Source: Nereocystis luetkeana
Lineage: Eukaryota > Sar > Phaeophyceae > Laminariales > Laminariaceae
Assembly (NCBI GenBank): GCA_031213475.1
Contig: JARUPZ010000021.1
Coordinates: forward strand, 4,192,438-4,256,437
DNA: 64,000 nt
Reading direction: 5' to 3'
This document shows positions 1 through 64,000 of this stretch, one piece after another; positions within the stretch are counted from its first letter, which is position 1; each line of letters begins with the position of its first letter. Made by a program: the position numbers and the translations under genes. The notes under the pieces are model-generated. The model had not been told where the DNA came from. It ran no database searches and was given only the letters and a program-made list of their open reading frames with translations.

Positions 1-1522
1 CATACAGCTCTCGTTAAACCGCACCTTCGGGAATCGACCAACTATTAATCCGACGAAATAACTATAATAGTTGGTGACTTATGTCGTGCCGGCTCGTACA
101 GCCCTAGTAAAACCGCAGCACCTTCGGCAATCGACCACCAGGTAGCTATCAGACAGACTATTGAATAATAACTTTAGTCGTGCTGACTCACTCAACTCTA
201 GTGAACACCCAGATGATAGTCCAGCGATAAGGCATGCCTTATTGGTGTAGGGTATGCCTTTTAGGGATAAGCCATGCCTTCTTGCGATAAGGCATGCTTT
301 TTTGGGTATTTCCTCCGTCAGTAGTGTTGTGAGCCGAAAATGGAAATGGCCTCCGTCGGTTTTCGGTCTTTTGTTGAAAAACTCGGTCAGATTCGGTCCA
401 CGAAAAATACATGGCAACCCGAAGCCAAAACCGAACGTTTTTTTCTTCGATAAAAGGAGAAACCGAAAACGTCGATCGGTTGTTTCGGTGTTTTTTGTTT
501 GCAAATTCACCGAGAATTAGGAAAAGTATCGGTTCTCTTGATTGCCGTATTTGGTCTTGAATGAAAGCGATATAAAAAAACGACGTTCCGCTATCGCTTC
601 GCAACACTCATAGCACACCTATCGTGGCTCGCGGCTTGCACAAGTACGGCACCAGGGTGGTGCACGCTTTTCGGGCTCCGTTCGCTTGTTGGTGTGCTGA
701 ATTTTGGCGGACCTGTGTATTTATTTTGATCGATAAAGGGTGTACTACGAAGTATTTATATGTATATGTGATTCCACGACCGACGCTTGTTGCATGGTGC
801 ATGGTCATATTGGTGCGCACCAGTCTCTGGCGATTTTTTTTGTTATCGTATTTATTCTCCGGCGACTGGTTGTGATGGGTAGTGTCTGGTGACTTTTAGG
901 TCTCGTGGTACATCTCTGGTGAATTTTAGCTCTCTCGTGGTACGTGCCCTTCGACAACTTGTATTACGCGGGGGGGGCATAGTAAATAGGACCTACGGTA
1001 CACACAAAAACCTATATTTTTCGCTATTTTTACTAGCAATATTTGGTCCAAGTTATCGTCGCAATTTCTGGAGACCAGCTTCACCTGTTTCGCTTGCCAA
1101 ATCTGCAACTGTTAGTAGGGTCTCTCAGACCTCTCCGGCGGAAAGACGTCGTCGTCGTCGCTGTTGTTGCCGCTGTCCTTGGTTGCCCTCTCGCTGCCGT
1201 AAGTCGTTGTCGCTGTTGGGAGCTGGAGCTGGAGCTGCCGCCACACCGTCTCGCCTCGTCACGATGCCCACCCGCAACCGCCAATGATCCAATATTCGAA
1301 AAAAAAATAATCTAACAGACTTCCTATCGCCCCCTCGCCTCTTCCTACCACCTTTTCTCCCTTACCACCGTGTCCCTTTTCCCTACCTTCTCTTGCTTCG
1401 CCCCCCCCCCGCATTACTTTTACGCACCTCTCTTCTCGTCCTCCACCCCGCTTTCTTCGAACGGAACACTCACACGCCACGACACTCCGACCGGACGGTG
1501 CTACCGACGGAACCGTCTATCG
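1..1522. other. No recognised gene; short repeats only
   Basis: I see no convincing coding exon here. The stretch holds a small array of palindromic ATAAGGCATGCC motifs (226-305), a decayed one-ended copy of MITE family M1 (about 968-1,060, recognisable from CATAGTAAATAGGACC and AATATTTGGTCC), and GTC/GTT-rich low-complexity sequence (1,140-1,240). Confidence 0.6.
226..305. repeat. Array of ATAAGGCATGCC palindromic units
   Basis: Four to five tandem units of about 22 bp are built from GATAAGGCATGCCTT and its near-palindrome. The same motif makes a larger array at 40,500-40,735, so this is a dispersed minisatellite seed, not a single-locus feature. Confidence 0.7.
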
Positions 1523-1876
1523 ATGGCGAACGTAAAACACGATGCGTCAAAATTACCGTCTACGCCCAGCTCGACGAGACCACACGACGTCATCATGTCC
1601 GACTTCCGCGCCGGAAAACCGCTCTTTCCTTTGAGGGATGAAACCGCTGCCACCAAAGAAACTTCTCGCGGCTCTTACGCCCCCACGGAGGAAGAAGCGG
1701 AGGAGGCGGAAGAGGGGGGGGTGGGAGGGTGTTTGACGTTGTCTTCGGCAGAGCGGGTTGGTACGTGGGGGGGCAAGAAGGCGTGTGGGACCGACACGGC
1801 GTCGACTCTGTCCCTTGCGGAGGAGGATGGGGACGGGTTGTCCGACGCGGCGGCCAAAGGACCCTCGGCGGAAGAG
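1523..1876 (+). CDS. Candidate first coding exon, unknown acidic protein
   Basis: An ATG at 1,523 opens 118 codons with no stop up to a good donor site (GAAGAG|gtacgt). The residues are low-complexity: Ser/Thr/Pro-rich at first, then a Glu-rich run (EEEAEEAEEGG, about residues 56-66) and a Ser/Asp/Glu-rich end. No domain is recognised. The donor context matches those of the two well-supported genes, but no downstream exon can be joined: the next 230 bp is a dispersed repeat followed by MITEs. It could be a real first exon of a disordered or nuclear protein, or a chance GC-rich open frame. No function is proposed. Confidence 0.3.
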
Positions 1877-1890
1877 GTACGTCCCTCTTA

Positions 1891-2109
1891 TGGTGCCGGT
1901 TGAAGTATCGTATAGAGTATTGGTCTCTCTATAGTGCCGCCTGAGTAGTGAGGGGTGCCCGCTATATGTAGTGCTTGTGGAATCGCTTAGCACAGATGGG
2001 ATTATCCAGTGTGGTTATGTGCGGCGTAATTAGTGCCGGTTGCCGCTGTGGATAGGGCCGGTATTGATGCCTGGTGCATACCATACCGGCACTATAGAGG
2101 GAATCGGCA
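1891..2109 (+). repeat. Dispersed repeat A, copy 1
   Basis: About 215 bp matches 56,352-56,560 in the same orientation. Shared blocks include GCCCGCTATAT, GTGCTTGTGGAATC, CACAGATGGGATTA and AGTGCCGGTTGCCGCT. It is rich in the palindromic word AGTGCCGG/CCGGCACT. Its right edge abuts M1 at 2,111. Confidence 0.75.
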
Positions 2110-2110
2110 C

Positions 2111-2219
2111 TATTACGGGGGACCATAGTTAATAGGACCAAATATTGTTAGTAAAAATAGGTGAATATATAGGTGTTTGTGTATAACATAGGTCCTATTC
2201 ACTATGGTCCCCCGTAATA
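2111..2219 (-). mobile_element. MITE family M1, intact copy
   Basis: The element starts TTACGGGGGACCATAG, ends with the exact inverted complement, and is flanked by TA on both sides, usually extended to C-TA...TA-G. The inverted repeats run about 27 bp, up to GGACC/GGTCC. The central ~50 bp carries AATATTTGGTCC at one side and ATACATAAAAACC at the other. There is no coding capacity. The TA target duplication places it with Tc1/mariner-type (Stowaway-like) non-autonomous elements. This is the reference copy for the family; strand is the orientation relative to the copy at 24,012. Confidence 0.9.
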
Positions 2220-2353
2220 GTGTAACACGTGTGGTAAGATTTCATACCCCGTTGGACAATTTTCGAAGGCGATTTTTTCTCTATTATGGGGAAGGTGCAA
2301 ACGCCAAAAGCGATGTATCTACAGTGGTATGGCAATATATCGTCGACATCATT

Positions 2354-2452
2354 CTTAACCAATTTAGAACCGCAGTCCCATTTTGGGGACAAATCACTCA
2401 AATTCTAAGTAGTTTGTCCCGAAAACGGGACTGCGGCCCTAAAAAGGTTAAG
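2354..2452. mobile_element. MITE family M2 (TTAA, piggyBac type)
   Basis: This is a near-perfect hairpin bounded by TTAA on both sides. The arms carry AGAACCGCAGTCCC, TTTTGGGGACAAA and their complements around a short AT-rich loop. TTAA duplications with ends starting CC(C)TTT are the hallmark of piggyBac-type elements. There is no coding capacity, and no piggyBac transposase is visible in the window. Reference copy for family M2. Confidence 0.85.
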
Positions 2453-2839
2453 CCGCCATCTTCGTTGCCCATGTGCCCCCCTTAAATCAGGCTTTGGAAA
2501 AACTCGTCTCGGAAAATCGTCCCAGAGCGGGTGTGTTGCTTTATCAGTCGTGTGACACGGTGTATTTTCACCCGTGTGATAAGGAGTCTCATCACCCGTG
2601 TGCTACGCAGCGCCATTCCGACTCCGATAGACCTTCACCATTTGGGGGGCGGTCATGTAGTTTTTTCCGCATATTAGACCGCAGATTATGGAGCCCCTTT
2701 GTGGGTGTTTTATCTTTATCTCAGATTGATGGTGCCATAGAAAATGGGTCTACGCAGTCGTATGACCATAGACCCCCGCGTCCTTTGCAATCCCGGGACG
2801 GATTTCGCGGGGTTTTCACTGGCTATTTAATAGGCATAC

Positions 2840-3310
2840 GTTTTTTTCACCAAGCCCGAAGCGCCGTGAGGTGTTCAGCGAGTCGTATGAAGGGCGAGCT
2901 GCATCCTACGAAGGAACGCTTGTGACGCAGACTTTCTTCAAGGAGTTGAAAAAAATCCGGCGTGGCCACTTCCAGAGACAGCAATGGGGTACTATTACGG
3001 GGGACCATAGTTAATAGGACCTGTGGTATACATAAAAAACTACCAGGTATATATTTAACCATTTCTACTATTACGGGGGACCATAGTTAATAGGACCAAA
3101 TATTGTTAGTAAAAATGGTTGAATATATACCTGGTAGGTTTTTATGTATACCATGGGTCCTACCGGTATTAACTATGGCCTCCAGGAAGAACAATATTTG
3201 GTCCTAATAACTACGGTCCCCCGTAATATTTATCTGCCTCTTGGGTGCCTTTCCATAAATAGTGCGTGATTCGACCATTCCCCTAGCGTGGAGTAAAGGT
3301 TTTCCACCGG
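2840..3310 (+). repeat. Long R1-type repeat interrupted by nested M1
   Basis: The parts before 2,992 and after 3,229 together match the continuous 7,325-7,580. Examples are GCGCCGTGAGGTGT, AGCTGCATCCTAC, CAGAGACAGCAATGGG, then CTGCCTCTTGGGTGCC and GGAGTAAAGGTT. The uninterrupted copy therefore supplies the empty site for the M1 insertion and shows that TA is the duplicated target. Confidence 0.8.
2993..3228. mobile_element. M1 inserted into M1 (nest 1)
   Basis: The outer copy begins at 2,993. After its block TTAACCATTTCTAC it is broken at a TA by a second M1 (from 3,071, inverted), then resumes with AACAATATTTGGTCC up to 3,228. The outer copy carries TACCAGGTA at 3,041. The inner copy carries TACCTGGTA at 3,128 and TACCGGTA at 3,161, each absent from the family consensus. 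Confidence 0.8.
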
Positions 3311-3791
3311 GGAGGAGGGGTGTACTCGATATCATGCATGGCCGTAGTCGGGGGGGGGGGAATGCAAGGTTGGCTTGGTCTGCCTGCGGTGGTTAGAGGT
3401 CGGTACGAGTATTATGATCGATTGTAATGGGCGTGTTTTTTATATCAATTTTCGGTGAAGTGAAAGCTATAACCGAGATGTGGGACTTTTAAGTCAGCGT
3501 TACGTTATCTTGGGTATGCACTGTAGGCGGAAACAAAGTGTTGCGTACGTATGATTAGTCGTACGTAGTGCGTTTTCTTCTCGCTTGTCCAATCCCGTAC
3601 CTACGCTATTGATGAGTATAGGCTAACATGGGGATGCATTGTATGCCTCCCCCCCCCCCCCCCCGCCGCCTGCTCCATCCCCAAAGCGATGCGTAGTTAA
3701 CCAAGCGTGATCACTGGTCACATGAATAAGGCAAGCAATAAACGAGTACGCCCTCCCCGTTCCGTCAGTCTCATAATCGGTTCTTAGTAGG

Positions 3792-4033
3792 ATGCCGCTC
3801 ACCTTTCACGAGACTCGCCTAACACCTCACGGCGCTCCGCGATTGGTGCGAACAATGTCTTCCTGGTCGGTGAAAACCCGACATGCTCCGTCCTGGCATT
3901 GTACGGACTACGGCGGCGGTTCAACGTGTTCCGTCCCGGCATTGCAGGAATGCGAGGGTCTATGGTCGTATGACTACGGCCATGCATGACATGAGTACCC
4001 CTCCCCGTCTCCCCCCCCCCCCCCCCCCCCCCC
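3792..4033 (-). repeat. Dispersed repeat R1 with poly-C/G end
   Basis: Read on the minus strand this is the standard R1 order: poly-G, GTACTC, CATGCATGGCCGTAGTC, ACCATAGACCCTCGCAT, ATGCCGGGACGGAGCATG, GGGTTTTCACCGACCAGG, AGACATTG, then GCGCCGTGAGGTGT and AAGGTGAGC. The homopolymer (about 23 C, interrupted once) lies directly beyond GAGTACCCC. Short ORFs across it are repeat-derived. Confidence 0.85.
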
Positions 4034-4219
4034 TTGCTCCGCCTGGTCACCCCGGTCGTGAGCTACTGCAAGCGGCCGCGTTTATGCCCTCCCATTCCCA
4101 GCAGCGCAGGGTCCACCAGTGTATCATCCACGGGTGTATCACAACATTTGGCGCTGTTCACCCGTTCTCAACCCCCCCCCCCCCGCTCCCTCCCCCCCCC
4201 CCCCCACACACACACTCTG

Positions 4220-4590
4220 TTTCGTGCGAGCAGGAGCCCGCAGCAGTCGTGGCGGTGAGCGGCATCCCGAGGCCCGGGCCCGGGCGTGGTGCGGTCGCCG
4301 GAGATGCCGAAAACTTGTCTGCTGCCGGCAGCCCGCGAGAAGGCGGCGTCCCTGCCGAGAAACAGCTGCGAAAGGACGGGCAGGCGCGAGCTCTGCCCGC
4401 CGGCAGGATTTCTACCGATTCTGAGTCGGAGGCGCCGGGGGCGGCGGCAGGCGGGAAAGGGTCGTTGTCGGGATCGGCAGCGCCCCCGCTGGGCGAGAAC
4501 ATCAGCACGACGAACAAGGCTGGCCGGAGCAAGATTCCGACCACCAGGCGGAGTGCCCGCCGTAACCGCTCTTCTTGAGCAGAGATAATA
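4220..4590 (-). other. GC-rich island, possible coding exon
   Basis: This island is much more GC-rich than its surroundings and open in several frames. On the minus strand one frame gives a hydrophobic segment (LVVGILLRPALFVVLMF) followed by a Pro/Ala/Asp/Ser-rich tail; another minus frame and one plus frame are also open. The CCCGGGCCCGGGC run (about 4,271) and lack of a clear start or unambiguous splice pair prevent a firm call. It could be an exon of a small membrane protein or simply a GC island. Confidence 0.25.
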
Positions 4591-5105
4591 TCTTGATGGT
4601 GCTTCTTTTCTGATATGCAAGTGTATGAGTGTGTCGGATCTCGCTTCTCGGCAACTACGGCGTAGGTGTAAGGTTTGGTTGGGTTCTTTGGTTGGGTCGG
4701 GTTTGGGGTGGGTTTGCGGGGTCGCGGAAGGCTGGAGGTGGACGGAGCAGATGTGGATTCACGGTAAAGTGGCCTGCGTATGATGACAAGGGGCAGGAAC
4801 GAAAGAGCTGAGCTGTGCTGTGTTTTTTGTGGTGAAGCGTTTTGGATTGAAGGCGTCGGTGTTGGTGTAGGTACACTCGAGGAGGAGCACCCTCTTCTGC
4901 TTCCGTCTTTTTTTGGTTTGCTTGTTTGGTGTTGGTCGCTTTTGAGGGTGTGCCGGCAGACAGACCGCCTGCCTGTGTCATAGGTTATCGTGGCGACGAC
5001 GTCCATCTCCGTTTGCAACTGCATACAAGTTCTCGAGACAGCCCACTTGGGATTCAGTGTTGTTGGAATCAGAGTTGAAAGGTCTTTGCTGTTGTAGCAG
5101 CACCC

Positions 5106-5237
5106 AAACGGGGGGGTGGGGGTGGCGTGTACTCATTGTCATGCGTGGCCGTATTCGTATGGCCGTAGGCCCTCGCATGCGTACAATGCCGGGACTGAGC
5201 ACGTCAGGTTCTCACCAACCAGGCTGACAATAGAGTT
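5106..5237 (+). repeat. Dispersed repeat R1
   Basis: A G-run (interrupted) precedes GTGTACTCATTGTCATGC, then GGCCGTAGGCCCTCGCAT and TCTCACCAACCAGGCTGAC. It is truncated after the ACCAGGC block, and a second shorter piece follows at 5,265-5,320. Confidence 0.75.
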
Positions 5238-5827
5238 TAGGGGGTTTGCTATTGTATCTGCGCTAAGGAAGGGGGTGTTCATGTCGTGCACGGCCGCAGT
5301 CGTGTAGGGGGGTGAGGGGGGGGTTAGGGGGGGTTAATACTTTACTCCACGGTTTGCGTTGCTGACTTTCTTTTTGGCTTCGTTGATGCGAGGTTGTTTT
5401 TCGTGACCGACCGCGCGACGTGCCGCAAAAAAAAGACGCGATAATTTCGTGAGCCTGACCTACTACGCGCCTGTCTTTTTCGTGGGCAACAGGGCAGGAT
5501 ACCACTTGCACTCTCCCTGTTCTGCCAACAGCTCTGAACTATTGTTCCGCGTTTGCCGATAGATTGGACAATGCTGAATTCTGTTTCGTTGTGGGCTGTC
5601 GATTACCGCTGGTGGGTGGGAACTTGGACGAGGCGGCTTAGGCTAGGCCACGTCTTTACGTCGTCGTCGTGGGAAAAAGCTTGCGATTTAGGGGGATCAG
5701 ACAGTCGCGGTGGAGAGCGGGGTAGGCTATTTTTTTTTGTTTCCGTTCTTACGCCACAGAGCAGGAGCGTGTCGAATGTCGTTGGTTTGCCTAGTGACCA
5801 CTTTTATCTCATGTCGGTCTCTATTTA

Positions 5828-5940
5828 CTATTACGAGGGGACAGAGTAATCAGGACCGAAATTGATAGGAAAACATGGGCGAATATGTGTTTTTTGGATG
5901 CTATCGTTGGTTCTGAATACTATGCCTCCGCGGTAATAGG
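5828..5940. mobile_element. Decayed M1 copy
   Basis: Both ends are recognisable (CTATTACGAGGGGACAGAG and CCTCCGCGGTAATAG), but the interior has diverged. It is an old copy by comparison with the near-identical ones at 22,675 and 24,012. Confidence 0.6.
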
Positions 5941-6469
5941 TAGGTTATAGTTTGGTGGTGTCCTATTAATAGCGTGAGGACATTTGTAATCAATCGTACA
6001 GCAGTAGTTTCTTCTACATAAGTATGCATCGCTATTCATGGGAGCGGTATGCATGCATGCGTGCTATTTTTGGGGTCGGCAAACGAGATGACGGGGGGAA
6101 ACAACTACCTGGAAAAAATTGTTATGCGTGTGCCTGCTGTAGAGGCGGTGTTTGTTTTTGTTTTTTTCTTACTCGGGTGTTTGCGTCTTGCTGGTGACGA
6201 CAGGAATCGGAAAAAAGGGTCGCTTCTTGAGGCTGTTCGCTAGGTTTGTTCGTGGGAGATTTTTGAGGTCACAGACTCGCCATGATGGATACACACGTCG
6301 TCAAATGTAATGATTCTCGTTTTGTTTCTGTAACTGTTTGTCGGTGATCGACGTGAAGAAAGCGTATGCTGCATGCTCTTCACATTGTATGATGTGGCAA
6401 CCATCATGAAATAATCACAAATTTACACGAAATAGGTAAGACACATACATATGCGGCGCAATTTAGAGG

Positions 6470-6650
6470 CGAGTCGACGAGGGAATAAAGGGCTGAAGTA
6501 ATCTCGCGATAAAGATGCAAGGCACGGACCGGACCGCAAAGGGGAGGGGGTGTAGGAGAGAGCCTGCTGTGTGATCCCGGATCTGAGGGACGGCTAGGAG
6601 ACAGAGAGAGAAAAGATGGGCGAATATAAAAAAACATATGGGATGAGAAA
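6470..6650 (+). repeat. Dispersed repeat R5
   Basis: About 170 bp with the block order GAGTCGACGAGG, CTCGCGATAAA, GCAAGGCACGGACC, GAGCCTGCT, CCCGGATCTGAG, GGAGAGAGAAAA, GGGATGAGAAAA. Related copies lie at 13,300 (inverted), 32,200, 50,745, 51,845 (decayed) and 57,205. No inverted ends or ORF are seen, so its class is unknown. Confidence 0.7.
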
Positions 6651-7178
6651 AAATACATGTCACTGGCCTATATCCTTGACAAGGAAACAAACACATACCT
6701 GGTATAGAATACGCGAACGAATTATCATGAAATTTAGAAATTCAGTACAAATGGGATGTAGACGAGACATATTACGCAGCTTGCAAAGTTGAGTATCAAC
6801 TATATAATCAGTCGAACTCACAGCTGAAGTACTTCATAATTTTATACTGGTAAAATATAACGGTGGACCATAGTAATCAGGACCCACCGTATATACAAAA
6901 AACTATAGATTCCAGCATTTTTACTGAGCAGATGTGGGCCATTTTTACTGAGCAGATGTGGGCCTGATCACTATGTTCTTCCGAGATAGTTAAAAGATAC
7001 AAACCCGGGAATGGTATTGTTCGTGCATGTGCGTTCCCCCTTCCCTATCTGCGTTCCCCCGTCCCTATCTATAGCGTTGCCCCTTCCCTATCTATAAAGA
7101 AATGAGGCTGACCGCAAAGTCTGTGGTGGTGGTGAGGGGGTGGGATCAATGTGTGCCAAGCGGGAGCAGGGTGGCATT

Positions 7179-7580
7179 ATCGGGGGGGGGGGGGGGGGGT
7201 ACTCGATAGGAGAGATGTACTCGATCTCATGCATGGCCGTAGTCGTATGACCATAGACCCTCGCATCCCTACAATGCCGGGGCGGAGCATGTCGGGTTTT
7301 CACCGACCAGGCAGACATTGCTTGCACCAAGCTTTGCGAAGCGCCGTGAGGTGTCTGGCGAGTCGCATGAAGGGTGAGCTGCATCCTACTAAGAACTGGT
7401 TTTGAGGCGGACTTGCATATGGACGACAGCTTCAATGAGTTGATTTAATTTCCGGAGTAGGCATTTCCAGAGACAGCAATGGGAGTACTATCTAACTGCC
7501 TCTTGGGTGCCTTACCTTGAACTCTACGTGATACGATAATTCCCAATTGTGCGGAGTAAAGGTTCTTTACCTCGCACAAA
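7179..7580 (+). repeat. Long copy of R1 starting in an 18-G run
   Basis: This is the most complete R1. A pure G run of about 18 leads into GTACTCGATAGGAGAG, then the whole R1 block series, then the extension GCGCCGTGAGGTGT, AGCTGCATCCTACTAAG, CAGAGACAGCAATGGG, TGCCTCTTGGGTGCC and GGAGTAAAGG shared with 2,840-3,310. Confidence 0.85.
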
Positions 7581-7718
7581 TGATCTAACTCGACAACCAG
7601 CAGTGGGCGACCGCCAAAAAAAAAAAAAAAAACGGTACCCTTGTTGTCTAGCTCACGTAGTGAACGGCATGTTTTACAGTGTCGTTGCCAGCCGACGCCA
7701 ACCCAACCTATAAAAAAT

Positions 7719-7761
7719 AGGGGGGGGGAGGGGGGGGGGGGGGGGGGGGGGGGGGCGGGGG
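7719..7761 (+). repeat. Long interrupted poly-G tract
   Basis: More than 35 G in about 43 bp with a single A and a single C interruption. It is the longest of many G or C homopolymers in the window (others near 3,650, 4,010, 7,182, 16,196, 17,423, 21,580, 27,290, 34,801, 38,257 and 41,859). It could form quadruplexes, and its length is at risk of sequencing error. Confidence 0.9.
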
Positions 7762-7861
7762 TAACCAATGGAACATATTATAACACCATATGTACTCGTT
7801 ATTGACCAATGAGTAGGTGGCAGCTCATGCTGCACATTTGTCGGATGGCAAGTCCCCAAGA

Positions 7862-7992
7862 CGGGACTGCAGTTAGTTCTAAAAAAGGGTTATAACCCTT
7901 TTCGGACCGCGCAGTCCCGTTCTGGGGACAAACTACTTCGAATTCGAGTGGTTTGTCCCCTAAAGAGAGACTGTAGTCCTAAAGGGTTAATT
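7862..7992. mobile_element. M2 copy with degenerate left end
   Basis: The hairpin arms AGTCCCGTTCTGGGGACAAA and GGTTTGTCCCC are intact. The right end reads AAAGGGTTAATTAA. The left end is rearranged (a partial duplicate AGTTCTAAAAAAGGGTTATAACCC). Just left of it (7,826-7,856) is a scrap matching the arm of the hairpin element at 10,631. Confidence 0.7.
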
Positions 7993-7999
7993 AATTAAG

Positions 8000-9030
8000 T
8001 CTTGATAACCCTTTTTTACTTTCACTGCACAGACAATTTAATTATTATCCCAAGTAATAAGTTGTGCCCACAAAACAGGAGTGCATGCAGTTCCTTACAG
8101 GGGGTTGCCGTGCTGCCGTTGTTATCGGAGAGCATGTTTTTCGAATTTTCCAGATTTAAAGAGAAATTTGTGAAAAGCGCATCAAGATCGTACTATAAAT
8201 ACAGAGAGAGGATTCCTTGGTCACAATTTATAATTTTTTGGGCAGGGGGGCGAAACATCAGCAAAATTAAGATCCACGCTTGTATTATTATTGGGGAAAT
8301 ATTTTTTGAAAACCTGGAAAATAATAAAAAGCGCGGAAAAAAAAAACTTATCTGGTATGAATAAATGGCAAGCATAATAAGGGCAAATGCCAAAATCAGT
8401 TATACCTGATGCGTTTGAGCCAAAATCAGGTACGTATTAAAACCAAGTGAAAAACGCTCTCCACAAGCGGTGTTGTGTCCATGAAAGTCGGGTAAAAAAT
8501 GAAGCGTGCCACATGGCCTCCAAAATCTAAATCGTTTAGTTTTCTTGAGATAGTAAATACCACGGGCTTCACTTGGACCTGCACAAAGTCTCTATTAATA
8601 TAGGCTTCGTGTCGTTTGTTTTGCCACGGCGGGGGCGCCAACAAGAGTATTTACTCTGGCGCCCCCCCCCGTTGGCAGCTCTAAATCTCCTAGACCGTCC
8701 TCGCGGAACCATCTACTCGGCGAAATTATCTTGCCTTACCAAACCAATGTCCTAATTCCATCTTGTGATCACCACCAGTATGGAATGAGTTCATGGTGTA
8801 TGGTGATGAGCAGCAATGTGGGTGCATGGCATAGCGTGAAGGAGGGCTGCAACGTTGTGTGTCTCATCAAGACAGTGGGCATCATGGAGGTTAAGTGTGT
8901 TGCATTGTCGGCGGTGTTGTTGTGGTTGGTACTCGGTGTTATCAATGGTGATTCCTTGGGATAGAGGAGGTAGTAATATGCATATACCCTGGATAATAGA
9001 AAGGAAATAGAACACTGCCGCTACAGTAGC
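8000..9030. other. No recognised gene or known repeat
   Basis: AT-rich sequence. The only notable structure is a short inverted pair GGGGGCGCCAACAAGAG / CTCTGGCGCCCCCCCC around 8,630-8,670. Open frames here are short and lack splice or domain support. Confidence 0.5.
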
Positions 9031-9039
9031 CCCGAAAAA

Positions 9040-9640
9040 GCGTGTATCAATGGATATTGTTAACGACAACAGACTGGCAACGCTGGCTCACTATAGCCAT
9101 TGTGAACCACGATAGACTAGCAGCACTGTCTATCGATAGACACTGTTAACCACAATGGACTGGCAACGCTGTCTTTCGATAGATGTTGTTAACGACAAAA
9201 GACTGACAACGCTGTATATCGAAAGATATTGTCAGGGAACCATATATTTTCGGCAATGGGCACAATATGCCTTTGCCCTAACAATGAAGTCACAAGGTTG
9301 TTTATAGATGGCCATTGTCCTGAACAAAATATGCTTGAAAAGCAACCGCGATAGATATTGTTTGAACAACAGACCAAAACGTTTGTCTATCGATGGCTAT
9401 TGCCGCCAACAATATACACGCAATTGCGTCCATCAATAGCCATCGTCACCCACAATAGACTGCTGGGCGTGATTTCGCAATAATAGACTATTGCCTAAAC
9501 CTATTGTATACCGTGGAATGATGCATGTCGATGGCCATTCTTGACGACCGCCGAAGATTCTATTGCCGCCAATAATAGGGGCGCGTTTGTGTCCAACAAA
9601 AGCCATCGCTACCCACAATAGATTGTTGGGCGGGCTCCGA
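9040..9640. repeat. Degenerate palindromic ~55-bp tandem array 1
   Basis: Around ten units of about 55-60 bp combine CTATCGATAGACA-type and ACCACAATAGACT-type blocks with a spacer GGCAACGCTGTC. Both blocks are near-palindromes, so each unit can fold. The array continues in altered form at 10,195-10,625. Confidence 0.7.
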
Positions 9641-10194
9641 AAATATGAATCTGACTTACTTCATTTGGGGCACATAAACACCCAAGCTATGAAACGGAAA
9701 GCTGAGGACTTTCTCGTGAAGTTGATCGGCATCCGAAAAAAAAAACTGACTTAATTCATTTCAGTATGGGACACAAAACTCGAGATGAGAAACGGAAACA
9801 TTATAATTTCCAGCATAATAAGGCGGTTTTAGTTTAATGATCCACGTTTTATAGTGGAGTTGATACAGGACAAAAAGTAAGGGTATTAAGTCGAATCAAT
9901 TTCCGAAACTACCAGCGCACACAAGTTGACGACAATTACGAATATCCTGGTGCGCGAGTTCCTATAGCGACGTCTATATATAATGTGTTTTTCATATGAG
10001 TGTGAGAGCATATGGCCTCCACAACATGATGACGTCGGTTCACATTACCACAAACGTACAGAACATGATATACCTGATACATATTTATTTGGCAACTTGG
10101 CACGATGTCCCGAAAGATAAAAATCTCATTTTCACCGGAAAGGCAATTATTAAATTAAATAGGAAACTCGGGTATGCGATTGTGTTCAACAGTA

Positions 10195-10625
10195 ACCACC
10201 GCCATCCACAATAATAGATTGACTCGCGTGTATCGCGAGATGGCTATCGATGGATACCTTGTGCAATATATTGTGGCCGGCAATCGCCGTCGATAGACCT
10301 CTCGCACAATCTATTGTGGCCAGCAATAATTATTGCTATCGATAGACATCTCGCACAATCTATTGTGGCCAGCAATGAATGGCTATCGAGAGGCATCTCG
10401 CACAATCTATTGTGGCCGGCAATAATGGCCATCGGTCGACATCTCGCACAAAATATGTTGTGGCCTGCAATGTGGCCATCGATGAACGAACGCGATTCAC
10501 CATCCATTGTGTTCGACAATTCCAATGTCTATCGATCGACAACAATATCACCAGTCTATTGACGCCGACACAATGTCTATCGATATAATATACCTTCCAC
10601 AACCTGTCTATGGTCGCAGACAATA
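10195..10625. repeat. Palindromic ~50-bp tandem array 2
   Basis: Units of roughly 50 bp carry CTATCGATAGACATCTCG, CACAATCTATTGTGGCC and GGCAATAATGG. At least five consecutive units at 10,240-10,470 are very similar, more uniform than array 1, which suggests recent amplification. Confidence 0.8.
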
Positions 10626-10630
10626 TACAT

Positions 10631-10806
10631 CGATCCATGTTGAAGATCATGCTGCACATACATTGTCGGATGGCAAGAGAAATAAAAATAATATATTTCC
10701 CCCCTCATCTATTATTGTATTGTTGAAGCAATAGACTATTATTCTTATTATTATTATTATTTCTCTTGCCATCCGACAATGTGCAGCATGATCTTCAACA
10801 TGGATC
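10631..10806. mobile_element. Hairpin element with ~55-bp inverted arms
   Basis: The left arm begins GATCCATGTTGAAGATCATG, and the right arm is its inverted complement ending at 10,806. The arms include TGTCGGATGGCAAGAGAAAT and enclose an AT-rich loop of about 60 bp. The left arm has a 5-bp duplication (CATACAT) relative to the right. A fragment of the arm recurs at 7,826-7,856, so this is probably a mobile foldback element. No ORF. Confidence 0.75.
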
Positions 10807-10932
10807 ACTCATAACTTTCCCGAAAGAAGAAAACCTCGCACTATTGTTGGGTCCATTGTCCAGAGTGACAGAGAAAGAGAAGTGAGCATGACATATTTAT
10901 AATACCACCTGACTACCCTGTGGACAGCTTAA

Positions 10933-11006
10933 GCTTCGATGGTCTAGATGGTTATGACGCCACCTTGACATGGTGGAGGTCCCGGGTTCGAGCCCCGGTC
11001 GAAGTA
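10933..11006 (+). tRNA. trnV-GAC: tRNA-Val (anticodon GAC)
   Basis: A 74-nt cloverleaf can be folded by eye. The acceptor stem is GCTTCGA paired with TCGAAGT, closing with a G-T pair, followed by discriminator A. The D arm lies in GTCTAGATGGTTATGAC. The anticodon stem is CCACC/GGTGG around loop TTGACAT, giving anticodon GAC, which reads valine codon GUC. The variable loop is AGGTC and the T arm is CCGGG-TTCGAGC-CCCGG. The internal A box (TGGTCTAGATGG) and B box (GGTTCGAGCCC) fit RNA polymerase III promoters. There is no intron and no encoded CCA, as is normal in eukaryotes. Confidence 0.93.
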
Positions 11007-11007
11007 T

Positions 11008-11014
11008 TTTTTTA
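11008..11014 (+). terminator. RNA polymerase III terminator of tRNA-Val
   Basis: A run of seven T begins one base after the tRNA discriminator, the usual Pol III stop signal. Confidence 0.85.
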
Positions 11015-11730
11015 TTTTAATATATTGTCTTCTCCATTTTTTATTTCCCCAGGATACGAAGTACCTGCAGTGGTATTATATGTCAGATGTACGTACACGT
11101 GTGTGACACTGCTGTGTGTGTTCTTCACATGACACCGTTCTTTCTACCCGTCGACATCCAGCACAGCCAGTGTGTCCGTGCCGATTCTTCAATCCTCCTC
11201 GTAGAAGAGATACAAGTTCTGTGGTCACAAAGCTGTGTACGCTTCCACAGAGATACTACTACTATACGTTGCCACGCGTACCACCGTATCGCACGATTCG
11301 ATGACACGAATCAGAAAACACACAAGAAGAGAGGCGACAATGCCAGTATCCTCCTGCTTGATATATTTTTTACCTCGCGAGATTCTGGGTTGGCGCTTGC
11401 AGTCAGCACGGACCAGACTTGAGCGGCGTGCCTCGGTTTTTTCAGTCCATCCAGTTTCTTCCAGTTTGTTGTTGACCTCGAATAATTATACGTATTTAGT
11501 ATTACGTGTACTACTACTGGTAACCGGTACACGACTCGTGCATACTACGGCGATCGTTTTATGTATAACGATCCTCATGTATGTATGTGATGCTCATCAT
11601 GTGGGCGCCACAGACAGGCTCTCGACCCAACCGTCGGTATGTCTCACTTCGGTTTCACCATTTATTTGGTACATACAGCAAGCAGCAGTACAGCAGTATA
11701 CAACTTCAATTATCACTCACAACAGTTTAA

Positions 11731-11828
11731 TTAACCCTCTTAGGACCCCCGTCCCGTTTTGGGGGCAAACTACTTATAATCAGAGTGCTTTGTCCCCACA
11801 TATGGGAGTGCGGTGCTAAAGGGGTTAA
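11731..11828. mobile_element. M2 copy with both TTAA ends
   Basis: It starts TTAACCCTCTTAGGACC and ends AAAGGGGTTAA. It shares the variant right arm CCCCACATATGGGAGTGCGG with the copy at 40,005, so those two form a subfamily. Confidence 0.85.
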
Positions 11829-13290
11829 CTGCAATTAATTTGTTACTACTACTGCGGTGTTAACAGTTTAATTCCAAATTGTTCGTCCCCCCCCAAAAAA
11901 AAAAAGTGGGTGCAGTCCCAAAAAAGCAAATATCTCCGTAGAAGGTACATTTTACGTAGATTGGGTAGATTACGATCTTTCATATCCACAACCGTCACGA
12001 AACCGAGCGAACCACCCGACACAGGCACGCCTCCTCATCATCTTGCCACATATCGAGCTCCCGCCCATTATTTTGCGAGGACCATTGCAAGCAAAGAAGG
12101 GCACAGAGGAGCCGGGTTTCAGAACAACAGGTAGGTGGGTGGACAGAGAATAGACGCTTTGTTGCTTGCTGTGCTCTTCTTGTCACACACACGCGTTGGT
12201 GGGTAGGAATCAGGCAGTCCTCTCGGACAGGTCGCTTGTTTGCCCCATGGAGACAAAATTGTTTCCTCGGTTGCTGCCAAGAGAGAGCGCGCCCCAGGGG
12301 GCACGCCAACAGCAGCAACATACTCTCGGGTTTCGTTCCCACAGTCGTCAGGAGAGGGGGTATGGCAAGACCGATTGACACATATATATCTCGAGCAGCA
12401 ACGAACGGTTGGATATAGTCAGCATCGGGGGTCGAATTGCATCAATAGCGGTTGCGTTACGTGGTATTATAGTCTTCCAGGTAGGTACGCGTCGCGCGTG
12501 TCGCCTCTACGAGTAGCAGTACGCATCCAAGGCATCGGGCGTGTACAAGAACGAAGACAGCAGCACAGCCTGCAGCAGTTGTTCCAGGTTTCCGCGTCTG
12601 GTCGCCTCGCCCCGATGCAATGCTCATTCATTGTGGGGCGTCGTCACGATGGAGATCCAACGATCGTTCCACTCCGAACGGTTGGTGCTAAACCCCGGCG
12701 TACCATAGCGAGCGGTGTCTACCGTACCATAGCGGCATCTACTACTGCTATTGTATTGCTGTAGCGCGACGCAGGTTTCGACCCTGCAAGGCAGAGCGGA
12801 GTCCAGTAACCCACCGCCAGGTATTATTGTACGCTGCCACTTTTGTTCGGAAATACGGAGCTCGTTCGAATATTGGCTGCAGCGCCCCAACACTCTCTCT
12901 TATCTTTCCGAACATAATGGTATCTGATACACAGGTAGGTGCTGCCGCACTCTGTGTCGAGGTAAAACAAAAACCTCGCTCCCTGCCTTTTTCCCGCATT
13001 ATTAGCATCAAGCCTTTCAGGGCGATGTGTTGCTGCGGAGTTCATCTTTTCGCCGCCAGCGTGCCTCGAATGTCCGGTTGGTATGGACGCTACTCGTAGC
13101 ACTAGAGCTGTGGCCTCATGCCGAAACGTCACAATTATCACCAGGCGATTGCATCAGTGATTTTACTACCAGATACTTGTTTTATCAGTGAAACCCGTTT
13201 CAGCCACAGCTTCGCGACGGGTGGGCGCGACGCTGCGGGTAGAATCGCGTTCGTCTGTTTGTTATCATGGAATATATATGTAGAGTATCT
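11829..13290. other. No recognised gene
   Basis: Largely unique sequence of moderate GC with long but unsupported open frames on both strands. No domain, consistent splice pair or repeat family is recognised. CAG/GCAGCA-type trinucleotide stretches account for some of the open frames. Confidence 0.5.
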
Positions 13291-13299
13291 CTTCTTTTT

Positions 13300-13495
13300 T
13301 TTCTTTTTTTTTCTCATCCCATTCATTATCTTCGCACATCTTCTTCTCTCTCTCCTTCCAACTCGTAACTCAGATCCGGGGTCACATAGCAGGCTCTTCT
13401 CCCCCCTTCCCGCTACGGTACGTGCCTTCATTTTTATCGCGAGAAGATTTCAGCCTTTTCTTCCCTCGTCGACTCGCATCGAATTGTGCCTACCC
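13300..13495 (-). repeat. R5 copy, inverted
   Basis: The complement of the 6,470 copy: CTCAGATCCGGGGTCACATA, AGCAGGCTCTTCTCC, TATCGCGAGAAGAT, CTCGTCGACTCGCATC. It is preceded by a T/C-rich run (13,290-13,350). Confidence 0.7.
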
Positions 13496-13499
13496 ACGC

Positions 13500-14677
13500 T
13501 GCAAGGCGCTCTCAACAGTTATTAAATAGATATGTTTATCCCCGTAACTTTTAATGGGCTTATTATAGTGGTATATAGTTTTGCTCAGAAGCTCACCTTC
13601 GCCGCCAGAGTGTATCTAATCTATACGGCCTGGTCGGTGTGACACTACTCATAGCACTACACGTACCTGCCCATCTCCAAGGTTGTACATCAGTAGCACA
13701 ATCGTGCCGAAACCATGTTGATGAAAAGGGATACACTCCACTCAGTCAGCGCTGACTGAGTAGAGTGGAGTAGTAGGGTACGCCTTCTTCCCTAAAAATA
13801 GATACCTGGTACATGGCAGCGATATAGTCAGTGGTCCCTGCGGCGCGCAAGCCCCTCTCAGGGGTCCCCCGGGAGGGCCTCCACAGCCCCCCCTCGAAGA
13901 CCGCCGGAGACCGAAAAATTGCGACATACCAGAAATAAATGCGCGACTACATTCCCGAAAACCAAGGAACAAAGTGCGTTTAAACGCCTTCCGAACCTCG
14001 AAAAGGCGTGTATCGGGCTGTTTTGGGATCTGTGATGTCTTGAAGAAGAAACGAGCTGAGGTCGCACTTACGTCCAGCACCGCTACACCCAGGTCAATCG
14101 ATACAACAGAGAGAAACATACATACTTCGAAGTACCAGGTATATTAATATTACGTCGCCATTCGCCATCGTCGGCGACGTTCCCAACTCCCAGTCTCTTA
14201 TGTCGTTCCCACCTTGCGATTCGAATGACACATCATCATCATCATCATCATCATCCGCAGCAAACCTGAGGATAGGTCAGCAGTGAAAATCGCATTTTAA
14301 ATTGTGTTTCGGCAAACGGCGAATAGAAACAGGTGCCAATACAACAAGATAGCCTACGGCGAAAAGGAAAAAGGTGCCTAATTTTCTTTGTTCTACTACA
14401 GGCGAATGGAAAAAAGGCCTGAAAACGATTCGCGGGGACTGTTTCGTCGGCAAAGAAAGGCGAATTTGAAAAACAGTGTTGAAACTAAAAAAGCTACGGC
14501 GAAAAAAAAAGGCCGCAACATTTTTTTGGGCCTGTGGCCAAAAACGTTGCGCGCCCAAAATCACCTGTTGCGCAGCGCGCAACCAGGCCCTCCGCGGCTG
14601 TTGCGGAAAACGGCTATTTTGGTCAACATTTTGCGCCAGCGCAACCGCGCAACAGCTAATTATAGCACTGATACATA
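13500..14677. other. No recognised gene
   Basis: Contains two scars (TACCTGGTA at 13,803 and TACCAGGTA at 14,133), a (TCA)n microsatellite near 14,230, an inverted pair TCAGTCAGCGCTGACTGA at 13,741-13,758 (recurring at 15,255), and a GC-rich palindromic patch (TTGCGCAGCGCGCAA, about 14,568). Confidence 0.5.
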
Positions 14678-14987
14678 GTGAGTTCGACTCGATCTCGGCA
14701 TTAATTTCCGGGCCGAACCCCTCGCTACGCTGGTCAGAATAGGGGAACCCACCATATTTTTTTTCGGAAAAATGTGCCGGGAATCGAACTCATGCATACC
14801 ATTTGTTGGTTGGAAGGGGTAACCTACTCTAGCAGCACTCCGCTTAGTTCACGGACTTCGCTTTTCGGCGGTATCGTCAAATTTTCCAGGGGGGAAACAC
14901 GGGAAGGTGGGGCTCCTCTATTCCGACCAGTATGATACGACGAGGGGTTCGCCCTGGAGATCAGAGCCGAGACCGAGTCGAACTCAC
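14678..14987. mobile_element. ~310-bp foldback element
   Basis: The left arm (14,678-14,750: GTGAGTTCGACTCGATCTCG, GCGAACCCCTCG-like, TGGTCAGAATAGGGG) is an imperfect inverted copy of the right arm (14,909-14,987). The centre holds, on the minus strand, a tRNA-like 3' end (AGTTCGATTCCCGGCACA followed by T-rich sequence), but its T-stem pairs poorly, so I do not call a tRNA. No clear target duplication was seen. Confidence 0.55.
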
Positions 14988-15517
14988 GAAAGATAAGGGA
15001 TAACCTTAAGGCTGGTCACCGGCTGACTCTGTCAGTAGCGATTATAGTGTCGTCAGCATCAGTCAGTGTATTGGATTGCAGGAGTATATGGTCTCTACTC
15101 TCTCCTCCCGAAACGCATTTAGTGGGTTTCCGTACTACAATATGGCGTGTTTCTTGGGCGTACGTAAGTTGAAAAATACCGGCGGATATACTAGCCAGGT
15201 CAATCATTGGATTATTTACTGTGCCGATGCCCGACCCTAGATAACCCTACGAGCTCAGTCAGCGCTGACTGAGCGGAGTAGCAGGCTATCCCTCGCGACC
15301 AACAGACCGCAATCATCACATTCAGTGATCCACAGTGCACACTTTTGCTTTTCATGGAAATCCGTTTCAGCCACAGCTTCGCGACGGGTGGGCGTGATAG
15401 GGAGGGTAAAACCACCGTCTGTGTCTTCCCTCGTAGAGGAACTATCTATTCCTGCAACCCTGCTAAATAGCTCAAGATTTTGACGTCTTCGCGGCCAGCT
15501 TGTCTGGAGAACCCAAT

Positions 15518-16845
15518 TGATATGGCACTGCTTTGAATGAGGCCGAAAGGCCGGTAATTACCTGGGTTCAGGCATCGGGGTCGTTTTTGTAGTACTTGAG
15601 AGGCGTATCTTGGATGGAAAACCAGGGGTTTTCCCAGCGAGGCACGAGCCTTGCTCTCGGCCTCTCATCGTGCTCGAAAGGTGCAAAGGTCCTCTTCTTA
15701 TCTCTCTATGCATTCAACTCACGTAAATATCAATGAGTACCTGCTCAATAGGCAAACCTAACAAGGGATACAAAGTGTCCCGACCTTGAACTTAACAGGT
15801 GGCGTCGTCGGCAGCTTCTCGGCTGCACTCGATTCTTTTTTTTCTCGCAGTTTTCCAGTACTTTGGGGGATTGTCCTATACTTTTGACGTTTTCCGAGGT
15901 TTCGGGTCGGGTTTTTTTTTCTACTCGGCATGTTTTAACGCTTCCTGATTTTTTTTCTTGGGCCGGGTTGGGGGTGGTTTTCGCGTGATTTGCCCTGCCG
16001 ACCCCCCCGCTCAGTGTCGGGGCTGGTCTGGGTAATCGGACCACTCCTTTGTCGCACAGGACACGTTTCCGGAGTTTTGGGTTCTGGTCTGGGTTTAGGT
16101 GGTCTGTGGCGTATTCCGTGTTATTTTCCTTTTCGTCCTGCCTCTCGTCCCCCGCTCGGAACATAGGACTACGGCCATGCATGATAATGAGTACCCCCCC
16201 CCCCCCCCCCCGCCCGCTCGGGGGCCGGGGGCGATCTGGACAAAATTGACTACGCATACGCATGCCGGGGCACAGGAACGCCTCGCTTTTTGTGCTAACC
16301 ATTCGCTTTTCCGTAGAAAACTTCCAGCCCCACCCCCCCTTGCGGGTGGTATGGCGACGGCTTCCGTTGACGATTTATTCCTGTTCCTTACGGCAGGCCC
16401 TCCTTTCTTTTTTTATTTTTTTGACGTCCCTTGTCGGCTTCATAACCTTGTCGTTCAGAGTTGTAGTACTGGGTTTTGAGGAGCCGCATCTTCAACTCAT
16501 GTTCTAGCTCGGGGAATCGGGGTTTCCATAAATTTCCCTTATTTCTGCACATACGGCTCATCGGAGTGGGCTAGTGTTATGGTGTTGCTTTGAATGGGGC
16601 CGAAAGTCCGGTAAATACCTGGGTTCAGGTATTGGGATCATTTTTGTAGTACTTGGGGGGCATATCTTGGATGACAAAGCAGGGTTTTTCCGAGCGCGGC
16701 GCGAGCCTTGCTTTCAGTCTCTCCGATGGATTAAAGGTGCTCTTCTTCTATATCTAAGCATTCATCACGCGTGAGTACCAACGAGAGCCGGCTTAGTAGG
16801 CCAACCTAACAAGGGATGCACAGTGTCCCGACCTTGAACTTAACA
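15518..16845 (+). mobile_element. Possible TRIM-like element with two ~275-bp direct repeats
   Basis: Direct repeats 15,518-15,797 and 16,575-16,845 both start TG(A/T)TATGG, end GAACTTAACA and share blocks throughout (GCTTTGAATG, ACCTGGGTTCAGG, TTTTTGTAGTACTTG, AAGTGTCCCGACCTTG-like). TG...CA termini are typical of LTRs. A TGG follows the left repeat within two bases, as in many primer-binding sites. The ~780-bp interior has no reverse transcriptase or other ORF and includes an R1 scrap. No matching 5-bp target duplication is evident, so this could instead be a plain segmental repeat. Confidence 0.5.
16160..16270 (-). repeat. R1 fragment ending in poly-C
   Basis: Minus-strand R1 head only: GTACTC, ATGCATGGCCGTAGTC, with about 16 C between GAGTA and CGCCCGC on the plus strand. 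It lies inside the interior of the 15,518 element. Confidence 0.7.
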
Positions 16846-16849
16846 CAAC

Positions 16850-18090
16850 TGGCAGGGCTTGGTTCTGGGCCAGTATTCACTGGCAATACACTAGTCCTGG
16901 TGGTACATATCTCCTGGATGAGGAAAGTGCCGGGATTTCAGGATATTGGCCATTTACGTACGTCCCACTAGAACGCCTCATGTTACAATGGAAACTCACC
17001 GAAATGTGCATATGAAAAGAGAGAGAAGAGTACACAGCAGAATCCCGTACACGCCTTTATCATCACACACTTGGTTCGTATTTTCGTTTTTTCTCCTGAG
17101 TCAATCGATCACCCCTGACCCAAACACTGTCTTTGAGACACGGTCCAACATCAACGTATCTATTAGTTCTGGTAAAGCCAAATCGCGTCAAAACATGCCT
17201 CCGGCAGGGCGCCTCCAGCGGGCCCCTCCGGGGGCGCCTTCGGCGCGGCTGTTTTAGCCTACCAACTCTGACCCAAACGTTTCCTTAGATATACGTACGT
17301 CGAAATATCAACGCATGTTCTAGCTCTATTAAGAGTCTAGCCTAATCGCGTGAAAACGTGCCTCCGGCAGGGTGCCTCCCACGAGTCCCGCAGGGCGCCT
17401 CCGGCGTGTTCCCTTCAGCAGCCGGGGGGGGGGGGGGGGTGGTCGCGGCTTCGCCGCTACCATTATCCTGCTCGGATCCAGGTTCCTGCTTCCTGACGCA
17501 GCCATGAATCCTTTTCCTGGCTCCTGGCGCAGCCAGGAATCCTTCTCCTGGCTAGAGCTAACCCTACCAAGTAGTACTACGCTACTCGTAGCACTGCGCA
17601 CGTATATGGCCATCCCTGGCGCTGTAACATCATGCCACGACCATCATCAATTCAGGTGATTGCACATACAAGGATTTTCGGTTCTCAGCGACTAAATATT
17701 GCTTGTTTCTCGGGAAAATCCGTTTCAGCCCCAGCTTGGCGGGTAGAATTACGCAGCGTCTGCCATCGTGGAATAGCTACAGCGTAACGTCTATCGGTAT
17801 CCCTTCCCGGAACCGTGGTCAGCGGCAGCAGAAACGACGGGTTGGGCGCGACACTATCGAGCGACCACCAGCATCGCCATGCTGCACGCGAGCTGTACAG
17901 CTCTGTTACGTTGCAGCTCGGACACACACCTCTACTCCCGCCGCTCGGGTTGCTTCGCTTGTACGGTGCGATCATTTCAGCCGTGTCGGACCTCTCGTAA
18001 GAAACCAGGCTGCAAGAAATATGCAGTAGTAGTAGCCTAGAACTAAACATAAGTCCGGAAAAAAGACCATGTAGCCTACGTAGGCGCTCG
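16850..18090. other. No recognised gene; duplicated GC-rich block
   Basis: Two related ~100-bp blocks at 17,165-17,260 and 17,335-17,430 share AATCGCGT(C/G)AAAAC, GCCTCCGGCAGGG and GCGCCT(C)CGG, the second running into 18 G (17,423). Open frames across them reflect GC bias. Confidence 0.5.
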
Positions 18091-18095
18091 TCATG

Positions 18096-18890
18096 TATAG
18101 AACTACATACTTAGATCACAACCCCTGAGCGTGCTCGGTTGGTTGGCCTCTCAGAGCTCCCACTTCCAAACCGCCTCCTTTCAATACTTGCCGGACCTTT
18201 CCAGCAGTTGTTTGTTTTCTCGGTCCTTGCTTCCCTTTTGCTTCTTTCGTTTCGTGTGCGTGCGTGTTCTCCGACCACGGCATCGCGGGAGGACCCGGCA
18301 CCGTCGCGGGTGTCAGCGGGTGCTGGCGGGTAGAGGGGGGGTTGCAAGGAGCGCGGTCGCCGCTTTCGTGCCTAGGCGTCGCGTGTGCCTCGAGACACGA
18401 CAGATGCATGAACGGGCTTTGTCTGGCTTCGATTTATGATTGTTGATAGAGTATGTACGAGTTATTAAGGTCGTTCGGGAGGGCAAGATAATATTCAAGC
18501 GGTGCTTATTTTTGCGACCACGCTAAAGTTGAAAGAGGGAGGTGTGCAGTTTGAACACCAACGTTATCGAGCTGGCGAACGACGGCCACGGTGAGCACCG
18601 GGCTTCACGCGAGGCGGGCGACGGGGCTGATTGTGGCAGAGAGTGATAAAAGCTTTACCCGGACCGAATCGGTAGCGAGGTGGTCGCGAGAGGGGCGGGC
18701 GGCGTACGAGGCTGAGAGAGAAGCTTTTCTGTGCGATTTGCTTATTTTCTTCTTTTCGACCGGGCTGCGGGTGTAAGGTGTTCCAATCAGGCAGAAAAAT
18801 ATTACACGAGAGGGGACGGGGATTTTTTTTCCTTTCCGAGTTTTGGTTTCATTTTCATGGTTTTTGCTGCTGTGCCGTGCTGTGCTTTCG
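18096..18890 (+). repeat. Repeat E2, uninterrupted copy
   Basis: About 795 bp, from TAGAACTACATACTTAGAT to GCTGTGCCGTGCTGTGC, matches 60,312-61,979 in inverse orientation. In that second copy an 830-bp element (E1) is inserted. E2 holds no long conserved ORF and no obvious inverted ends. Its core includes a scrap like family R3 (AAGCGGTGCTTATTTTTGCG). Confidence 0.85.
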
Positions 18891-19945
18891 CTTTCTTCGC
18901 ACATACAGTACAGACATAGATCATATCGAAAGAAGAAAATGAGTACAGGCAGTAGTACCCTACCTGGGGTATGTATGTACGTACGGCATCCGCGACGCGA
19001 AGCGTATATGTGGCATCCAAGCTGACGTCGGAGCTGTTTTTTCCTGAAGCATGGTGGCGGGACTCCTGGCATTATCAAGTCGCCGGTTTGCAATTACGAT
19101 CCTTGAAAACACTAAACTCAATCGTGGACCTCTGTTCGCTTCGCATAATTTGATGTACTTTTTTCCTTCCTGAGCGAGCGTAGCGGGCGGCGTAGGCCGC
19201 CCGCGGAGCGAAGCGCCTTGTATATATATATTTAAGAAAACGACCTTGCCCCTTCCCGCTCCGCCAGAGTAAGGATGTTGGCCTAACATCTGATTTTTCA
19301 GGTTGCCCGCGAGAGGGCCGATGCCGCTGTATACTTCGTCATGTATTTTCGACATTTTTTTCTTATGATTTCCCCCGGACGAGTCGATATTCGCACATAC
19401 GGCAGCTCCTGACATTACAGCCCGGACACACAGCCTACCCCGGCCTAGCTCGGTTCGCTTCGTGTGACCGATCCTGCACTTTTAATCAAGACATTTTTTT
19501 CGGCACGTTTTCGCTCTGATGCCTCGAAGGGGTTTGTATAACCCCCGAAATGACACCTCTTGGGACTCCAGCGAGGGAAACGTGACGGGAGGGTAGAAAA
19601 AAAGGGGACGATTACTTCGACGGCCACGGCGTGCCTTGAGGGGAGAAACTAAATATTGTGTCCGAGTTTACAACCACAAGGAGTCGTGCGGCGCGGGCGC
19701 AGCATGATTCCTTCCCGTACTATTGGGGGCTCTCACGCTGCTCATGGACGGTTGATAGCACCGAAGTTGTCATTGTTTTGGTCTCTATCCCTTCAAACGA
19801 GCCCCCCAATGGGGTTAGTAGACCCGTGCGCCCATTGCTCAGCCTCCGCCCCGATCGGGTGTCGTGTCGTCGTTGCCCACCACCTTTTATCTGTCCCCGT
19901 TGCTGTCGGTCCCCTGGTACTTTTCTGTGGTTCGCCCGGGACAGG
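18891..19945. other. No recognised gene; small hairpin
   Basis: The one notable structure is a compact palindrome GCGGGCGGCGTAGGCCGCCC at about 19,182-19,201 within a GAGCGAGCG-rich context. The segment just before 19,946 is GC-rich and may hold the promoter or an acceptor (GGGACAG|GATG) for the next gene. Confidence 0.5.
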
Positions 19946-20854
19946 ATGCGGCGTCCCAAGATTCCCTTCGCCAAGGCGGTAATCGCCAAGACGAAAGACG
20001 TGGCTTCATCCACGAAGGTCTGGGTGCAGACCGGAGCTGTCGTGAACAAGCTCATCACGACCGGCTGGAACTGGTCTGACGCAGGGACGAGGCTGCTGCT
20101 GCACATAGATCGGAGCCCGGACTTCCGCTTCGCGATTCACCGCATCTGTGTGGTCGCACTGGGCATCATTTGTTTGTACTCGGTGGCCCTGGCGGCCTTC
20201 TCGTACTGCCTCGGGAGAAGAAAGTGCAGATCCTTGCGGGCAGAGGTTGTTCAACTGACGGAACGCCTCCGCGAGGCGGAGGGACGCCAGCTGAAGGCGA
20301 ACGCAACGATACTCTGTCTGCTTGAGCAGGCGAGCGAGGACAGGTCGGACGCGGCCCCGGCGGCGGCGGCGGCGGCGGCGGCGGTGGCAGCGGCGATCGC
20401 CATGTACGGAGAACCTCTGGCTGGGATAGGGGGCGCATGCTTTGAGGACGGAAGTCTGGTCACCATCAGCGGCAAGGGCTACATGTTGTTGGGGCACCTA
20501 GCGTCACCAACGAGGTATGTGACCGACTACGGTCACCGGTTTGGAGGGGAGCGTTGCGACATGAAAATCGAGAATGGTGTAACACTGGCAGAGATGGAGG
20601 ACTCGTTGTTTGGGCGGGAAGGTTCGGTGACCAGCGGCGCGGACTACCCCTCGGAGCACCTAGTGTCGCCAGAGAGGACTGCAACCGGCTACGGTCACCG
20701 GTTTACAGGGGGCCACCGCGACGTAGGCAGGAAGGATGACACAACACTAGAAGGGAAGGAGGGCGCATGCTTTGGGGAGGAGACTTCGGGCCGCGTCAGC
20801 AGTAAGGACTGCATGTTTAAGCGCTTGCCGCCTCCAGGGAGAGGTGCGTCGTGA
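19946..20854 (+). CDS. Putative single-pass membrane protein with C-terminal repeats
   Basis: An ATG at 19,946 opens 302 codons to a TGA; the frame is open for 96 codons further upstream, but only from a GTG. Residues 1-65 are basic then mixed. A hydrophobic helix around 70-93 (ICVVALGIICLYSVALAAFS) is followed by GRRK, so the preceding part probably lies on the other side of the membrane. Next comes a likely coiled coil (EVVQLTERLREAEGRQLKAN, about 102-121), an Ala run, and 2.5 tandem repeats of about 50 residues built on (A/S)(C/L)F..., HL.SP.R, YGHRF(G/T)G and a charged end. No known family is recognised. The frame may be a whole gene, or an exon ending at GAGAG|gtgcgt (20,843) and starting at the acceptor CAG|GATG, which would fit this intron-rich genome. 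Confidence 0.5.
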   Translation: MRRPKIPFAKAVIAKTKDVASSTKVWVQTGAVVNKLITTGWNWSDAGTRLLLHIDRSPDFRFAIHRICVVALGIICLYSVALAAFSYCLGRRKCRSLRAEVVQLTERLREAEGRQLKANATILCLLEQASEDRSDAAPAAAAAAAAVAAAIAMYGEPLAGIGGACFEDGSLVTISGKGYMLLGHLASPTRYVTDYGHRFGGERCDMKIENGVTLAEMEDSLFGREGSVTSGADYPSEHLVSPERTATGYGHRFTGGHRDVGRKDDTTLEGKEGACFGEETSGRVSSKDCMFKRLPPPGRGAS

Positions 20855-22520
20855 GGGGGTGAGAGCGGAGTCTAGGTTGCCGACGTTTGGCTGCAGTAAC
20901 CGATCCAAAAAGCCCCCGCGGTGTCTACTCTAGAAATACCGAACGCTGGTTGTTGGTAGGTTGATTGCTGAATGTCGATAGATGGTTGGTGGCACCAAAA
21001 ACATGTATCGTGAAAAAATCGATGCGAAGGATACGAGTACAGACGCATGTATCGTGAAAGAACCACCGAGTCGACTGGCTTGGAGACGCATTCATACTCA
21101 ATCGAAACCAGAAAAATATATTTGGTGTTGGGTTGCGCTTCACCAGGTCCCCTCATTGCAAACCTGGGGGCATCATGGGAGGTGTCCGAGGGTCGCCGCA
21201 TTTGGTCCCTCCCGAAAAATGAGTACTGCTTTGGTCGACCCTTTACCAGATACCTGTCGTTCTTGGACCGTGCCCTTTTTTTATCCGCACACTGTTTCTG
21301 TGTATCGATCCACACGCAGGTTTTTTGCAGGGGTCTGCAAAATGCTCGCGGTTGGTTCGGTTGAGCACGAAAGCTGGGAACTTACGAGGCAAGCCGCTCC
21401 TGCAAGCAAGAATCTCGTGACGAGGAACGGGTACGGCAGGCCAGTGCGGAAGATCTCCCGCCGCCCAGATTATCAACGCTCTATGCTGCCCTTGGAGCTG
21501 TGGCATGTCCGGGAGCAGTAGTGCGGCGGGGGGGAGGGGCGGGGGGCGGGGTGTACTCATGTTATGTGCTGGGGTATCGCGGGGGGGGGGGGGGGGCATT
21601 TTTGTGCTGCTCAGACGTTCTGCGGATGGTGCGCGGGTAGATAATTCTGGTGTTGCTGTACTGTCAGGACAGGACATGTGGCTAGTTTTGTGCTGTTAGA
21701 ACATGGTGGTAGGCGCGGTTTTTGTCGTAGGATGTGCTGCGATCGGTCATCGTGAGATGTGTTCGCTGTACCTAGCGGCAATGCCGAGACCAAAACCAAT
21801 CCCTTGCCATTGTTGTTGTAGTTCTCACATGATCTCATCGCCGCAAATGCAGTCCGTGGTCACGAGACAGGCTCCTATAACTCTGGAATGGACTATTACC
21901 TCAGGACAATGCCTCTGAAAAACAAGGAAAATCCGAAGAAATGATACGCATACTACTGTAGTAACTGGAGCATATCGTATACCTCAGACAAAATAATAAA
22001 ACGTGAGATCAGCATACTGCCACGCCCCCGGTCGAAAGCGTAAATGAGCTACTTTGTAGCTTGAAAAGCTCCCGTGAGCATCTCTAACGCACAAAAGACC
22101 TGTTGCGAGCGTCTCCACCGCGCTAGGAAGTTACTGCGAGCGTCTTCTCACCCCACCAAGAAGCTATTGTGAGTCGGCTTTGCCGCTCGAAGGGCTCTGT
22201 TTGTGGTTTTGCGTGTTTTCGAGACGCTGGTTTCACTGGCTTGCCAACTCCCAAAAACTTGTTTCTCTGCCAAGTAGAATCTTTTTTCGGGGGCGCCAGG
22301 TCTTCGACGTTCGAGCAGCCCTTCGACTTGAGGCGGGCGATAGTTGTTTTGGCGGAAACAAAAGCAGCCCAGCTGGGGTTCCTAGTGTGTGTATCTCTCC
22401 CCATGAAGCGGGCGCAGCTGTAAGGGGAGTTAAACGGAACACTGCTGAAAAAAATATTGCCGTACGAAAACAAAACGAAGCTCGGAATCGTCTGGATGCT
22501 AAACGTCGGAAGGGCTCTAT
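20855..22520. other. No recognised gene
   Basis: Contains a short direct duplication of CATGTATCGTGAAA (21,002 and 21,044), G-runs with an R1 scrap (GTGTACTCATGTTATG, 21,550), and mixed-sequence open frames without domain or splice support. Confidence 0.5.
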
Positions 22521-22645
22521 TACGAGGGAACATGCTGTATTTAATAGTAATCAGACTCAAATGTGGTGTGTGAACATAAGGAGGAATATTTGCATTTTTT
22601 TCCATATTGGGTTATAAATACTGTGCCCCCACCTCGTAATATAAT
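22521..22645. mobile_element. Decayed M1 relative
   Basis: The ends read CTATTACGAGGGAACATGCT and CCCCACCTCGTAATAT; the interior is diverged. It resembles the decayed copies at 28,775-28,850 and 33,961-34,060 (GGGTCCATCGTGGG). Confidence 0.5.
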
Positions 22646-22674
22646 TAAAGATGCGAACTGAGAATTGGACGACA

Positions 22675-22783
22675 TATAACGGGGGACCATAGTTAATAGG
22701 ACCTATCGTATACATAAAAACCTATATATTTAACCATTTTTACTAACAATATTTGGTCCTATTAACTATGGTCCCCCGTAATA
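22675..22783 (+). mobile_element. MITE M1
   Basis: Close to consensus apart from a changed left tip (TATAACGGGGG). TA is present on both sides. Confidence 0.85.
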
Positions 22784-23189
22784 GTGGTTCCATTTTTTCA
22801 CTTTTGAGGTAATACCTACAGTAGTAGTAATAACGTGAAAAATCGAAAGGCAGGACTTTTTCTTGCTTAGAAAAATGATGAACAGAAAGCGCGAGATTGT
22901 GAGTTAGCTCCATCCGATCAAGATCGACGAGCAGTGGGAATGCTGAACCCTATGCGCAACAGAAAACAAAGGCACGTAGCGGGCGGGAGAAGGGACGACA
23001 CCTGGGACCATGGCTTGTCCAGAAGATCGCCGAGGGTAAACCCTCCTACTATAGTTTGGGCTGGAAAGTGAGAGTAATGCTTGAAAAAAGAAAAAGACAC
23101 GCTCACGACGCGGCCGCGAGTAGCATCGTTCATAAGGGGGTGGTAACCGGTCGTTGTTAGATGGCGCACTAGTGGTTCAACCTCGCCCC

Positions 23190-23895
23190 ACGGCAAGGTA
23201 ATATCCACGGCAAGGCCCACGGCAAGGCCCGCGGCTACTTTCGCGGCGAGCCTCTCGGCAATATCCACTGTAAGGCCAACGGCAATAATCTACAAGGCAG
23301 TCTCGACACATGAACCTACATTGTGGGGGGGTGGGATCTGTCCCGGGTGGGATCAGCGCTGCGTGGGATCAGGAGGTCGGGTGGGCCTCCGGCGCCTCCT
23401 GCGGAGGGCTACTTTTGTTTCTGCACTTTGCGGGTGGGGTCAGGTTCACGTGGGATCAGGGGGGCGGGTGGGTCTCCGTCGGCTCCTGCAGACCGCATTT
23501 CCATTACTTATACCCATTGGGCATTGCCGTGGGGCTTCCCGTGAGGCTTGCCACGTGGGTTTGACGCGGACATTGTCGTGGGGCTTGCCATGGACAATGC
23601 CGTGGAGCTCGCCGTGGGCATTTCCCTGGGCATTTCCGCGATGCTTGCCGCGGAGTGTGGAGGGGCTGCCGTGGCACGTGCCGTGGAAATGCTGTGGGCA
23701 GTAATGGCAAGTTCCGCGGCACGTGCAGTGGGCACAACCTTAGATATAGCAAGTGCCGTGGCAGTGCCATGGCCGGTGACAACCCGTGGGCCTTGCCGTG
23801 GAAAGCCGCGGCTTCCCACGGCAGCGACCGCGGAAGTGCCGTGGCATTCCACGGCATGCCGTGGGCGTGGACACTGCCGTGGCATGCCACTCTAA
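23190..23895. repeat. CCACGGCA-rich low-complexity region
   Basis: Left part (23,190-23,290) reads CCACGGCAAGG repeatedly. The right part (23,520-23,890) carries the complement TGCCGTGG many times. In between (23,330-23,500) are two ~100-bp copies of a GTGGGATCAGG...GGGTGGG(C/T)CTCCG block. The inverted arrangement of the two flanks could fold. Open frames rich in Ala/Val/Gly follow from the 6-8-bp repeat and are not called as genes. Confidence 0.7.
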
Positions 23896-24011
23896 AGTCA
23901 AATAATAATGTGCATGCGTGTCACAGGCAGGGCTTTCGTGCTCGCCACGAGCTCTGTAGTGCTCTACGAGCATCCTCCACGAGGCATGTGGTTCTATGGT
24001 TACACGTATAC

Positions 24012-24120
24012 TATTACGGGGGACCATAGTTAACAGGACCTATGGTATTCATAAAAACCTATATATTTAACCATTTTTACTAACAATATTTGGTCCTATT
24101 AACTATGGTCCCCCGTAATA
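24012..24120 (+). mobile_element. MITE M1, near-consensus reference copy
   Basis: Near-perfect copy, with GTTAACAGG in place of GTTAATAGG on the left arm and TA duplications extended to C-TA...TA-G. Confidence 0.92.
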
Positions 24121-24633
24121 GAACACGCGCGTGACGCACGACCAATTCCCAGCTTACAGAGCTGAGTATTGATCAATTCCTTCGTCGAACGGGCAACATA
24201 TACCTTGTACCAGGTATGCGTAAAACGAGATACTTGGTACATTCGAAATACGAGGCCAAAGATACGAGTCGTGCAACTGTCAGATAGATCGAGCGCTCAG
24301 AGCTGTCGACGCTTCGACGTACAGGTTGCCACCTGGCCGTTGCCCACTGATCATTGATCTCAGATCTCCGCTGCTGCGGTCACGTCTCAACTGATCGCAG
24401 GATATGAAATTGTAGGACGTTTTTCGCGGTTTCAAACGTTTCGACGTTTCGACCACGTTTCTTGAAAGTTCGATTCACGAAACCGTCAATCATGGCAGCA
24501 CGTTTACCCTCGCGGGGTTTACCAACTCCCTGCCGCCAAAAGAGGCCAACTTGTTTTACGTCCAGCACGTTTACCCTCCCGAGAATCGTCGGTAGCTTGT
24601 CGTACTTGTCGACCGCTGTGCTCTCTCGGCGCG

Positions 24634-24750
24634 ATGGTTATTATTCGTTGGAGCTTCGTCACGGTGCTGCTGCCGCTTCTCGTTTTGTTGGCTAGCAACG
24701 ATCATCCTTCGGTGGCAACGGCAACGGCACCTTCATCGACGGCTACCGAG
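24634..24750 (+). CDS. Candidate first exon encoding a signal peptide
   Basis: The ATG opens 39 codons ending at a consensus donor (ACCGAG|gtacgt), phase 0. The peptide has one basic residue near the start (MVIIRW), a strong hydrophobic core (VTVLLPLLVLLA) and a Ser/Thr/Ala/Pro-rich stretch, as expected for a secretory leader. No downstream exon could be joined before the MITE at 25,717, so the protein is unknown. It could be a secreted or plastid-routed protein, or a chance ORF. Confidence 0.4.
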
Positions 24751-25252
24751 GTACGTCTAGAACCGCCACGCGGAGGACTCGCTGTAGACCTTCCATTACA
24801 TCTTACTGCTGCGCCGTGACGGAGCGAACCTTTGCTCTACACATGCACGAGCCCCTTGAGTGTTGGTTTGTGCGTGTGAAAGCACTCATAGCTTTAAGCT
24901 GGTCTCGTAAAGCGGTCTAACGGTGGGTCATGGTAGCTGCAACAACAGCAGTTGATCATGCACAACTCGTGTATGTATTGCTTGTAAATGACAAATACTG
25001 CACTTTGTACGCAAATATAAGGACTGTTTGGATGTGAATATTAATATGAAAGAAGTCCTTACATTTGCGGATGTAGTGGTGTACGGGACTGTCGGAATGA
25101 ATGTCGCGCAGCCAGCTCGCATCAAGCCATCTCGTGGAGGTACATCTCTGAGCTTGTATCATACCAGGTACCCGGTAGCTCTGAGCTCGTACCGTAGCTC
25201 TCAGCCCGTAGCTTTGAGCTCGTGAATGGAAGCGAGGTCCTCCCGCACTCCC

Positions 25253-25440
25253 ACCTCCGCAGCTATGGTATGTACTGTGTCCACACCGATGCAAACTGCT
25301 GTGATGTACTGCTGTATTGCGATCATCGATCCCAGCCAAATGTACCTCCGCAGCTATGGTATGTACTGTGTCCACACCGATGCAAACTGCTGTGATGTAC
25401 CTGGTACTGCTGTATTGCGATCATCGATCCCAGCCAAACG
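25253..25440 (+). repeat. 91-bp tandem duplication
   Basis: Two copies begin ACCTCCGCAGCTATGGTATG (25,253 and 25,344). They are almost identical except that the second contains an extra CCTGGTA at TGATGTA|C. This pair is one of the clean presence/absence cases for the TACCTGGTA scar. Confidence 0.9.
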
Positions 25441-25716
25441 TTCGTTTTGGCCGCCTCGCCCCGGGCGCCAGCCTTCGCGCCAACACCGCCACCATGCGAA
25501 AACCCCGTAACCCTCGGACGGGGATTCACCCGTAGGTCTTGCCGGGGGGTCACCGACCTGCCGCAGTACAGAAAATGTTGGGTTTGTGTATGATGATCCC
25601 GTATGATTTGCCTCTTGATTTGCTTCGTCCTTCTCCTTGTGGGGACGAAGGCGGGCACAGCAAAAACAGTAACTCCCCCGAGCAGCATCAACGTCGGTAC
25701 CGGCTTTCGTAACTAC

Positions 25717-25833
25717 TATTTTCGGGGGACCATAGTTAATACCTGGTAGAACCTATGGTATACATAAAAACCTATATGTTTAACCATTTTTACTAACAAT
25801 ATTTGGTCCTATTAACTATGGTCCCCCGTAATA
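25717..25833 (+). mobile_element. MITE M1 carrying a TACCTGGTA insertion
   Basis: Relative to the copy at 24,012, GTTAATAGGACC is replaced by GTTAA-TACCTGGTA-GAACC. The left tip is TTTTCGGGGG. Confidence 0.88.
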
Positions 25834-25839
25834 TTAGTA

Positions 25840-27600
25840 CGAGGTACTTTACAGAAGCTTGCCGGTATTGAATACTAGGGTGTGTCTGAACAGAATCGAA
25901 AAGCGCAATCGAAAATCGAATTCGTTTCGATTTCGATAAAAATTAGCCGAGGTGTCCGAACAGAATCGAAAAGTGAAAACAGAAATCCTGGCGAAAAGCA
26001 ACGAAGAGCACAACCTACTTGGGCCGTTCGGAACTGTGCACACATGCCGGCAATCTAGCGCTCGGTAACACAGATCCACCACAGAAGCAGGCAAACGCGA
26101 CGGCATTTCGATTCCGGGAGGTCGTTGGGCCTCCCATGGAGGTGCTGGCGCGTCCAACGTTAACGCCTCGATATCAAACTTGAAATTATACTATTTAAGA
26201 ACGAACTTCCGACCTCGTTCTCGGGTGTATCATCCTCAATTTTCCTCAAACTATGCCCGCTTTGGCTCGAACGCCGGGAACCAAAGGCCCGAGAACGTCG
26301 GGGCTGGTGTTGTGGTTCGCCTGCTGGCTGTTTACGGAGGGTCTGTGCCGCTGTGTTGCCGTGCTAGCTGTGAGTTAGATGCCGTCTACGGCGGTCCTGA
26401 TGTGATATTTTGACGTGGCTGCGCTGACCAGTAGGACGCGCTGAATTGTTGCTGTTCGTGCTTTCGATTTCCTTTTCGATTTTCAGCCGTCAACTTTTTT
26501 TATTTTGGCATTGGGTTGTAAACCGTTCATTTTCCCGGAGCCTAAGAATCGAAGGGGAACACGTTTTGAACTGGGACCAATCAGCGCCTTGTTTATTATC
26601 ATTTCGATTTTCGATTCCGATTCTGTTTAGACACGCCCTTAGTATATACCAGGTATATGGAAGGCATGTTTGGTCAGGGGATACCTATCATATACCAGGT
26701 ACGAAGTATGTATACGAATACGATACGAGAGAGAGCGAACCTGGTTTGAGGTTGAACTTCTGTTCAGGAGAGAGACAAGGATGCGGCGGCTAAATAGACA
26801 GGCGAAGAGTTCACCTCGTGTCGGGATAAATGTGTGTCAAATCGCGGAGAGGAGCTCGATTTCCAGTCCAGCGATCCCCGAGGCCATTGGGTATCATCTA
26901 CTTCGCATTTTGTTAGCGTGGGTTTAAGTCCTGAATTTCCTGTAGAGGGAACCCGTCTATAGTTTCAGAAGAAGTACGATAGTGTAGTTCTAGGCTGGGC
27001 CAAACAGCTTCGTTGTACCCCCCGGCAGACTCGTCAGTATTTTCATGAGATAGCTCTATATAGACTGAACCATATACCTTCGTTATATGCTCGTCAAGAT
27101 AGGGGTGATTGCTTATACCGCTGACCCCCCCCCTTCCTCCTCCTCCCTCGCATCTGCTGCCGGCATACGTGGCGTATTTTCTCCGTGTTTTGTCTTTATC
27201 CTCGCGACGCTTGTAATGCCCTCTCTCAATTGTCCTTGCTCTCGTGCGCGTGACGCCCGGTCGGTACTGGACGACGACGCGCCACCCCCCCCCCCCCCCC
27301 CCCCCCCCGCGCCCCCGAAAAAATCGAATACGATTACGATGGTCGGCATGTTGATGCTCGGCATGACGGTGTTCGTCCATGGTGCTGCTGTTGTCATGGT
27401 TATGATCGAAATGGCGATGTTGGTGACGGTGGTCGTCGCCATGGTGCTGATGGTGGTACCCGGCGTTTACGGTTCTCGTCATGGTGATGCTGGCGATGCA
27501 CGGCATGCTGATGCTCGTTGTGGTTATGTTTTATCACGGTTCTGATGGTGGTGATGATGATGCTCGGCATGGCGATGGTGTTGATGCCCGGCACGGTTCT
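25840..27600. other. No recognised gene; poly-C and ATG-rich tract
   Basis: Includes an imperfect inverted pair (AATCGAAAAGCGCAATCGAAAA-type at 25,890-25,985 against GATTTTCGATTCCGATTCTG at 26,605), scars at 26,647 and 26,693, a C-run of about 23 (27,285), and a GATG-rich stretch (27,330-27,600). The latter keeps an in-frame upstream ATG (27,481) open into the next gene, but it looks like simple-sequence expansion. Confidence 0.5.
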
Positions 27601-27606
27601 CGGCCA

Positions 27607-30600
27607 ATGGCGTCCCAGCTGACGGTCCGGGTTCGAATGTCGGACGGCTCTGTGAAGCGCGTGCAAGCAAAGGCGCGGGATACGGTGGAGGACGTCTGCG
27701 AACGGGTGAGGAGTTACTTTCACGGACGCACATGGCCGGCTCAATATTTTTCCAGCACAACAAATCTCAAATCCAAAAGCGATTCAAAATATGGAACAAA
27801 GACTACACTATGTACAGTGATAGAAAAAAATGTACCAGGTACATGAATCGAAACGAAGTACCCGGTACATTTTTCTTGAAGTGAAATGGTTGACCGCAAA
27901 GAGCGCTGAATTCGCACAGGGGTGTGATGGTTCTTCGGCGTTCGTTTTTTTACCCACGACGGGGAAGGTTAAGGTTGCCACTACCGACGCATAGTATTTT
28001 TTCGGAAATACCTGGTCGAGAGAGAGAGAGAGAGCGAGAGAGCGAGAGAAGAAGAAGAAGAAGAGCGTTCCGAAAAAAGTATCGCTCGATTTTTATTTTT
28101 GTAAGCACCATTCTTTCTTGCCGTTCGTTGCAGAGAAACAAGAAAAATAAATAAATGAGCTCTCAAAAAAACGATAGCACCCGTGTGCGAACTCAACGCT
28201 CTTTTCTGTTTATACCAACCATGTGTGGGTAGTCAAGCCTGACCTGTGTTATTTTGGGCCCTGTTGTCGTCCTGTCCGCAACCTGGTTGGCAGTTGGGGT
28301 GCGAGGTGGAGGCGGGAGTGGCAGTCGAAGCGGATCCGGAGGAGGCCGTGGAAGGTCAGTCAGTGATGGGGAGGGATTTTTCTCAGTTTTTTTTTTTTTT
28401 TTCTTCGTTTTTTCAGGTTTTAATGTTTTAATCATTTTGTCAACGAAAAAAAAAAAAGTGCTCGTCGAATCTGTACCGGTAAATGTATGGTTATGTTTGT
28501 GAATGTGTTTGTTCATTTTCGAACGTATATCTTCGTACGTGCATTTTCTGGTAAAGCGCTAAGGTTGTCGACGCGGAAAGCCCGGTCGGACACGTTGGGC
28601 GAGGTCCGGACACGATACGTGCCCTCTGGATCGCGTGGCAAGCGTTTTTTCGGCGGTATGTACCTGGTAGTGGATAAGACGGTTTCCCTGGTTTCCGTAC
28701 GAGAGGTCTTAATTTGTACCAGGTAGATACGTACCGGTAAAATGTCAATCAGAACCAAGTATCATGTGTGAACTGAGGGGGAATACATGGCTTTTGGGTC
28801 CATCGTGGGTTCCGGTTCTTACTACATATGCCCACCCCGTAATATTGATACATGCAGTAGTCCCATCGAAACTGCACCCCCGTTTTCGGCGACATAAAAT
28901 CAGTGGGAATTAGTGCGGAATAAATGAGTTTTTGCAGCAGTAAAAGGGTTACTTACCGCTCTGAAACAAGATATAAGGGCAGTTTATACATTAATAAGAA
29001 GACCAAGCGGTCCTTATATTTATGCCCAAAGTGGCAGGCACCAGTTTTTTTTGTGAGGGAGGTGACCAGTGTATATACAAACCAGGTTCCAGGCACCAGT
29101 ATATATACCAGCATTTACACTGAACATATGTATCACTCTGGACGTAAATATAAGGACCGTTTATACACTAATATGAATAGAAAGCGGTCCTTTTATTTAC
29201 GCCCAGAGTAGCAGGCACCAGTTTTTCCTTGCGAGGGAAGTGACCAGTAAATTTAGATACCAGGTTACAGGTATCAGTAGTCGTTTTACACTAGCACGTA
29301 TGTACCGCACATATGTACCTTTCGGGGCGGAACTAGAAGACCGTTTATACGTCAACCCCTTTAGAGCCGCAGTCCCGCTTTGGGGACAAACTACTTGGAA
29401 ATTGGACTGGTTTGTCCCCAAAACGGGACTGCGGTTCTAGAGGGGTTACTGTGAAGATCAAGCGGTCCTTACATTCTCGCCCAGGGGGGTAAAATTTGTC
29501 CCTTTTTTAACCACTGAACTGCTGTGCAGAAACGTATACCGCACACTACTTCCAAATACTTCGTCCCCAAAACGGGATTTTACTGTCGTTGCGGGATTAA
29601 GGAGCCACCTACGCTGCATACTCATTTCGCCGCACCATCATGGTGCGTGATTTAATGTTTTTGCTCTCTTGCTCGTCGTGGTATTTTTTTCCTTTTTTCT
29701 GGCGACAGTATCGTCCACGCTGAAGGAGCTCTCGGTGGGGCACGGGGGATGGCTCTACATGCTCAGGTATATATACAGATACATACATGAGAGCTATACG
29801 AAGGCGTATTTTTTTCGACGCTTCCGCGGAATTTCTTCAAGATTGTCGTTCAGTTGTTGAAAAATGTTTTTTTTTTGCTGTTCAAAACTACTATATTTTG
29901 GTTTTGATTCCTACGCTATACCGGTAAATTATACCTGGTACCTGGTATGTATGGTATATTCCCCAGTAATAATCCCTCTCGAAAGGTTGGAGTTTTGCGT
30001 CTAGGGTTGGGATCGGGTTGGTTCTGGACCGACGAGCAAGATAGAAGTTTACCAAAAGGTGTTGCACGACTTTGTTTGCAAAGTGACAAAGAGAGTAGTA
30101 ACTCCGGTAAAATGAACCTGGGGAACCAGGGAGATATGTTTGTAGTGACACACGCGCCGCAAGCGTTTCTAAGAAAAGAAACGCTCGAAGTGAGATTCGA
30201 AACCCCGTGTCCTGCCGACGGCGTCAGATGTGAGGGGTCTCACGGGGGACCATAGTTAATAGGACCTTTGGTATACATAAAAACCTATGTATTTAACCTT
30301 TTTTACTAACAATATTTGGTCCTATTAACTATGGTCCCCCGTCATAGTTACCTACTGAGCTTGAGATAGGGCTAAAACATCCCCCCAAGTTTTATTTGTT
30401 TTGGAAGGGCCGACGTTTTTCTTTTTCATGTGAACTAGGCTGTGTCTCATGCTAGCTTCAGTATAGACATACTTGTTGTATGGGTTTTATTCTCGTCTCG
30501 GTTATGTATGGGGTTCACACCTGTTGACAAATCATCGATTCCCACAGTTCATGATATATTAAGGGCAGATAGATGTATTCCTGATATGTGTGATCTGTAT

Positions 30601-33600
30601 GATCTGTATGATCTGTATGATCTGGCCCCTCATGTTTCCGGGTGGAAGCCGTATAACCTGCGTGATCTAGGACATGCTTCCTGGGTTCGTTCTGTACCAC
30701 GGCAATATATGTAGGCAGGTCCTGCCCAGCATCGAACAATGGCAGGTGATGATTATGTGATATATCTGATCTATCCATGAAGATGATCTATCTGTAGATG
30801 ATCTGTCCGACGGGTAATGGATTTCTTGCACATATTTCGTGCATCAGCCGGGCCATTTTTTTTATTGTCTTTGTTGCGTACGTACGCGCCTGTGGTACTG
30901 CTGTGTTACGCTTCTCGTCGTTTCAGGGACCCGGAGAGCGCCGCGGCTGACACCGCGGCCGCTATCAGGAGGATGAAGGAGGCGAGGTCGAGAGCGGTGA
31001 AGGGAGGGGGCGTAAAAGAGGTTAAGAGCCTCGCCGCGCTGCAAAAGGAGTTGAAGGTAGCAACCACTCTGAAGAGTTTTTTTTTCATGAAATAAGCGTG
31101 TGGGAGGGGGGGGGGAAACCCTATTTTTTTAGCCGGTATTCTCTGTTGTATGTTGCATATTTGTTGTTTCCTCGTCAACCCCTTTAGAACCGCAGTCCCG
31201 TTTGGGGACAAAACTACTTGAAATTTGGCTGGTTTGTCCCCAGAACGGGACTGCGGTTCTAAAAGGGTTCATGTAAGCATACTGTTCATATTGATTTAGC
31301 AAAATGTTCATATTTGTTTGTGCGTTGCTTACTTACACATATATATCCTATTTTATGTAGCAGAAGGCGTTCTACTGGAACGGGGTTGTGCCGGTTTTGT
31401 TTTGAGCCGTCGACGTGAAGCCAACTATAACGACGATTTATGTCCTGATGTCATCGCCCGCGATTTAAACACCACTAGCCGAGTATAGAAAGCAACAATC
31501 AACTCCCTTTTGGGCATAATCCAGGGTCAACAGGATACTATACTCGTAAGGAGACTGCTTATCCAACTATAACCTGCGTGCTGGAACGTTGTTTGGGCAC
31601 GACGCTCCTTATTTTCATTTCTCTCGCATCGATGTACGTTTGTTGTTTTTCGCTCGGCGTGTAAGTGACGCCTTCACGAAAGGGTGGGTTGTTCCCATGC
31701 ACCCGCGAGGGTGTTGTACCAGTCCGTTACAGATGTTTCTGCCGTGTTGCTATGACCGCGTGTCCGCGTTATCAGTTCGTTTCTTCTCTGACCTTTTTTT
31801 TTACATGTCCGCGTTGCCAGTTCATTGCTCCTCTAGCCATTTTTTCCCCCCCAAGAATGCTGAGATGGCAGCTATTTGTGCGCGCGCTTGTCATACGTAT
31901 ATTTTTCTTATTCATGTTGTTTTCGTGTTTTTTTTCAGGCGGCGAAGGGTATGCTCGTCGTCGTCGACTTCTACGCAGATTGGTGCGGCCCATGGTGAGA
32001 TACAGCAGCACATATTGTATGTATGTAAAATAATATCGTGGCAGTTTCATCATCACCGTTGCCATCGGCAGTTCAACAACCACCTGAGAAAGAACTTTCG
32101 GGGAACATTCCACTCCGTGGAAGTAAGTGGTCAGGGAGAAAAAAGAACGTTCTGCAGATAGGAATAATTGAGAAATAATAAGCTCGGAAGCGGTACAGCC
32201 GCGTTCCTGGCCACTTTTAGCTCCGGGTTAGAATCAGGGTCAGGGTTAGCCCGCGATAAAAACGCAAGGCACGGACCGTGGTGGGGAGTGGGTAGGAGGT
32301 ACAGTAGAAGAGCCTGCTATGTGGCAACGGGTCTGGGTTTCGACTATCAATCATGATAGGAAGGAGGCGGAAAAGAAAAGGCGGAGATAATAAATGGGAT
32401 GGGAATCCCTCCTCCCCCCCCCCCAAAAAAAAAAACTGTGGATACCTGTCCTCCACACCAAACCCACACGAGAAATAACCTGCCAGGGAGCTCCGCCCCA
32501 CAGAACAACAGAACAACATGAATAGAAAATAGAAGATACCACTTTCTGGGCTTGAATATAAGGACATTTTATACATTAATATATGAAGAGCATACGGTCC
32601 TTATGTTTTCGCCCAGGGTGGTAGGCACCAGTGTTTCTTGTGGGGGAAGTGACCATATATAGATACCAGGTTACAGGTACCAGTGTATATACCAGTATTT
32701 ACACTGGAACATATAAACCACTCTGGTCGTAAATATAAGGACCGTTTATACACTTATATGAAGACCAAGCGGTCCTTATAATTACGCCCCGAGTGGTAGG
32801 CACCAGTTTTTGCTGTGAGGGAAGTAACCAGTATATATAGATAACAGGTTACAGGTACCAGTACATATACCAGTATTTACACTGGAACATATATACCACT
32901 ATGGGCGCAAACATTAGGACCGTTTATACATCGATATGAATACCAAGCGGTCCTTGTACTTACGCCCCGAGTGGTAGGCACCAGTTTTTTTTTGTGAGGG
33001 AAGTGACCAGTATATAGAGATAACAGGTTACAGGCACCAGTATCTATGCCAGTATTTACACTGGAACATGTATACCTGGTAGGCACCAGTTTTTTTGTGA
33101 GGGAGGTGACCACTGTATATATAGATATCAGGTTACAGATACCATGATCTGCGCGCACACTATCATCACGAGAGAAGCAGTCATATTAATAGTTTGTTTT
33201 TTCCTGGTTTTGTTTTTCACGAGGCAGAATAGTATCTACCGGTACTTGTTATTAACGTCGTCACTGGTCTTGGTCGTTTAACGAGTTGTATACCCTTCAT
33301 GGGGAATAACCTACGCAATTATCAGGGACGTGGTATCATAACTGTGTTGCACCTTTTTGTGTCAGACAGTCCAGGAAGAGATGGCGATCGTTGATCTTCG
33401 TGTGGTAGTAAGGTTCGATTGCTCCTTTTTTCACTGCATCCGCGAGTCTTCACTCTGACAGCACTCCAGATAGCAGGCCGGTGTGTTCCTCTTTCGTTTT
33501 CACGACTACCGTGCGTTTCGTACGGTGCAGGCAGCACTTCAGACAGCATCCGCTGTAGTCAGCAGCCACGAGTTGGTTAGAGGTGGGAACGGGGGTACTC

Positions 33601-36600
33601 TATGTTATAGTTGAGAGGATATACCCGCGGCCATGTTATTAATAGTTCAGTTTGCACATTGGTTTTAGCTCGTGTGCGCTTTCTTTGTCTCGTGTATTTT
33701 GAGGCAGCCGAATTTTCGATTTTTTTTCGTTTTTTTCGGATCTTCCTAGGGCTCCAGCACCTTTGTGTGACCACGGACTCCTTCGTCAGAGAGTTAATGT
33801 GAGAACAACATATAAATGCAACTAGGATTACGTCGGAGCTAACCCGAATAATAGTTTATGTCACGAATTTGGAAAGAAAAAAAAGCTCCGACATTGACGG
33901 CCCTCAGTCTGTTCTTCATAGTTTTGGCTGGCTTGCTTAACCACCCAAGTATCTCGGGGAAAACATAATAATCAGAACCCAAGATAATGTGTTGACACCA
34001 GGGATATGCCTTGTTTTTGGGTCCATCGTGGGGTTTGATTGTTACGGCCACCCTACTATTAAGTAGCCGCTAAGTCCAGCGAAGGCATATTGACAGACAA
34101 GGATTCACGCCTCGGACGGATCAGATGGATTATTCCCACTTCATTATATAGATATACCAAGGCAGATCTACTCCTGATCTGTATGATCTGTATGATCTAG
34201 CTCGTGTTGCCAGGTGGGAGTCGTACAATCTGCGTGATCTAGCGCATGTTTCCTGGGTTGGATCTGTACTATACAGATCATTTCTCACAAGCCCTCGCAA
34301 CGGCAGGTGTGAGGAACTAGATGATCTACAGGTAGATCATGATCTATCCGAGTGTGCACGGAGTACTTCGCCACCCGATTCATAAATTAGCCGTCAAGTT
34401 GAGCGAAGGCATCCCTTGTTCTCATTCAAAGCATGCCCCTTGTACAAGGATTACTTCGCCACCCAACTGTTGTAATATAGCCGCCAAGTCCAACCAAGAC
34501 ACGCCTGGTTCGCGTCCACACTATTGTTTTCGCCGTGTCCCCGCCCCGCAGCAAACAGATTGCGCCGGCGTACAAGGAAATGGCCAAGGAGTTCCCGAAG
34601 GCGGTGTTCCTTAAGGTCAATGTCGACACAAACAAGTGAGAGGGAGAGGGGAGGCGGTTTGTGTGAGTACTCATTTCGTGCATGGCCGTAGCCGTATGGC
34701 CATAGTAGACCCTCGCATCCCTGTGAACAATGCCGGGACGGATGGAGGCAAGTCGGGTCGTGTTTACCGACCAGGCAGACACTGCCAAGAGCGCGCACGC
34801 GGGGGGGGGGGGGGGGGGGGGGTGCGATAGTAGATGTTTGTCGTTTGTGTCGTGAGATGCACAGGCTATATATCGTACCATGGGCACACACATCAGTTGG
34901 TTTGTATCGTTTGTTTAGTCCGAAGTACTTGACAAACACATTCATTTTTTCTTGTGCATATACGTGATACTAGGTATGTACGTAGTAAATAAACACACGA
35001 GAAAAAAACCCGCGCCAGCTGTTACTTTTATTTTTGGTTTCGTCGATTATCTTCTATTCTTCCTCCTCTTTGGAATGGCGGCGGCCCTTCTTTTGTCATC
35101 GCGCACAATTTTTTGTTGTTGCTCCTATGGGACTTCCAGAGGGGGGGGGGGGGATATCGAAAACACAGCAGTGGCGATTATATGATTATATACAGTATCG
35201 GCTGCAAGAAAGGGATAGCACTTGTTTTTGCCTTCTGAGGCTGCCCACTTGAGGAGCTCTACACTATTAGTGAGTCGATATTACGGGGGGCCATAGTAAA
35301 TAGGACCAAATATTGTTCATAAGAATAGGGAAATATACAGGTTTTTGTCTGCGCCGTAGGTCCTATTTAATATGGTCTCCCGCAATAGTAAGTCGCCTAA
35401 AAAACTGTTTTCGAGAAACAAGTGCAACCCGATAAACAACGCCTCGTGTATACTTGGGGATATCACGAATCATGTATGTACCTGGTATATATGCGCCTTT
35501 GTTTTTGAGCAATTTCGGCTCTCTTACCCAAAGGCTTCTCTCGTAGCATTACTCGATAATACTCATTTGGTATCACATTCAAGCATTAAAGCGCCTCCAA
35601 ATCCATACCGGTATACAATACGCATGCATGCCCGCATCCATCCAGGTCAACTACGGCCAGGCCACATCGCTGCGGGTCACAAAAATGAAAGTTTTAATTG
35701 TTTTTGAAGTGTTGGCCCACGGGCCGGATCCGCGGGTCGTACTCTCGGGTCAAGATAAATTGTCTCGCGGGTCAAGGTGGCCCGACCCGCATGAAACCCG
35801 TGTCCCGTAGGTCAATCGGAAGATGGCGGGTCGGGTCGGGTCAGGAGGGTTTAAAATCTCGCGCGTCGGGTAGGGTCGGGTCAGGAGATTTTCAACTCAT
35901 GGGCCGGGTCGGGTCGGGTCGGGTCGGGTCTAAAGTTTTTTAAATCTCGCGTATCGGGTCGGGTCAGCTGAATCGACCCGAATCGACCCGGCCCGTGAAG
36001 TTTGACCTGACCCGCGAAAAGCCCTGAAACTATCCCCCAAAACGTGAAACTGCCAGTCTAAAGTTCCGAAAAACACGAACAAATCGTAAACGCTGCGGCG
36101 ACGCCTAGTACTATTGCGGGGGGCCATATTAAATAGGACCTACGGTACATACGAAAACCTATATATTTGGCTACATTTACTGACCATATTTGGTCACATT
36201 TACTATGGTCCCCCGTAAGACTTGGTAACTTTCTACACTACACGAACGGACGAATTTTCACCCCGAAAATTCCCGGTGCTGGGCACAAAATTGGGCGTTA
36301 AACACTTAACTGGCACCTCCGGCTGAAGTAGACGAATCGAAGAGACCTTTATATTTTGCTACGCCCTCATTTGGACTGCTCGCTGTGGGCTAGTTACGTG
36401 TATGTCAACGGTTCTGTCAACGGTTCTATGCATACACGCACCATGGACGGATGGATATATGCTGGCTTCTTTTTTGGCTGCTTACGTTTCACCTCCGAAG
36501 GGGAAACTTGTAGACTGCTACTTCTGTGTACCAGGTATACCGGTATGCATTTGATATTTTCGGCCATGTACGGAATGACATGTATTTTGGCCTTTTCCTT

Positions 36601-37830
36601 GCTCCTTGGGCGAGAGGAAGATAGTTCCCTCGCGTTGATGAAGTCGCAGAAGGGGCTCTGAGCCCCCCCTTGGATTTAGTGCACACAGCAGAGCTTTATA
36701 TCCGCGCCTCGATTCATTTTAGCAGCGGTCGAGATGAAAAGATCAGAATATCGCCTCTTGGCCGCCTTTCGTCCAACAAGAAAATTGCTCTTGTTGGAAA
36801 TTCTGGAAACCAGAGCGATCGACATCGAAAGTAAATAACTAAAGAATCGGCCAAGCCAACATGGAGGCTTCGTTGCTACGACCGGGCAACCGGTTCAAGA
36901 AACTTGTGCTGTCACACGACGTTGGCTTGTTGTGGGCCGTAGCGTCGGGGTTGCGCGGGGCAGCCGCGCCCCGCTGGGCACAACGAGTAAGGGCTTCCAA
37001 TCGCGTAGAAATAGACTGCTGCGAGTCTTATTTTTTGGATTTTTGGATACACCCTACGAATACAGCAGCTGTTGTTTCGGAGTACAGTAGCTTCTTGCTG
37101 TGCGTACTGGTAGATAAAGTAGTAAGAACGGAGCGTTGTCACCGCTACTGTAATTGATACCGGCAGCTGCGACTTGAGCCACAGCAGCTTGAAGTTTGCC
37201 CCGCAAAGGTTCCGCCATTTCGGTGTGGCCCGGGCCCACAACGGCGTGAACGCTGCTGCCGCTGCTCTGTGTGTTCTGCCCTTGGTTTGGTGCGCAGAAG
37301 AGCCTTGCGGCTGGCGCAGCATGCAAGCATGCTGGTACACCGAGCGGCCGAGCGGCTTCTACTTTTTTTTTTTTTTTAGTTTCGTGCGACGTGTCCACTG
37401 CTGCGTGTATGTGTGTGTGTGTTTTTTCCCGCAACGGTGATTGGATAGTTTCTTACAATATTTGTTTTTTTCGTCTCAGTTACGTAGCGACCCGGAAAAT
37501 GTTTTTGTTGTTGTTGTTGTTGTTGTCATTTTTTACGTCTGAAAAAAATCCAGTCCTGCCGTTTCAACAGTAGGATCTATTTGCTCATCTGTGTTTCTCC
37601 TCCTCACCTACCCCACCCCCCCCCCCAAAAAAAGCAAATCCTTGCGTGCTGTATAACTCCCTGGCTGGTGTTGGGCTACGTACGTATATTCTGTTCGCAG
37701 GGAGACTTCGCAAAAATACGGGGTGCAGTCCATGCCGACGTTCCTGATGCTTAAGAACGGTAAAAAGGTCGACGAACTCAAAGGCGCCGGGGAGGACGCT
37801 CTTCGGCAGGCCATCTCACGAAACGCCTGA
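27607..37830 (+). CDS. Ubiquitin-like domain-thioredoxin fusion protein
   Basis: Seven exons: 27,607-27,705; 28,294-28,354; 29,709-29,766; 30,927-31,056; 31,939-31,994; 34,552-34,635; 37,701-37,830. All introns (588-3,065 bp) are GT-AG and every phase agrees, giving 618 nt and 205 residues. Residues 1-73 look like an NPL4/UBX-type ubiquitin fold: LTVRVRMSDGSVKRVQAK, DTVEDVCERLG and closing LKELSVGHGGWLYML. A charged helical linker (74-100) leads to a full thioredoxin domain (about 102-205) with VVVDFYADWCGPC (Cys132, Cys135), the cis-proline in SMPTF (Pro175) and the last helix ALRQAISRNA. WCGPC is split by an intron after TG. The expected role is dithiol-disulfide exchange, probably cytosolic since no leader is seen; the ubiquitin-like part may dock it to ubiquitin or p97-type machinery (inference). 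The thioredoxin part is certain. Joining of the first three exons rests on phase and domain order. An in-frame upstream ATG at 27,481 is an alternative start. Confidence 0.78.
28960..29480 (+). repeat. R3 tandem array in intron 2
   Basis: Unit of about 170 bp. A short hairpin has arms CGTAAATATAAGGACCG and CGGTCCTTATATTTACG around TTTATACA-type loops, followed by a linker with GGCACCAGT, GTGAGGGAAGTGACCAG and TTACACTGGAACATAT. The hairpin half (with CCACTCTGG/CCAGAGTGG outer arms) also occurs singly elsewhere (about 24,990, 46,605, 49,285, 57,775), so it is probably an ~80-bp MITE that became part of a satellite here. An M2 element interrupts the last unit. Confidence 0.8.
29352..29448. mobile_element. 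M2 copy inside an R3 unit
   Basis: It sits between ATAAGACCG-type and AAGCGGTCC halves of an R3 hairpin: the R3 unit reads AGACCGTTTATACG before it and GTGAAGATCAAGCGGTCC after it. The insertion is therefore younger than the R3 unit. Outer bases are TCAA...TTAC rather than perfect TTAA. Confidence 0.85.
30238..30346 (+). mobile_element. MITE M1 in intron 3
   Basis: Left tip mutated (CTCACGGGGG); right end CCCCCGTCATAG. The interior is near consensus. Confidence 0.85.
30560..30815 (+). repeat. GATCT-rich repeat R4
   Basis: About 250 bp with TGTATGATCTGTATGATCTG near the left, then CCGTATAACCTGCGTGATCT, TTCCTGGGTT, GGCAGGT, and GATGATCTATCTGTAGATGA at the right. Copies lie at 34,130, 46,320 (inverted), 51,640, 53,300, 55,025 and 55,610 (inverted). 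Subterminal GATCTAGATCATGATCT words suggest a non-autonomous DNA element. No autonomous partner is seen. Confidence 0.75.
31175..31270. mobile_element. M2 copy in intron 4
   Basis: Between two exons of the thioredoxin domain. The arms CCCCTTTAGAACCGCAGTCC and GGGACTGCGGTTCTAAAAGG are intact, with outer TCAA on the left and a changed right tip (GTTCAT). Confidence 0.88.
32200..32410 (+). repeat. R5 copy in intron 5
   Basis: GCGATAAAAACGCAAGGCAC, AGAGCCTGCTATGTGG and AAATGGGATGGGAA blocks align with 6,470 and 50,745. Confidence 0.7.
32550..33145 (+). repeat. R3 tandem array in intron 5
   Basis: Three full units and one partial, longer and more regular than the intron 2 array, with a period of about 170-175 bp. 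A TACCTGGTA scar (33,073) sits in the last unit. Confidence 0.85.
34130..34350 (+). repeat. R4 copy in intron 5
   Basis: TCTGTATGATCTGTATGATC, GTCGTACAATCTGCGTGATC, TTTCCTGGGTTGGATCTGTA and CGGCAGGTGTGAGGA align with 30,560 and 55,025. Confidence 0.75.
34668..34822 (+). repeat. R1 copy with poly-G at the right end
   Basis: The full head series is present with small insertions, and the run of about 22 G lies after the AGACACTG block instead of before GTACTC. R1 can therefore abut homopolymer G at either side. Confidence 0.75.
35279..35387 (-). mobile_element. MITE M1 in intron 6
   Basis: Subfamily with TAAATAGGACC arms and right tip CTCCCGCAATAG. Confidence 0.85.
35740..36010. repeat. GGGTC-type array with inverted flanks
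   Basis: The word CGGGTC/CGGGTCG is repeated many times, perfectly in tandem at about 35,905-35,930, with complementary GACCCG words at 35,790 and 35,975-36,010. The flanks can pair. Confidence 0.8.
36112..36219 (+). mobile_element. MITE M1 in intron 6
   Basis: TTGCGGGGGGCC left tip; right end CCCCCGTAAGAC. It belongs to the CCTACGGTAC subfamily. Confidence 0.8.
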
Positions 37831-39879
37831 TGGGAAACTGATGGGAAAACCTTTACCTCTCTCGTAGCGGCTGGGCGTCTTCGTCGGCCGAAGATTTGTT
37901 TCGTCGGAGTCTCTTTTTCTTTTTTTTCTTTTTTTTTTGTTTTGCAATGTATGTGCAGAGTTATTTTCCTTCGTATTATACCCTCGGGTAGTAGTTTTTC
38001 GGTTCCATCGCTCTTTGTTTCTTCTTCCTTTGGCAGCTGCTCAGCTTGTATCGTGCTTATTCTTACGTTGGAGGTTTTACACTTCGCTCTCGCAGAATTT
38101 CGTCTTTTTTTTTTCTTTTTTTTTTCGCGATGCAGAGCAGAGCAACTTGGATTTCAGGGTCGTCACTCTATCCCCAATCCGGCGTACCTGTAGGTCGTAC
38201 CAGGTACATGAGACAGACGGACCCTGGGTAGGGAGTTTTGGAACCTGGAACCACCCCCCCCCCCCCCCCCCGCCTCCCCGCCCCTCCCGTCGCTGTGGTT
38301 GGTGTGCAAGGGGTAAAACCACGAACTGCTCATATGCTGTGCGTGTAAGAGGAGATACAAAGAGAGAGGCGGTCCATGTGAACCTCGGGCAAACCTGGCT
38401 TCATAATTGAGAAAACGTTGGGGTTTGGTTTGCGCACCTGAGCAGGCGTTGCTGTTGCTGTTGTTGGTTTTTGTTGCTCGTCGTGCCCCTGTGGAAACGT
38501 GTCGCTCTTGCTAGCCGAGAAAAACGCGGAACGAACACGCACTGCGTGCTAGAGGGACAAGAGCCAGACACCTGGATCGTGAAGACCTCTTCCTGTTTTT
38601 TTTTTTGTTTTGTTTGTTTCTTCATCTTCCGGTGGATTGGTAAAAATAAATCCCTAGCTCACCACTCTTCCCATCTATTTTGTGGTGGTTAGAAAGCACT
38701 TCGGCGTACGTAGTGATGCCAAGCGAGCGTCGCCTTTGCTGTTTCGTTGTGGTTTTTATCGTTTCCCTTTTCGTTTTCGCTCCTCATGCCGAGGACGCGG
38801 TGTTGAAGCGACACGCGACACGTCCTTTACATGTGGGAGCTTGATGAGCTTAATCTTCATTCTTAACATCCTCAATAAGATCAAGGGTGCACGAAAAAAA
38901 ATATCGACACCGCACTTTTTTTTCTATTTGAGTCCCAGAACGGAGGGGGGGGGGGGGGGGTGCTAAGACCATGTAAACAAATCTGAAAAAAAATGTTTTA
39001 GTCAATTTCTGACCTAACACCCCAACCCGCTATTTGTAGTTTGTTCTCAACTCCGACATGATGGCGTGGGGCTCCGTTTCTCTCTTTTTTCGTTCACCTC
39101 GGGGAGGGTAAACAAACGAAAAAAGCCTAAAGCCTAACCCCGGTATTCCACAAGTGGTACACTTGTGGTGTCTAGAACGGAACCGAACATAGTATGTCTG
39201 TCTGGTTGTCTTGTCTGTCTATCTGTCCGCATGAGGGTCACTCTATGGTCACCTACGGACAAATTTCTTTCAAAACGGCTACGCCCATGCCGCACGAATC
39301 AGGTCAAAGCCCTCGCGGAGGCGATGGTCATGCTCGAAACCACACCTCACCGGGTGCCCCGTGTGTGGAGTCATCAGGGTTGACTGCTAGCATCCCAAAA
39401 ACGGGGTGCCGGTACGAGCAGCAGCAATCGCTCGCCCGAGGCCAGCGGAAAAAAATGTTTGTCGACTCTATTTTCAGGTGGAATAAGATTGGATGAAATT
39501 GGCTTTCCTCCGTCCCTCCCTCCTCCCCGTTCCTCTCCGTCCCCCACTCCATCCCGTTTTAATTTTTACTCACTCGAGGAAAAAGCTCCACACCTCCCAC
39601 CAAAACTGACTTTTGATATAAACACTCACTCACTAGTACAGTAGGTACAGCAGGCTAAAAAACAAGTGCAGTGTCAACGTACCGGGTACCAGAACACAGT
39701 CAACACGAGCCAGATAGCTACCAAACAAAGCGATGACGCTCTGGTGTATGTAGTCAACCGCCCAGGAGCACCGTGAACGCCCAGCAGTATGCGGGTATAG
39801 GATCAATGTTTGCGGTCACGTCGTGCAACTACTTGTTGGATGACGCCTTCAACGAGAGAAGGGTAGCACAGCTCCGCTT
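37831..39879. other. Downstream of UBL-thioredoxin; no gene recognised
   Basis: T-rich 3' region with several (T)n blocks, C- and G-runs (38,257; 38,945) and one scar (38,198). No clear polyadenylation signal could be chosen. Open frames here are driven by poly-T/C. Confidence 0.5.
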
Positions 39880-39989
39880 GTACGGGGGGGCCATAGTTAT
39901 TAGGACCTACGGTACACACAAAAATCCATACGTTTACCTACTTTTACCAACAATATTTATTTGGTCCTATTTACTATAGTCCCCCGTAA
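39880..39989 (+). mobile_element. MITE M1
   Basis: The left tip is shortened (TACGGGGGGGCC). The CCTACGGTACACAC subfamily word is present, and the interior has ATATTTATTTGG, a 4-bp duplication. Confidence 0.8.
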
Positions 39990-40004
39990 TAGAATATTTT
40001 CTGA

Positions 40005-40100
40005 ATGACTTTTAGGACCCCAGTCCCGTTTTGGGGACAAACTACTTACAGTTTGAGTACTTTGTCCCCACATATGGGAGTGCGGTGCTGTAAGGGTTAA
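40005..40100. mobile_element. M2 copy, CACATATGGGAG subfamily
   Basis: It shares the right-arm variant with 11,731. It ends GGGTTAA; the left TTAA is lost (TGACTTTTAGG). Confidence 0.8.
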
Positions 40101-40499
40101 CCCAAAATCGTCGGAATGCCAACCTTGTTTCGAAAAATGATGTCTTTGTATACTTGGGTCATGGGATTATTCATCGGGGCGAAATTTGATTTTGGCTGAC
40201 ATCAGTTTTTCGGTAAAGTTTGGAGCTCCTTAAGTGAGGACCCTCGGAAATTTTAGGGCGAACCTCTATCGTGGGGACGCCTCGCATTTTAACTCGGACT
40301 GTTATTTGTATATTTGTATCACCCCCACAGTTACGCAGTGTGGGCTTCGCTGTGATCGTGACTTTTTGTCATATTTTTCGGCTGAGTCCCAAGAGAGGGA
40401 GTTGACCTGACGGACAGCCAATGGCCCAAGTATATGTATGACGGTATACGCTCGTGACAAGCGAAAAAAGTAGGGCAACACAAACGGTATTCCAGCGAC

Positions 40500-40735
40500 C
40501 ATAAGGCATGAGTTGTAGGGTGATACGGCATACCAGTACCTTTTGGGAGGGGGTAAGGCATGCTTCATTTAGGTGATAAGGCATGCGCTATAGGGCAGAT
40601 GCCTTGCTGGTTGGGTGGTAATGCATGCCTTATTTGGGGGATAAGGCATGCCTTATAGGGTGGTAAGGCATGCCTTATTTGGGCGATAAGGCATGACTTG
40701 TTTGGGCGATAAGGTATGCCTTATTGGGGATGTCC
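40500..40735. repeat. ATAAGGCATGCCTTAT palindrome array
   Basis: About nine units of 22-27 bp carry the 16-bp palindrome or its half sites, separated by TTGGGCG or TAGGGTGG. It ends directly before the open frame that leads into the transposase relic. Confidence 0.8.
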
Positions 40736-40974
40736 GCCGTGTCCCAAGCCCCACCTACTGTGGTACTGGCACCGGTACCGGCGAAGCACCCGCAGCTCGT
40801 GCAGCAACGCCCAACGCGCCAGCCAAAGGGCCTGAGGCCTCGTCGGCAGCAGCCGAATCGCCAGCCACTACGATTGCGACAAACGGCGAGACCATGCTGC
40901 ACGGTGAGAGCCACGAGTGGCAGAACAATGACGGGGAAGCCCTCTTCTCAGAGCCCCCCACGAAAAAGGGCAAG

Positions 40975-41250
40975 AGGACGTGTGGAAAGCTGGAGTCGAA
41001 ACCGCCCGACTTACCAATTCCGGAGAGTGGTGGCGGCCCGCACCGCAAGAGATACGCTATAGAAATCAAACTGAAGGCGGTCGGTTACGCGCGATCTGTA
41101 GTCGAGGAGGCACTGTTGGCTCGACTAAAGTCACCAGGGCGCTGAGAGTTGTGGATAAGGCAACGCTGGCATCGTGGATCAAGAACCGGTATACGTATGA
41201 GAAGGAGGTGCAAGCGGCCACGGCGGTGTCCGGGATGAAAGCCTCCCATG
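40975..41250 (+). pseudogene. Relic of a transposase helix-turn-helix domain
   Basis: Two adjacent frames must be combined. First frame: HRKRYAIEIKLKAVGYARSV (41,041-41,100). Second frame: STKVTRALRVVDKATLASWI followed by KNRYTYEKE. Together they resemble the (K/R)RYT.E.KL..V.YA ... GV...T...W.K pattern of CENP-B/pogo-type DNA-binding domains. An indel near 41,100 breaks the frame and no catalytic domain follows. The upstream low-complexity Ala/Pro stretch may be the old N terminus. This is a broken fragment; its original superfamily is uncertain. Confidence 0.5.
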
Positions 41251-41645
41251 TGTTAGCACACCCCTAGCTAACACCCCCCCTTGTTATCACACCCCCTGCA
41301 TTCTGGCCGGGGTCTGCCCACACTCATTCCACAGCAATCATTGGTATACCGTTATCACACCCTTTCCATATCACACCCCCTGAATCTGGCCGGGGGGTCT
41401 GCCAACTCTCCTTATCTACCAGTAACGCCGTTAGCACACACCCTCGTTACCACACCCCCTAGCTGCGGGGCTCTCGTGCATGGTGTTTTATCCCCCGGGG
41501 ATGCGTTTGATAGCACGCCCCCCACAACAGCACACCCGGTGATAATATTTTGAAATGTCACAACGTTATCACCGGGGTGTGCTTTCTTCCCTGTTATACG
41601 GTACTTGGGTATGCACCGTATGAATATCGCACTATCACACGGGTG
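41225..41645 (+). repeat. Repeated TATCACACCCC motifs
   Basis: At least seven copies or half copies of (G)TTATCACACCCC / GTTAGCACACCC, plus two copies of CTGGCCGGGG(G)TCTGCC, some inverted at the right (GTTATCACCGGGGTGTG). They follow the transposase relic directly and could be its old end or binding sites. A similar word set occurs at 2,560-2,600. Confidence 0.55.
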
Positions 41646-41855
41646 ATGAAACAACACCCCCTCCCGGACGATTTTTTGTCCCCAGCCCCATTCTCTCTGG
41701 GCGAAAGGGGGGAGAGTACAAGCCCCAAGAAAGAGATGCGTTTGTGGAAAGATACGGAGGACATATTTCCGGGGTTGGATCTGTACGACTAAAAACGGAC
41801 AGATCTTGCACGAAATACCATAACGGCATGTCACAATCCAGATCCACAGTAGATC

Positions 41856-42015
41856 ACAGGGGGGGGGGGGGGGGGTTGTACTCGATAGTAGAGATGTACT
41901 CGATCTCCTGCATAGCCGTAGCCGTATGACCATAGACCCTCGAATCCCTACAATGCCGGGACATAGCATGTCGGGTTCTCGCCGACCAGGCAGACATTGT
42001 TTGCACCAAGGAGGG
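41856..42015 (+). repeat. R1 copy starting in an 18-G run
   Basis: G run, GTACTCGATAGTAGAG, GATGTACTCGATCTC, then the usual series to GCAGACATTG. It aligns best with 7,179. Confidence 0.85.
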
Positions 42016-42024
42016 GCGGGTACT

Positions 42025-42962
42025 CATTTGTTGCTTGCCTTAGTCATTTGATCATTGACAACACACATACACACCCCTTTCGAGACGGAGCACCGCTCCT
42101 ACTCCTCCTACTCCTAATAGAGACACCTCCCAACATTTGGGCGCGCATTACGTTGCTTCCATATATTACACAGACACGTTTGGCTAATCTTATCCCCTTC
42201 CTGTGTCGCCGCCTGTGCCCACCATCTATCTCCTAGGATAGCGATCGTTTTCTCGCTGCTATCTAGTGTCGGGGGGGGCGAGAGGGGGCCATGCTGACAC
42301 CAAAAGTATCACGGGCGATACGGCATGAGGTACATGCGTTTACGTTGTTTGAAGTAGTAAGGATTACGGGCAACGACTTCAAGGCGGTGTGTCACTCAAT
42401 AGACGAGTGTAACCGTTGACTCGACGTGAACGTAGGATACGATGCGACAGTAACCAGACGCACCCGCCGAGAGACAGGGCGGACGTAAAAGGGGAATCAG
42501 TCGCAACGGCACTTCGGGCTGAGCGTCCATCCACAAGAAAACACAACGTAGGTTGGTCGTCTCTTAATTATGTTCGCATTGGCAGTTCTCACAACCGAAC
42601 TCCAACCTTAACAACCCTAACGCCGACCATCACCACCACCACCACCACCCCGATCGCCATACACGTACGTACTAAGGTAACACCCACCAGGAAGTAGGGA
42701 ACAACGGAGAAACTCATATCGTTGGCTCTGCTCCACAGCAATCTAGATGATCAACTGTTGTGGATCGGGCTATCTCTCCGATGGCGACACAGCTGCTGCG
42801 CCTTATCCTTACTACTGTATCCCGTCGGCCGTACGCCCATGACCGGTGCTCGAGTCTTGGGACGAGCCGTCATTGCGCAGACATCTTTGCAGAGAACTGC
42901 AACCGAAACCGAATGGCAGCGACGTATACATATAGGTCTAGATGAAAACCGTGCGGCAAAAA
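42025..42962. other. 3' flank of the hydrolase gene; no other gene recognised
   Basis: Mixed sequence with CAC/ACC microsatellite (42,630-42,650). No exon is supported. Confidence 0.5.
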
Positions 42963-45900
42963 TCATGCCAAGAGGCGATCGGCGTGCATGTTGACGTGGT
43001 CCTCGACGAAAGTGCTGATGAAGAAGTAGCTGTGGTCGTACCCATCCTGCAGAAAAAAAAACAAAAAAACAAAAAAACGAAGCACAAAAAAAACAAAAAA
43101 CAAAAACAAAACACGAACAAAGCGCGATCAGTCGGGGCCGTTGTTCGCGCCGCGCCTCGAGCAGAGGGAGACCTCAATCGGGGGGGGATGAGGGCGTGTG
43201 GGGACAGCAGACGTGATTTGGGCGTGCAGTGGGGAGTCCCCAATAGTGCCGCCGCTCCCAATAATGCCGGTGAAATCGATTGGCACGACTAGAACCCTCA
43301 ACAATGCCGGTACCGGCACTATTCGCAACAACGTCGGTACCGGCACTATTCGCAACAATGCCGGTACCGGCACTATTCGCAACAGCGTCGGTACCGGCAT
43401 TATTCGCAACAACGTCGGTACCGGCACTATTCGCAACAGCGTCGGTACCGGCACTATTCGCTACAACGTCGGTGCCGGCACTATTCGTAACAACGTCGGT
43501 ACCGGCACTATTCGCTACAACATCGGTGCCGGCACTACTCGCAACAACGTCGGTACCGGCACTCTTCGCAACAACGTCGGTGCCGGTACTATTCGCAACA
43601 ACGTCGGTACCGGCACTATTCGCAACAATGTCGGTGCCGGCACTACAATTGCCATTTTTTTTTGGCTGGCACACAGCGGCACTACTGGGAGCGCCCCCCA
43701 CTGTACACAGCGGTGTCCGCCGAAATAGCACCAAAGATGGGTGAAACACGAAATAACGCCTTCCAAGATGGGGCGAAAACAAGTTACACGCCTCCCACGA
43801 TGGGCGTAACGAACGCGTTCCAGCATGGGCGTAAAAAGAGGCATTTCCGAGACGGGCGTAGAATAACGCATTCCAGGGTCGGTGTAGAAAACGACTTCCA
43901 ATGCGGGAGTAGATCACTGCAGTCTATTAATCCTTTTAGGACTGCAGTCTCGTTTTGGGGACAATTGGGAACATATTACTTGGGATTTGACTGGTTTGTC
44001 CCCAAACCGGGGCTGCAGTTCTTAAAGTACGGAGGTGCCTCTACCGCTGTTCAGCTAAAAAAATCATACCAGGTAAGACCTATGCCAATGGTACAGCGAA
44101 GTTGCAATAAAAAGTTTGAATTTCAAAGATACCCGCCAAAAAAAATCAGAACACGCTTCCTATGGGCCACCTAAAAAAAAAACAAACTTCTTAACTTTTG
44201 GAAAAGCCCGAAAAAAGGAAATCTGGGGCCGATGTTGGGCCAACATCGGCTTGAGAAAAACTCAGGCCGATCTTTGGTTCGAAGCGGCTAGATTCCGAGT
44301 CCTCGACAGACATCGATCAACAAAACCAACGATTGCGTCATGAATTCTGAACGGAGTGCGCTCCTTAGGGGCTCCGACCCACCCTAGGGTCACCGTCTTC
44401 ACACCATGGCCGGTGTCATGTGGCGGGAGCTGACCAGGCGTGTGATAAAAAAACATTTGGCCGCTGGTTTGCACAAAACAGAAGACAAAACTTCTCCATC
44501 CGTCTCGAATGGCAAAAAATAGACTTCTTTTCAGGTTTGGGAGGATACCGAAGGACGCCGCCGGCAAGCTCTCGCCCCCTGGACCATGGATCCGCCTGAT
44601 ATCTTCGAGGCCGTCATCTATTCTCGTTGGGCTTGCCAGATACCGAGTGGGTTGACCGTGGGCTGAGTCTATGTCGAGATCGAGCGTCGATCGTCGCACG
44701 AGCTGGTTTCGATCACCGTGTTGACAATTTGCGACCAGAAAAACACAAATTGCGCCGCCTGCAGCTGTTGGGGAAAAAAAAAGAAAAAATCAAACATTTT
44801 TTCTCTTTTTTTCCCACAGCGGCGGTACGAGAAAACTTTCGGCTGTTTTTTGAAAGCGATATATTTGAAAAAAAACTTTTGAATCTCGCTGTACCATTGG
44901 CATAGGTCTAAGTACCAAATAAATATATTACCAGGTACCTGGTATGAGTTTTTGCTGTTTTTTACGTGCTTTAGCGTGTTGTTTTTTTACACGGCACGAA
45001 AAGGCGTCGGTCCGACCCAACCCCCACTCTAACCCTAACCCCAATCACCCCTGGTCCAGGCTAACGCTCAACCCGAGCGCGGGCTTCGCCCGGGCGTTTT
45101 GAACGAAAACAGTTGTGCGGACCGCCACAAGAACCGCAGCACCACATGTCACAGGGACCATGACGGTAGTTCCGCGTACCTGCATTCGCAACTCCGACGG
45201 CTGTCCTTTCTCTTCGCACGCCTTCACCAGCGCCTCGGGGTTGAGCTGTCCGTCTGCCGAAACCACGGAAACGAACAGAAAAAAAAAACGAATGATCGAA
45301 CGCACGCACGCGCAGCAGGCGAAAATATTTTTACAGCACACATTCTTCCTGTAAAACGAGCAGCCCCGCGAAAATGTAGACATACAGTGCACATTTTCCG
45401 TTCTGCGTGGTCTTTGGCAGTTTCCCGCCACGAAACGTTGAGAATTCAGAGTGGAAAAATCATGGTATTACGTATTCTGCGTGGAAGCTCCGGTCCTTCT
45501 TTCTTCGCCTGGATAACGCCACGTTCGTGCAGTTTCTCTTCGAGTGTTTTTCCGGTGTTTCGCTCCTTGTGGGTTCTCATGTTTATTGCATTTTTTGTAT
45601 TTCCTGTTTCGATCTGATGATTCCCTCTATATTGTTCCAATCTACTTTTCTTGTTACGTTTTCTCCTTTTTTTTATCGTGCTCTTTCGTAGCCCGGATAT
45701 TTTGTCATTCCACTTGCTCACCTTGATTCAAGTAGCGATAATTATGGAGTCCTTACACGTATAGTATTACGTAGATATATCATAGTCTTGTCACCACATA
45801 ACATGTACCAGGTACCAGGTATCTCGCTACTGCAATAGGAGTGTTAGGCAGGTGTTAGTCTTGTCATCGGGTAGACATGAGGATTTGAAGTGCAGGCGGT

Positions 45901-48900
45901 AAGAGCTGGCATCTCTCATTAGGACGAAGGATCAGCACGGAGGCTGGGGTGTGCCGGAAGGAACGGGAAACGCATGCGAGGAACACCCACGTGATACTCG
46001 CGCTATGCATGGAAGCCTCCGCCCGTTGTCTCACACCAAAAGTAACACCAACACCACCGACACCAACACCGGCACCAACAACACGACTAGCACCAAGAAC
46101 GAGTACAACAAAACACTGACAACAGCAAGCACAAAACACTAACAACACCAAGCACAACAAACAACAACACCAACAACAAGCACAATAACAACAACAAGAA
46201 AAACGAAAAAAAAAAACAGAAACACCACCACCACCACCACCGCCACCACCACCACCAACAGCAGCAAGGCACCTCGTAGAAAACAAAACGCAAGAGTACA
46301 ACAGGCCCCACACCTCGAGACAGATCATCTACAGATATATCATCTAGTTCCTAACCTGCCGTTATGGTATGTTGAACAGGATTTGTGCCGTACAGATCCA
46401 ACCCAGGAAAACACGTGCTAGATCATGCAAATCACACGGCTCCCACCCGGCTACATGAGGTAGATCATACAGATCACACAGACCAGGAATATATCTACGA
46501 AGTATATATCTATCTATCTATCTGTATATATATATATATATATTTATCTGGCCTGAAAGATCTAGATCATGATCTGTAGATGGTCTGTCTAAGGTGTGCA
46601 AGGTACCACTCTGGCCGGAACCACAGGAACCGCTTAAACCCTACCATGAATACCAAGCGATCCTGCTGTAATAATCGACCTCCAGAGTGGTGCGCACCAA
46701 CCGCCGCATGCACGCACGCACGCACGCACGCACACACGCACGCACGCACGCACGCACGCACAAAAAAAACAAGCACCAAAACACACCACACGCACACAAA
46801 CAAGGGCACAAGAACGCCTGCACACAGACGGTCAAGACCACTACTGTACACACCTTTGAGGAAACCGTCGGCGGACCCTTGGTCGAGAAGGATCTTGCCG
46901 AGGCTCGGGAAGGGACCGTCCCTCCGCATCACCTCCGTCGCGTCGTACTTCTGAAAAAATATTTAAAAAATAAAATAAAATCATGTTTCGGTCGTGAGCC
47001 AAGAAAAATACAAAAACACCCCCAGACAACCCCAGGGGACACAGAGGGAAGAGGTGTACTCGATGTCACGCATGGCCGTAGTCGTGTGGCCGTAGACTCT
47101 CGCGTCACCCCCACAATGCCTGGACGGAGACACGTGGGGTTTTCACCGACCAGGCGGGCATTGCTTTCGGGAGGGGGGAGGGGGTTAGAGTCGCGGTATG
47201 AGAGAGTGGGTGCCTACATAAATGATTCACACGTCAAACAGATCACGATCTAAGCGTCTACCCTTAGATCATCATCTATGGCACCCCCCCAGATTACCGC
47301 ACTGTAGGGGCATGCTGCCCTCCCCCTACCGCACTGTAGAGATGTGTCACCCCCCCCCATTACCGCGCTGTAAGGGCATGGTACCCTCCCCCTACCGCAC
47401 TGTAGAGGCGTGGCTGCTCACGACCGAGTGCGGCTGGTTGTGATTGACGCGGGGCGCTATAATATGTATCAAGGCGGGGAGCAGAGAGGGTCGTCAAACT
47501 TGGACGATCGTTGTGATGGTTTCAGGTTGCGGTGGTATTGCTGAAGAGCATTGCAAGAAAAAAGCGATAGCGCATTGCCTTGTTGGGTAGCTCGTTCTCA
47601 GTCGAGAATGAGTGGAGTCCCCGTGAGCCCGATATTTTGTTTTCGGCCGAACAGTGCGGCAGGTGTCGTCACCTGCTGCGTCTTTGTCCTGCTGGTTGTT
47701 GTCGTGCGCAGCCTGGTTTGCACGGAGGACGTTAACCCCTTTAGAACCGCAGCCCCGTTTTGGGGACGAACCAGTCAAGTTTCAAGTAGTTTGTCCCCAA
47801 AACGGGACTGCGGTTCTCGAGGGGTTACACGTCTACCCGTCGACAGCATCATCATCGTCATCGTCATCGTCATCGCCATCATCCTTTTCATCATTACCAT
47901 CACCTATCACTACTACAGACGGATTTGTATTCACATCGCAGGCCTCATGATTTCCATCACCTCCACGGAAGAGGTGGTGCCTTGTAGGGGTGGTCGCTTA
48001 TTTTCTGAGCTTTTCACATGAGGAGCTCAACATCTCACCCGGCCAATGACTTCGCAAAAAGTTTTTTTCGTTCGACAACATTTTCTACGCGCTATTTAAT
48101 AGCGGTCCTGAAAACAATTTATTTATACTTCGTAGTATTACAAACTACGAGTATCCCCCTAATATCAGGCAGTTGCCCACCTGAGCTCAGCCGGCCAGAA
48201 AATATTGCCTCAGAGGGCAAAAAAAGTGAAAACCCTTGCCGCCGGATGAGTCTCTTCGGTGAAATGGACCTACCTAGGCCTTGGGATTCGTTGTAGCGAA
48301 CAGTTTTTTTCTTGAAAATAACAACAACAACAACAACAACAACAAAACGGTTTTGGGGTGTGAACAGATAGGAAGTTTCCACAAGCGACTGACTAGCCTC
48401 GGAAAATTCTCAGATTTTTTTTTTAAGGTGCACCCCCCCTACCACCGTAGCATGCACGGGTCTTTGACACCGCGTGTTTTGTTAACCCTCTCGCGACCTC
48501 AAGAGGGAAAAAAAAAGCTTGACAATCAAAATTTGACGAACACGTAACCTACCACTCTGTCCCAACACATAAAAGACCGTCTGTAACACTATCACGGGGG
48601 ACCATATTATAGTAAATAGGACCAGATATATTTATTACGGGGGTCCATAGTTAATAGGACCAAATATTGTTAGTAAAAATGGTTAAATATATAGGTTTTT
48701 ATGTATACCATAGGTCCTGTTAACTATGGTCCACCGTAATAGTAAAAATAGGTAAATATACCGTTTTTTTGTGTGTACCGTAGGTCCTATTCACTATGGT
48801 CCCCCCCCTGATAATATTCGACCAAAAAGGTTCTCCTATTGAGGGACAGAGTAGCACCACAGCAGCGGTCAATTGGCGGATGATGCAATGGTTGGTGTCC

Positions 48901-51900
48901 GAGTTCAACCAATGCAAGGGTTCGTACGCGCAACAAGACCCCCCCCCCCCCCGCAGTGCTGGGGCGATCACGCTGCTCGTAGACCATTGACACCAACCAT
49001 TGTTCTGGTCGCTATTGGGTGGGGGGGGGGGTCCCATCGGGGACATGTGTCCCTTTCTGGGTGAGAGATAGGAGCTCCTACAAGTGAGGAGCCTCAGAAA
49101 TTTCTCGGAAAAAATGCAGATGAACCCCTACCGCACTACAGCAGTGCATACCACGCGTCCGACATCGTGCCCTCCGCGCGAGGTTCATGACGGGACTAGA
49201 GCTGAAGAGCACGCGGTGGCTAGCGCTGAGTAGAGGTTCAGCGGGCAGAGGGGAAAAAAAAACCAAGAGTATATTGCTACCGCTCTGGGGTGGCCGGAAA
49301 TATAGGGACCGTGTAGACAATGATATGATGTGTAACAAGCGGTGCTTATATTCACGTTCAGATAGAGATCTCACAGCGCAGGCGTCGAAGCTGCCCCTGA
49401 CCTGATGGGTTTCACATCCAGGCACACCGCCATACAAATACAGTACAAAACCCAAGTATCCTATCGAGTTGTTTGTTTCTTGCGCTACGAAAAACTGACA
49501 GTTCACAAAGGCAGCACCCGTCTCGCTCACCCGCCAACCAAGGTTCGTCCGTGCCGAGGTACCCGGCGAAGGCTATATTCACCCAGGGACAAGCCGCCAC
49601 TACACCAATGTATCGGAACCCCTCCCCCCTCCCCTCATAGCAAACATTGCGGAAACCCTTTTCGCGTTACGTAAGGGACACGAACAGACATTCGTTCTGT
49701 ACTGGACTGAAATCGGCGCTGCACATTGTCGTCATATTGCGGGGGACCATAGTAAATAGGACCTAACATTGCTATTACGGGGGACCATAGTAAATAGGAC
49801 CAATTATTGTTGGTAAAAACAACGTAATGTGTAGGTTTTTGTGTGTACCGTAGGTCCTATTTAGTATGGTCCCCCGTAAAAGTAAAAATAGAGATCGATG
49901 TAAAGGTTTTCGTTTGTACCGTAGGTCCTATCTACTATGGTCCCCCGCAATAGTAACACCTAAGTGAAGTGATGCTTCATAGTAATACCAGGCACTATTA
50001 CGGGGGACCATAGTTAACAGGACCTATGGTACACATAAACACATACCTGGTATATGTTTAACCATTTTTACTAATAATATTTGGTCCTGTTGACTATGGC
50101 CCCCCGTAATAGGTGACGTTCAACGCCTTCAACACTGCAGAGTCCTGCTTTGGTGGGACAAACGACTCAAATTCTAAATAATATGTCCCCAAAAAACGGG
50201 ACTGCAGTCTTGAACGGGTTAAGAGGTTAAACTTTTATTGCCCGTCCGGATCAGTATACCCACCGGAGGGACAGCAAACATCGCTCACCCGCCAGGCAGC
50301 TTCGTCCGCGCCGAGGTACCCTGTGAAGGCTTTCTTCCCCCAGGGGCAAGCGACCGGGTTGCAGATGGCCGAAAACGCAGAAACGCTTCGATACTTGTCG
50401 GGATTCCTGCCCGACGCACAAAGAAAAAAAAAAAAGAGAGGGAATAAAAAATGCGCCAGTATGTGCACGGTGATAAAAGGGTGAAACTTCCAGGAATTGT
50501 TTTTCTTAGAAGGGTGAAAATTCCAGGAAATTTCGTAAAAAGGTGAAATTTTCAGGAAATTTCGTAAAGGGGTGAAAATTCCAGGAAATTTCGTAAAAGG
50601 GGGAATTTCCAGGAAATTTCGCATCAATACGGAGCTCTTCTTTTTACACGTTTAGGAAACGGCATATCTAGAACAATTAAAATAAAACGGGGTCAACTGC
50701 CGAGAGCGCCTACAAGTAGTGACGTGGGTAGGTGCAATTAGACGCCAGTCGATGAGGCAAGAATGGGCTGGAGTCTCCTCACGATAAAAACGCCTTCTAA
50801 GGCAAGGACCTTAGTGGGGAGGAGGGGGGGAGGCCTGCTTTGTTACCCCGGATCTGAATTACGACTATTAACAGGAAGGAGAGAGAAAAGGAGGGCCAAG
50901 ACAATAAATGGGATGGGAAAAAAATCATGAGAAGAAGATACCGCCAAAATTGTTGCGATAGGACTGAAATATACCAGGTATTACACTACGATCATTACGT
51001 CTGATGCTTTACACCATACTGGTAAATACATTGTCTCTTTCTCTCCAACAGTGTCCAGTCTATTTTTATTTTTATTTTATAAAATTTCGCACCACTCTCC
51101 TACCCTCGTCCTCTCTTGATCGGCCTCCCCCCTTTCACTCTACAGGGAGACTGTACTCGATAAATTTCGGCAAAAAAAAGGTACACCACACGCATGATCT
51201 GACAGTACCGGGGGTGTCCCATAAGAAAAATAACTATTAATACCATTAATAGCCCACTGTTAATATAAATGCAATGGGAAAGGCGCGCTCTACATTGAAA
51301 CTCAAGCTTCCAAGATAACCACGTCGGATTTTTTTTTGGCTTTGTCTCCTTTTTTTGTTCTATCTTGTTTTTTCTTGCCATGACATTGTCAGCGTAGAAT
51401 TTTCTCCACTCGCATGCGTACATACTCCCGCTTTCTCCTTCGTCAGCAGGGGGTTGTGCTCCGGAACAGAAGCGGAAGGAATCGCCACGAAACACATCGA
51501 ACTATTACGGGGGGCCATAGTTAACAGGACCAAAATATTCTTAGTAAAAATGGTTAAACATACCTGGTATAGGTTTTTATGTATACATATACATAGGTCC
51601 TGTTAACTATGGCCCCCCGTAATAATCACAATAGACATACATACACCTAGATCCTGTACTCGCCACTAGGTGCAAGAGCTGTACCGTACAGATAGATCCC
51701 CCACCCGGGGAAAAAAAATAAGACATATCCGCAAGAGCTGTGTCATACAGATCCTACCCGGATACATAGATCATCTAGACCGCGTAAATCATAATCTATA
51801 TCAGGAATATTCCTCCCTCGAAAGATGCAGACCATAAAAAAAAGAATAAAATTCGACGCGAGTCTGCGGAGAGGGAGAAAATATGACCAGCCCTTTCTCG

Positions 51901-54628
51901 CGATGGAAATGGAGGCGTGCACCGTAGCGGGGAGAGGGGACGGGTGCCTGCCACGAGACTCATGGATCCGAACTTAGGACGAAAGCTCGTACATAGGGGG
52001 GGGGAGCTGGGAAGAAAGTATTCCGGGGGGGGAGGAGCACAAAAGCCATACAACCCCTCACGATGATGTACTATGGTTGGTTCTGATCACTACCACCCTG
52101 TCCCGACATATGGTCACCGTTTGGTCCAATAATTAGTGCGAACCGATGCTTACAAAACGGGACAGAATGGTATATATGATCACTGTTCTCCGTATGATGG
52201 TGCAAAGATAAAGAGATGGGTGGACCGGATCTGGACTTAAGGAACGCAACGCACCTGGAGTGGAAGCAACGCGAATACAATCAAATAAGATCGACCACGG
52301 CATCACACCCAAGCTTTGCAAAGAACAAAGAATTACAATGAGGAAAGAAACCGATCACACTCACAGCCTTTAGGCCATCTCTTATGGCAAACCGGTTTTG
52401 GTTTCTGGGAATCGAGGTGTCAGCACCTTCGCAGGCGTGTTTGAACAGGGAAACGGGCGAAGCGGGCCCGCTTTTCTTGAAGTCCACCCAGTCATTTTGC
52501 GAGAGGCATGCAACGCCGTTGGCTGTTTCTTCAGGACAGCATTTTGAAAAATTGTCGATACACACCAATTTCCTCTATTCAGTTTCGGACGCGATCTATC
52601 TGAATAAGAGGCTATTTTTACATTTTTTCGGCTGCACCGTCGATATATATCTGAAAATGCCTTATTGATTTTTTTGTCTGAAAATGACAACATCGTAAAA
52701 ACCTCGGACGACACCCCTGAAGAAAAGAAAAACGGGTCTAGATACCTCTCCCCAAAAGACTGCAGGTATTCTGAAGAGCGAGCCTGATTCGGTCCGACTC
52801 CCGGTCTAAAAATACGCGAAAGCACGTATAAAACACAGTTTCGGGTAAGTTTTTCGGTTTTCAAAACCCTCCCCATCAGAGATGGCCTTAGCCTCTTCAG
52901 ATTATGCCTGGTTTGTTTTTGTTTTTTTTCTCCAGATATATGTGGGATCAACAAAAGCCACAAAAAAAATGTGAAAGGGTATTTTTCACGGTTTTACGCC
53001 GAGCCCTCACCGGAAGGCGACAACGAGGGCCCCGTGTCCCCCCATGGAGTGTCCGAAAACAGAGGCGCGCGAGGTGTCAATTGGAAACTTAGCGCCAATT
53101 AACGCCGGCAGTTCTTGCGTCACGTACTCGTACATACGGTACTGCAAAGAAACGGGGAGGGCGGGGAAGGTAAGGGAGGGGAGATGGGGGGAGGGGAGGG
53201 GAGGGGAGGGGAGAGGGGAGAGGAGAGGAGAGGGGAAGCTGCTTGTTGTTGGGCACGTATAAAAATAAATATGATGCAAATATTTCATCGACTGATCACA
53301 CGGCGGTGCAGATCTATCTGATCTGTCTGCTCTGACTGATCTAGGTCATCGAGTGGGAACATATAGTCTGTCCGAGATGTGACTGCTTTCAGACCATCTG
53401 TTCCCACAGCCGCCACCCCCTGCACCGCCCTCAGAAAGCCAAAGAGCCAATCGCACCCCAACACGAACCGGGAGAGTTCCGCGGAACGTTCCTCAGAAGC
53501 GTTCAAGGGAACGTTCCCTCTCCTCTTCCTGGGACGCACGAGCGCGCTAAAAAATCCCTTCTCCCCGTCCCGAAGACACACGCCTCGCTTGACAACGAAT
53601 TTGTTCGTGTCAACAGTTCTGTTCTCCCGCGCAGGCCTTACTTCCGTACTTTCAGTACTGCTGTAGTAGCGTTTCGGAGGAATCACACCTGGTACAAGAG
53701 TTGACTACGTACCGGGTACGAATTCAGACCCGTGTCGAAAAAGCAAAAATATATTTTGAAAAAAAAAAAAAGACGAAAGCGCTCACGTGGTCTTTCCAGC
53801 CGGGTTCCGTTGCGTCCACGTAAAAGCCTGCCCCGGTGCCGAAATCCCAGCCTTCGTCCTGTGCGAACGATAAAGCCCCGAGACGGGACGAGCAGGCAGG
53901 GTTATAGCTGGAGCGGCCGCTGCTGCTTCTACTGCTGTTGCTGCTGCTGTTGCTGCTTCTGCGCTGGATATTGAGAATTCGCGTTTCCCCCCGTCTAGTC
54001 TAAAAAAACCCGACTGACCCACCAAGGACTGCGTCTTCATTTTGGGGCCATCCTACACACTTGGAATTCGTGTGGGATCGTTCTTGCAGTAGGATGAGAC
54101 CCCCGTCTACGGGGACGTGCAACTTGGAATTAGTGCGGGGGGTCGTTTTCGCAGCAGGAAAATAAACATTTCAAAAGTCTACAGATAGGACCGCAGTCCC
54201 GTTTTGGGGACAAGCTGCTGAGAATTGAATTGGTATGTCCTCCAGAACGGGACTGAGGTGCCAACAGGGTTACTGCGACCCTGTAAGAGTTAAGGGTATG
54301 TACGTATCAACACTTTAAGGGGCGAGGGTGTGTACTTATCGACCCTGTAAGGGTCAAGGGTACGGTCCGTTTTGCCTTTTTTTTGCGTTTTGCTATCTGC
54401 TTCTGTTTTTTTTTTTTTTTTTTTTTTTTTAACTTCGCTTCATCTTTTTTAGGTTTTTGTCTGCTATTAATAGTCTCCTTTTTGCTTCCCTGGTGTCCGC
54501 AGTGGTGGAGTGCGTATGCTTGTTTTTTGTTTTTGCCTCTGTTTTTACTTGAGGTATTTCTTCCACTCGAGAGTTATTGGAGCCTGTCCTGCGACCACGG
54601 ACTGCATTGAATTGTGAGTTAATGTGAG

Positions 54629-54665
<37 letters not shown>

Positions 54666-57600
54666 GCAACAACAACAACATGTCAACCCTGTACGGGTCA
54701 AGGGTATGTGCATATCTACCCTGTAAGGGGCAAGGAAGGGTATGGGCGTATCAACCCTGTAAGGGTCGAGGGTGTACACACATCGACTCTCGTTTTTGGG
54801 GACATCCTATTTGGAATTAGTACTCGAGAGTGTTTTCGCGGTAGAAAAAAAAAAAAAAAAAAAAAAACTGCGTAATGTATATCGTACCTGGTACGACGGA
54901 GGGGATAGGGTGCACCTCTGGAAGTACAAAAGGTTTTCAGAAAACTAAAACCGAACCTGTTGCTTGCGTGCACGTACACTCGTGCACACATCGGGCGGGG
55001 TCACAGATGCCCACATCGTGGTCTAATGTATCACGGATCATCCATTGGCAGATATATCTACTCCTGATCTGTATGATCTGTATGATCTAGCTCATGTTGC
55101 CGGGAGGGAGCCGTATAATATACATGACCAAGCACAAGTTTCCTGGGGTTGGATCCGTACTGCTGTACAGATCCAGCAAAACATCGCATAACGGCAGGTG
55201 AGGACCTGCAGTAGATGCTCTTATCTGTCGATGGTGATCTAGATCATGAGCTACCTGTCCTAGGTGCGCAAGTTCCCCCTCGCAAGTCCCAGGAGGGCTC
55301 ACTCTTCCACGACTGGGTTCCATTTTTTTGGGGGAAAAGACACTTGGAGTTAACCCCTTTAGAACTCCATTCCCGTTTTGGGGACAAACCATTATAATTC
55401 CAAGTCGTTTCCCCCCAATTGTCACCAAAAGGAGACTGCAGTCCTAAAAGGGATAAGAGTGGGATTTTTTTTTTTACAGTATACTCCCTAGACTTTTTAC
55501 AGTGTACTCCCTAGACTACGTACAAGGAAACATATACGTTTACGTGATCAGCCGTACCGCCCTCTACATCAAATTGCACAAAAATTACGAACCCCTCGCA
55601 CATACCAGGTATAGATCATGATCTATCTATCTGATCTGTCTACAGTAGATTATCTAGCTCCTCACACCTGCCGTCGTGAAGGAGCCGTGCAGGATCTGTA
55701 TAGTAGTATAGATCCAACACATGAAACATGAGCTACTATTGGTACCACACGGGTCTCACCCGGCAACATTGAGCTACGTAGACAGTACACGCAATATCTG
55801 CCTTGAAAGGTCTAGACCACCAGGTGGGAATGATCAAGTAATGGTCCGTCCCGAGACGTGAACATAACTAAAAGTCAGAAAAAAATAGATAGCACGGAAA
55901 CAAAAACGCACCTGAAGTCGCGAATCGACTATCTACCCCAAGGTATGAACATGTGTCAAGACAAAACACACCACTCCGAAACCCGAGAATAATCACCGTT
56001 TGTACACTAATATTCATTCGGAAGGATCAGTATATTGAGGGACAGAATGAAAAAGCGGAAACGAAAAACGCACCTCTCCAGCGACGTCGGCGCCCCTCGG
56101 GCTCGTGTCGGGAGCGACGAGGGCAACTCCTCGGGCAGCCGCCGTCCTCATTGCTCCCGCTTTCTGGATGAAGTTCTCGTCCGTGCAGGTCAAGCCCGAC
56201 AGGTAGTACAGGACCTGCGCGAGATGCGGACGCGAGATGTTCGTTATAGCGTCAAGGAGCCAACGGCGAAGGGCGTGCGCGAGATGCGGATGCAAGATAT
56301 TCGTTAGCGTCAAGGGGGCATTTCGCTCATAGCGGGCATCTCGTGACATAGTACAGCACTATTAATAGCGGTCCCTTAGTGCCGGCTGAGTACTGCCGGT
56401 TGCCCGCTATATCGGTGCTTGTGGAATCATTCGGCACAGATGGGATTAGCTATTAATAGTGTGGCAGTGTGTGGAGCATATAGTGCCGGTTGCCGCTAAA
56501 TATAATGCCGGTGTTATTGGCTGGCGGATATCATACAAGCACTAGAGAGGGTCCACGGCCGTACACGTAGGCGGGGGGGGTGGGGGTGTGCTCATTGCCA
56601 TGCATGGCCGTAGTCGTATGATCTTGGATATGTAGCACTTCACACTGGCCTTCTTAGTTATGTGGCCTACATAGGCCAGTCGCTACTGATAGTGTCATAT
56701 AACCAACAGAGGATGTCCAGTGCCCTTCGAACCTCGGCTCGACAAAGCTACACACCCAACGTAAGACCATAGTCGTATGGCCATAGACCCTCGTGTCCCC
56801 CAACGCCGGAACGGAGCACGTCGGGTTTTCACCGACCAGGAAGACACTGATCGCTTGCAACCAAGCGCTGAGCGCCCAGACGGGTTCCGGCGAAAATCGC
56901 ATGAAAAAGGGTACGATGCCCCCCACCCGTGCCAACCCAAGCTTGCGAGGCGGACTCCGGCACCTCGTGCGCACGTTTGCTTGCATACAGATGTCAGCGT
57001 CGAATGTCTCGACCTAGGGAGGCGTTACGAACCCACGGAGAGCCCATGTCATACATTATCCATCGCCCTCATTCCTAGTTACGGGGGGCCATGGAAAACA
57101 GGACCTACGGTAAACACAAAAATCTACCTATTTACCTATTTTTTACTAACAATATTTGGTTCTATTTACTGTGGCCCCCCGTAGTACTGTAGCTCTTGCT
57201 GTTCCTTCCGACGAGAGTCGACGAGGCAAAAGAAAAGGGCTGAGGTCTTGTCGCGATAAAAAAACGCAAGGCACGAAATGCAGTGGAGAGGAGAGAGGAG
57301 GCGTTTCTTTCCTCGTCAACTCGCGTAGAATTACGACCGATAAATAACAAGTGTGGATATATCAACCGTCCACGACTACAGCAGCAGTAGCGCGAGCGCC
57401 CAGCGGTGCGGGTAGGTATACGCTGGCAATTTTGTTTTCGTAGGGAGGTCTCGGGAAAAAGAAAGAAAGCGAGAGAGGGAGCAAAAAAAAAAAAAAACAG
57501 TTTCCAAGGCTTGCGCAGGCTTTTTTCGATAGGGGTCGCTCAAGTTTTTGCGTTTTGTTGGTTGTCATTTTATTTCCGATGCATGTGCCCTCTGCTGCGA

Positions 57601-60600
57601 CGACACCACGAGCGCTACGGTCGAAGCCTCGCCGTGAAAAAAAAAAGAAGGTATCTCGAAAGATCTTGTGCGTAGATCTATCGAAGGTACTGAAATCAAT
57701 GAAGTTCGTTGGAGCACGTGGGATATTTGATCAAAGTTCCCGAACATCAGCCATCCACGACGCCGAATGATAGGCGCCATTGTGGGCAAAAATGTAACGA
57801 CCGTTTGATGTTCATATTTATACCGCAACGGTCCTTACAAAATACGCCCCTCCCTTCCTATAGCCCCTGGCCTGCCTCTTCTCATTATTCGACGTTCGGA
57901 TTTATTTTTTTTCTTTGGGGGGGGGGAGTACTCTGGTTGCCACAATAACAGCAACACGCTGCTTCAACAACAACAACATAGCTAGATAGCTGTAGACCCT
58001 CTGCTCGTATTTACACGAGTTTCGACAAAGTCGTGTACGTATGCTTGCTGTCGGGGTGTCGAGATGGCTCTCTGCCGGCGGTTCGAACGTTCTGGTTACT
58101 CTCGGTCTCGTCCGCAACCGCTCGTCAAAGCCCACCATCGCAGCTTCTTCCTCTACTCTCTGTGCTGTGACTATCTTTGTCTCCAGTCTCGAGTGGGGTT
58201 GTCCGGTGGCGTCGTACGACGGGGCGGAGTATGGTTGCTGCTTGTTGCAACAGCTGTTTAGCATCTGCTTGCTGTAGTGCGCAGCGGACTTTTCAAACTA
58301 CGATTCTAGGTGTAGGTCAGTACATTTCAAGATACTGCTATACGCCAGCTAGCTGTGAGTTCGACCGATTGAGTGGTAAACTATATACCTGGTACACGTT
58401 AGAGCGTCAAAAGTTGTGGTTGTTTCGGCGGCGTGAATGGCCAACCTCACGATTTTGCCAGAACCCCCTCCTTTTTTCTCTTCTTTTTATTTTATCCTCC
58501 TGCGGATTAGTAAAAAAAGATCTTGAGCTCACCACACTTCCACGTTCGTGCCGTGTGCCAATTTAACCCATAGTTCCTGTTGCGAGTACTGAGAAAAGTC
58601 AACCCCCGGTTGGAACAAACGTGCTTTTGTGTGGAAATCCCGGAAACCAATAATCTGGCGTCTGACAATGAGGCGCGCGAGCGCGAAGCGCAGGTATTTT
58701 TTTCTTGGTTCTCCGAGGAAAAAAAGTCTCTTCATAACGGAGAGCAGGATGCCTTGTTTCTAGTTTCTCCGTAACTGTGTGTGTGGGTGTGTGTATGTGA
58801 TTCAACGTTGTTTTCGGCCACATGTATCCGCCGCAATCAACGGACACGGCACCAACGCCAGTCCCGGCGGGCTTTGTCCACGCACACACACTAACGAAAA
58901 CCTGCTCGTGCTGGTGCGGTTGTAAGCCGTTCAGAGTTGGTCGAGCTAGGTGCGGCAACGTGTGTGGGCACATAGCTGGGCCATGATTTAAAAAAAAAAC
59001 GGAACTATAAAATATCATAACGGTTTGTTGTTTTTGTAGTTCTATCTAACGAAACCCAACTCTACGAGTACCCGTAGGCAGAATGTGCCTGTCCACAGCA
59101 ACGTTCGGGCCGTGTCCCAAAGACATGCTGCAGGAAACATTTTCCCCAGGCCCACCCTCCTACCGATAAGGGGATGGAGAAGCAGGAGAACCTCTGCTGC
59201 AGACGTCGTGCAGCAGTAGTAGTAGTAGTGGCACCAGTCATAACGGCTTTTGTTTTTTGAAACCCTACTAACGAAACCCAACTCAACACGTACTCCTACG
59301 CAGAATGTGCCTGCCCATAGCAACGTTCGGGCCGTGTCCTTCAAGACATGGTGCGGGTGGTATTATCAGGCCCACCATCCTACTGATGAGGGGACGGACA
59401 CTCAGGGGAAGCTCTGCTGCAGCTGTCGTACAGCAGTAGTAGTGGGTGGCGCCCTCTACGAGAACCTCTCTCTGTTGGACACATGTCAGGTTGTTTCCTG
59501 TGCGGCTCGATTTCGAGCTTCATATTTGCAGTTTTCATCCCAAAAACGAAAGAACCTGCTTATGCCGCCCAAAAACGCAAAATTCGACCGGATTTTTTTT
59601 TTTTTCGATTTGAGAATCCCGTGGCGCAAGTTGTCAGATTTTGACGTCAAATCCGACGACTTGGGCCGTAAGATTTTCGAATCGAAAAGTGTCATGGTCT
59701 CTACATTCAAGATGTTATCCACGACCGTACGCAGCAACAGAACGATCGATGGGCTGGATGGTGGCACAGCTGTATAGCGACGATGCTTCGCACCCGACGT
59801 GCAGTCGGCGGGCGGCGCGTCTCTCCGTGGCCAGACTATAGTCGGCTGGCGCAGGCTCGGACCTAGAGACCAAGAAAAGCGCACTCGGCGCGCACCTCTC
59901 CGTGGATACGTCTCGCAGACTACAGCAGCAGTAGCAGCAAGCTGCAGCAGCAGTCAGTCACACTGTCCAATACAAAACGCCAAGGCAGGTTGACTCTACG
60001 TAGCGCACTCGGCATGTCTCTTCGCCGCCAGACCAGAGGCAGTCAGCATGGGCTAGAACGCTTAGGTCCTACTGCGCGCAGTGCAGCGCGGTGCGCCTCT
60101 TCGCGGCGCCAGACCACAACAGCGGTAGTTGGCGTCGGCGTTTGCTCGAACCTCTGCACGCGCAACAAATTCGATGTTTCCGCATTGGAAGATTGTTTCG
60201 ATTTGGCGAACTGCACAGCTGAACATGCGATCGGGTCAAAGTCAAATCTGAACCGCTGGGAGGAAACAGCCCGAGACACAGGTGCTGAATTTTCGTCTTT
60301 AAATTATGGGACCATGAAAAGCACGGCACAGCAGTTAGCAGCACCGCAAAAAACAATGGAAATGAAACCGAAAAATTTGGAAAGAAAAAACAAAAATCCC
60401 CGCCCCCTCAGACCCATGCCAATGGAAACGCGAAGCTTAAAAAGTTTTTTTTCAAACACATTGCTTTCAGAGAACAGCCAAAAATTTCCTCGTACCGCCG
60501 CTGTGGGAAAAAAAGAGAAAAAATGTTTGATTTTTTCTTCTTTTTTTCCCCCAACGGCTGCAAGCGGCGCAATTTGTTTTTTCTCGTCGCAAATCGTCAA

Positions 60601-62661
60601 TACGCTGATAGAAATCAGCTCGTACGACGATACACGCTCGATCTCGACATAGACTTAGCCCACGGCCAACCCGATTGGTGTCTGGCAAGGCCAACGAATA
60701 TAGATGAAGGCCTCAAAGGTATCAGGTGGATCCATGGTCTAGGGGGCGAGAGCTTGCCGGCAGCGTCCTACGGTATCCTCCCAAACCTGAAAAAAAGTCT
60801 ATTTTTTGCCATTCGAGACGGATGGAGAAGTTTTGTCTTCTGTTTTGTGCGCACCAGCGGCCAAATGTTTTTTTATCATACACCTGGTCAGCTCCCGCTG
60901 CATGACACCGGCCATGATGTGAAGACGGTGACCCTAGGGTGGGTCGGAGCCCCTAAGGAGCGCACTCGGTTCAGAATTCATGACGCAGTCGTTGGTTTTA
61001 TCGATCGATGTCTGTCAAGGACTCGGAGTCTCGCCGCTTCGAACCCAAGATCGGCCTGAGTTTTTCTCAAGCCGATGTTGGCCCAACATCGGCCCCAGAT
61101 TTGTTTCTTTCGGGCTTTTCCAAAAAATTGGAACTTTTTTTTTCTCCAAACGTGCCCAAATGAAGCGTGTTCTAAACAAATCTGGAGGGTATCTTTGAAA
61201 TTCAAACTTTTTATTGATACTTCGCTTTCCCATTGGCATTGATCTCATGTAATATTTTTCTGCCTGATTGGAACACCTTGCACCGGTCAAAAAATAATAA
61301 AAAATATATACAGCAGAGCTTCTCTCTCAGCCTCGTACGCCGCCCGCCCCTCTCGCGACCACCTCGTCACCGATTCGGCCCGGTTAAAGCTTTCCTTACT
61401 CTCTGCCACAGTGAGTCCCGTCGCCCGCCTCGCGTCAAGCCCGGTGCTCACCGTGGACGTCGTTCGCGAGCTCGGCAAATGTTGTTGTTCAGACTGGGTA
61501 CCTCCCTCTTCCAACTTCAGCATGGTCGCAAAAATAAGCACCGCTTCAATGTTATCTTGCAATATCGAACGACCCTTATATCTCGTACATACTCTATCCA
61601 AAATCATAAATGGAGGCCAGACAGAGCCCGTTCATGCATCCCTCGTGTCTCGAGGCACACGCGGCGCCTAGGCACGAAAGCGGCGATTGCAACCCCCCCC
61701 TCTACCCGCCAGCACCCGCTGACACCCGCGACGGCGCCGGGCTCTCCCGCGGTGCCGTGCTCGGAGTATAAGCACGCGCATGAAACAAAATAAGAAAAAA
61801 AGGAAAAAAGGGCCGAGAGTGCCAAGAGAAATGGAGAAAACAAAGAACCGCTGGAAAGGTCCGGCAAGTAATGAAGGGAGGCGGTTTCGAAGTGGGAGCT
61901 CCGAGAGGCCAGGGATGTACCAACCGAGCACGCTCAGGGAGTGAAATCTAAGTAAGTAGTTCTATACCAGGTATATATAAGTAGCAGGTACCAGAGGAGA
62001 CCGGCCTTAGGAACGCGTCAAGGCCCCTTTCGACATTAATATACTAGTTTTAGAGTGCATCGTCGTTCAGTCGAGGGGTCAAACTACGGTCTCGAGCGAC
62101 CGAAGACGCTGTTCAAAATAGATGACCCGTACTTTTAGACGCGTCAAGGTTTCTTTCTCTTTCGTCCCTTAACGTACTAGGATTATCACGCAAAGTCTGT
62201 CAGTCAAGGAGTCAAAACGGTCAATCAAGGAGTTGTACGTCGCGTCCCCCCTCTTCTTGTCTTACCGGCACAGCAGGTGTCCTGGACGCCGTACGAGGTA
62301 GGAACACTGAGAAAGTCATGGGCGTTTTCGTAGCAACGGACTGGTGAACGTAGCGCAGCAGCCTCCCGCCGAAGCACGAGGTCTCGCTCTTGAGCTCGAG
62401 GTCAGAAGAGCTAGAGCTAGCCTCCCCGGCGGCCGCCATGGCGGTGTCGGTGCCGACTGAACGTGATCGGCAGCTGGATCTAAATAATGACTGTTTTGCT
62501 GCTAGCTTTTGCCGACTGTTATTGCAATTGCTGTGCGAGGTCAAGCCCGGTCTTGATGCTTGTGCTGTTGCGGCAGGAAGTGCCGCCGGGGTGAATGCTG
62601 CAACGCAATGGAGCAACAGAGCGAGCTGCAAAGCAATCGACGCTTGTCCTCTTCGGGTCAT
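42963..62661 (-). CDS. SFGH: S-formylglutathione hydrolase with plastid-type leader
   Basis: Eight exons, 5' to 3' on the minus strand: 62,661-62,266; 56,214-56,074; 53,858-53,787; 53,141-53,011; 50,406-50,289; 46,950-46,854; 45,253-45,180; 43,046-42,963. All introns (645-6,051 bp) are GT-AG with matching phases; 1,113 nt, 370 residues. The enzyme hydrolyses S-formylglutathione to formate and glutathione, the last step of glutathione-dependent formaldehyde detoxification. Family landmarks: [10 protein letters not shown] (138-147), APDTSPRG (166-173), [22 protein letters not shown] with nucleophile Ser235, [20 protein letters not shown] with Asp314, and GYDHSYFF with His348. The family is normally about 280 residues. 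The extra ~75 N-terminal residues comprise a signal peptide (LQLALLLHC), an AAF-TP junction (22-25) and a Ser/Arg-rich transit-like stretch, suggesting plastid delivery. Met75 could start a cytosolic form. The start at 62,661 is preferred over an in-frame ATG at 62,694 for its short basic N-region. Confidence 0.95.
43226..43708. repeat. 27-bp minisatellite bounded by inverted repeats
   Basis: About 13 units of 27 bp (43,301-43,650) share GGTACCGGCACTATTCG plus CAACAACGTC-type ends. Flanks GGGGAGTCCCCAATAGTGCC (43,231-43,250) and GGCACTACTGGGAGCGCCCC (43,677-43,696) are imperfect inverted copies. Because 27 is a multiple of 3 and the unit has no stop, plus and minus frames are open for more than 100 codons, producing false ORFs. 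It lies in the last intron of the hydrolase. A degenerate ~31-bp GATGGGCGTAA-type array follows (43,735-43,920). Confidence 0.88.
43927..44029. mobile_element. M2 copy
   Basis: ATTAATCCTTTTAGGACTGC left, CTGCAGTTCTTAAAG right, with an extra AATTGGGAACAT block in the loop side. Confidence 0.8.
44080..44906 (-). mobile_element. Element E1, copy 1 with ORF
   Basis: About 827 bp. Ends are AGACCTATGCCAATGGTACA and its inverted complement. On the minus strand an open frame of about 145 codons (ending at 44,262) reads [73 protein letters not shown]. Copy 2 keeps the same frame and stop. No known domain is recognised. TACCAGGTA lies immediately left (44,067) and a double scar just right (44,929-44,944). 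Target duplication unclear. Confidence 0.8.
46320..46600 (-). repeat. R4 copy, inverted, with (TA)n expansion
   Basis: Contains the R4 words on the minus strand (CAGATCATCTACAGATATAT, CCAACCCAGGAAA, GATCATACAGATCACACAG), plus a (TATC)n/(TA)n microsatellite near 46,505-46,545. Confidence 0.75.
46605..46695. repeat. Single R3 hairpin unit
   Basis: CCACTCTGGCCGGAACCACA and ACCTCCAGAGTGGTGCGCAC form its outer arms, with AAGCGATCCTG in the middle. It is diverged from the arrays at 29 and 33 kb and stands alone, supporting a mobile origin for the hairpin. Confidence 0.6.
46708..46762 (+). repeat. (GCAC/ACGC)n microsatellite
   Basis: A nearly pure 4-bp repeat, GCACGCAC, just downstream of hydrolase exon 6 (in intron 6). 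Confidence 0.95.
47052..47180 (+). repeat. R1 copy
   Basis: GAGGTGTACTCGATGTCACG through TTTTCACCGACCAGGCGGGC; no long G-run here. Confidence 0.8.
47732..47826. mobile_element. M2 copy
   Basis: Left TTAACCCCTTTAGAACCGC is perfect; right AGGGGTTAC lacks one base of TTAA. Confidence 0.88.
48590..48810 (-). mobile_element. M1 inserted into M1 (nest 2)
   Basis: The outer copy runs to GACCAGATATATT-TA, is broken by an inner M1 (48,633-48,741), then resumes TA-GTAAAAATAGG up to 48,810. The inner copy is of the GTTAATAGG type and the outer of the TAAATAGG type, so two subfamilies are involved. Confidence 0.85.
49285..49365. repeat. Single R3-like hairpin unit
   Basis: CGGAAATATAGGGACCG and AAGCGGTGCTTATATTCACG arms, diverged. 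Confidence 0.55.
49531..49596 (-). pseudogene. Broken duplicate of hydrolase exon 5
   Basis: On the minus strand it reads [19 protein letters not shown], matching [20 protein letters not shown] of exon 5 (50,406-50,289), and keeps the donor GGCGG|gtgagcg. The GKK residues differ and one extra base near the donor shifts the frame. The first half of the exon ([11 protein letters not shown]...) is missing and no acceptor is apparent. It lies 0.7 kb downstream of the real exon, inside intron 5, with M1 elements between. Confidence 0.8.
49735..49952 (-). mobile_element. M1 inserted into M1 (nest 3)
   Basis: The outer copy reads GGACCTAACATTGC-TA, then the inner M1 (49,773-49,881), then GTAAAAATAGAGATCG to 49,952. 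Both are of the TAAATAGG type. The right copy of the TA duplication is now AA. Confidence 0.85.
49996..50111 (+). mobile_element. MITE M1 carrying TACCTGGTA
   Basis: The scar (50,044) sits in the block that reads CCTATATATTTAACC in scar-free copies. C-TA...TA-G flanks. Confidence 0.9.
50128..50222. mobile_element. Diverged M2 copy
   Basis: CAACACTGCAGAGTCCTGCT left arm; ACGGGACTGCAGTCTTGAAC and GGTTAAG right. Confidence 0.7.
50478..50625. repeat. ~30-bp minisatellite in hydrolase intron 4
   Basis: Five units carry GGTGAAAATTCCAGGAAATT plus TCGTAAAAG, with decreasing similarity toward the left. It lies 72 bp upstream (minus strand) of the exon 5 acceptor. Confidence 0.9.
50745..50935 (+). 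repeat. R5 copy
   Basis: GCCAGTCGATGAGGCAAGAA, CACGATAAAAACGCC, CCCCGGATCTGAATTACGAC, ATAAATGGGATGGGAAAAAA. A diverged copy follows at about 51,845-52,010 (CTCGCGATGGAAATGGAGGC). Confidence 0.75.
51503..51624 (-). mobile_element. MITE M1 carrying TACCTGGTA
   Basis: The scar (51,561) lies between GGTTAAACA and TAGGTTTTTATG, where scar-free copies read GGTTAAATATATAGG. The right half also has an ATACATATACATAGG duplication. Confidence 0.9.
51640..51800. repeat. R4 fragment
   Basis: TGCAAGAGCTGTACCGTACA and CAAGAGCTGTGTCATACAGA repeat each other, followed by GATCATCTAGACC. Confidence 0.55.
52366..52894. mobile_element. ~530-bp element with ~23-bp inverted ends
   Basis: The left end is CCTTTAGGCCATCTCTTATG; the right end, inverted, is GGCTAAGGCCATCTCTGATG. 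The minus strand is open over most of it but lacks an ATG near the end and any known domain. Near its left end the minus strand reads [10 protein letters not shown], echoing [10 protein letters not shown] inside E1. It lies in hydrolase intron 4. Confidence 0.6.
53300..53395. repeat. R4 fragment
   Basis: CTGATCTGTCTGCTCTGACTG and TAGGTCATCGAGTGGGAA words; truncated. Confidence 0.5.
54184..54275. mobile_element. Diverged M2 copy
   Basis: GGACCGCAGTCCCGTTTTGG and AACGGGACTGAGGTGCCAAC arms; TTAA ends lost. Confidence 0.7.
54280..54790 (+). repeat. ~40-bp CCCTGTAAGGGTCAAGGGTA repeats around (T)n and (CAA)n
   Basis: Three units at 54,280-54,365 and three to four at 54,690-54,780. Between them lie a (T)n of more than 20 (54,410) and (CAACAA)n (54,631-54,680). 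Confidence 0.8.
55025..55262 (+). repeat. R4 copy
   Basis: ACTCCTGATCTGTATGATCT, GAGCCGTATAATATACATGA, GTTTCCTGGGGTTGGATCCG, GATCTAGATCATGAGCTACC. Confidence 0.75.
55351..55455. mobile_element. M2 copy
   Basis: Left TTAACCCCTTTAGAACTCC intact; right AGTCCTAAAAGGGATAAG altered. Confidence 0.8.
55610..55855 (-). repeat. R4 copy, inverted
   Basis: GATCATGATCTATCTATCTG at the left, CTCCTCACACCTGCCG, GATCCAACACATGAAAC, then AAAGGTCTAGACCACC. Confidence 0.7.
56352..56560 (+). repeat. Dispersed repeat A, copy 2
   Basis: Matches 1,891-2,109. It contains two CTATTAATAG palindromes (56,359 and 56,450); the second sits where copy 1 reads GGGATTATCCAGTGTGG, i.e. it is an insertion relative to copy 1. 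Confidence 0.8.
56569..56960 (+). repeat. R1 copy with ~140-bp insertion
   Basis: The G-rich head and ATGCATGGCCGTAGTCGTAT stop at about 56,620. R1 resumes at about 56,768 with CATAGTCGTATGGCCATAG. The inserted segment has no recognised ends. Confidence 0.75.
57076..57186 (+). mobile_element. Diverged M1 copy
   Basis: AGTTACGGGGGGCCATGGAA left, GGCCCCCCGTAGTAC right; CCTACGGTA subfamily. Confidence 0.75.
57205..57345 (+). repeat. R5 copy
   Basis: GAGAGTCGACGAGGCAAAAG, GTCGCGATAAAAAAACGCAA and AATTACGACCGATAAATAAC. Confidence 0.65.
57775..57850. repeat. Single R3 hairpin unit
   Basis: ATTGTGGGCAAAAATGTAAC / CGACCG on the left and AACGGTCCTTACAAAATACG on the right. Confidence 0.55.
57870..59040. 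other. Hydrolase intron 1 sequence without recognised elements
   Basis: Short G- and T-runs, a (CAACAA) patch (57,965) and one scar (58,386). No exon supported. Confidence 0.5.
59048..59470 (+). repeat. 222-bp tandem duplication
   Basis: Two units begin AACGAAACCCAACTC (59,048 and 59,270). They share GCAGAATGTGCCTG, AGCAACGTTCGGGCCGTGTC, CAGGCCCACC and GCAGCAGTAGTAGT, at roughly 80 percent identity by eye. Confidence 0.85.
59800..60130 (+). repeat. Degenerate GCGCACTCGGC...CGCCAGAC repeats
   Basis: Four blocks of 70-120 bp each contain GCGC(A/G)CTCGGC-like and CTCTTCGC/CTCTCCGTGG plus CCAGAC words. Frames open across it are not considered genes. Confidence 0.5.
60312..61979 (-). repeat. Repeat E2, copy 2, split by E1
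   Basis: 60,312-60,407 and 61,243-61,979 together are the inverted equivalent of 18,096-18,890. The break corresponds to position about 18,811 of copy 1, which gives the unoccupied site. Confidence 0.85.
60408..61242 (+). mobile_element. Element E1, copy 2 with ORF
   Basis: Ends GACCCATGCCAATGGAAACG and, inverted, GATCAATGCCAATGGGAAAG. The ORF is on the plus strand, ending TCGGCCTGA at 61,059; about 84 percent of residues match copy 1 ([42 protein letters not shown]). Most differences seen change the residue, so I see no sign of selection. It lies in hydrolase intron 1. Confidence 0.85.
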
Positions 62662-62922
62662 GGATGGGAAGAGGTACGGGGACAGAACCCACATCAGGTA
62701 TCATTGATATGATACACATGCCCTGCTTAGACACGCCTATTCGTTGTTGAAAACCCTAGGAAAAAGAATATCCTCCATCCACGATGCACTCTCTGTTGTT
62801 CTCTGCTGCCCATCCGTGCTCCCTCGGAATCGAGACTAGGTGAAACCGTTCGCACGCCCCTGATATATATCGGCTGCTTAGTGGGGTTCTATTCTCTGGC
62901 GTGTTGGTTCTCGGTGACAATC
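62662..62922. promoter_or_regulatory. Likely divergent promoter region
   Basis: This 261-bp gap separates the hydrolase start (minus) from a plus-strand signal-peptide exon. No TATA box or known initiator could be assigned. The call rests on position only. Confidence 0.35.
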
Positions 62923-63042
62923 ATGGGGCGGCGTGGGGTGAGCGTCATCTTCGTCTACTGCTGCTGCTGTGTGCTGCTTTTGGACCGCACCACAGCTCAA
63001 CCGGCGACTGTTGTATCAATGATAACAAGGGATCGACGAGAG
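62923..63042 (+). CDS. Candidate signal-peptide first exon, secreted protein
   Basis: The ATG opens 40 codons to GACGAGAG|gtcaga, phase 0. The peptide starts MGRRG, has a hydrophobic Cys-rich core (VIFVYCCCCVLLL) and a plausible cleavage after TTA (TTAQPAT). The adjoining GAGAGAGGGAGG purine run would be the intron start. No further exon could be joined within the remaining 960 bp, so the gene, if real, runs beyond the window. Function unknown. Confidence 0.4.
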
Positions 63043-64000
63043 GTCAGAGAGAGGGAGGGTAGAAAGAGAGGACGAGAGAGAGGGCTGCGGCGGCAGTGAC
63101 CCATAACTGCTGTAGACAGCGCGTTTCTCCAGCCCGTTCGGATGATGTAGGCCAGATACATGCGTAGCCGCGACAAGGCAGTGAGGCAGCAGTGCTCCCT
63201 GGCCTTGCCCCTTCCCGTTACCGTGCGGCGTGCGGTCAATCCTGCAAACGTCTGGTACCCGTTTAGTTTCGTAGTCAACCTTGCGCTGTTCCAACCTTGC
63301 TCCATTTCTCACTTGCTGCTTACTGCATCTGCTGTTTGGTTTGGTAGACCTGTGAGCCGGCACGTAGGACTCCGCTGCGACTACGATGCAGTAATACAGT
63401 TATAGCAGTACCTAAATAATCGCCAGGCGCTTGCCTCGCCAGCTGACGCCACCCGACTTGCCGAGGAAAGATCATGCGGGCGGACTCACAGCTCTTCTCT
63501 ATCTACGTACTATTATGCTGTTGTTTGATGTTTGTGGTTTGTGGTACGACACCACCGTATACACGTCTCACATCAAGACACAACACTGCTGTCACGTTGG
63601 TTGGGCGTCACGCACGGGGTCAGTTCATACCGGGCTACTACTCGTAGTCCGCAGGGCCTGCCTCAAGCCTCAAGGCCCTACGAGAAGCCTTGCTCGAGAG
63701 CCACGACGCCACGACACATGGCACGAACCCAACCATGCCGCCTCTGCTTCTATTAATAGTCCATCTGTTTAATCCAGTACTCCTACATACTTGTACGAAG
63801 ATGTTTACGGAAGTATTATTGCTGTCTTCGGTGGTACGTGGGGAGTAGGGATGCCCTTCGCTTATATCTGGTACCAGTACCTGTGACACCTGGTATTTGA
63901 CGGCGGAAAATTATCGCGCGAGAGCGTCCCGCGAATGCATGCGGCAGAACGGCAGAAGTACTCGGAGTCTCGTAGTAAACATACAGCATACTCGTACTAC
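63043..64000 (+). other. No recognised exon or repeat
   Basis: If the candidate exon at 62,923 is real this is its first intron. It contains a CTATTAATAG palindrome at 63,750 and the word TCTGGTACCAGTACCTG near 63,868. Confidence 0.45.

Follow-up and report, generated by a model that had tools for sequence, protein, structure and literature searches.

Seven-bp palindromic insertions at TA in a kelp genome, very probably the excision footprints of a TA-targeting transposon

Footprints of Tc1/mariner transposons are given as 2-4 bp (PMC7913693), and those tabulated for the family members Sleeping Beauty and Frog Prince are C(A/T)GTA (PMC3878927). In this family the non-transferred strand is described as being cut 2-3 bases inside the element, which yields short 3' overhangs (PMC2642840, PMC3878927). 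Tc1-like elements favor palindromic targets around TA, as reported for ZB with ATATATAT (PMC7913693), and the pogo element Passer likewise prefers a palindromic TA target, AAGTACTT (PMC9976928). Short, non-autonomous, TA-targeting elements may far outnumber their autonomous relatives, as described for the Stowaway and mariner MITEs of rice (PMC4423477), and among brown algae the genome of Ectocarpus is reported to hold almost 12,000 Mariner-Tc1 copies, mostly non-autonomous (PMC12477816). The main text of the latter paper uses the words "footprint" and "excision" 0 times (PMC12477816). Among the matches listed by a literature search, no title reports scars of the kind described here, which is weak evidence of absence.

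The motif TACC(A/T)GGTA, hereafter called a scar, resembles the footprints of Sleeping Beauty and Frog Prince in its TA target and TA duplication, its symmetry and its A/T centre (PMC3878927). In contrast to those systems, in which three terminal nucleotides are left behind, five (CCWGG) are found in the kelp scars, and about 182,000 natural copies are present in one genome. With 5 nt plus TA the scar also exceeds the 2-4 nt usual for Tc1/mariner footprints, and both its size and its uniformity are unusual for such elements. The rice elements differ as well, having terminal inverted repeats that begin CTCCCTC and varied excision products (PMC4423477), whereas a single scar dominates in the kelp.

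The window under study, a 64-kb stretch of the genome of Nereocystis luetkeana (C21:4,192,438-4,256,437), contains 32 exact copies of TACC(A/T)GGTA, 17 with a CCAGG and 15 with a CCTGG centre (Table 1). All 32 had been listed in an earlier, sequence-only reading of this DNA, 30 of them at their exact coordinates and two, at 45,805 and 45,812, one base low (the true positions are 45,806 and 45,813). The chance expectation of about 0.5 per 64 kb put forward at the same time agrees with the mean of 0.49 obtained from 100 dinucleotide-preserving shuffles of the window, in which the top value was 3. In the whole assembly (465,085,209 bp) the motif is found 182,395 times and the same pattern read backwards 1,744 times, a strong excess. 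A chance origin is ruled out by the shuffles for the window and by the backward control for the genome, and a single longer repeat carrying every copy of the motif is likewise ruled out, because the sequences flanking the scars are unlike one another. A viral source was also considered and rejected; nine viral contigs with the double motif each carried two to three single motifs in the stretches examined.

Three head-to-tail pairs with a spacing of 7 bp reduce the window scars to 29 separate sites, which are not significantly clustered (three gaps shorter than 150 bp, p 0.35). When the window is extended by 200 kb downstream, the resulting 264-kb region holds 123 scars spread over 113 sites, with A and T centres in a ratio of 61:62 and with 10 adjacent pairs, compared with about one on a rough random estimate.

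Table 1. Location of scars, D18 copies and the ~95-bp repeat within the 64-kb window
Feature	Position	Strand
Scar TACCAGGTA in M1 copy	3041..3049	
Scar TACCTGGTA in M1 copy	3128..3136	
Scar TACCTGGTA	6696..6704	
Scar TACCTGGTA	13803..13811	
Scar TACCAGGTA	14133..14141	
Scar TACCAGGTA	24208..24216	
Scar TACCAGGTA, then head-to-tail TACCCGGTA	25162..25170	
Scar TACCTGGTA; adjoining tandem copy lacks precisely 7 bp	25398..25406	
Scar TACCTGGTA in M1 copy	25740..25748	
Scar TACCAGGTA	26647..26655	
Scar TACCAGGTA	26693..26701	
Scar TACCAGGTA	27833..27841	
Scar TACCTGGTA	28661..28669	
Scar TACCAGGTA	28717..28725	
Double scar TACCTGGTACCTGGTA	29932..29947	
Scar TACCTGGTA replacing D18 between two array spacers (key site)	33073..33081	
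Scar TACCTGGTA	35479..35487	
Scar TACCAGGTA	36529..36537	
Scar TACCAGGTA	38198..38206	
Scar TACCAGGTA	44067..44075	
Double scar TACCAGGTACCTGGTA	44929..44944	
Double scar TACCAGGTACCAGGTA	45806..45821	
Scar TACCTGGTA in M1 copy	50044..50052	
Scar TACCAGGTA	50972..50980	
Scar TACCTGGTA in M1 copy	51561..51569	
Scar TACCTGGTA	54885..54893	
Scar TACCAGGTA	55603..55611	
Scar TACCTGGTA	58386..58394	
Scar TACCAGGTA	61965..61973	
D18 copy, array unit	28954..29036	+
D18 copy, array unit	29131..29213	+
D18 copy, array unit	32537..32623	+
D18 copy, array unit	32716..32798	+
D18 copy, TA-CCACT...AGTGG-TA, array unit adjoining scar 33073	32894..32976	+
D18 copy	46604..46692	+
D18 copy, broken right end	49278..49365	+
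D18 copy, TA-CCACCCTG...CAGAATGG-TA	52091..52172	+
~95-bp TTAACCC repeat	2,355; 7,900; 11,731; 29,358; 31,175; 40,003; 47,732; 54,182; 55,350	

The proposal that CCWGGTA was inserted at a pre-existing TA is borne out by three sets of repeat copies. At 25,398 the scarred tandem copy is longer by exactly 7 bp than its near-identical neighbor. An alignment of 17 hand-picked rows of the repeat M1, two of which overlap and one of which is partial, shows presence/absence polymorphism at TA, the scar being found in five of the 17 rows at three different places. In the 264-kb region, 14 of the 113 scar sites have homologues at both flanks, and the resulting pairings comprise 165 empty copies with a single TA and 9 scarred ones, although many of them draw on the same M1 copies and so do not count as independent; pairings with other spacings and 350 matches lacking the right flank were set aside. 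In these comparisons CCWGG lies between two TAs where the empty copies have one. Among the 119 insertions of at least 3 bp in 157 M1 alignments from the 264 kb, the scar is the commonest class above 4 bp, in a listing that covers both strands and in which one locus can appear twice. M1 itself is an abundant MITE-like repeat of ~105 bp with ends TATTACGGGGGACCATAG, found between 960 and 57,190 of the window (some 17 rows were aligned, among them 24,012-24,121); it is apparently TA-flanked, and its target preference is unlike that of the scars and of the D18 element described below.

The reconstructed targets of the scars follow a symmetric pattern, WANNAYR-TA-YRTNNTW. YRTAYR is present at 15 of the 29 window sites, compared with 322 of 3,368 background TAs, and W occupies 54 of the 58 positions at +/-7 (background 3,424 of 6,736), while the summed divergence of the window target profile reaches 2.01 and the highest of 5,000 resamplings only 0.98. 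In the 264 kb the preference is weaker but still present (YRTAYR at 37/113 sites vs 1,327/13,505 background TAs). A palindromic preference around TA is a trait of IS630/Tc1/mariner elements, and since the scar targets share such a symmetric preference, the scars appear to have been placed by a transposase-like enzyme. Insertion at TA, copy number and symmetric target preference all support the earlier view of these palindromes as footprints of a TA-targeting transposon, and we conclude that they were very probably left by the excision of a cut-and-paste element of this type.

Words that differ from the scar by one mismatch number 114 in the 264 kb, compared with 24 for the reversed control, and include variants at all nine positions; the excess in the window is smaller (26 vs 12.6 under a Markov model). 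Since every position varies, the scars seem to age like neutral DNA, and the ratio of decayed to exact scars (~0.7 in the 264 kb, 0.4 in the window) is in keeping with a long history of accumulation. The word TACCSGGTA, found 11 times in the 264 kb where 1.5 are expected, may also represent decayed scars. A functional palindrome, such as a protein-binding site or a chromatin signal spread or kept by selection, would be in keeping with the very high copy number, the palindrome and its extended symmetric flanks, but is made extremely unlikely by one-base variants everywhere with no base protected, by a 7-bp unit that is cleanly inserted at TA in certain repeat copies and missing from others, and by two copies that occupy the place of a MITE (see below). 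The transposon behind the footprints had been called very active in the sequence-only reading. High activity is not required, as the spread of scar ages would fit slow accumulation: assuming 1e-8 mutations per site per generation, one to two new scars per 100 generations per genome would probably suffice.

The same reading had assigned to the donor ends beginning CCAGG or CCTGG and a 5-nt stagger. The 5-nt 3' overhangs of another TA transposon of this kind would pair C-G and C-G around a central A.A or T.T mismatch, so that neither the strict scar nor the even A:T centres (61:62 in the 264 kb) would need any special repair, and the process would parallel that of Sleeping Beauty, in which a CAG overhang gives rise to C(A/T)G; Frog Prince footprints are likewise tabulated (PMC3878927). 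Nevertheless, no TA-flanked element with such ends was found in the 264 kb, nor was a CCWGG-ended element found within the 64-kb window. CCWGG-ended inverted pairs, searched for within 1,500 and 900 bp, were absent from the 264 kb except for pairs formed by two scars, and the CCWGG half motifs of this region (90 vs ~64 for equal base use) have no common continuation. In a Pfam search of 6 of the ~26 six-frame chunks, esterase, thioredoxin and, below its cut-off, RA_2 were matched and no transposase was detected, and none of ten ORFs gave a Pfam match.

The sole donor caught by comparing occupied with scarred sites is D18, which does not carry the proposed CCAGG/CCTGG termini. D18 is a ~79-bp MITE with TA duplications and ends CCACTCTG...CAGAGTGG. 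From TA to TA it measures 82-83 bp in five copies, the best copies are TA-flanked, and in four copies the first 20 nt (TA included) of the two terminal inverted repeats show 1, 3, 4 and 5 mismatches, respectively. Shortness, inverted repeats, target duplication and many copies are all features of a MITE. A profile built from 8 hand-picked copies detects 32 loci in the 264 kb at E<=0.01, and weaker or partial matches in the window lie at 25001, 29447, 48550, 55970, 57777 and 61522. Once M1-internal, poly-C and simple-repeat pairs are set aside, no TA-CC inverted-repeat family other than D18 is seen in the 264 kb. A genome-wide count on both strands gave 4,141 occurrences of TACCACTCTG preceded by W at -7, compared with 237 for the control; as W alone was counted and many of the 100 ends listed have longer flanks in common, this figure was set aside as a test of the W share.

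Arrays whose unit consists of D18 joined to a spacer occupy two stretches of the window (28.95-29.28 kb and 32.5-33.15 kb) and one stretch of the 264-kb region (183.4-184.0 kb). At 33,073 of the window, two spacers meet without D18 and the scar TACCTGGTA is found instead, and a second D18-less junction, at C21:2,786,951, carries TACCAGGTA in the order spacer-scar-spacer-D18. Allowing up to 3 mismatches, the D18-less junctions detected genome-wide were these two scarred ones, one with CCTGG and one with CCAGG, and 0 bare-TA spacer-spacer junctions, both counts being lower bounds. The opposite centres of the two junctions suggest two events. If the donor were instead a CCWGG-ended element, these junctions would be a coincidence or the product of a related process; that reading requires two losses of D18 from the array as well as a foreign scar at exactly that TA, and bare-TA junctions were not found genome-wide. 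We accordingly regard a CCWGG-ended donor as unlikely and D18 as the better-supported one, even though the link between D18 and the scars is thin, resting as it does on no more than two array junctions that lack D18.

Further points of comparison come from the insertion sites. On a target score derived from the scars, 32 hand-picked D18 ends average 0.27, compared with -0.93 for the background (p 5e-5) and -1.35 for M1, and W is present at -7 in 26 of the 32 ends, or in 19 of 23 when array repeats and broken ends are left out (p 0.0015). The match is only partial, because A at -6, strong in the scars (0.46), is absent from the D18 ends (0.25). One D18 copy of the 264-kb region, at 133,255, is inserted in the TA of a scar, an arrangement that would be the precursor of a double scar upon excision. 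Two points speak against D18 as the donor: by inspection, its copies look far more diverged than most scars, and scars are about fourfold more numerous than D18 loci in the 264 kb (123 vs 32). Many uniform scars with no CCWGG-ended donor nearby might be expected if the assembly were somatic and TA-bounded elements had been removed in the manner of ciliate IESs, the palindromes being the somatic junctions. Such programmed elimination is, however, hard to reconcile with the prevalence of empty TA alleles among repeat copies, with a graded scar decay like that of old inherited scars and with the persistence of D18 copies in the same assembly; to our knowledge no case of the ciliate type exists in brown algae, and we consider it very unlikely here.

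It is thus quite likely, if far from certain, that the scars are Tc1/mariner-like footprints made of 3+2 terminal nucleotides, with D18 and a putative autonomous partner as donors. We hypothesize that an IS630/Tc1/mariner-like transposon would insert at TA, duplicate it and later excise, and that repair of the break would leave a short remnant of its termini, a few nucleotides long, between the duplicated TAs. For D18, a transposase cutting three bases inside the 5' ends would leave CCA 3' overhangs on both sides, which could be joined by a one-base overlap, A opposite A, with filling-in and resolution of the mismatch to either A or T; alternatively, one A might be lost from one side before joining. 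Each scar would in either case consist of 3+2 nt, CCA|GG or CC|TGG. D18 and this partner may have made most of the ~182,000 scars in this way over a long time, and the head-to-tail doubles would arise whenever a new copy inserted at the TA of a scar already present.

A strict 3+2 outcome is unexpected, because CCA overhangs do not pair. Other excision products are not clearly enriched over the reversed control in the kelp, CCA alone occurring 79 times against 72 and the 3+3 product 2 times against 0. The lack of enrichment of CCA-only scars sets the kelp apart from the mariner element Mos1, whose ends begin CCAGG and whose footprints are CCA/TGG. A 5-nt overhang accounts for the strictness of the scar better than 3+2 joining does, but comes without a donor. 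Whether by the A.A overlap of CCA overhangs or by a 5-nt stagger, which is not known from Tc1/mariner elements, a fixed mode of joining might characterize a family that leaves almost only scars, here as ~182,000 identical insertions of 7 bp, a proposal that we put forward tentatively and hold to be rather doubtful.

Other short words and repeats were recorded in the same DNA. As a candidate second footprint, TACCGGTA exceeds the Markov expectation in the window (7 vs 0.81) and in the 264 kb (14 vs 3.5), but in the latter it is matched by its reversed word (14 vs 15). TAC(A/T)GTA (83 vs 34) and TACGAGTA/TACTCGTA (44 vs 10) exceed their order-4 Markov expectations in the 264 kb, and are possibly footprints from further Tc1-like families. 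A ~95-bp inverted repeat, the best copies of which read TTAACCC...GGGTTAA, looks like a piggyBac-type MITE, given its TTAA, and a search revealed read-through of it in four predicted proteins. At 43,299-43,645 of the window, a 27-bp unit that includes the palindrome GGTACC is repeated 12.9 times in tandem. Seven database matches were obtained for the esterase exon on the minus strand at 62,221-62,691; one is 99% identical, and another, an Ectocarpus sp. protein, is 63% identical over 41% of the query. Outside the kelp, contig JALZWD010000061.1 of a Flavimaricola sp. MAG showed one M1 20-mer match and three scars in 8,000 bp. The whole 2.2 Mb of this MAG contain 5 scars compared with 8 controls, and three of the 5 lie in that contig, which is probably contaminating eukaryotic (algal) DNA.

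Transposon excision generally leaves a small number of scars that differ from one another, and with a set of ~182,000 identical ones the choice of target, the outcome of repair and the rate of transposition could be measured by counting. A scar of 5 nt puts to the test the rule that Tc1/mariner footprints measure 2-4 bp. If our reading is true, the kelp genome would harbor a DNA transposon that acts mainly through short 7-bp inserts and not through its own copies, and the scars would document earlier transposition in a form that can be counted, each hop being datable within a series.
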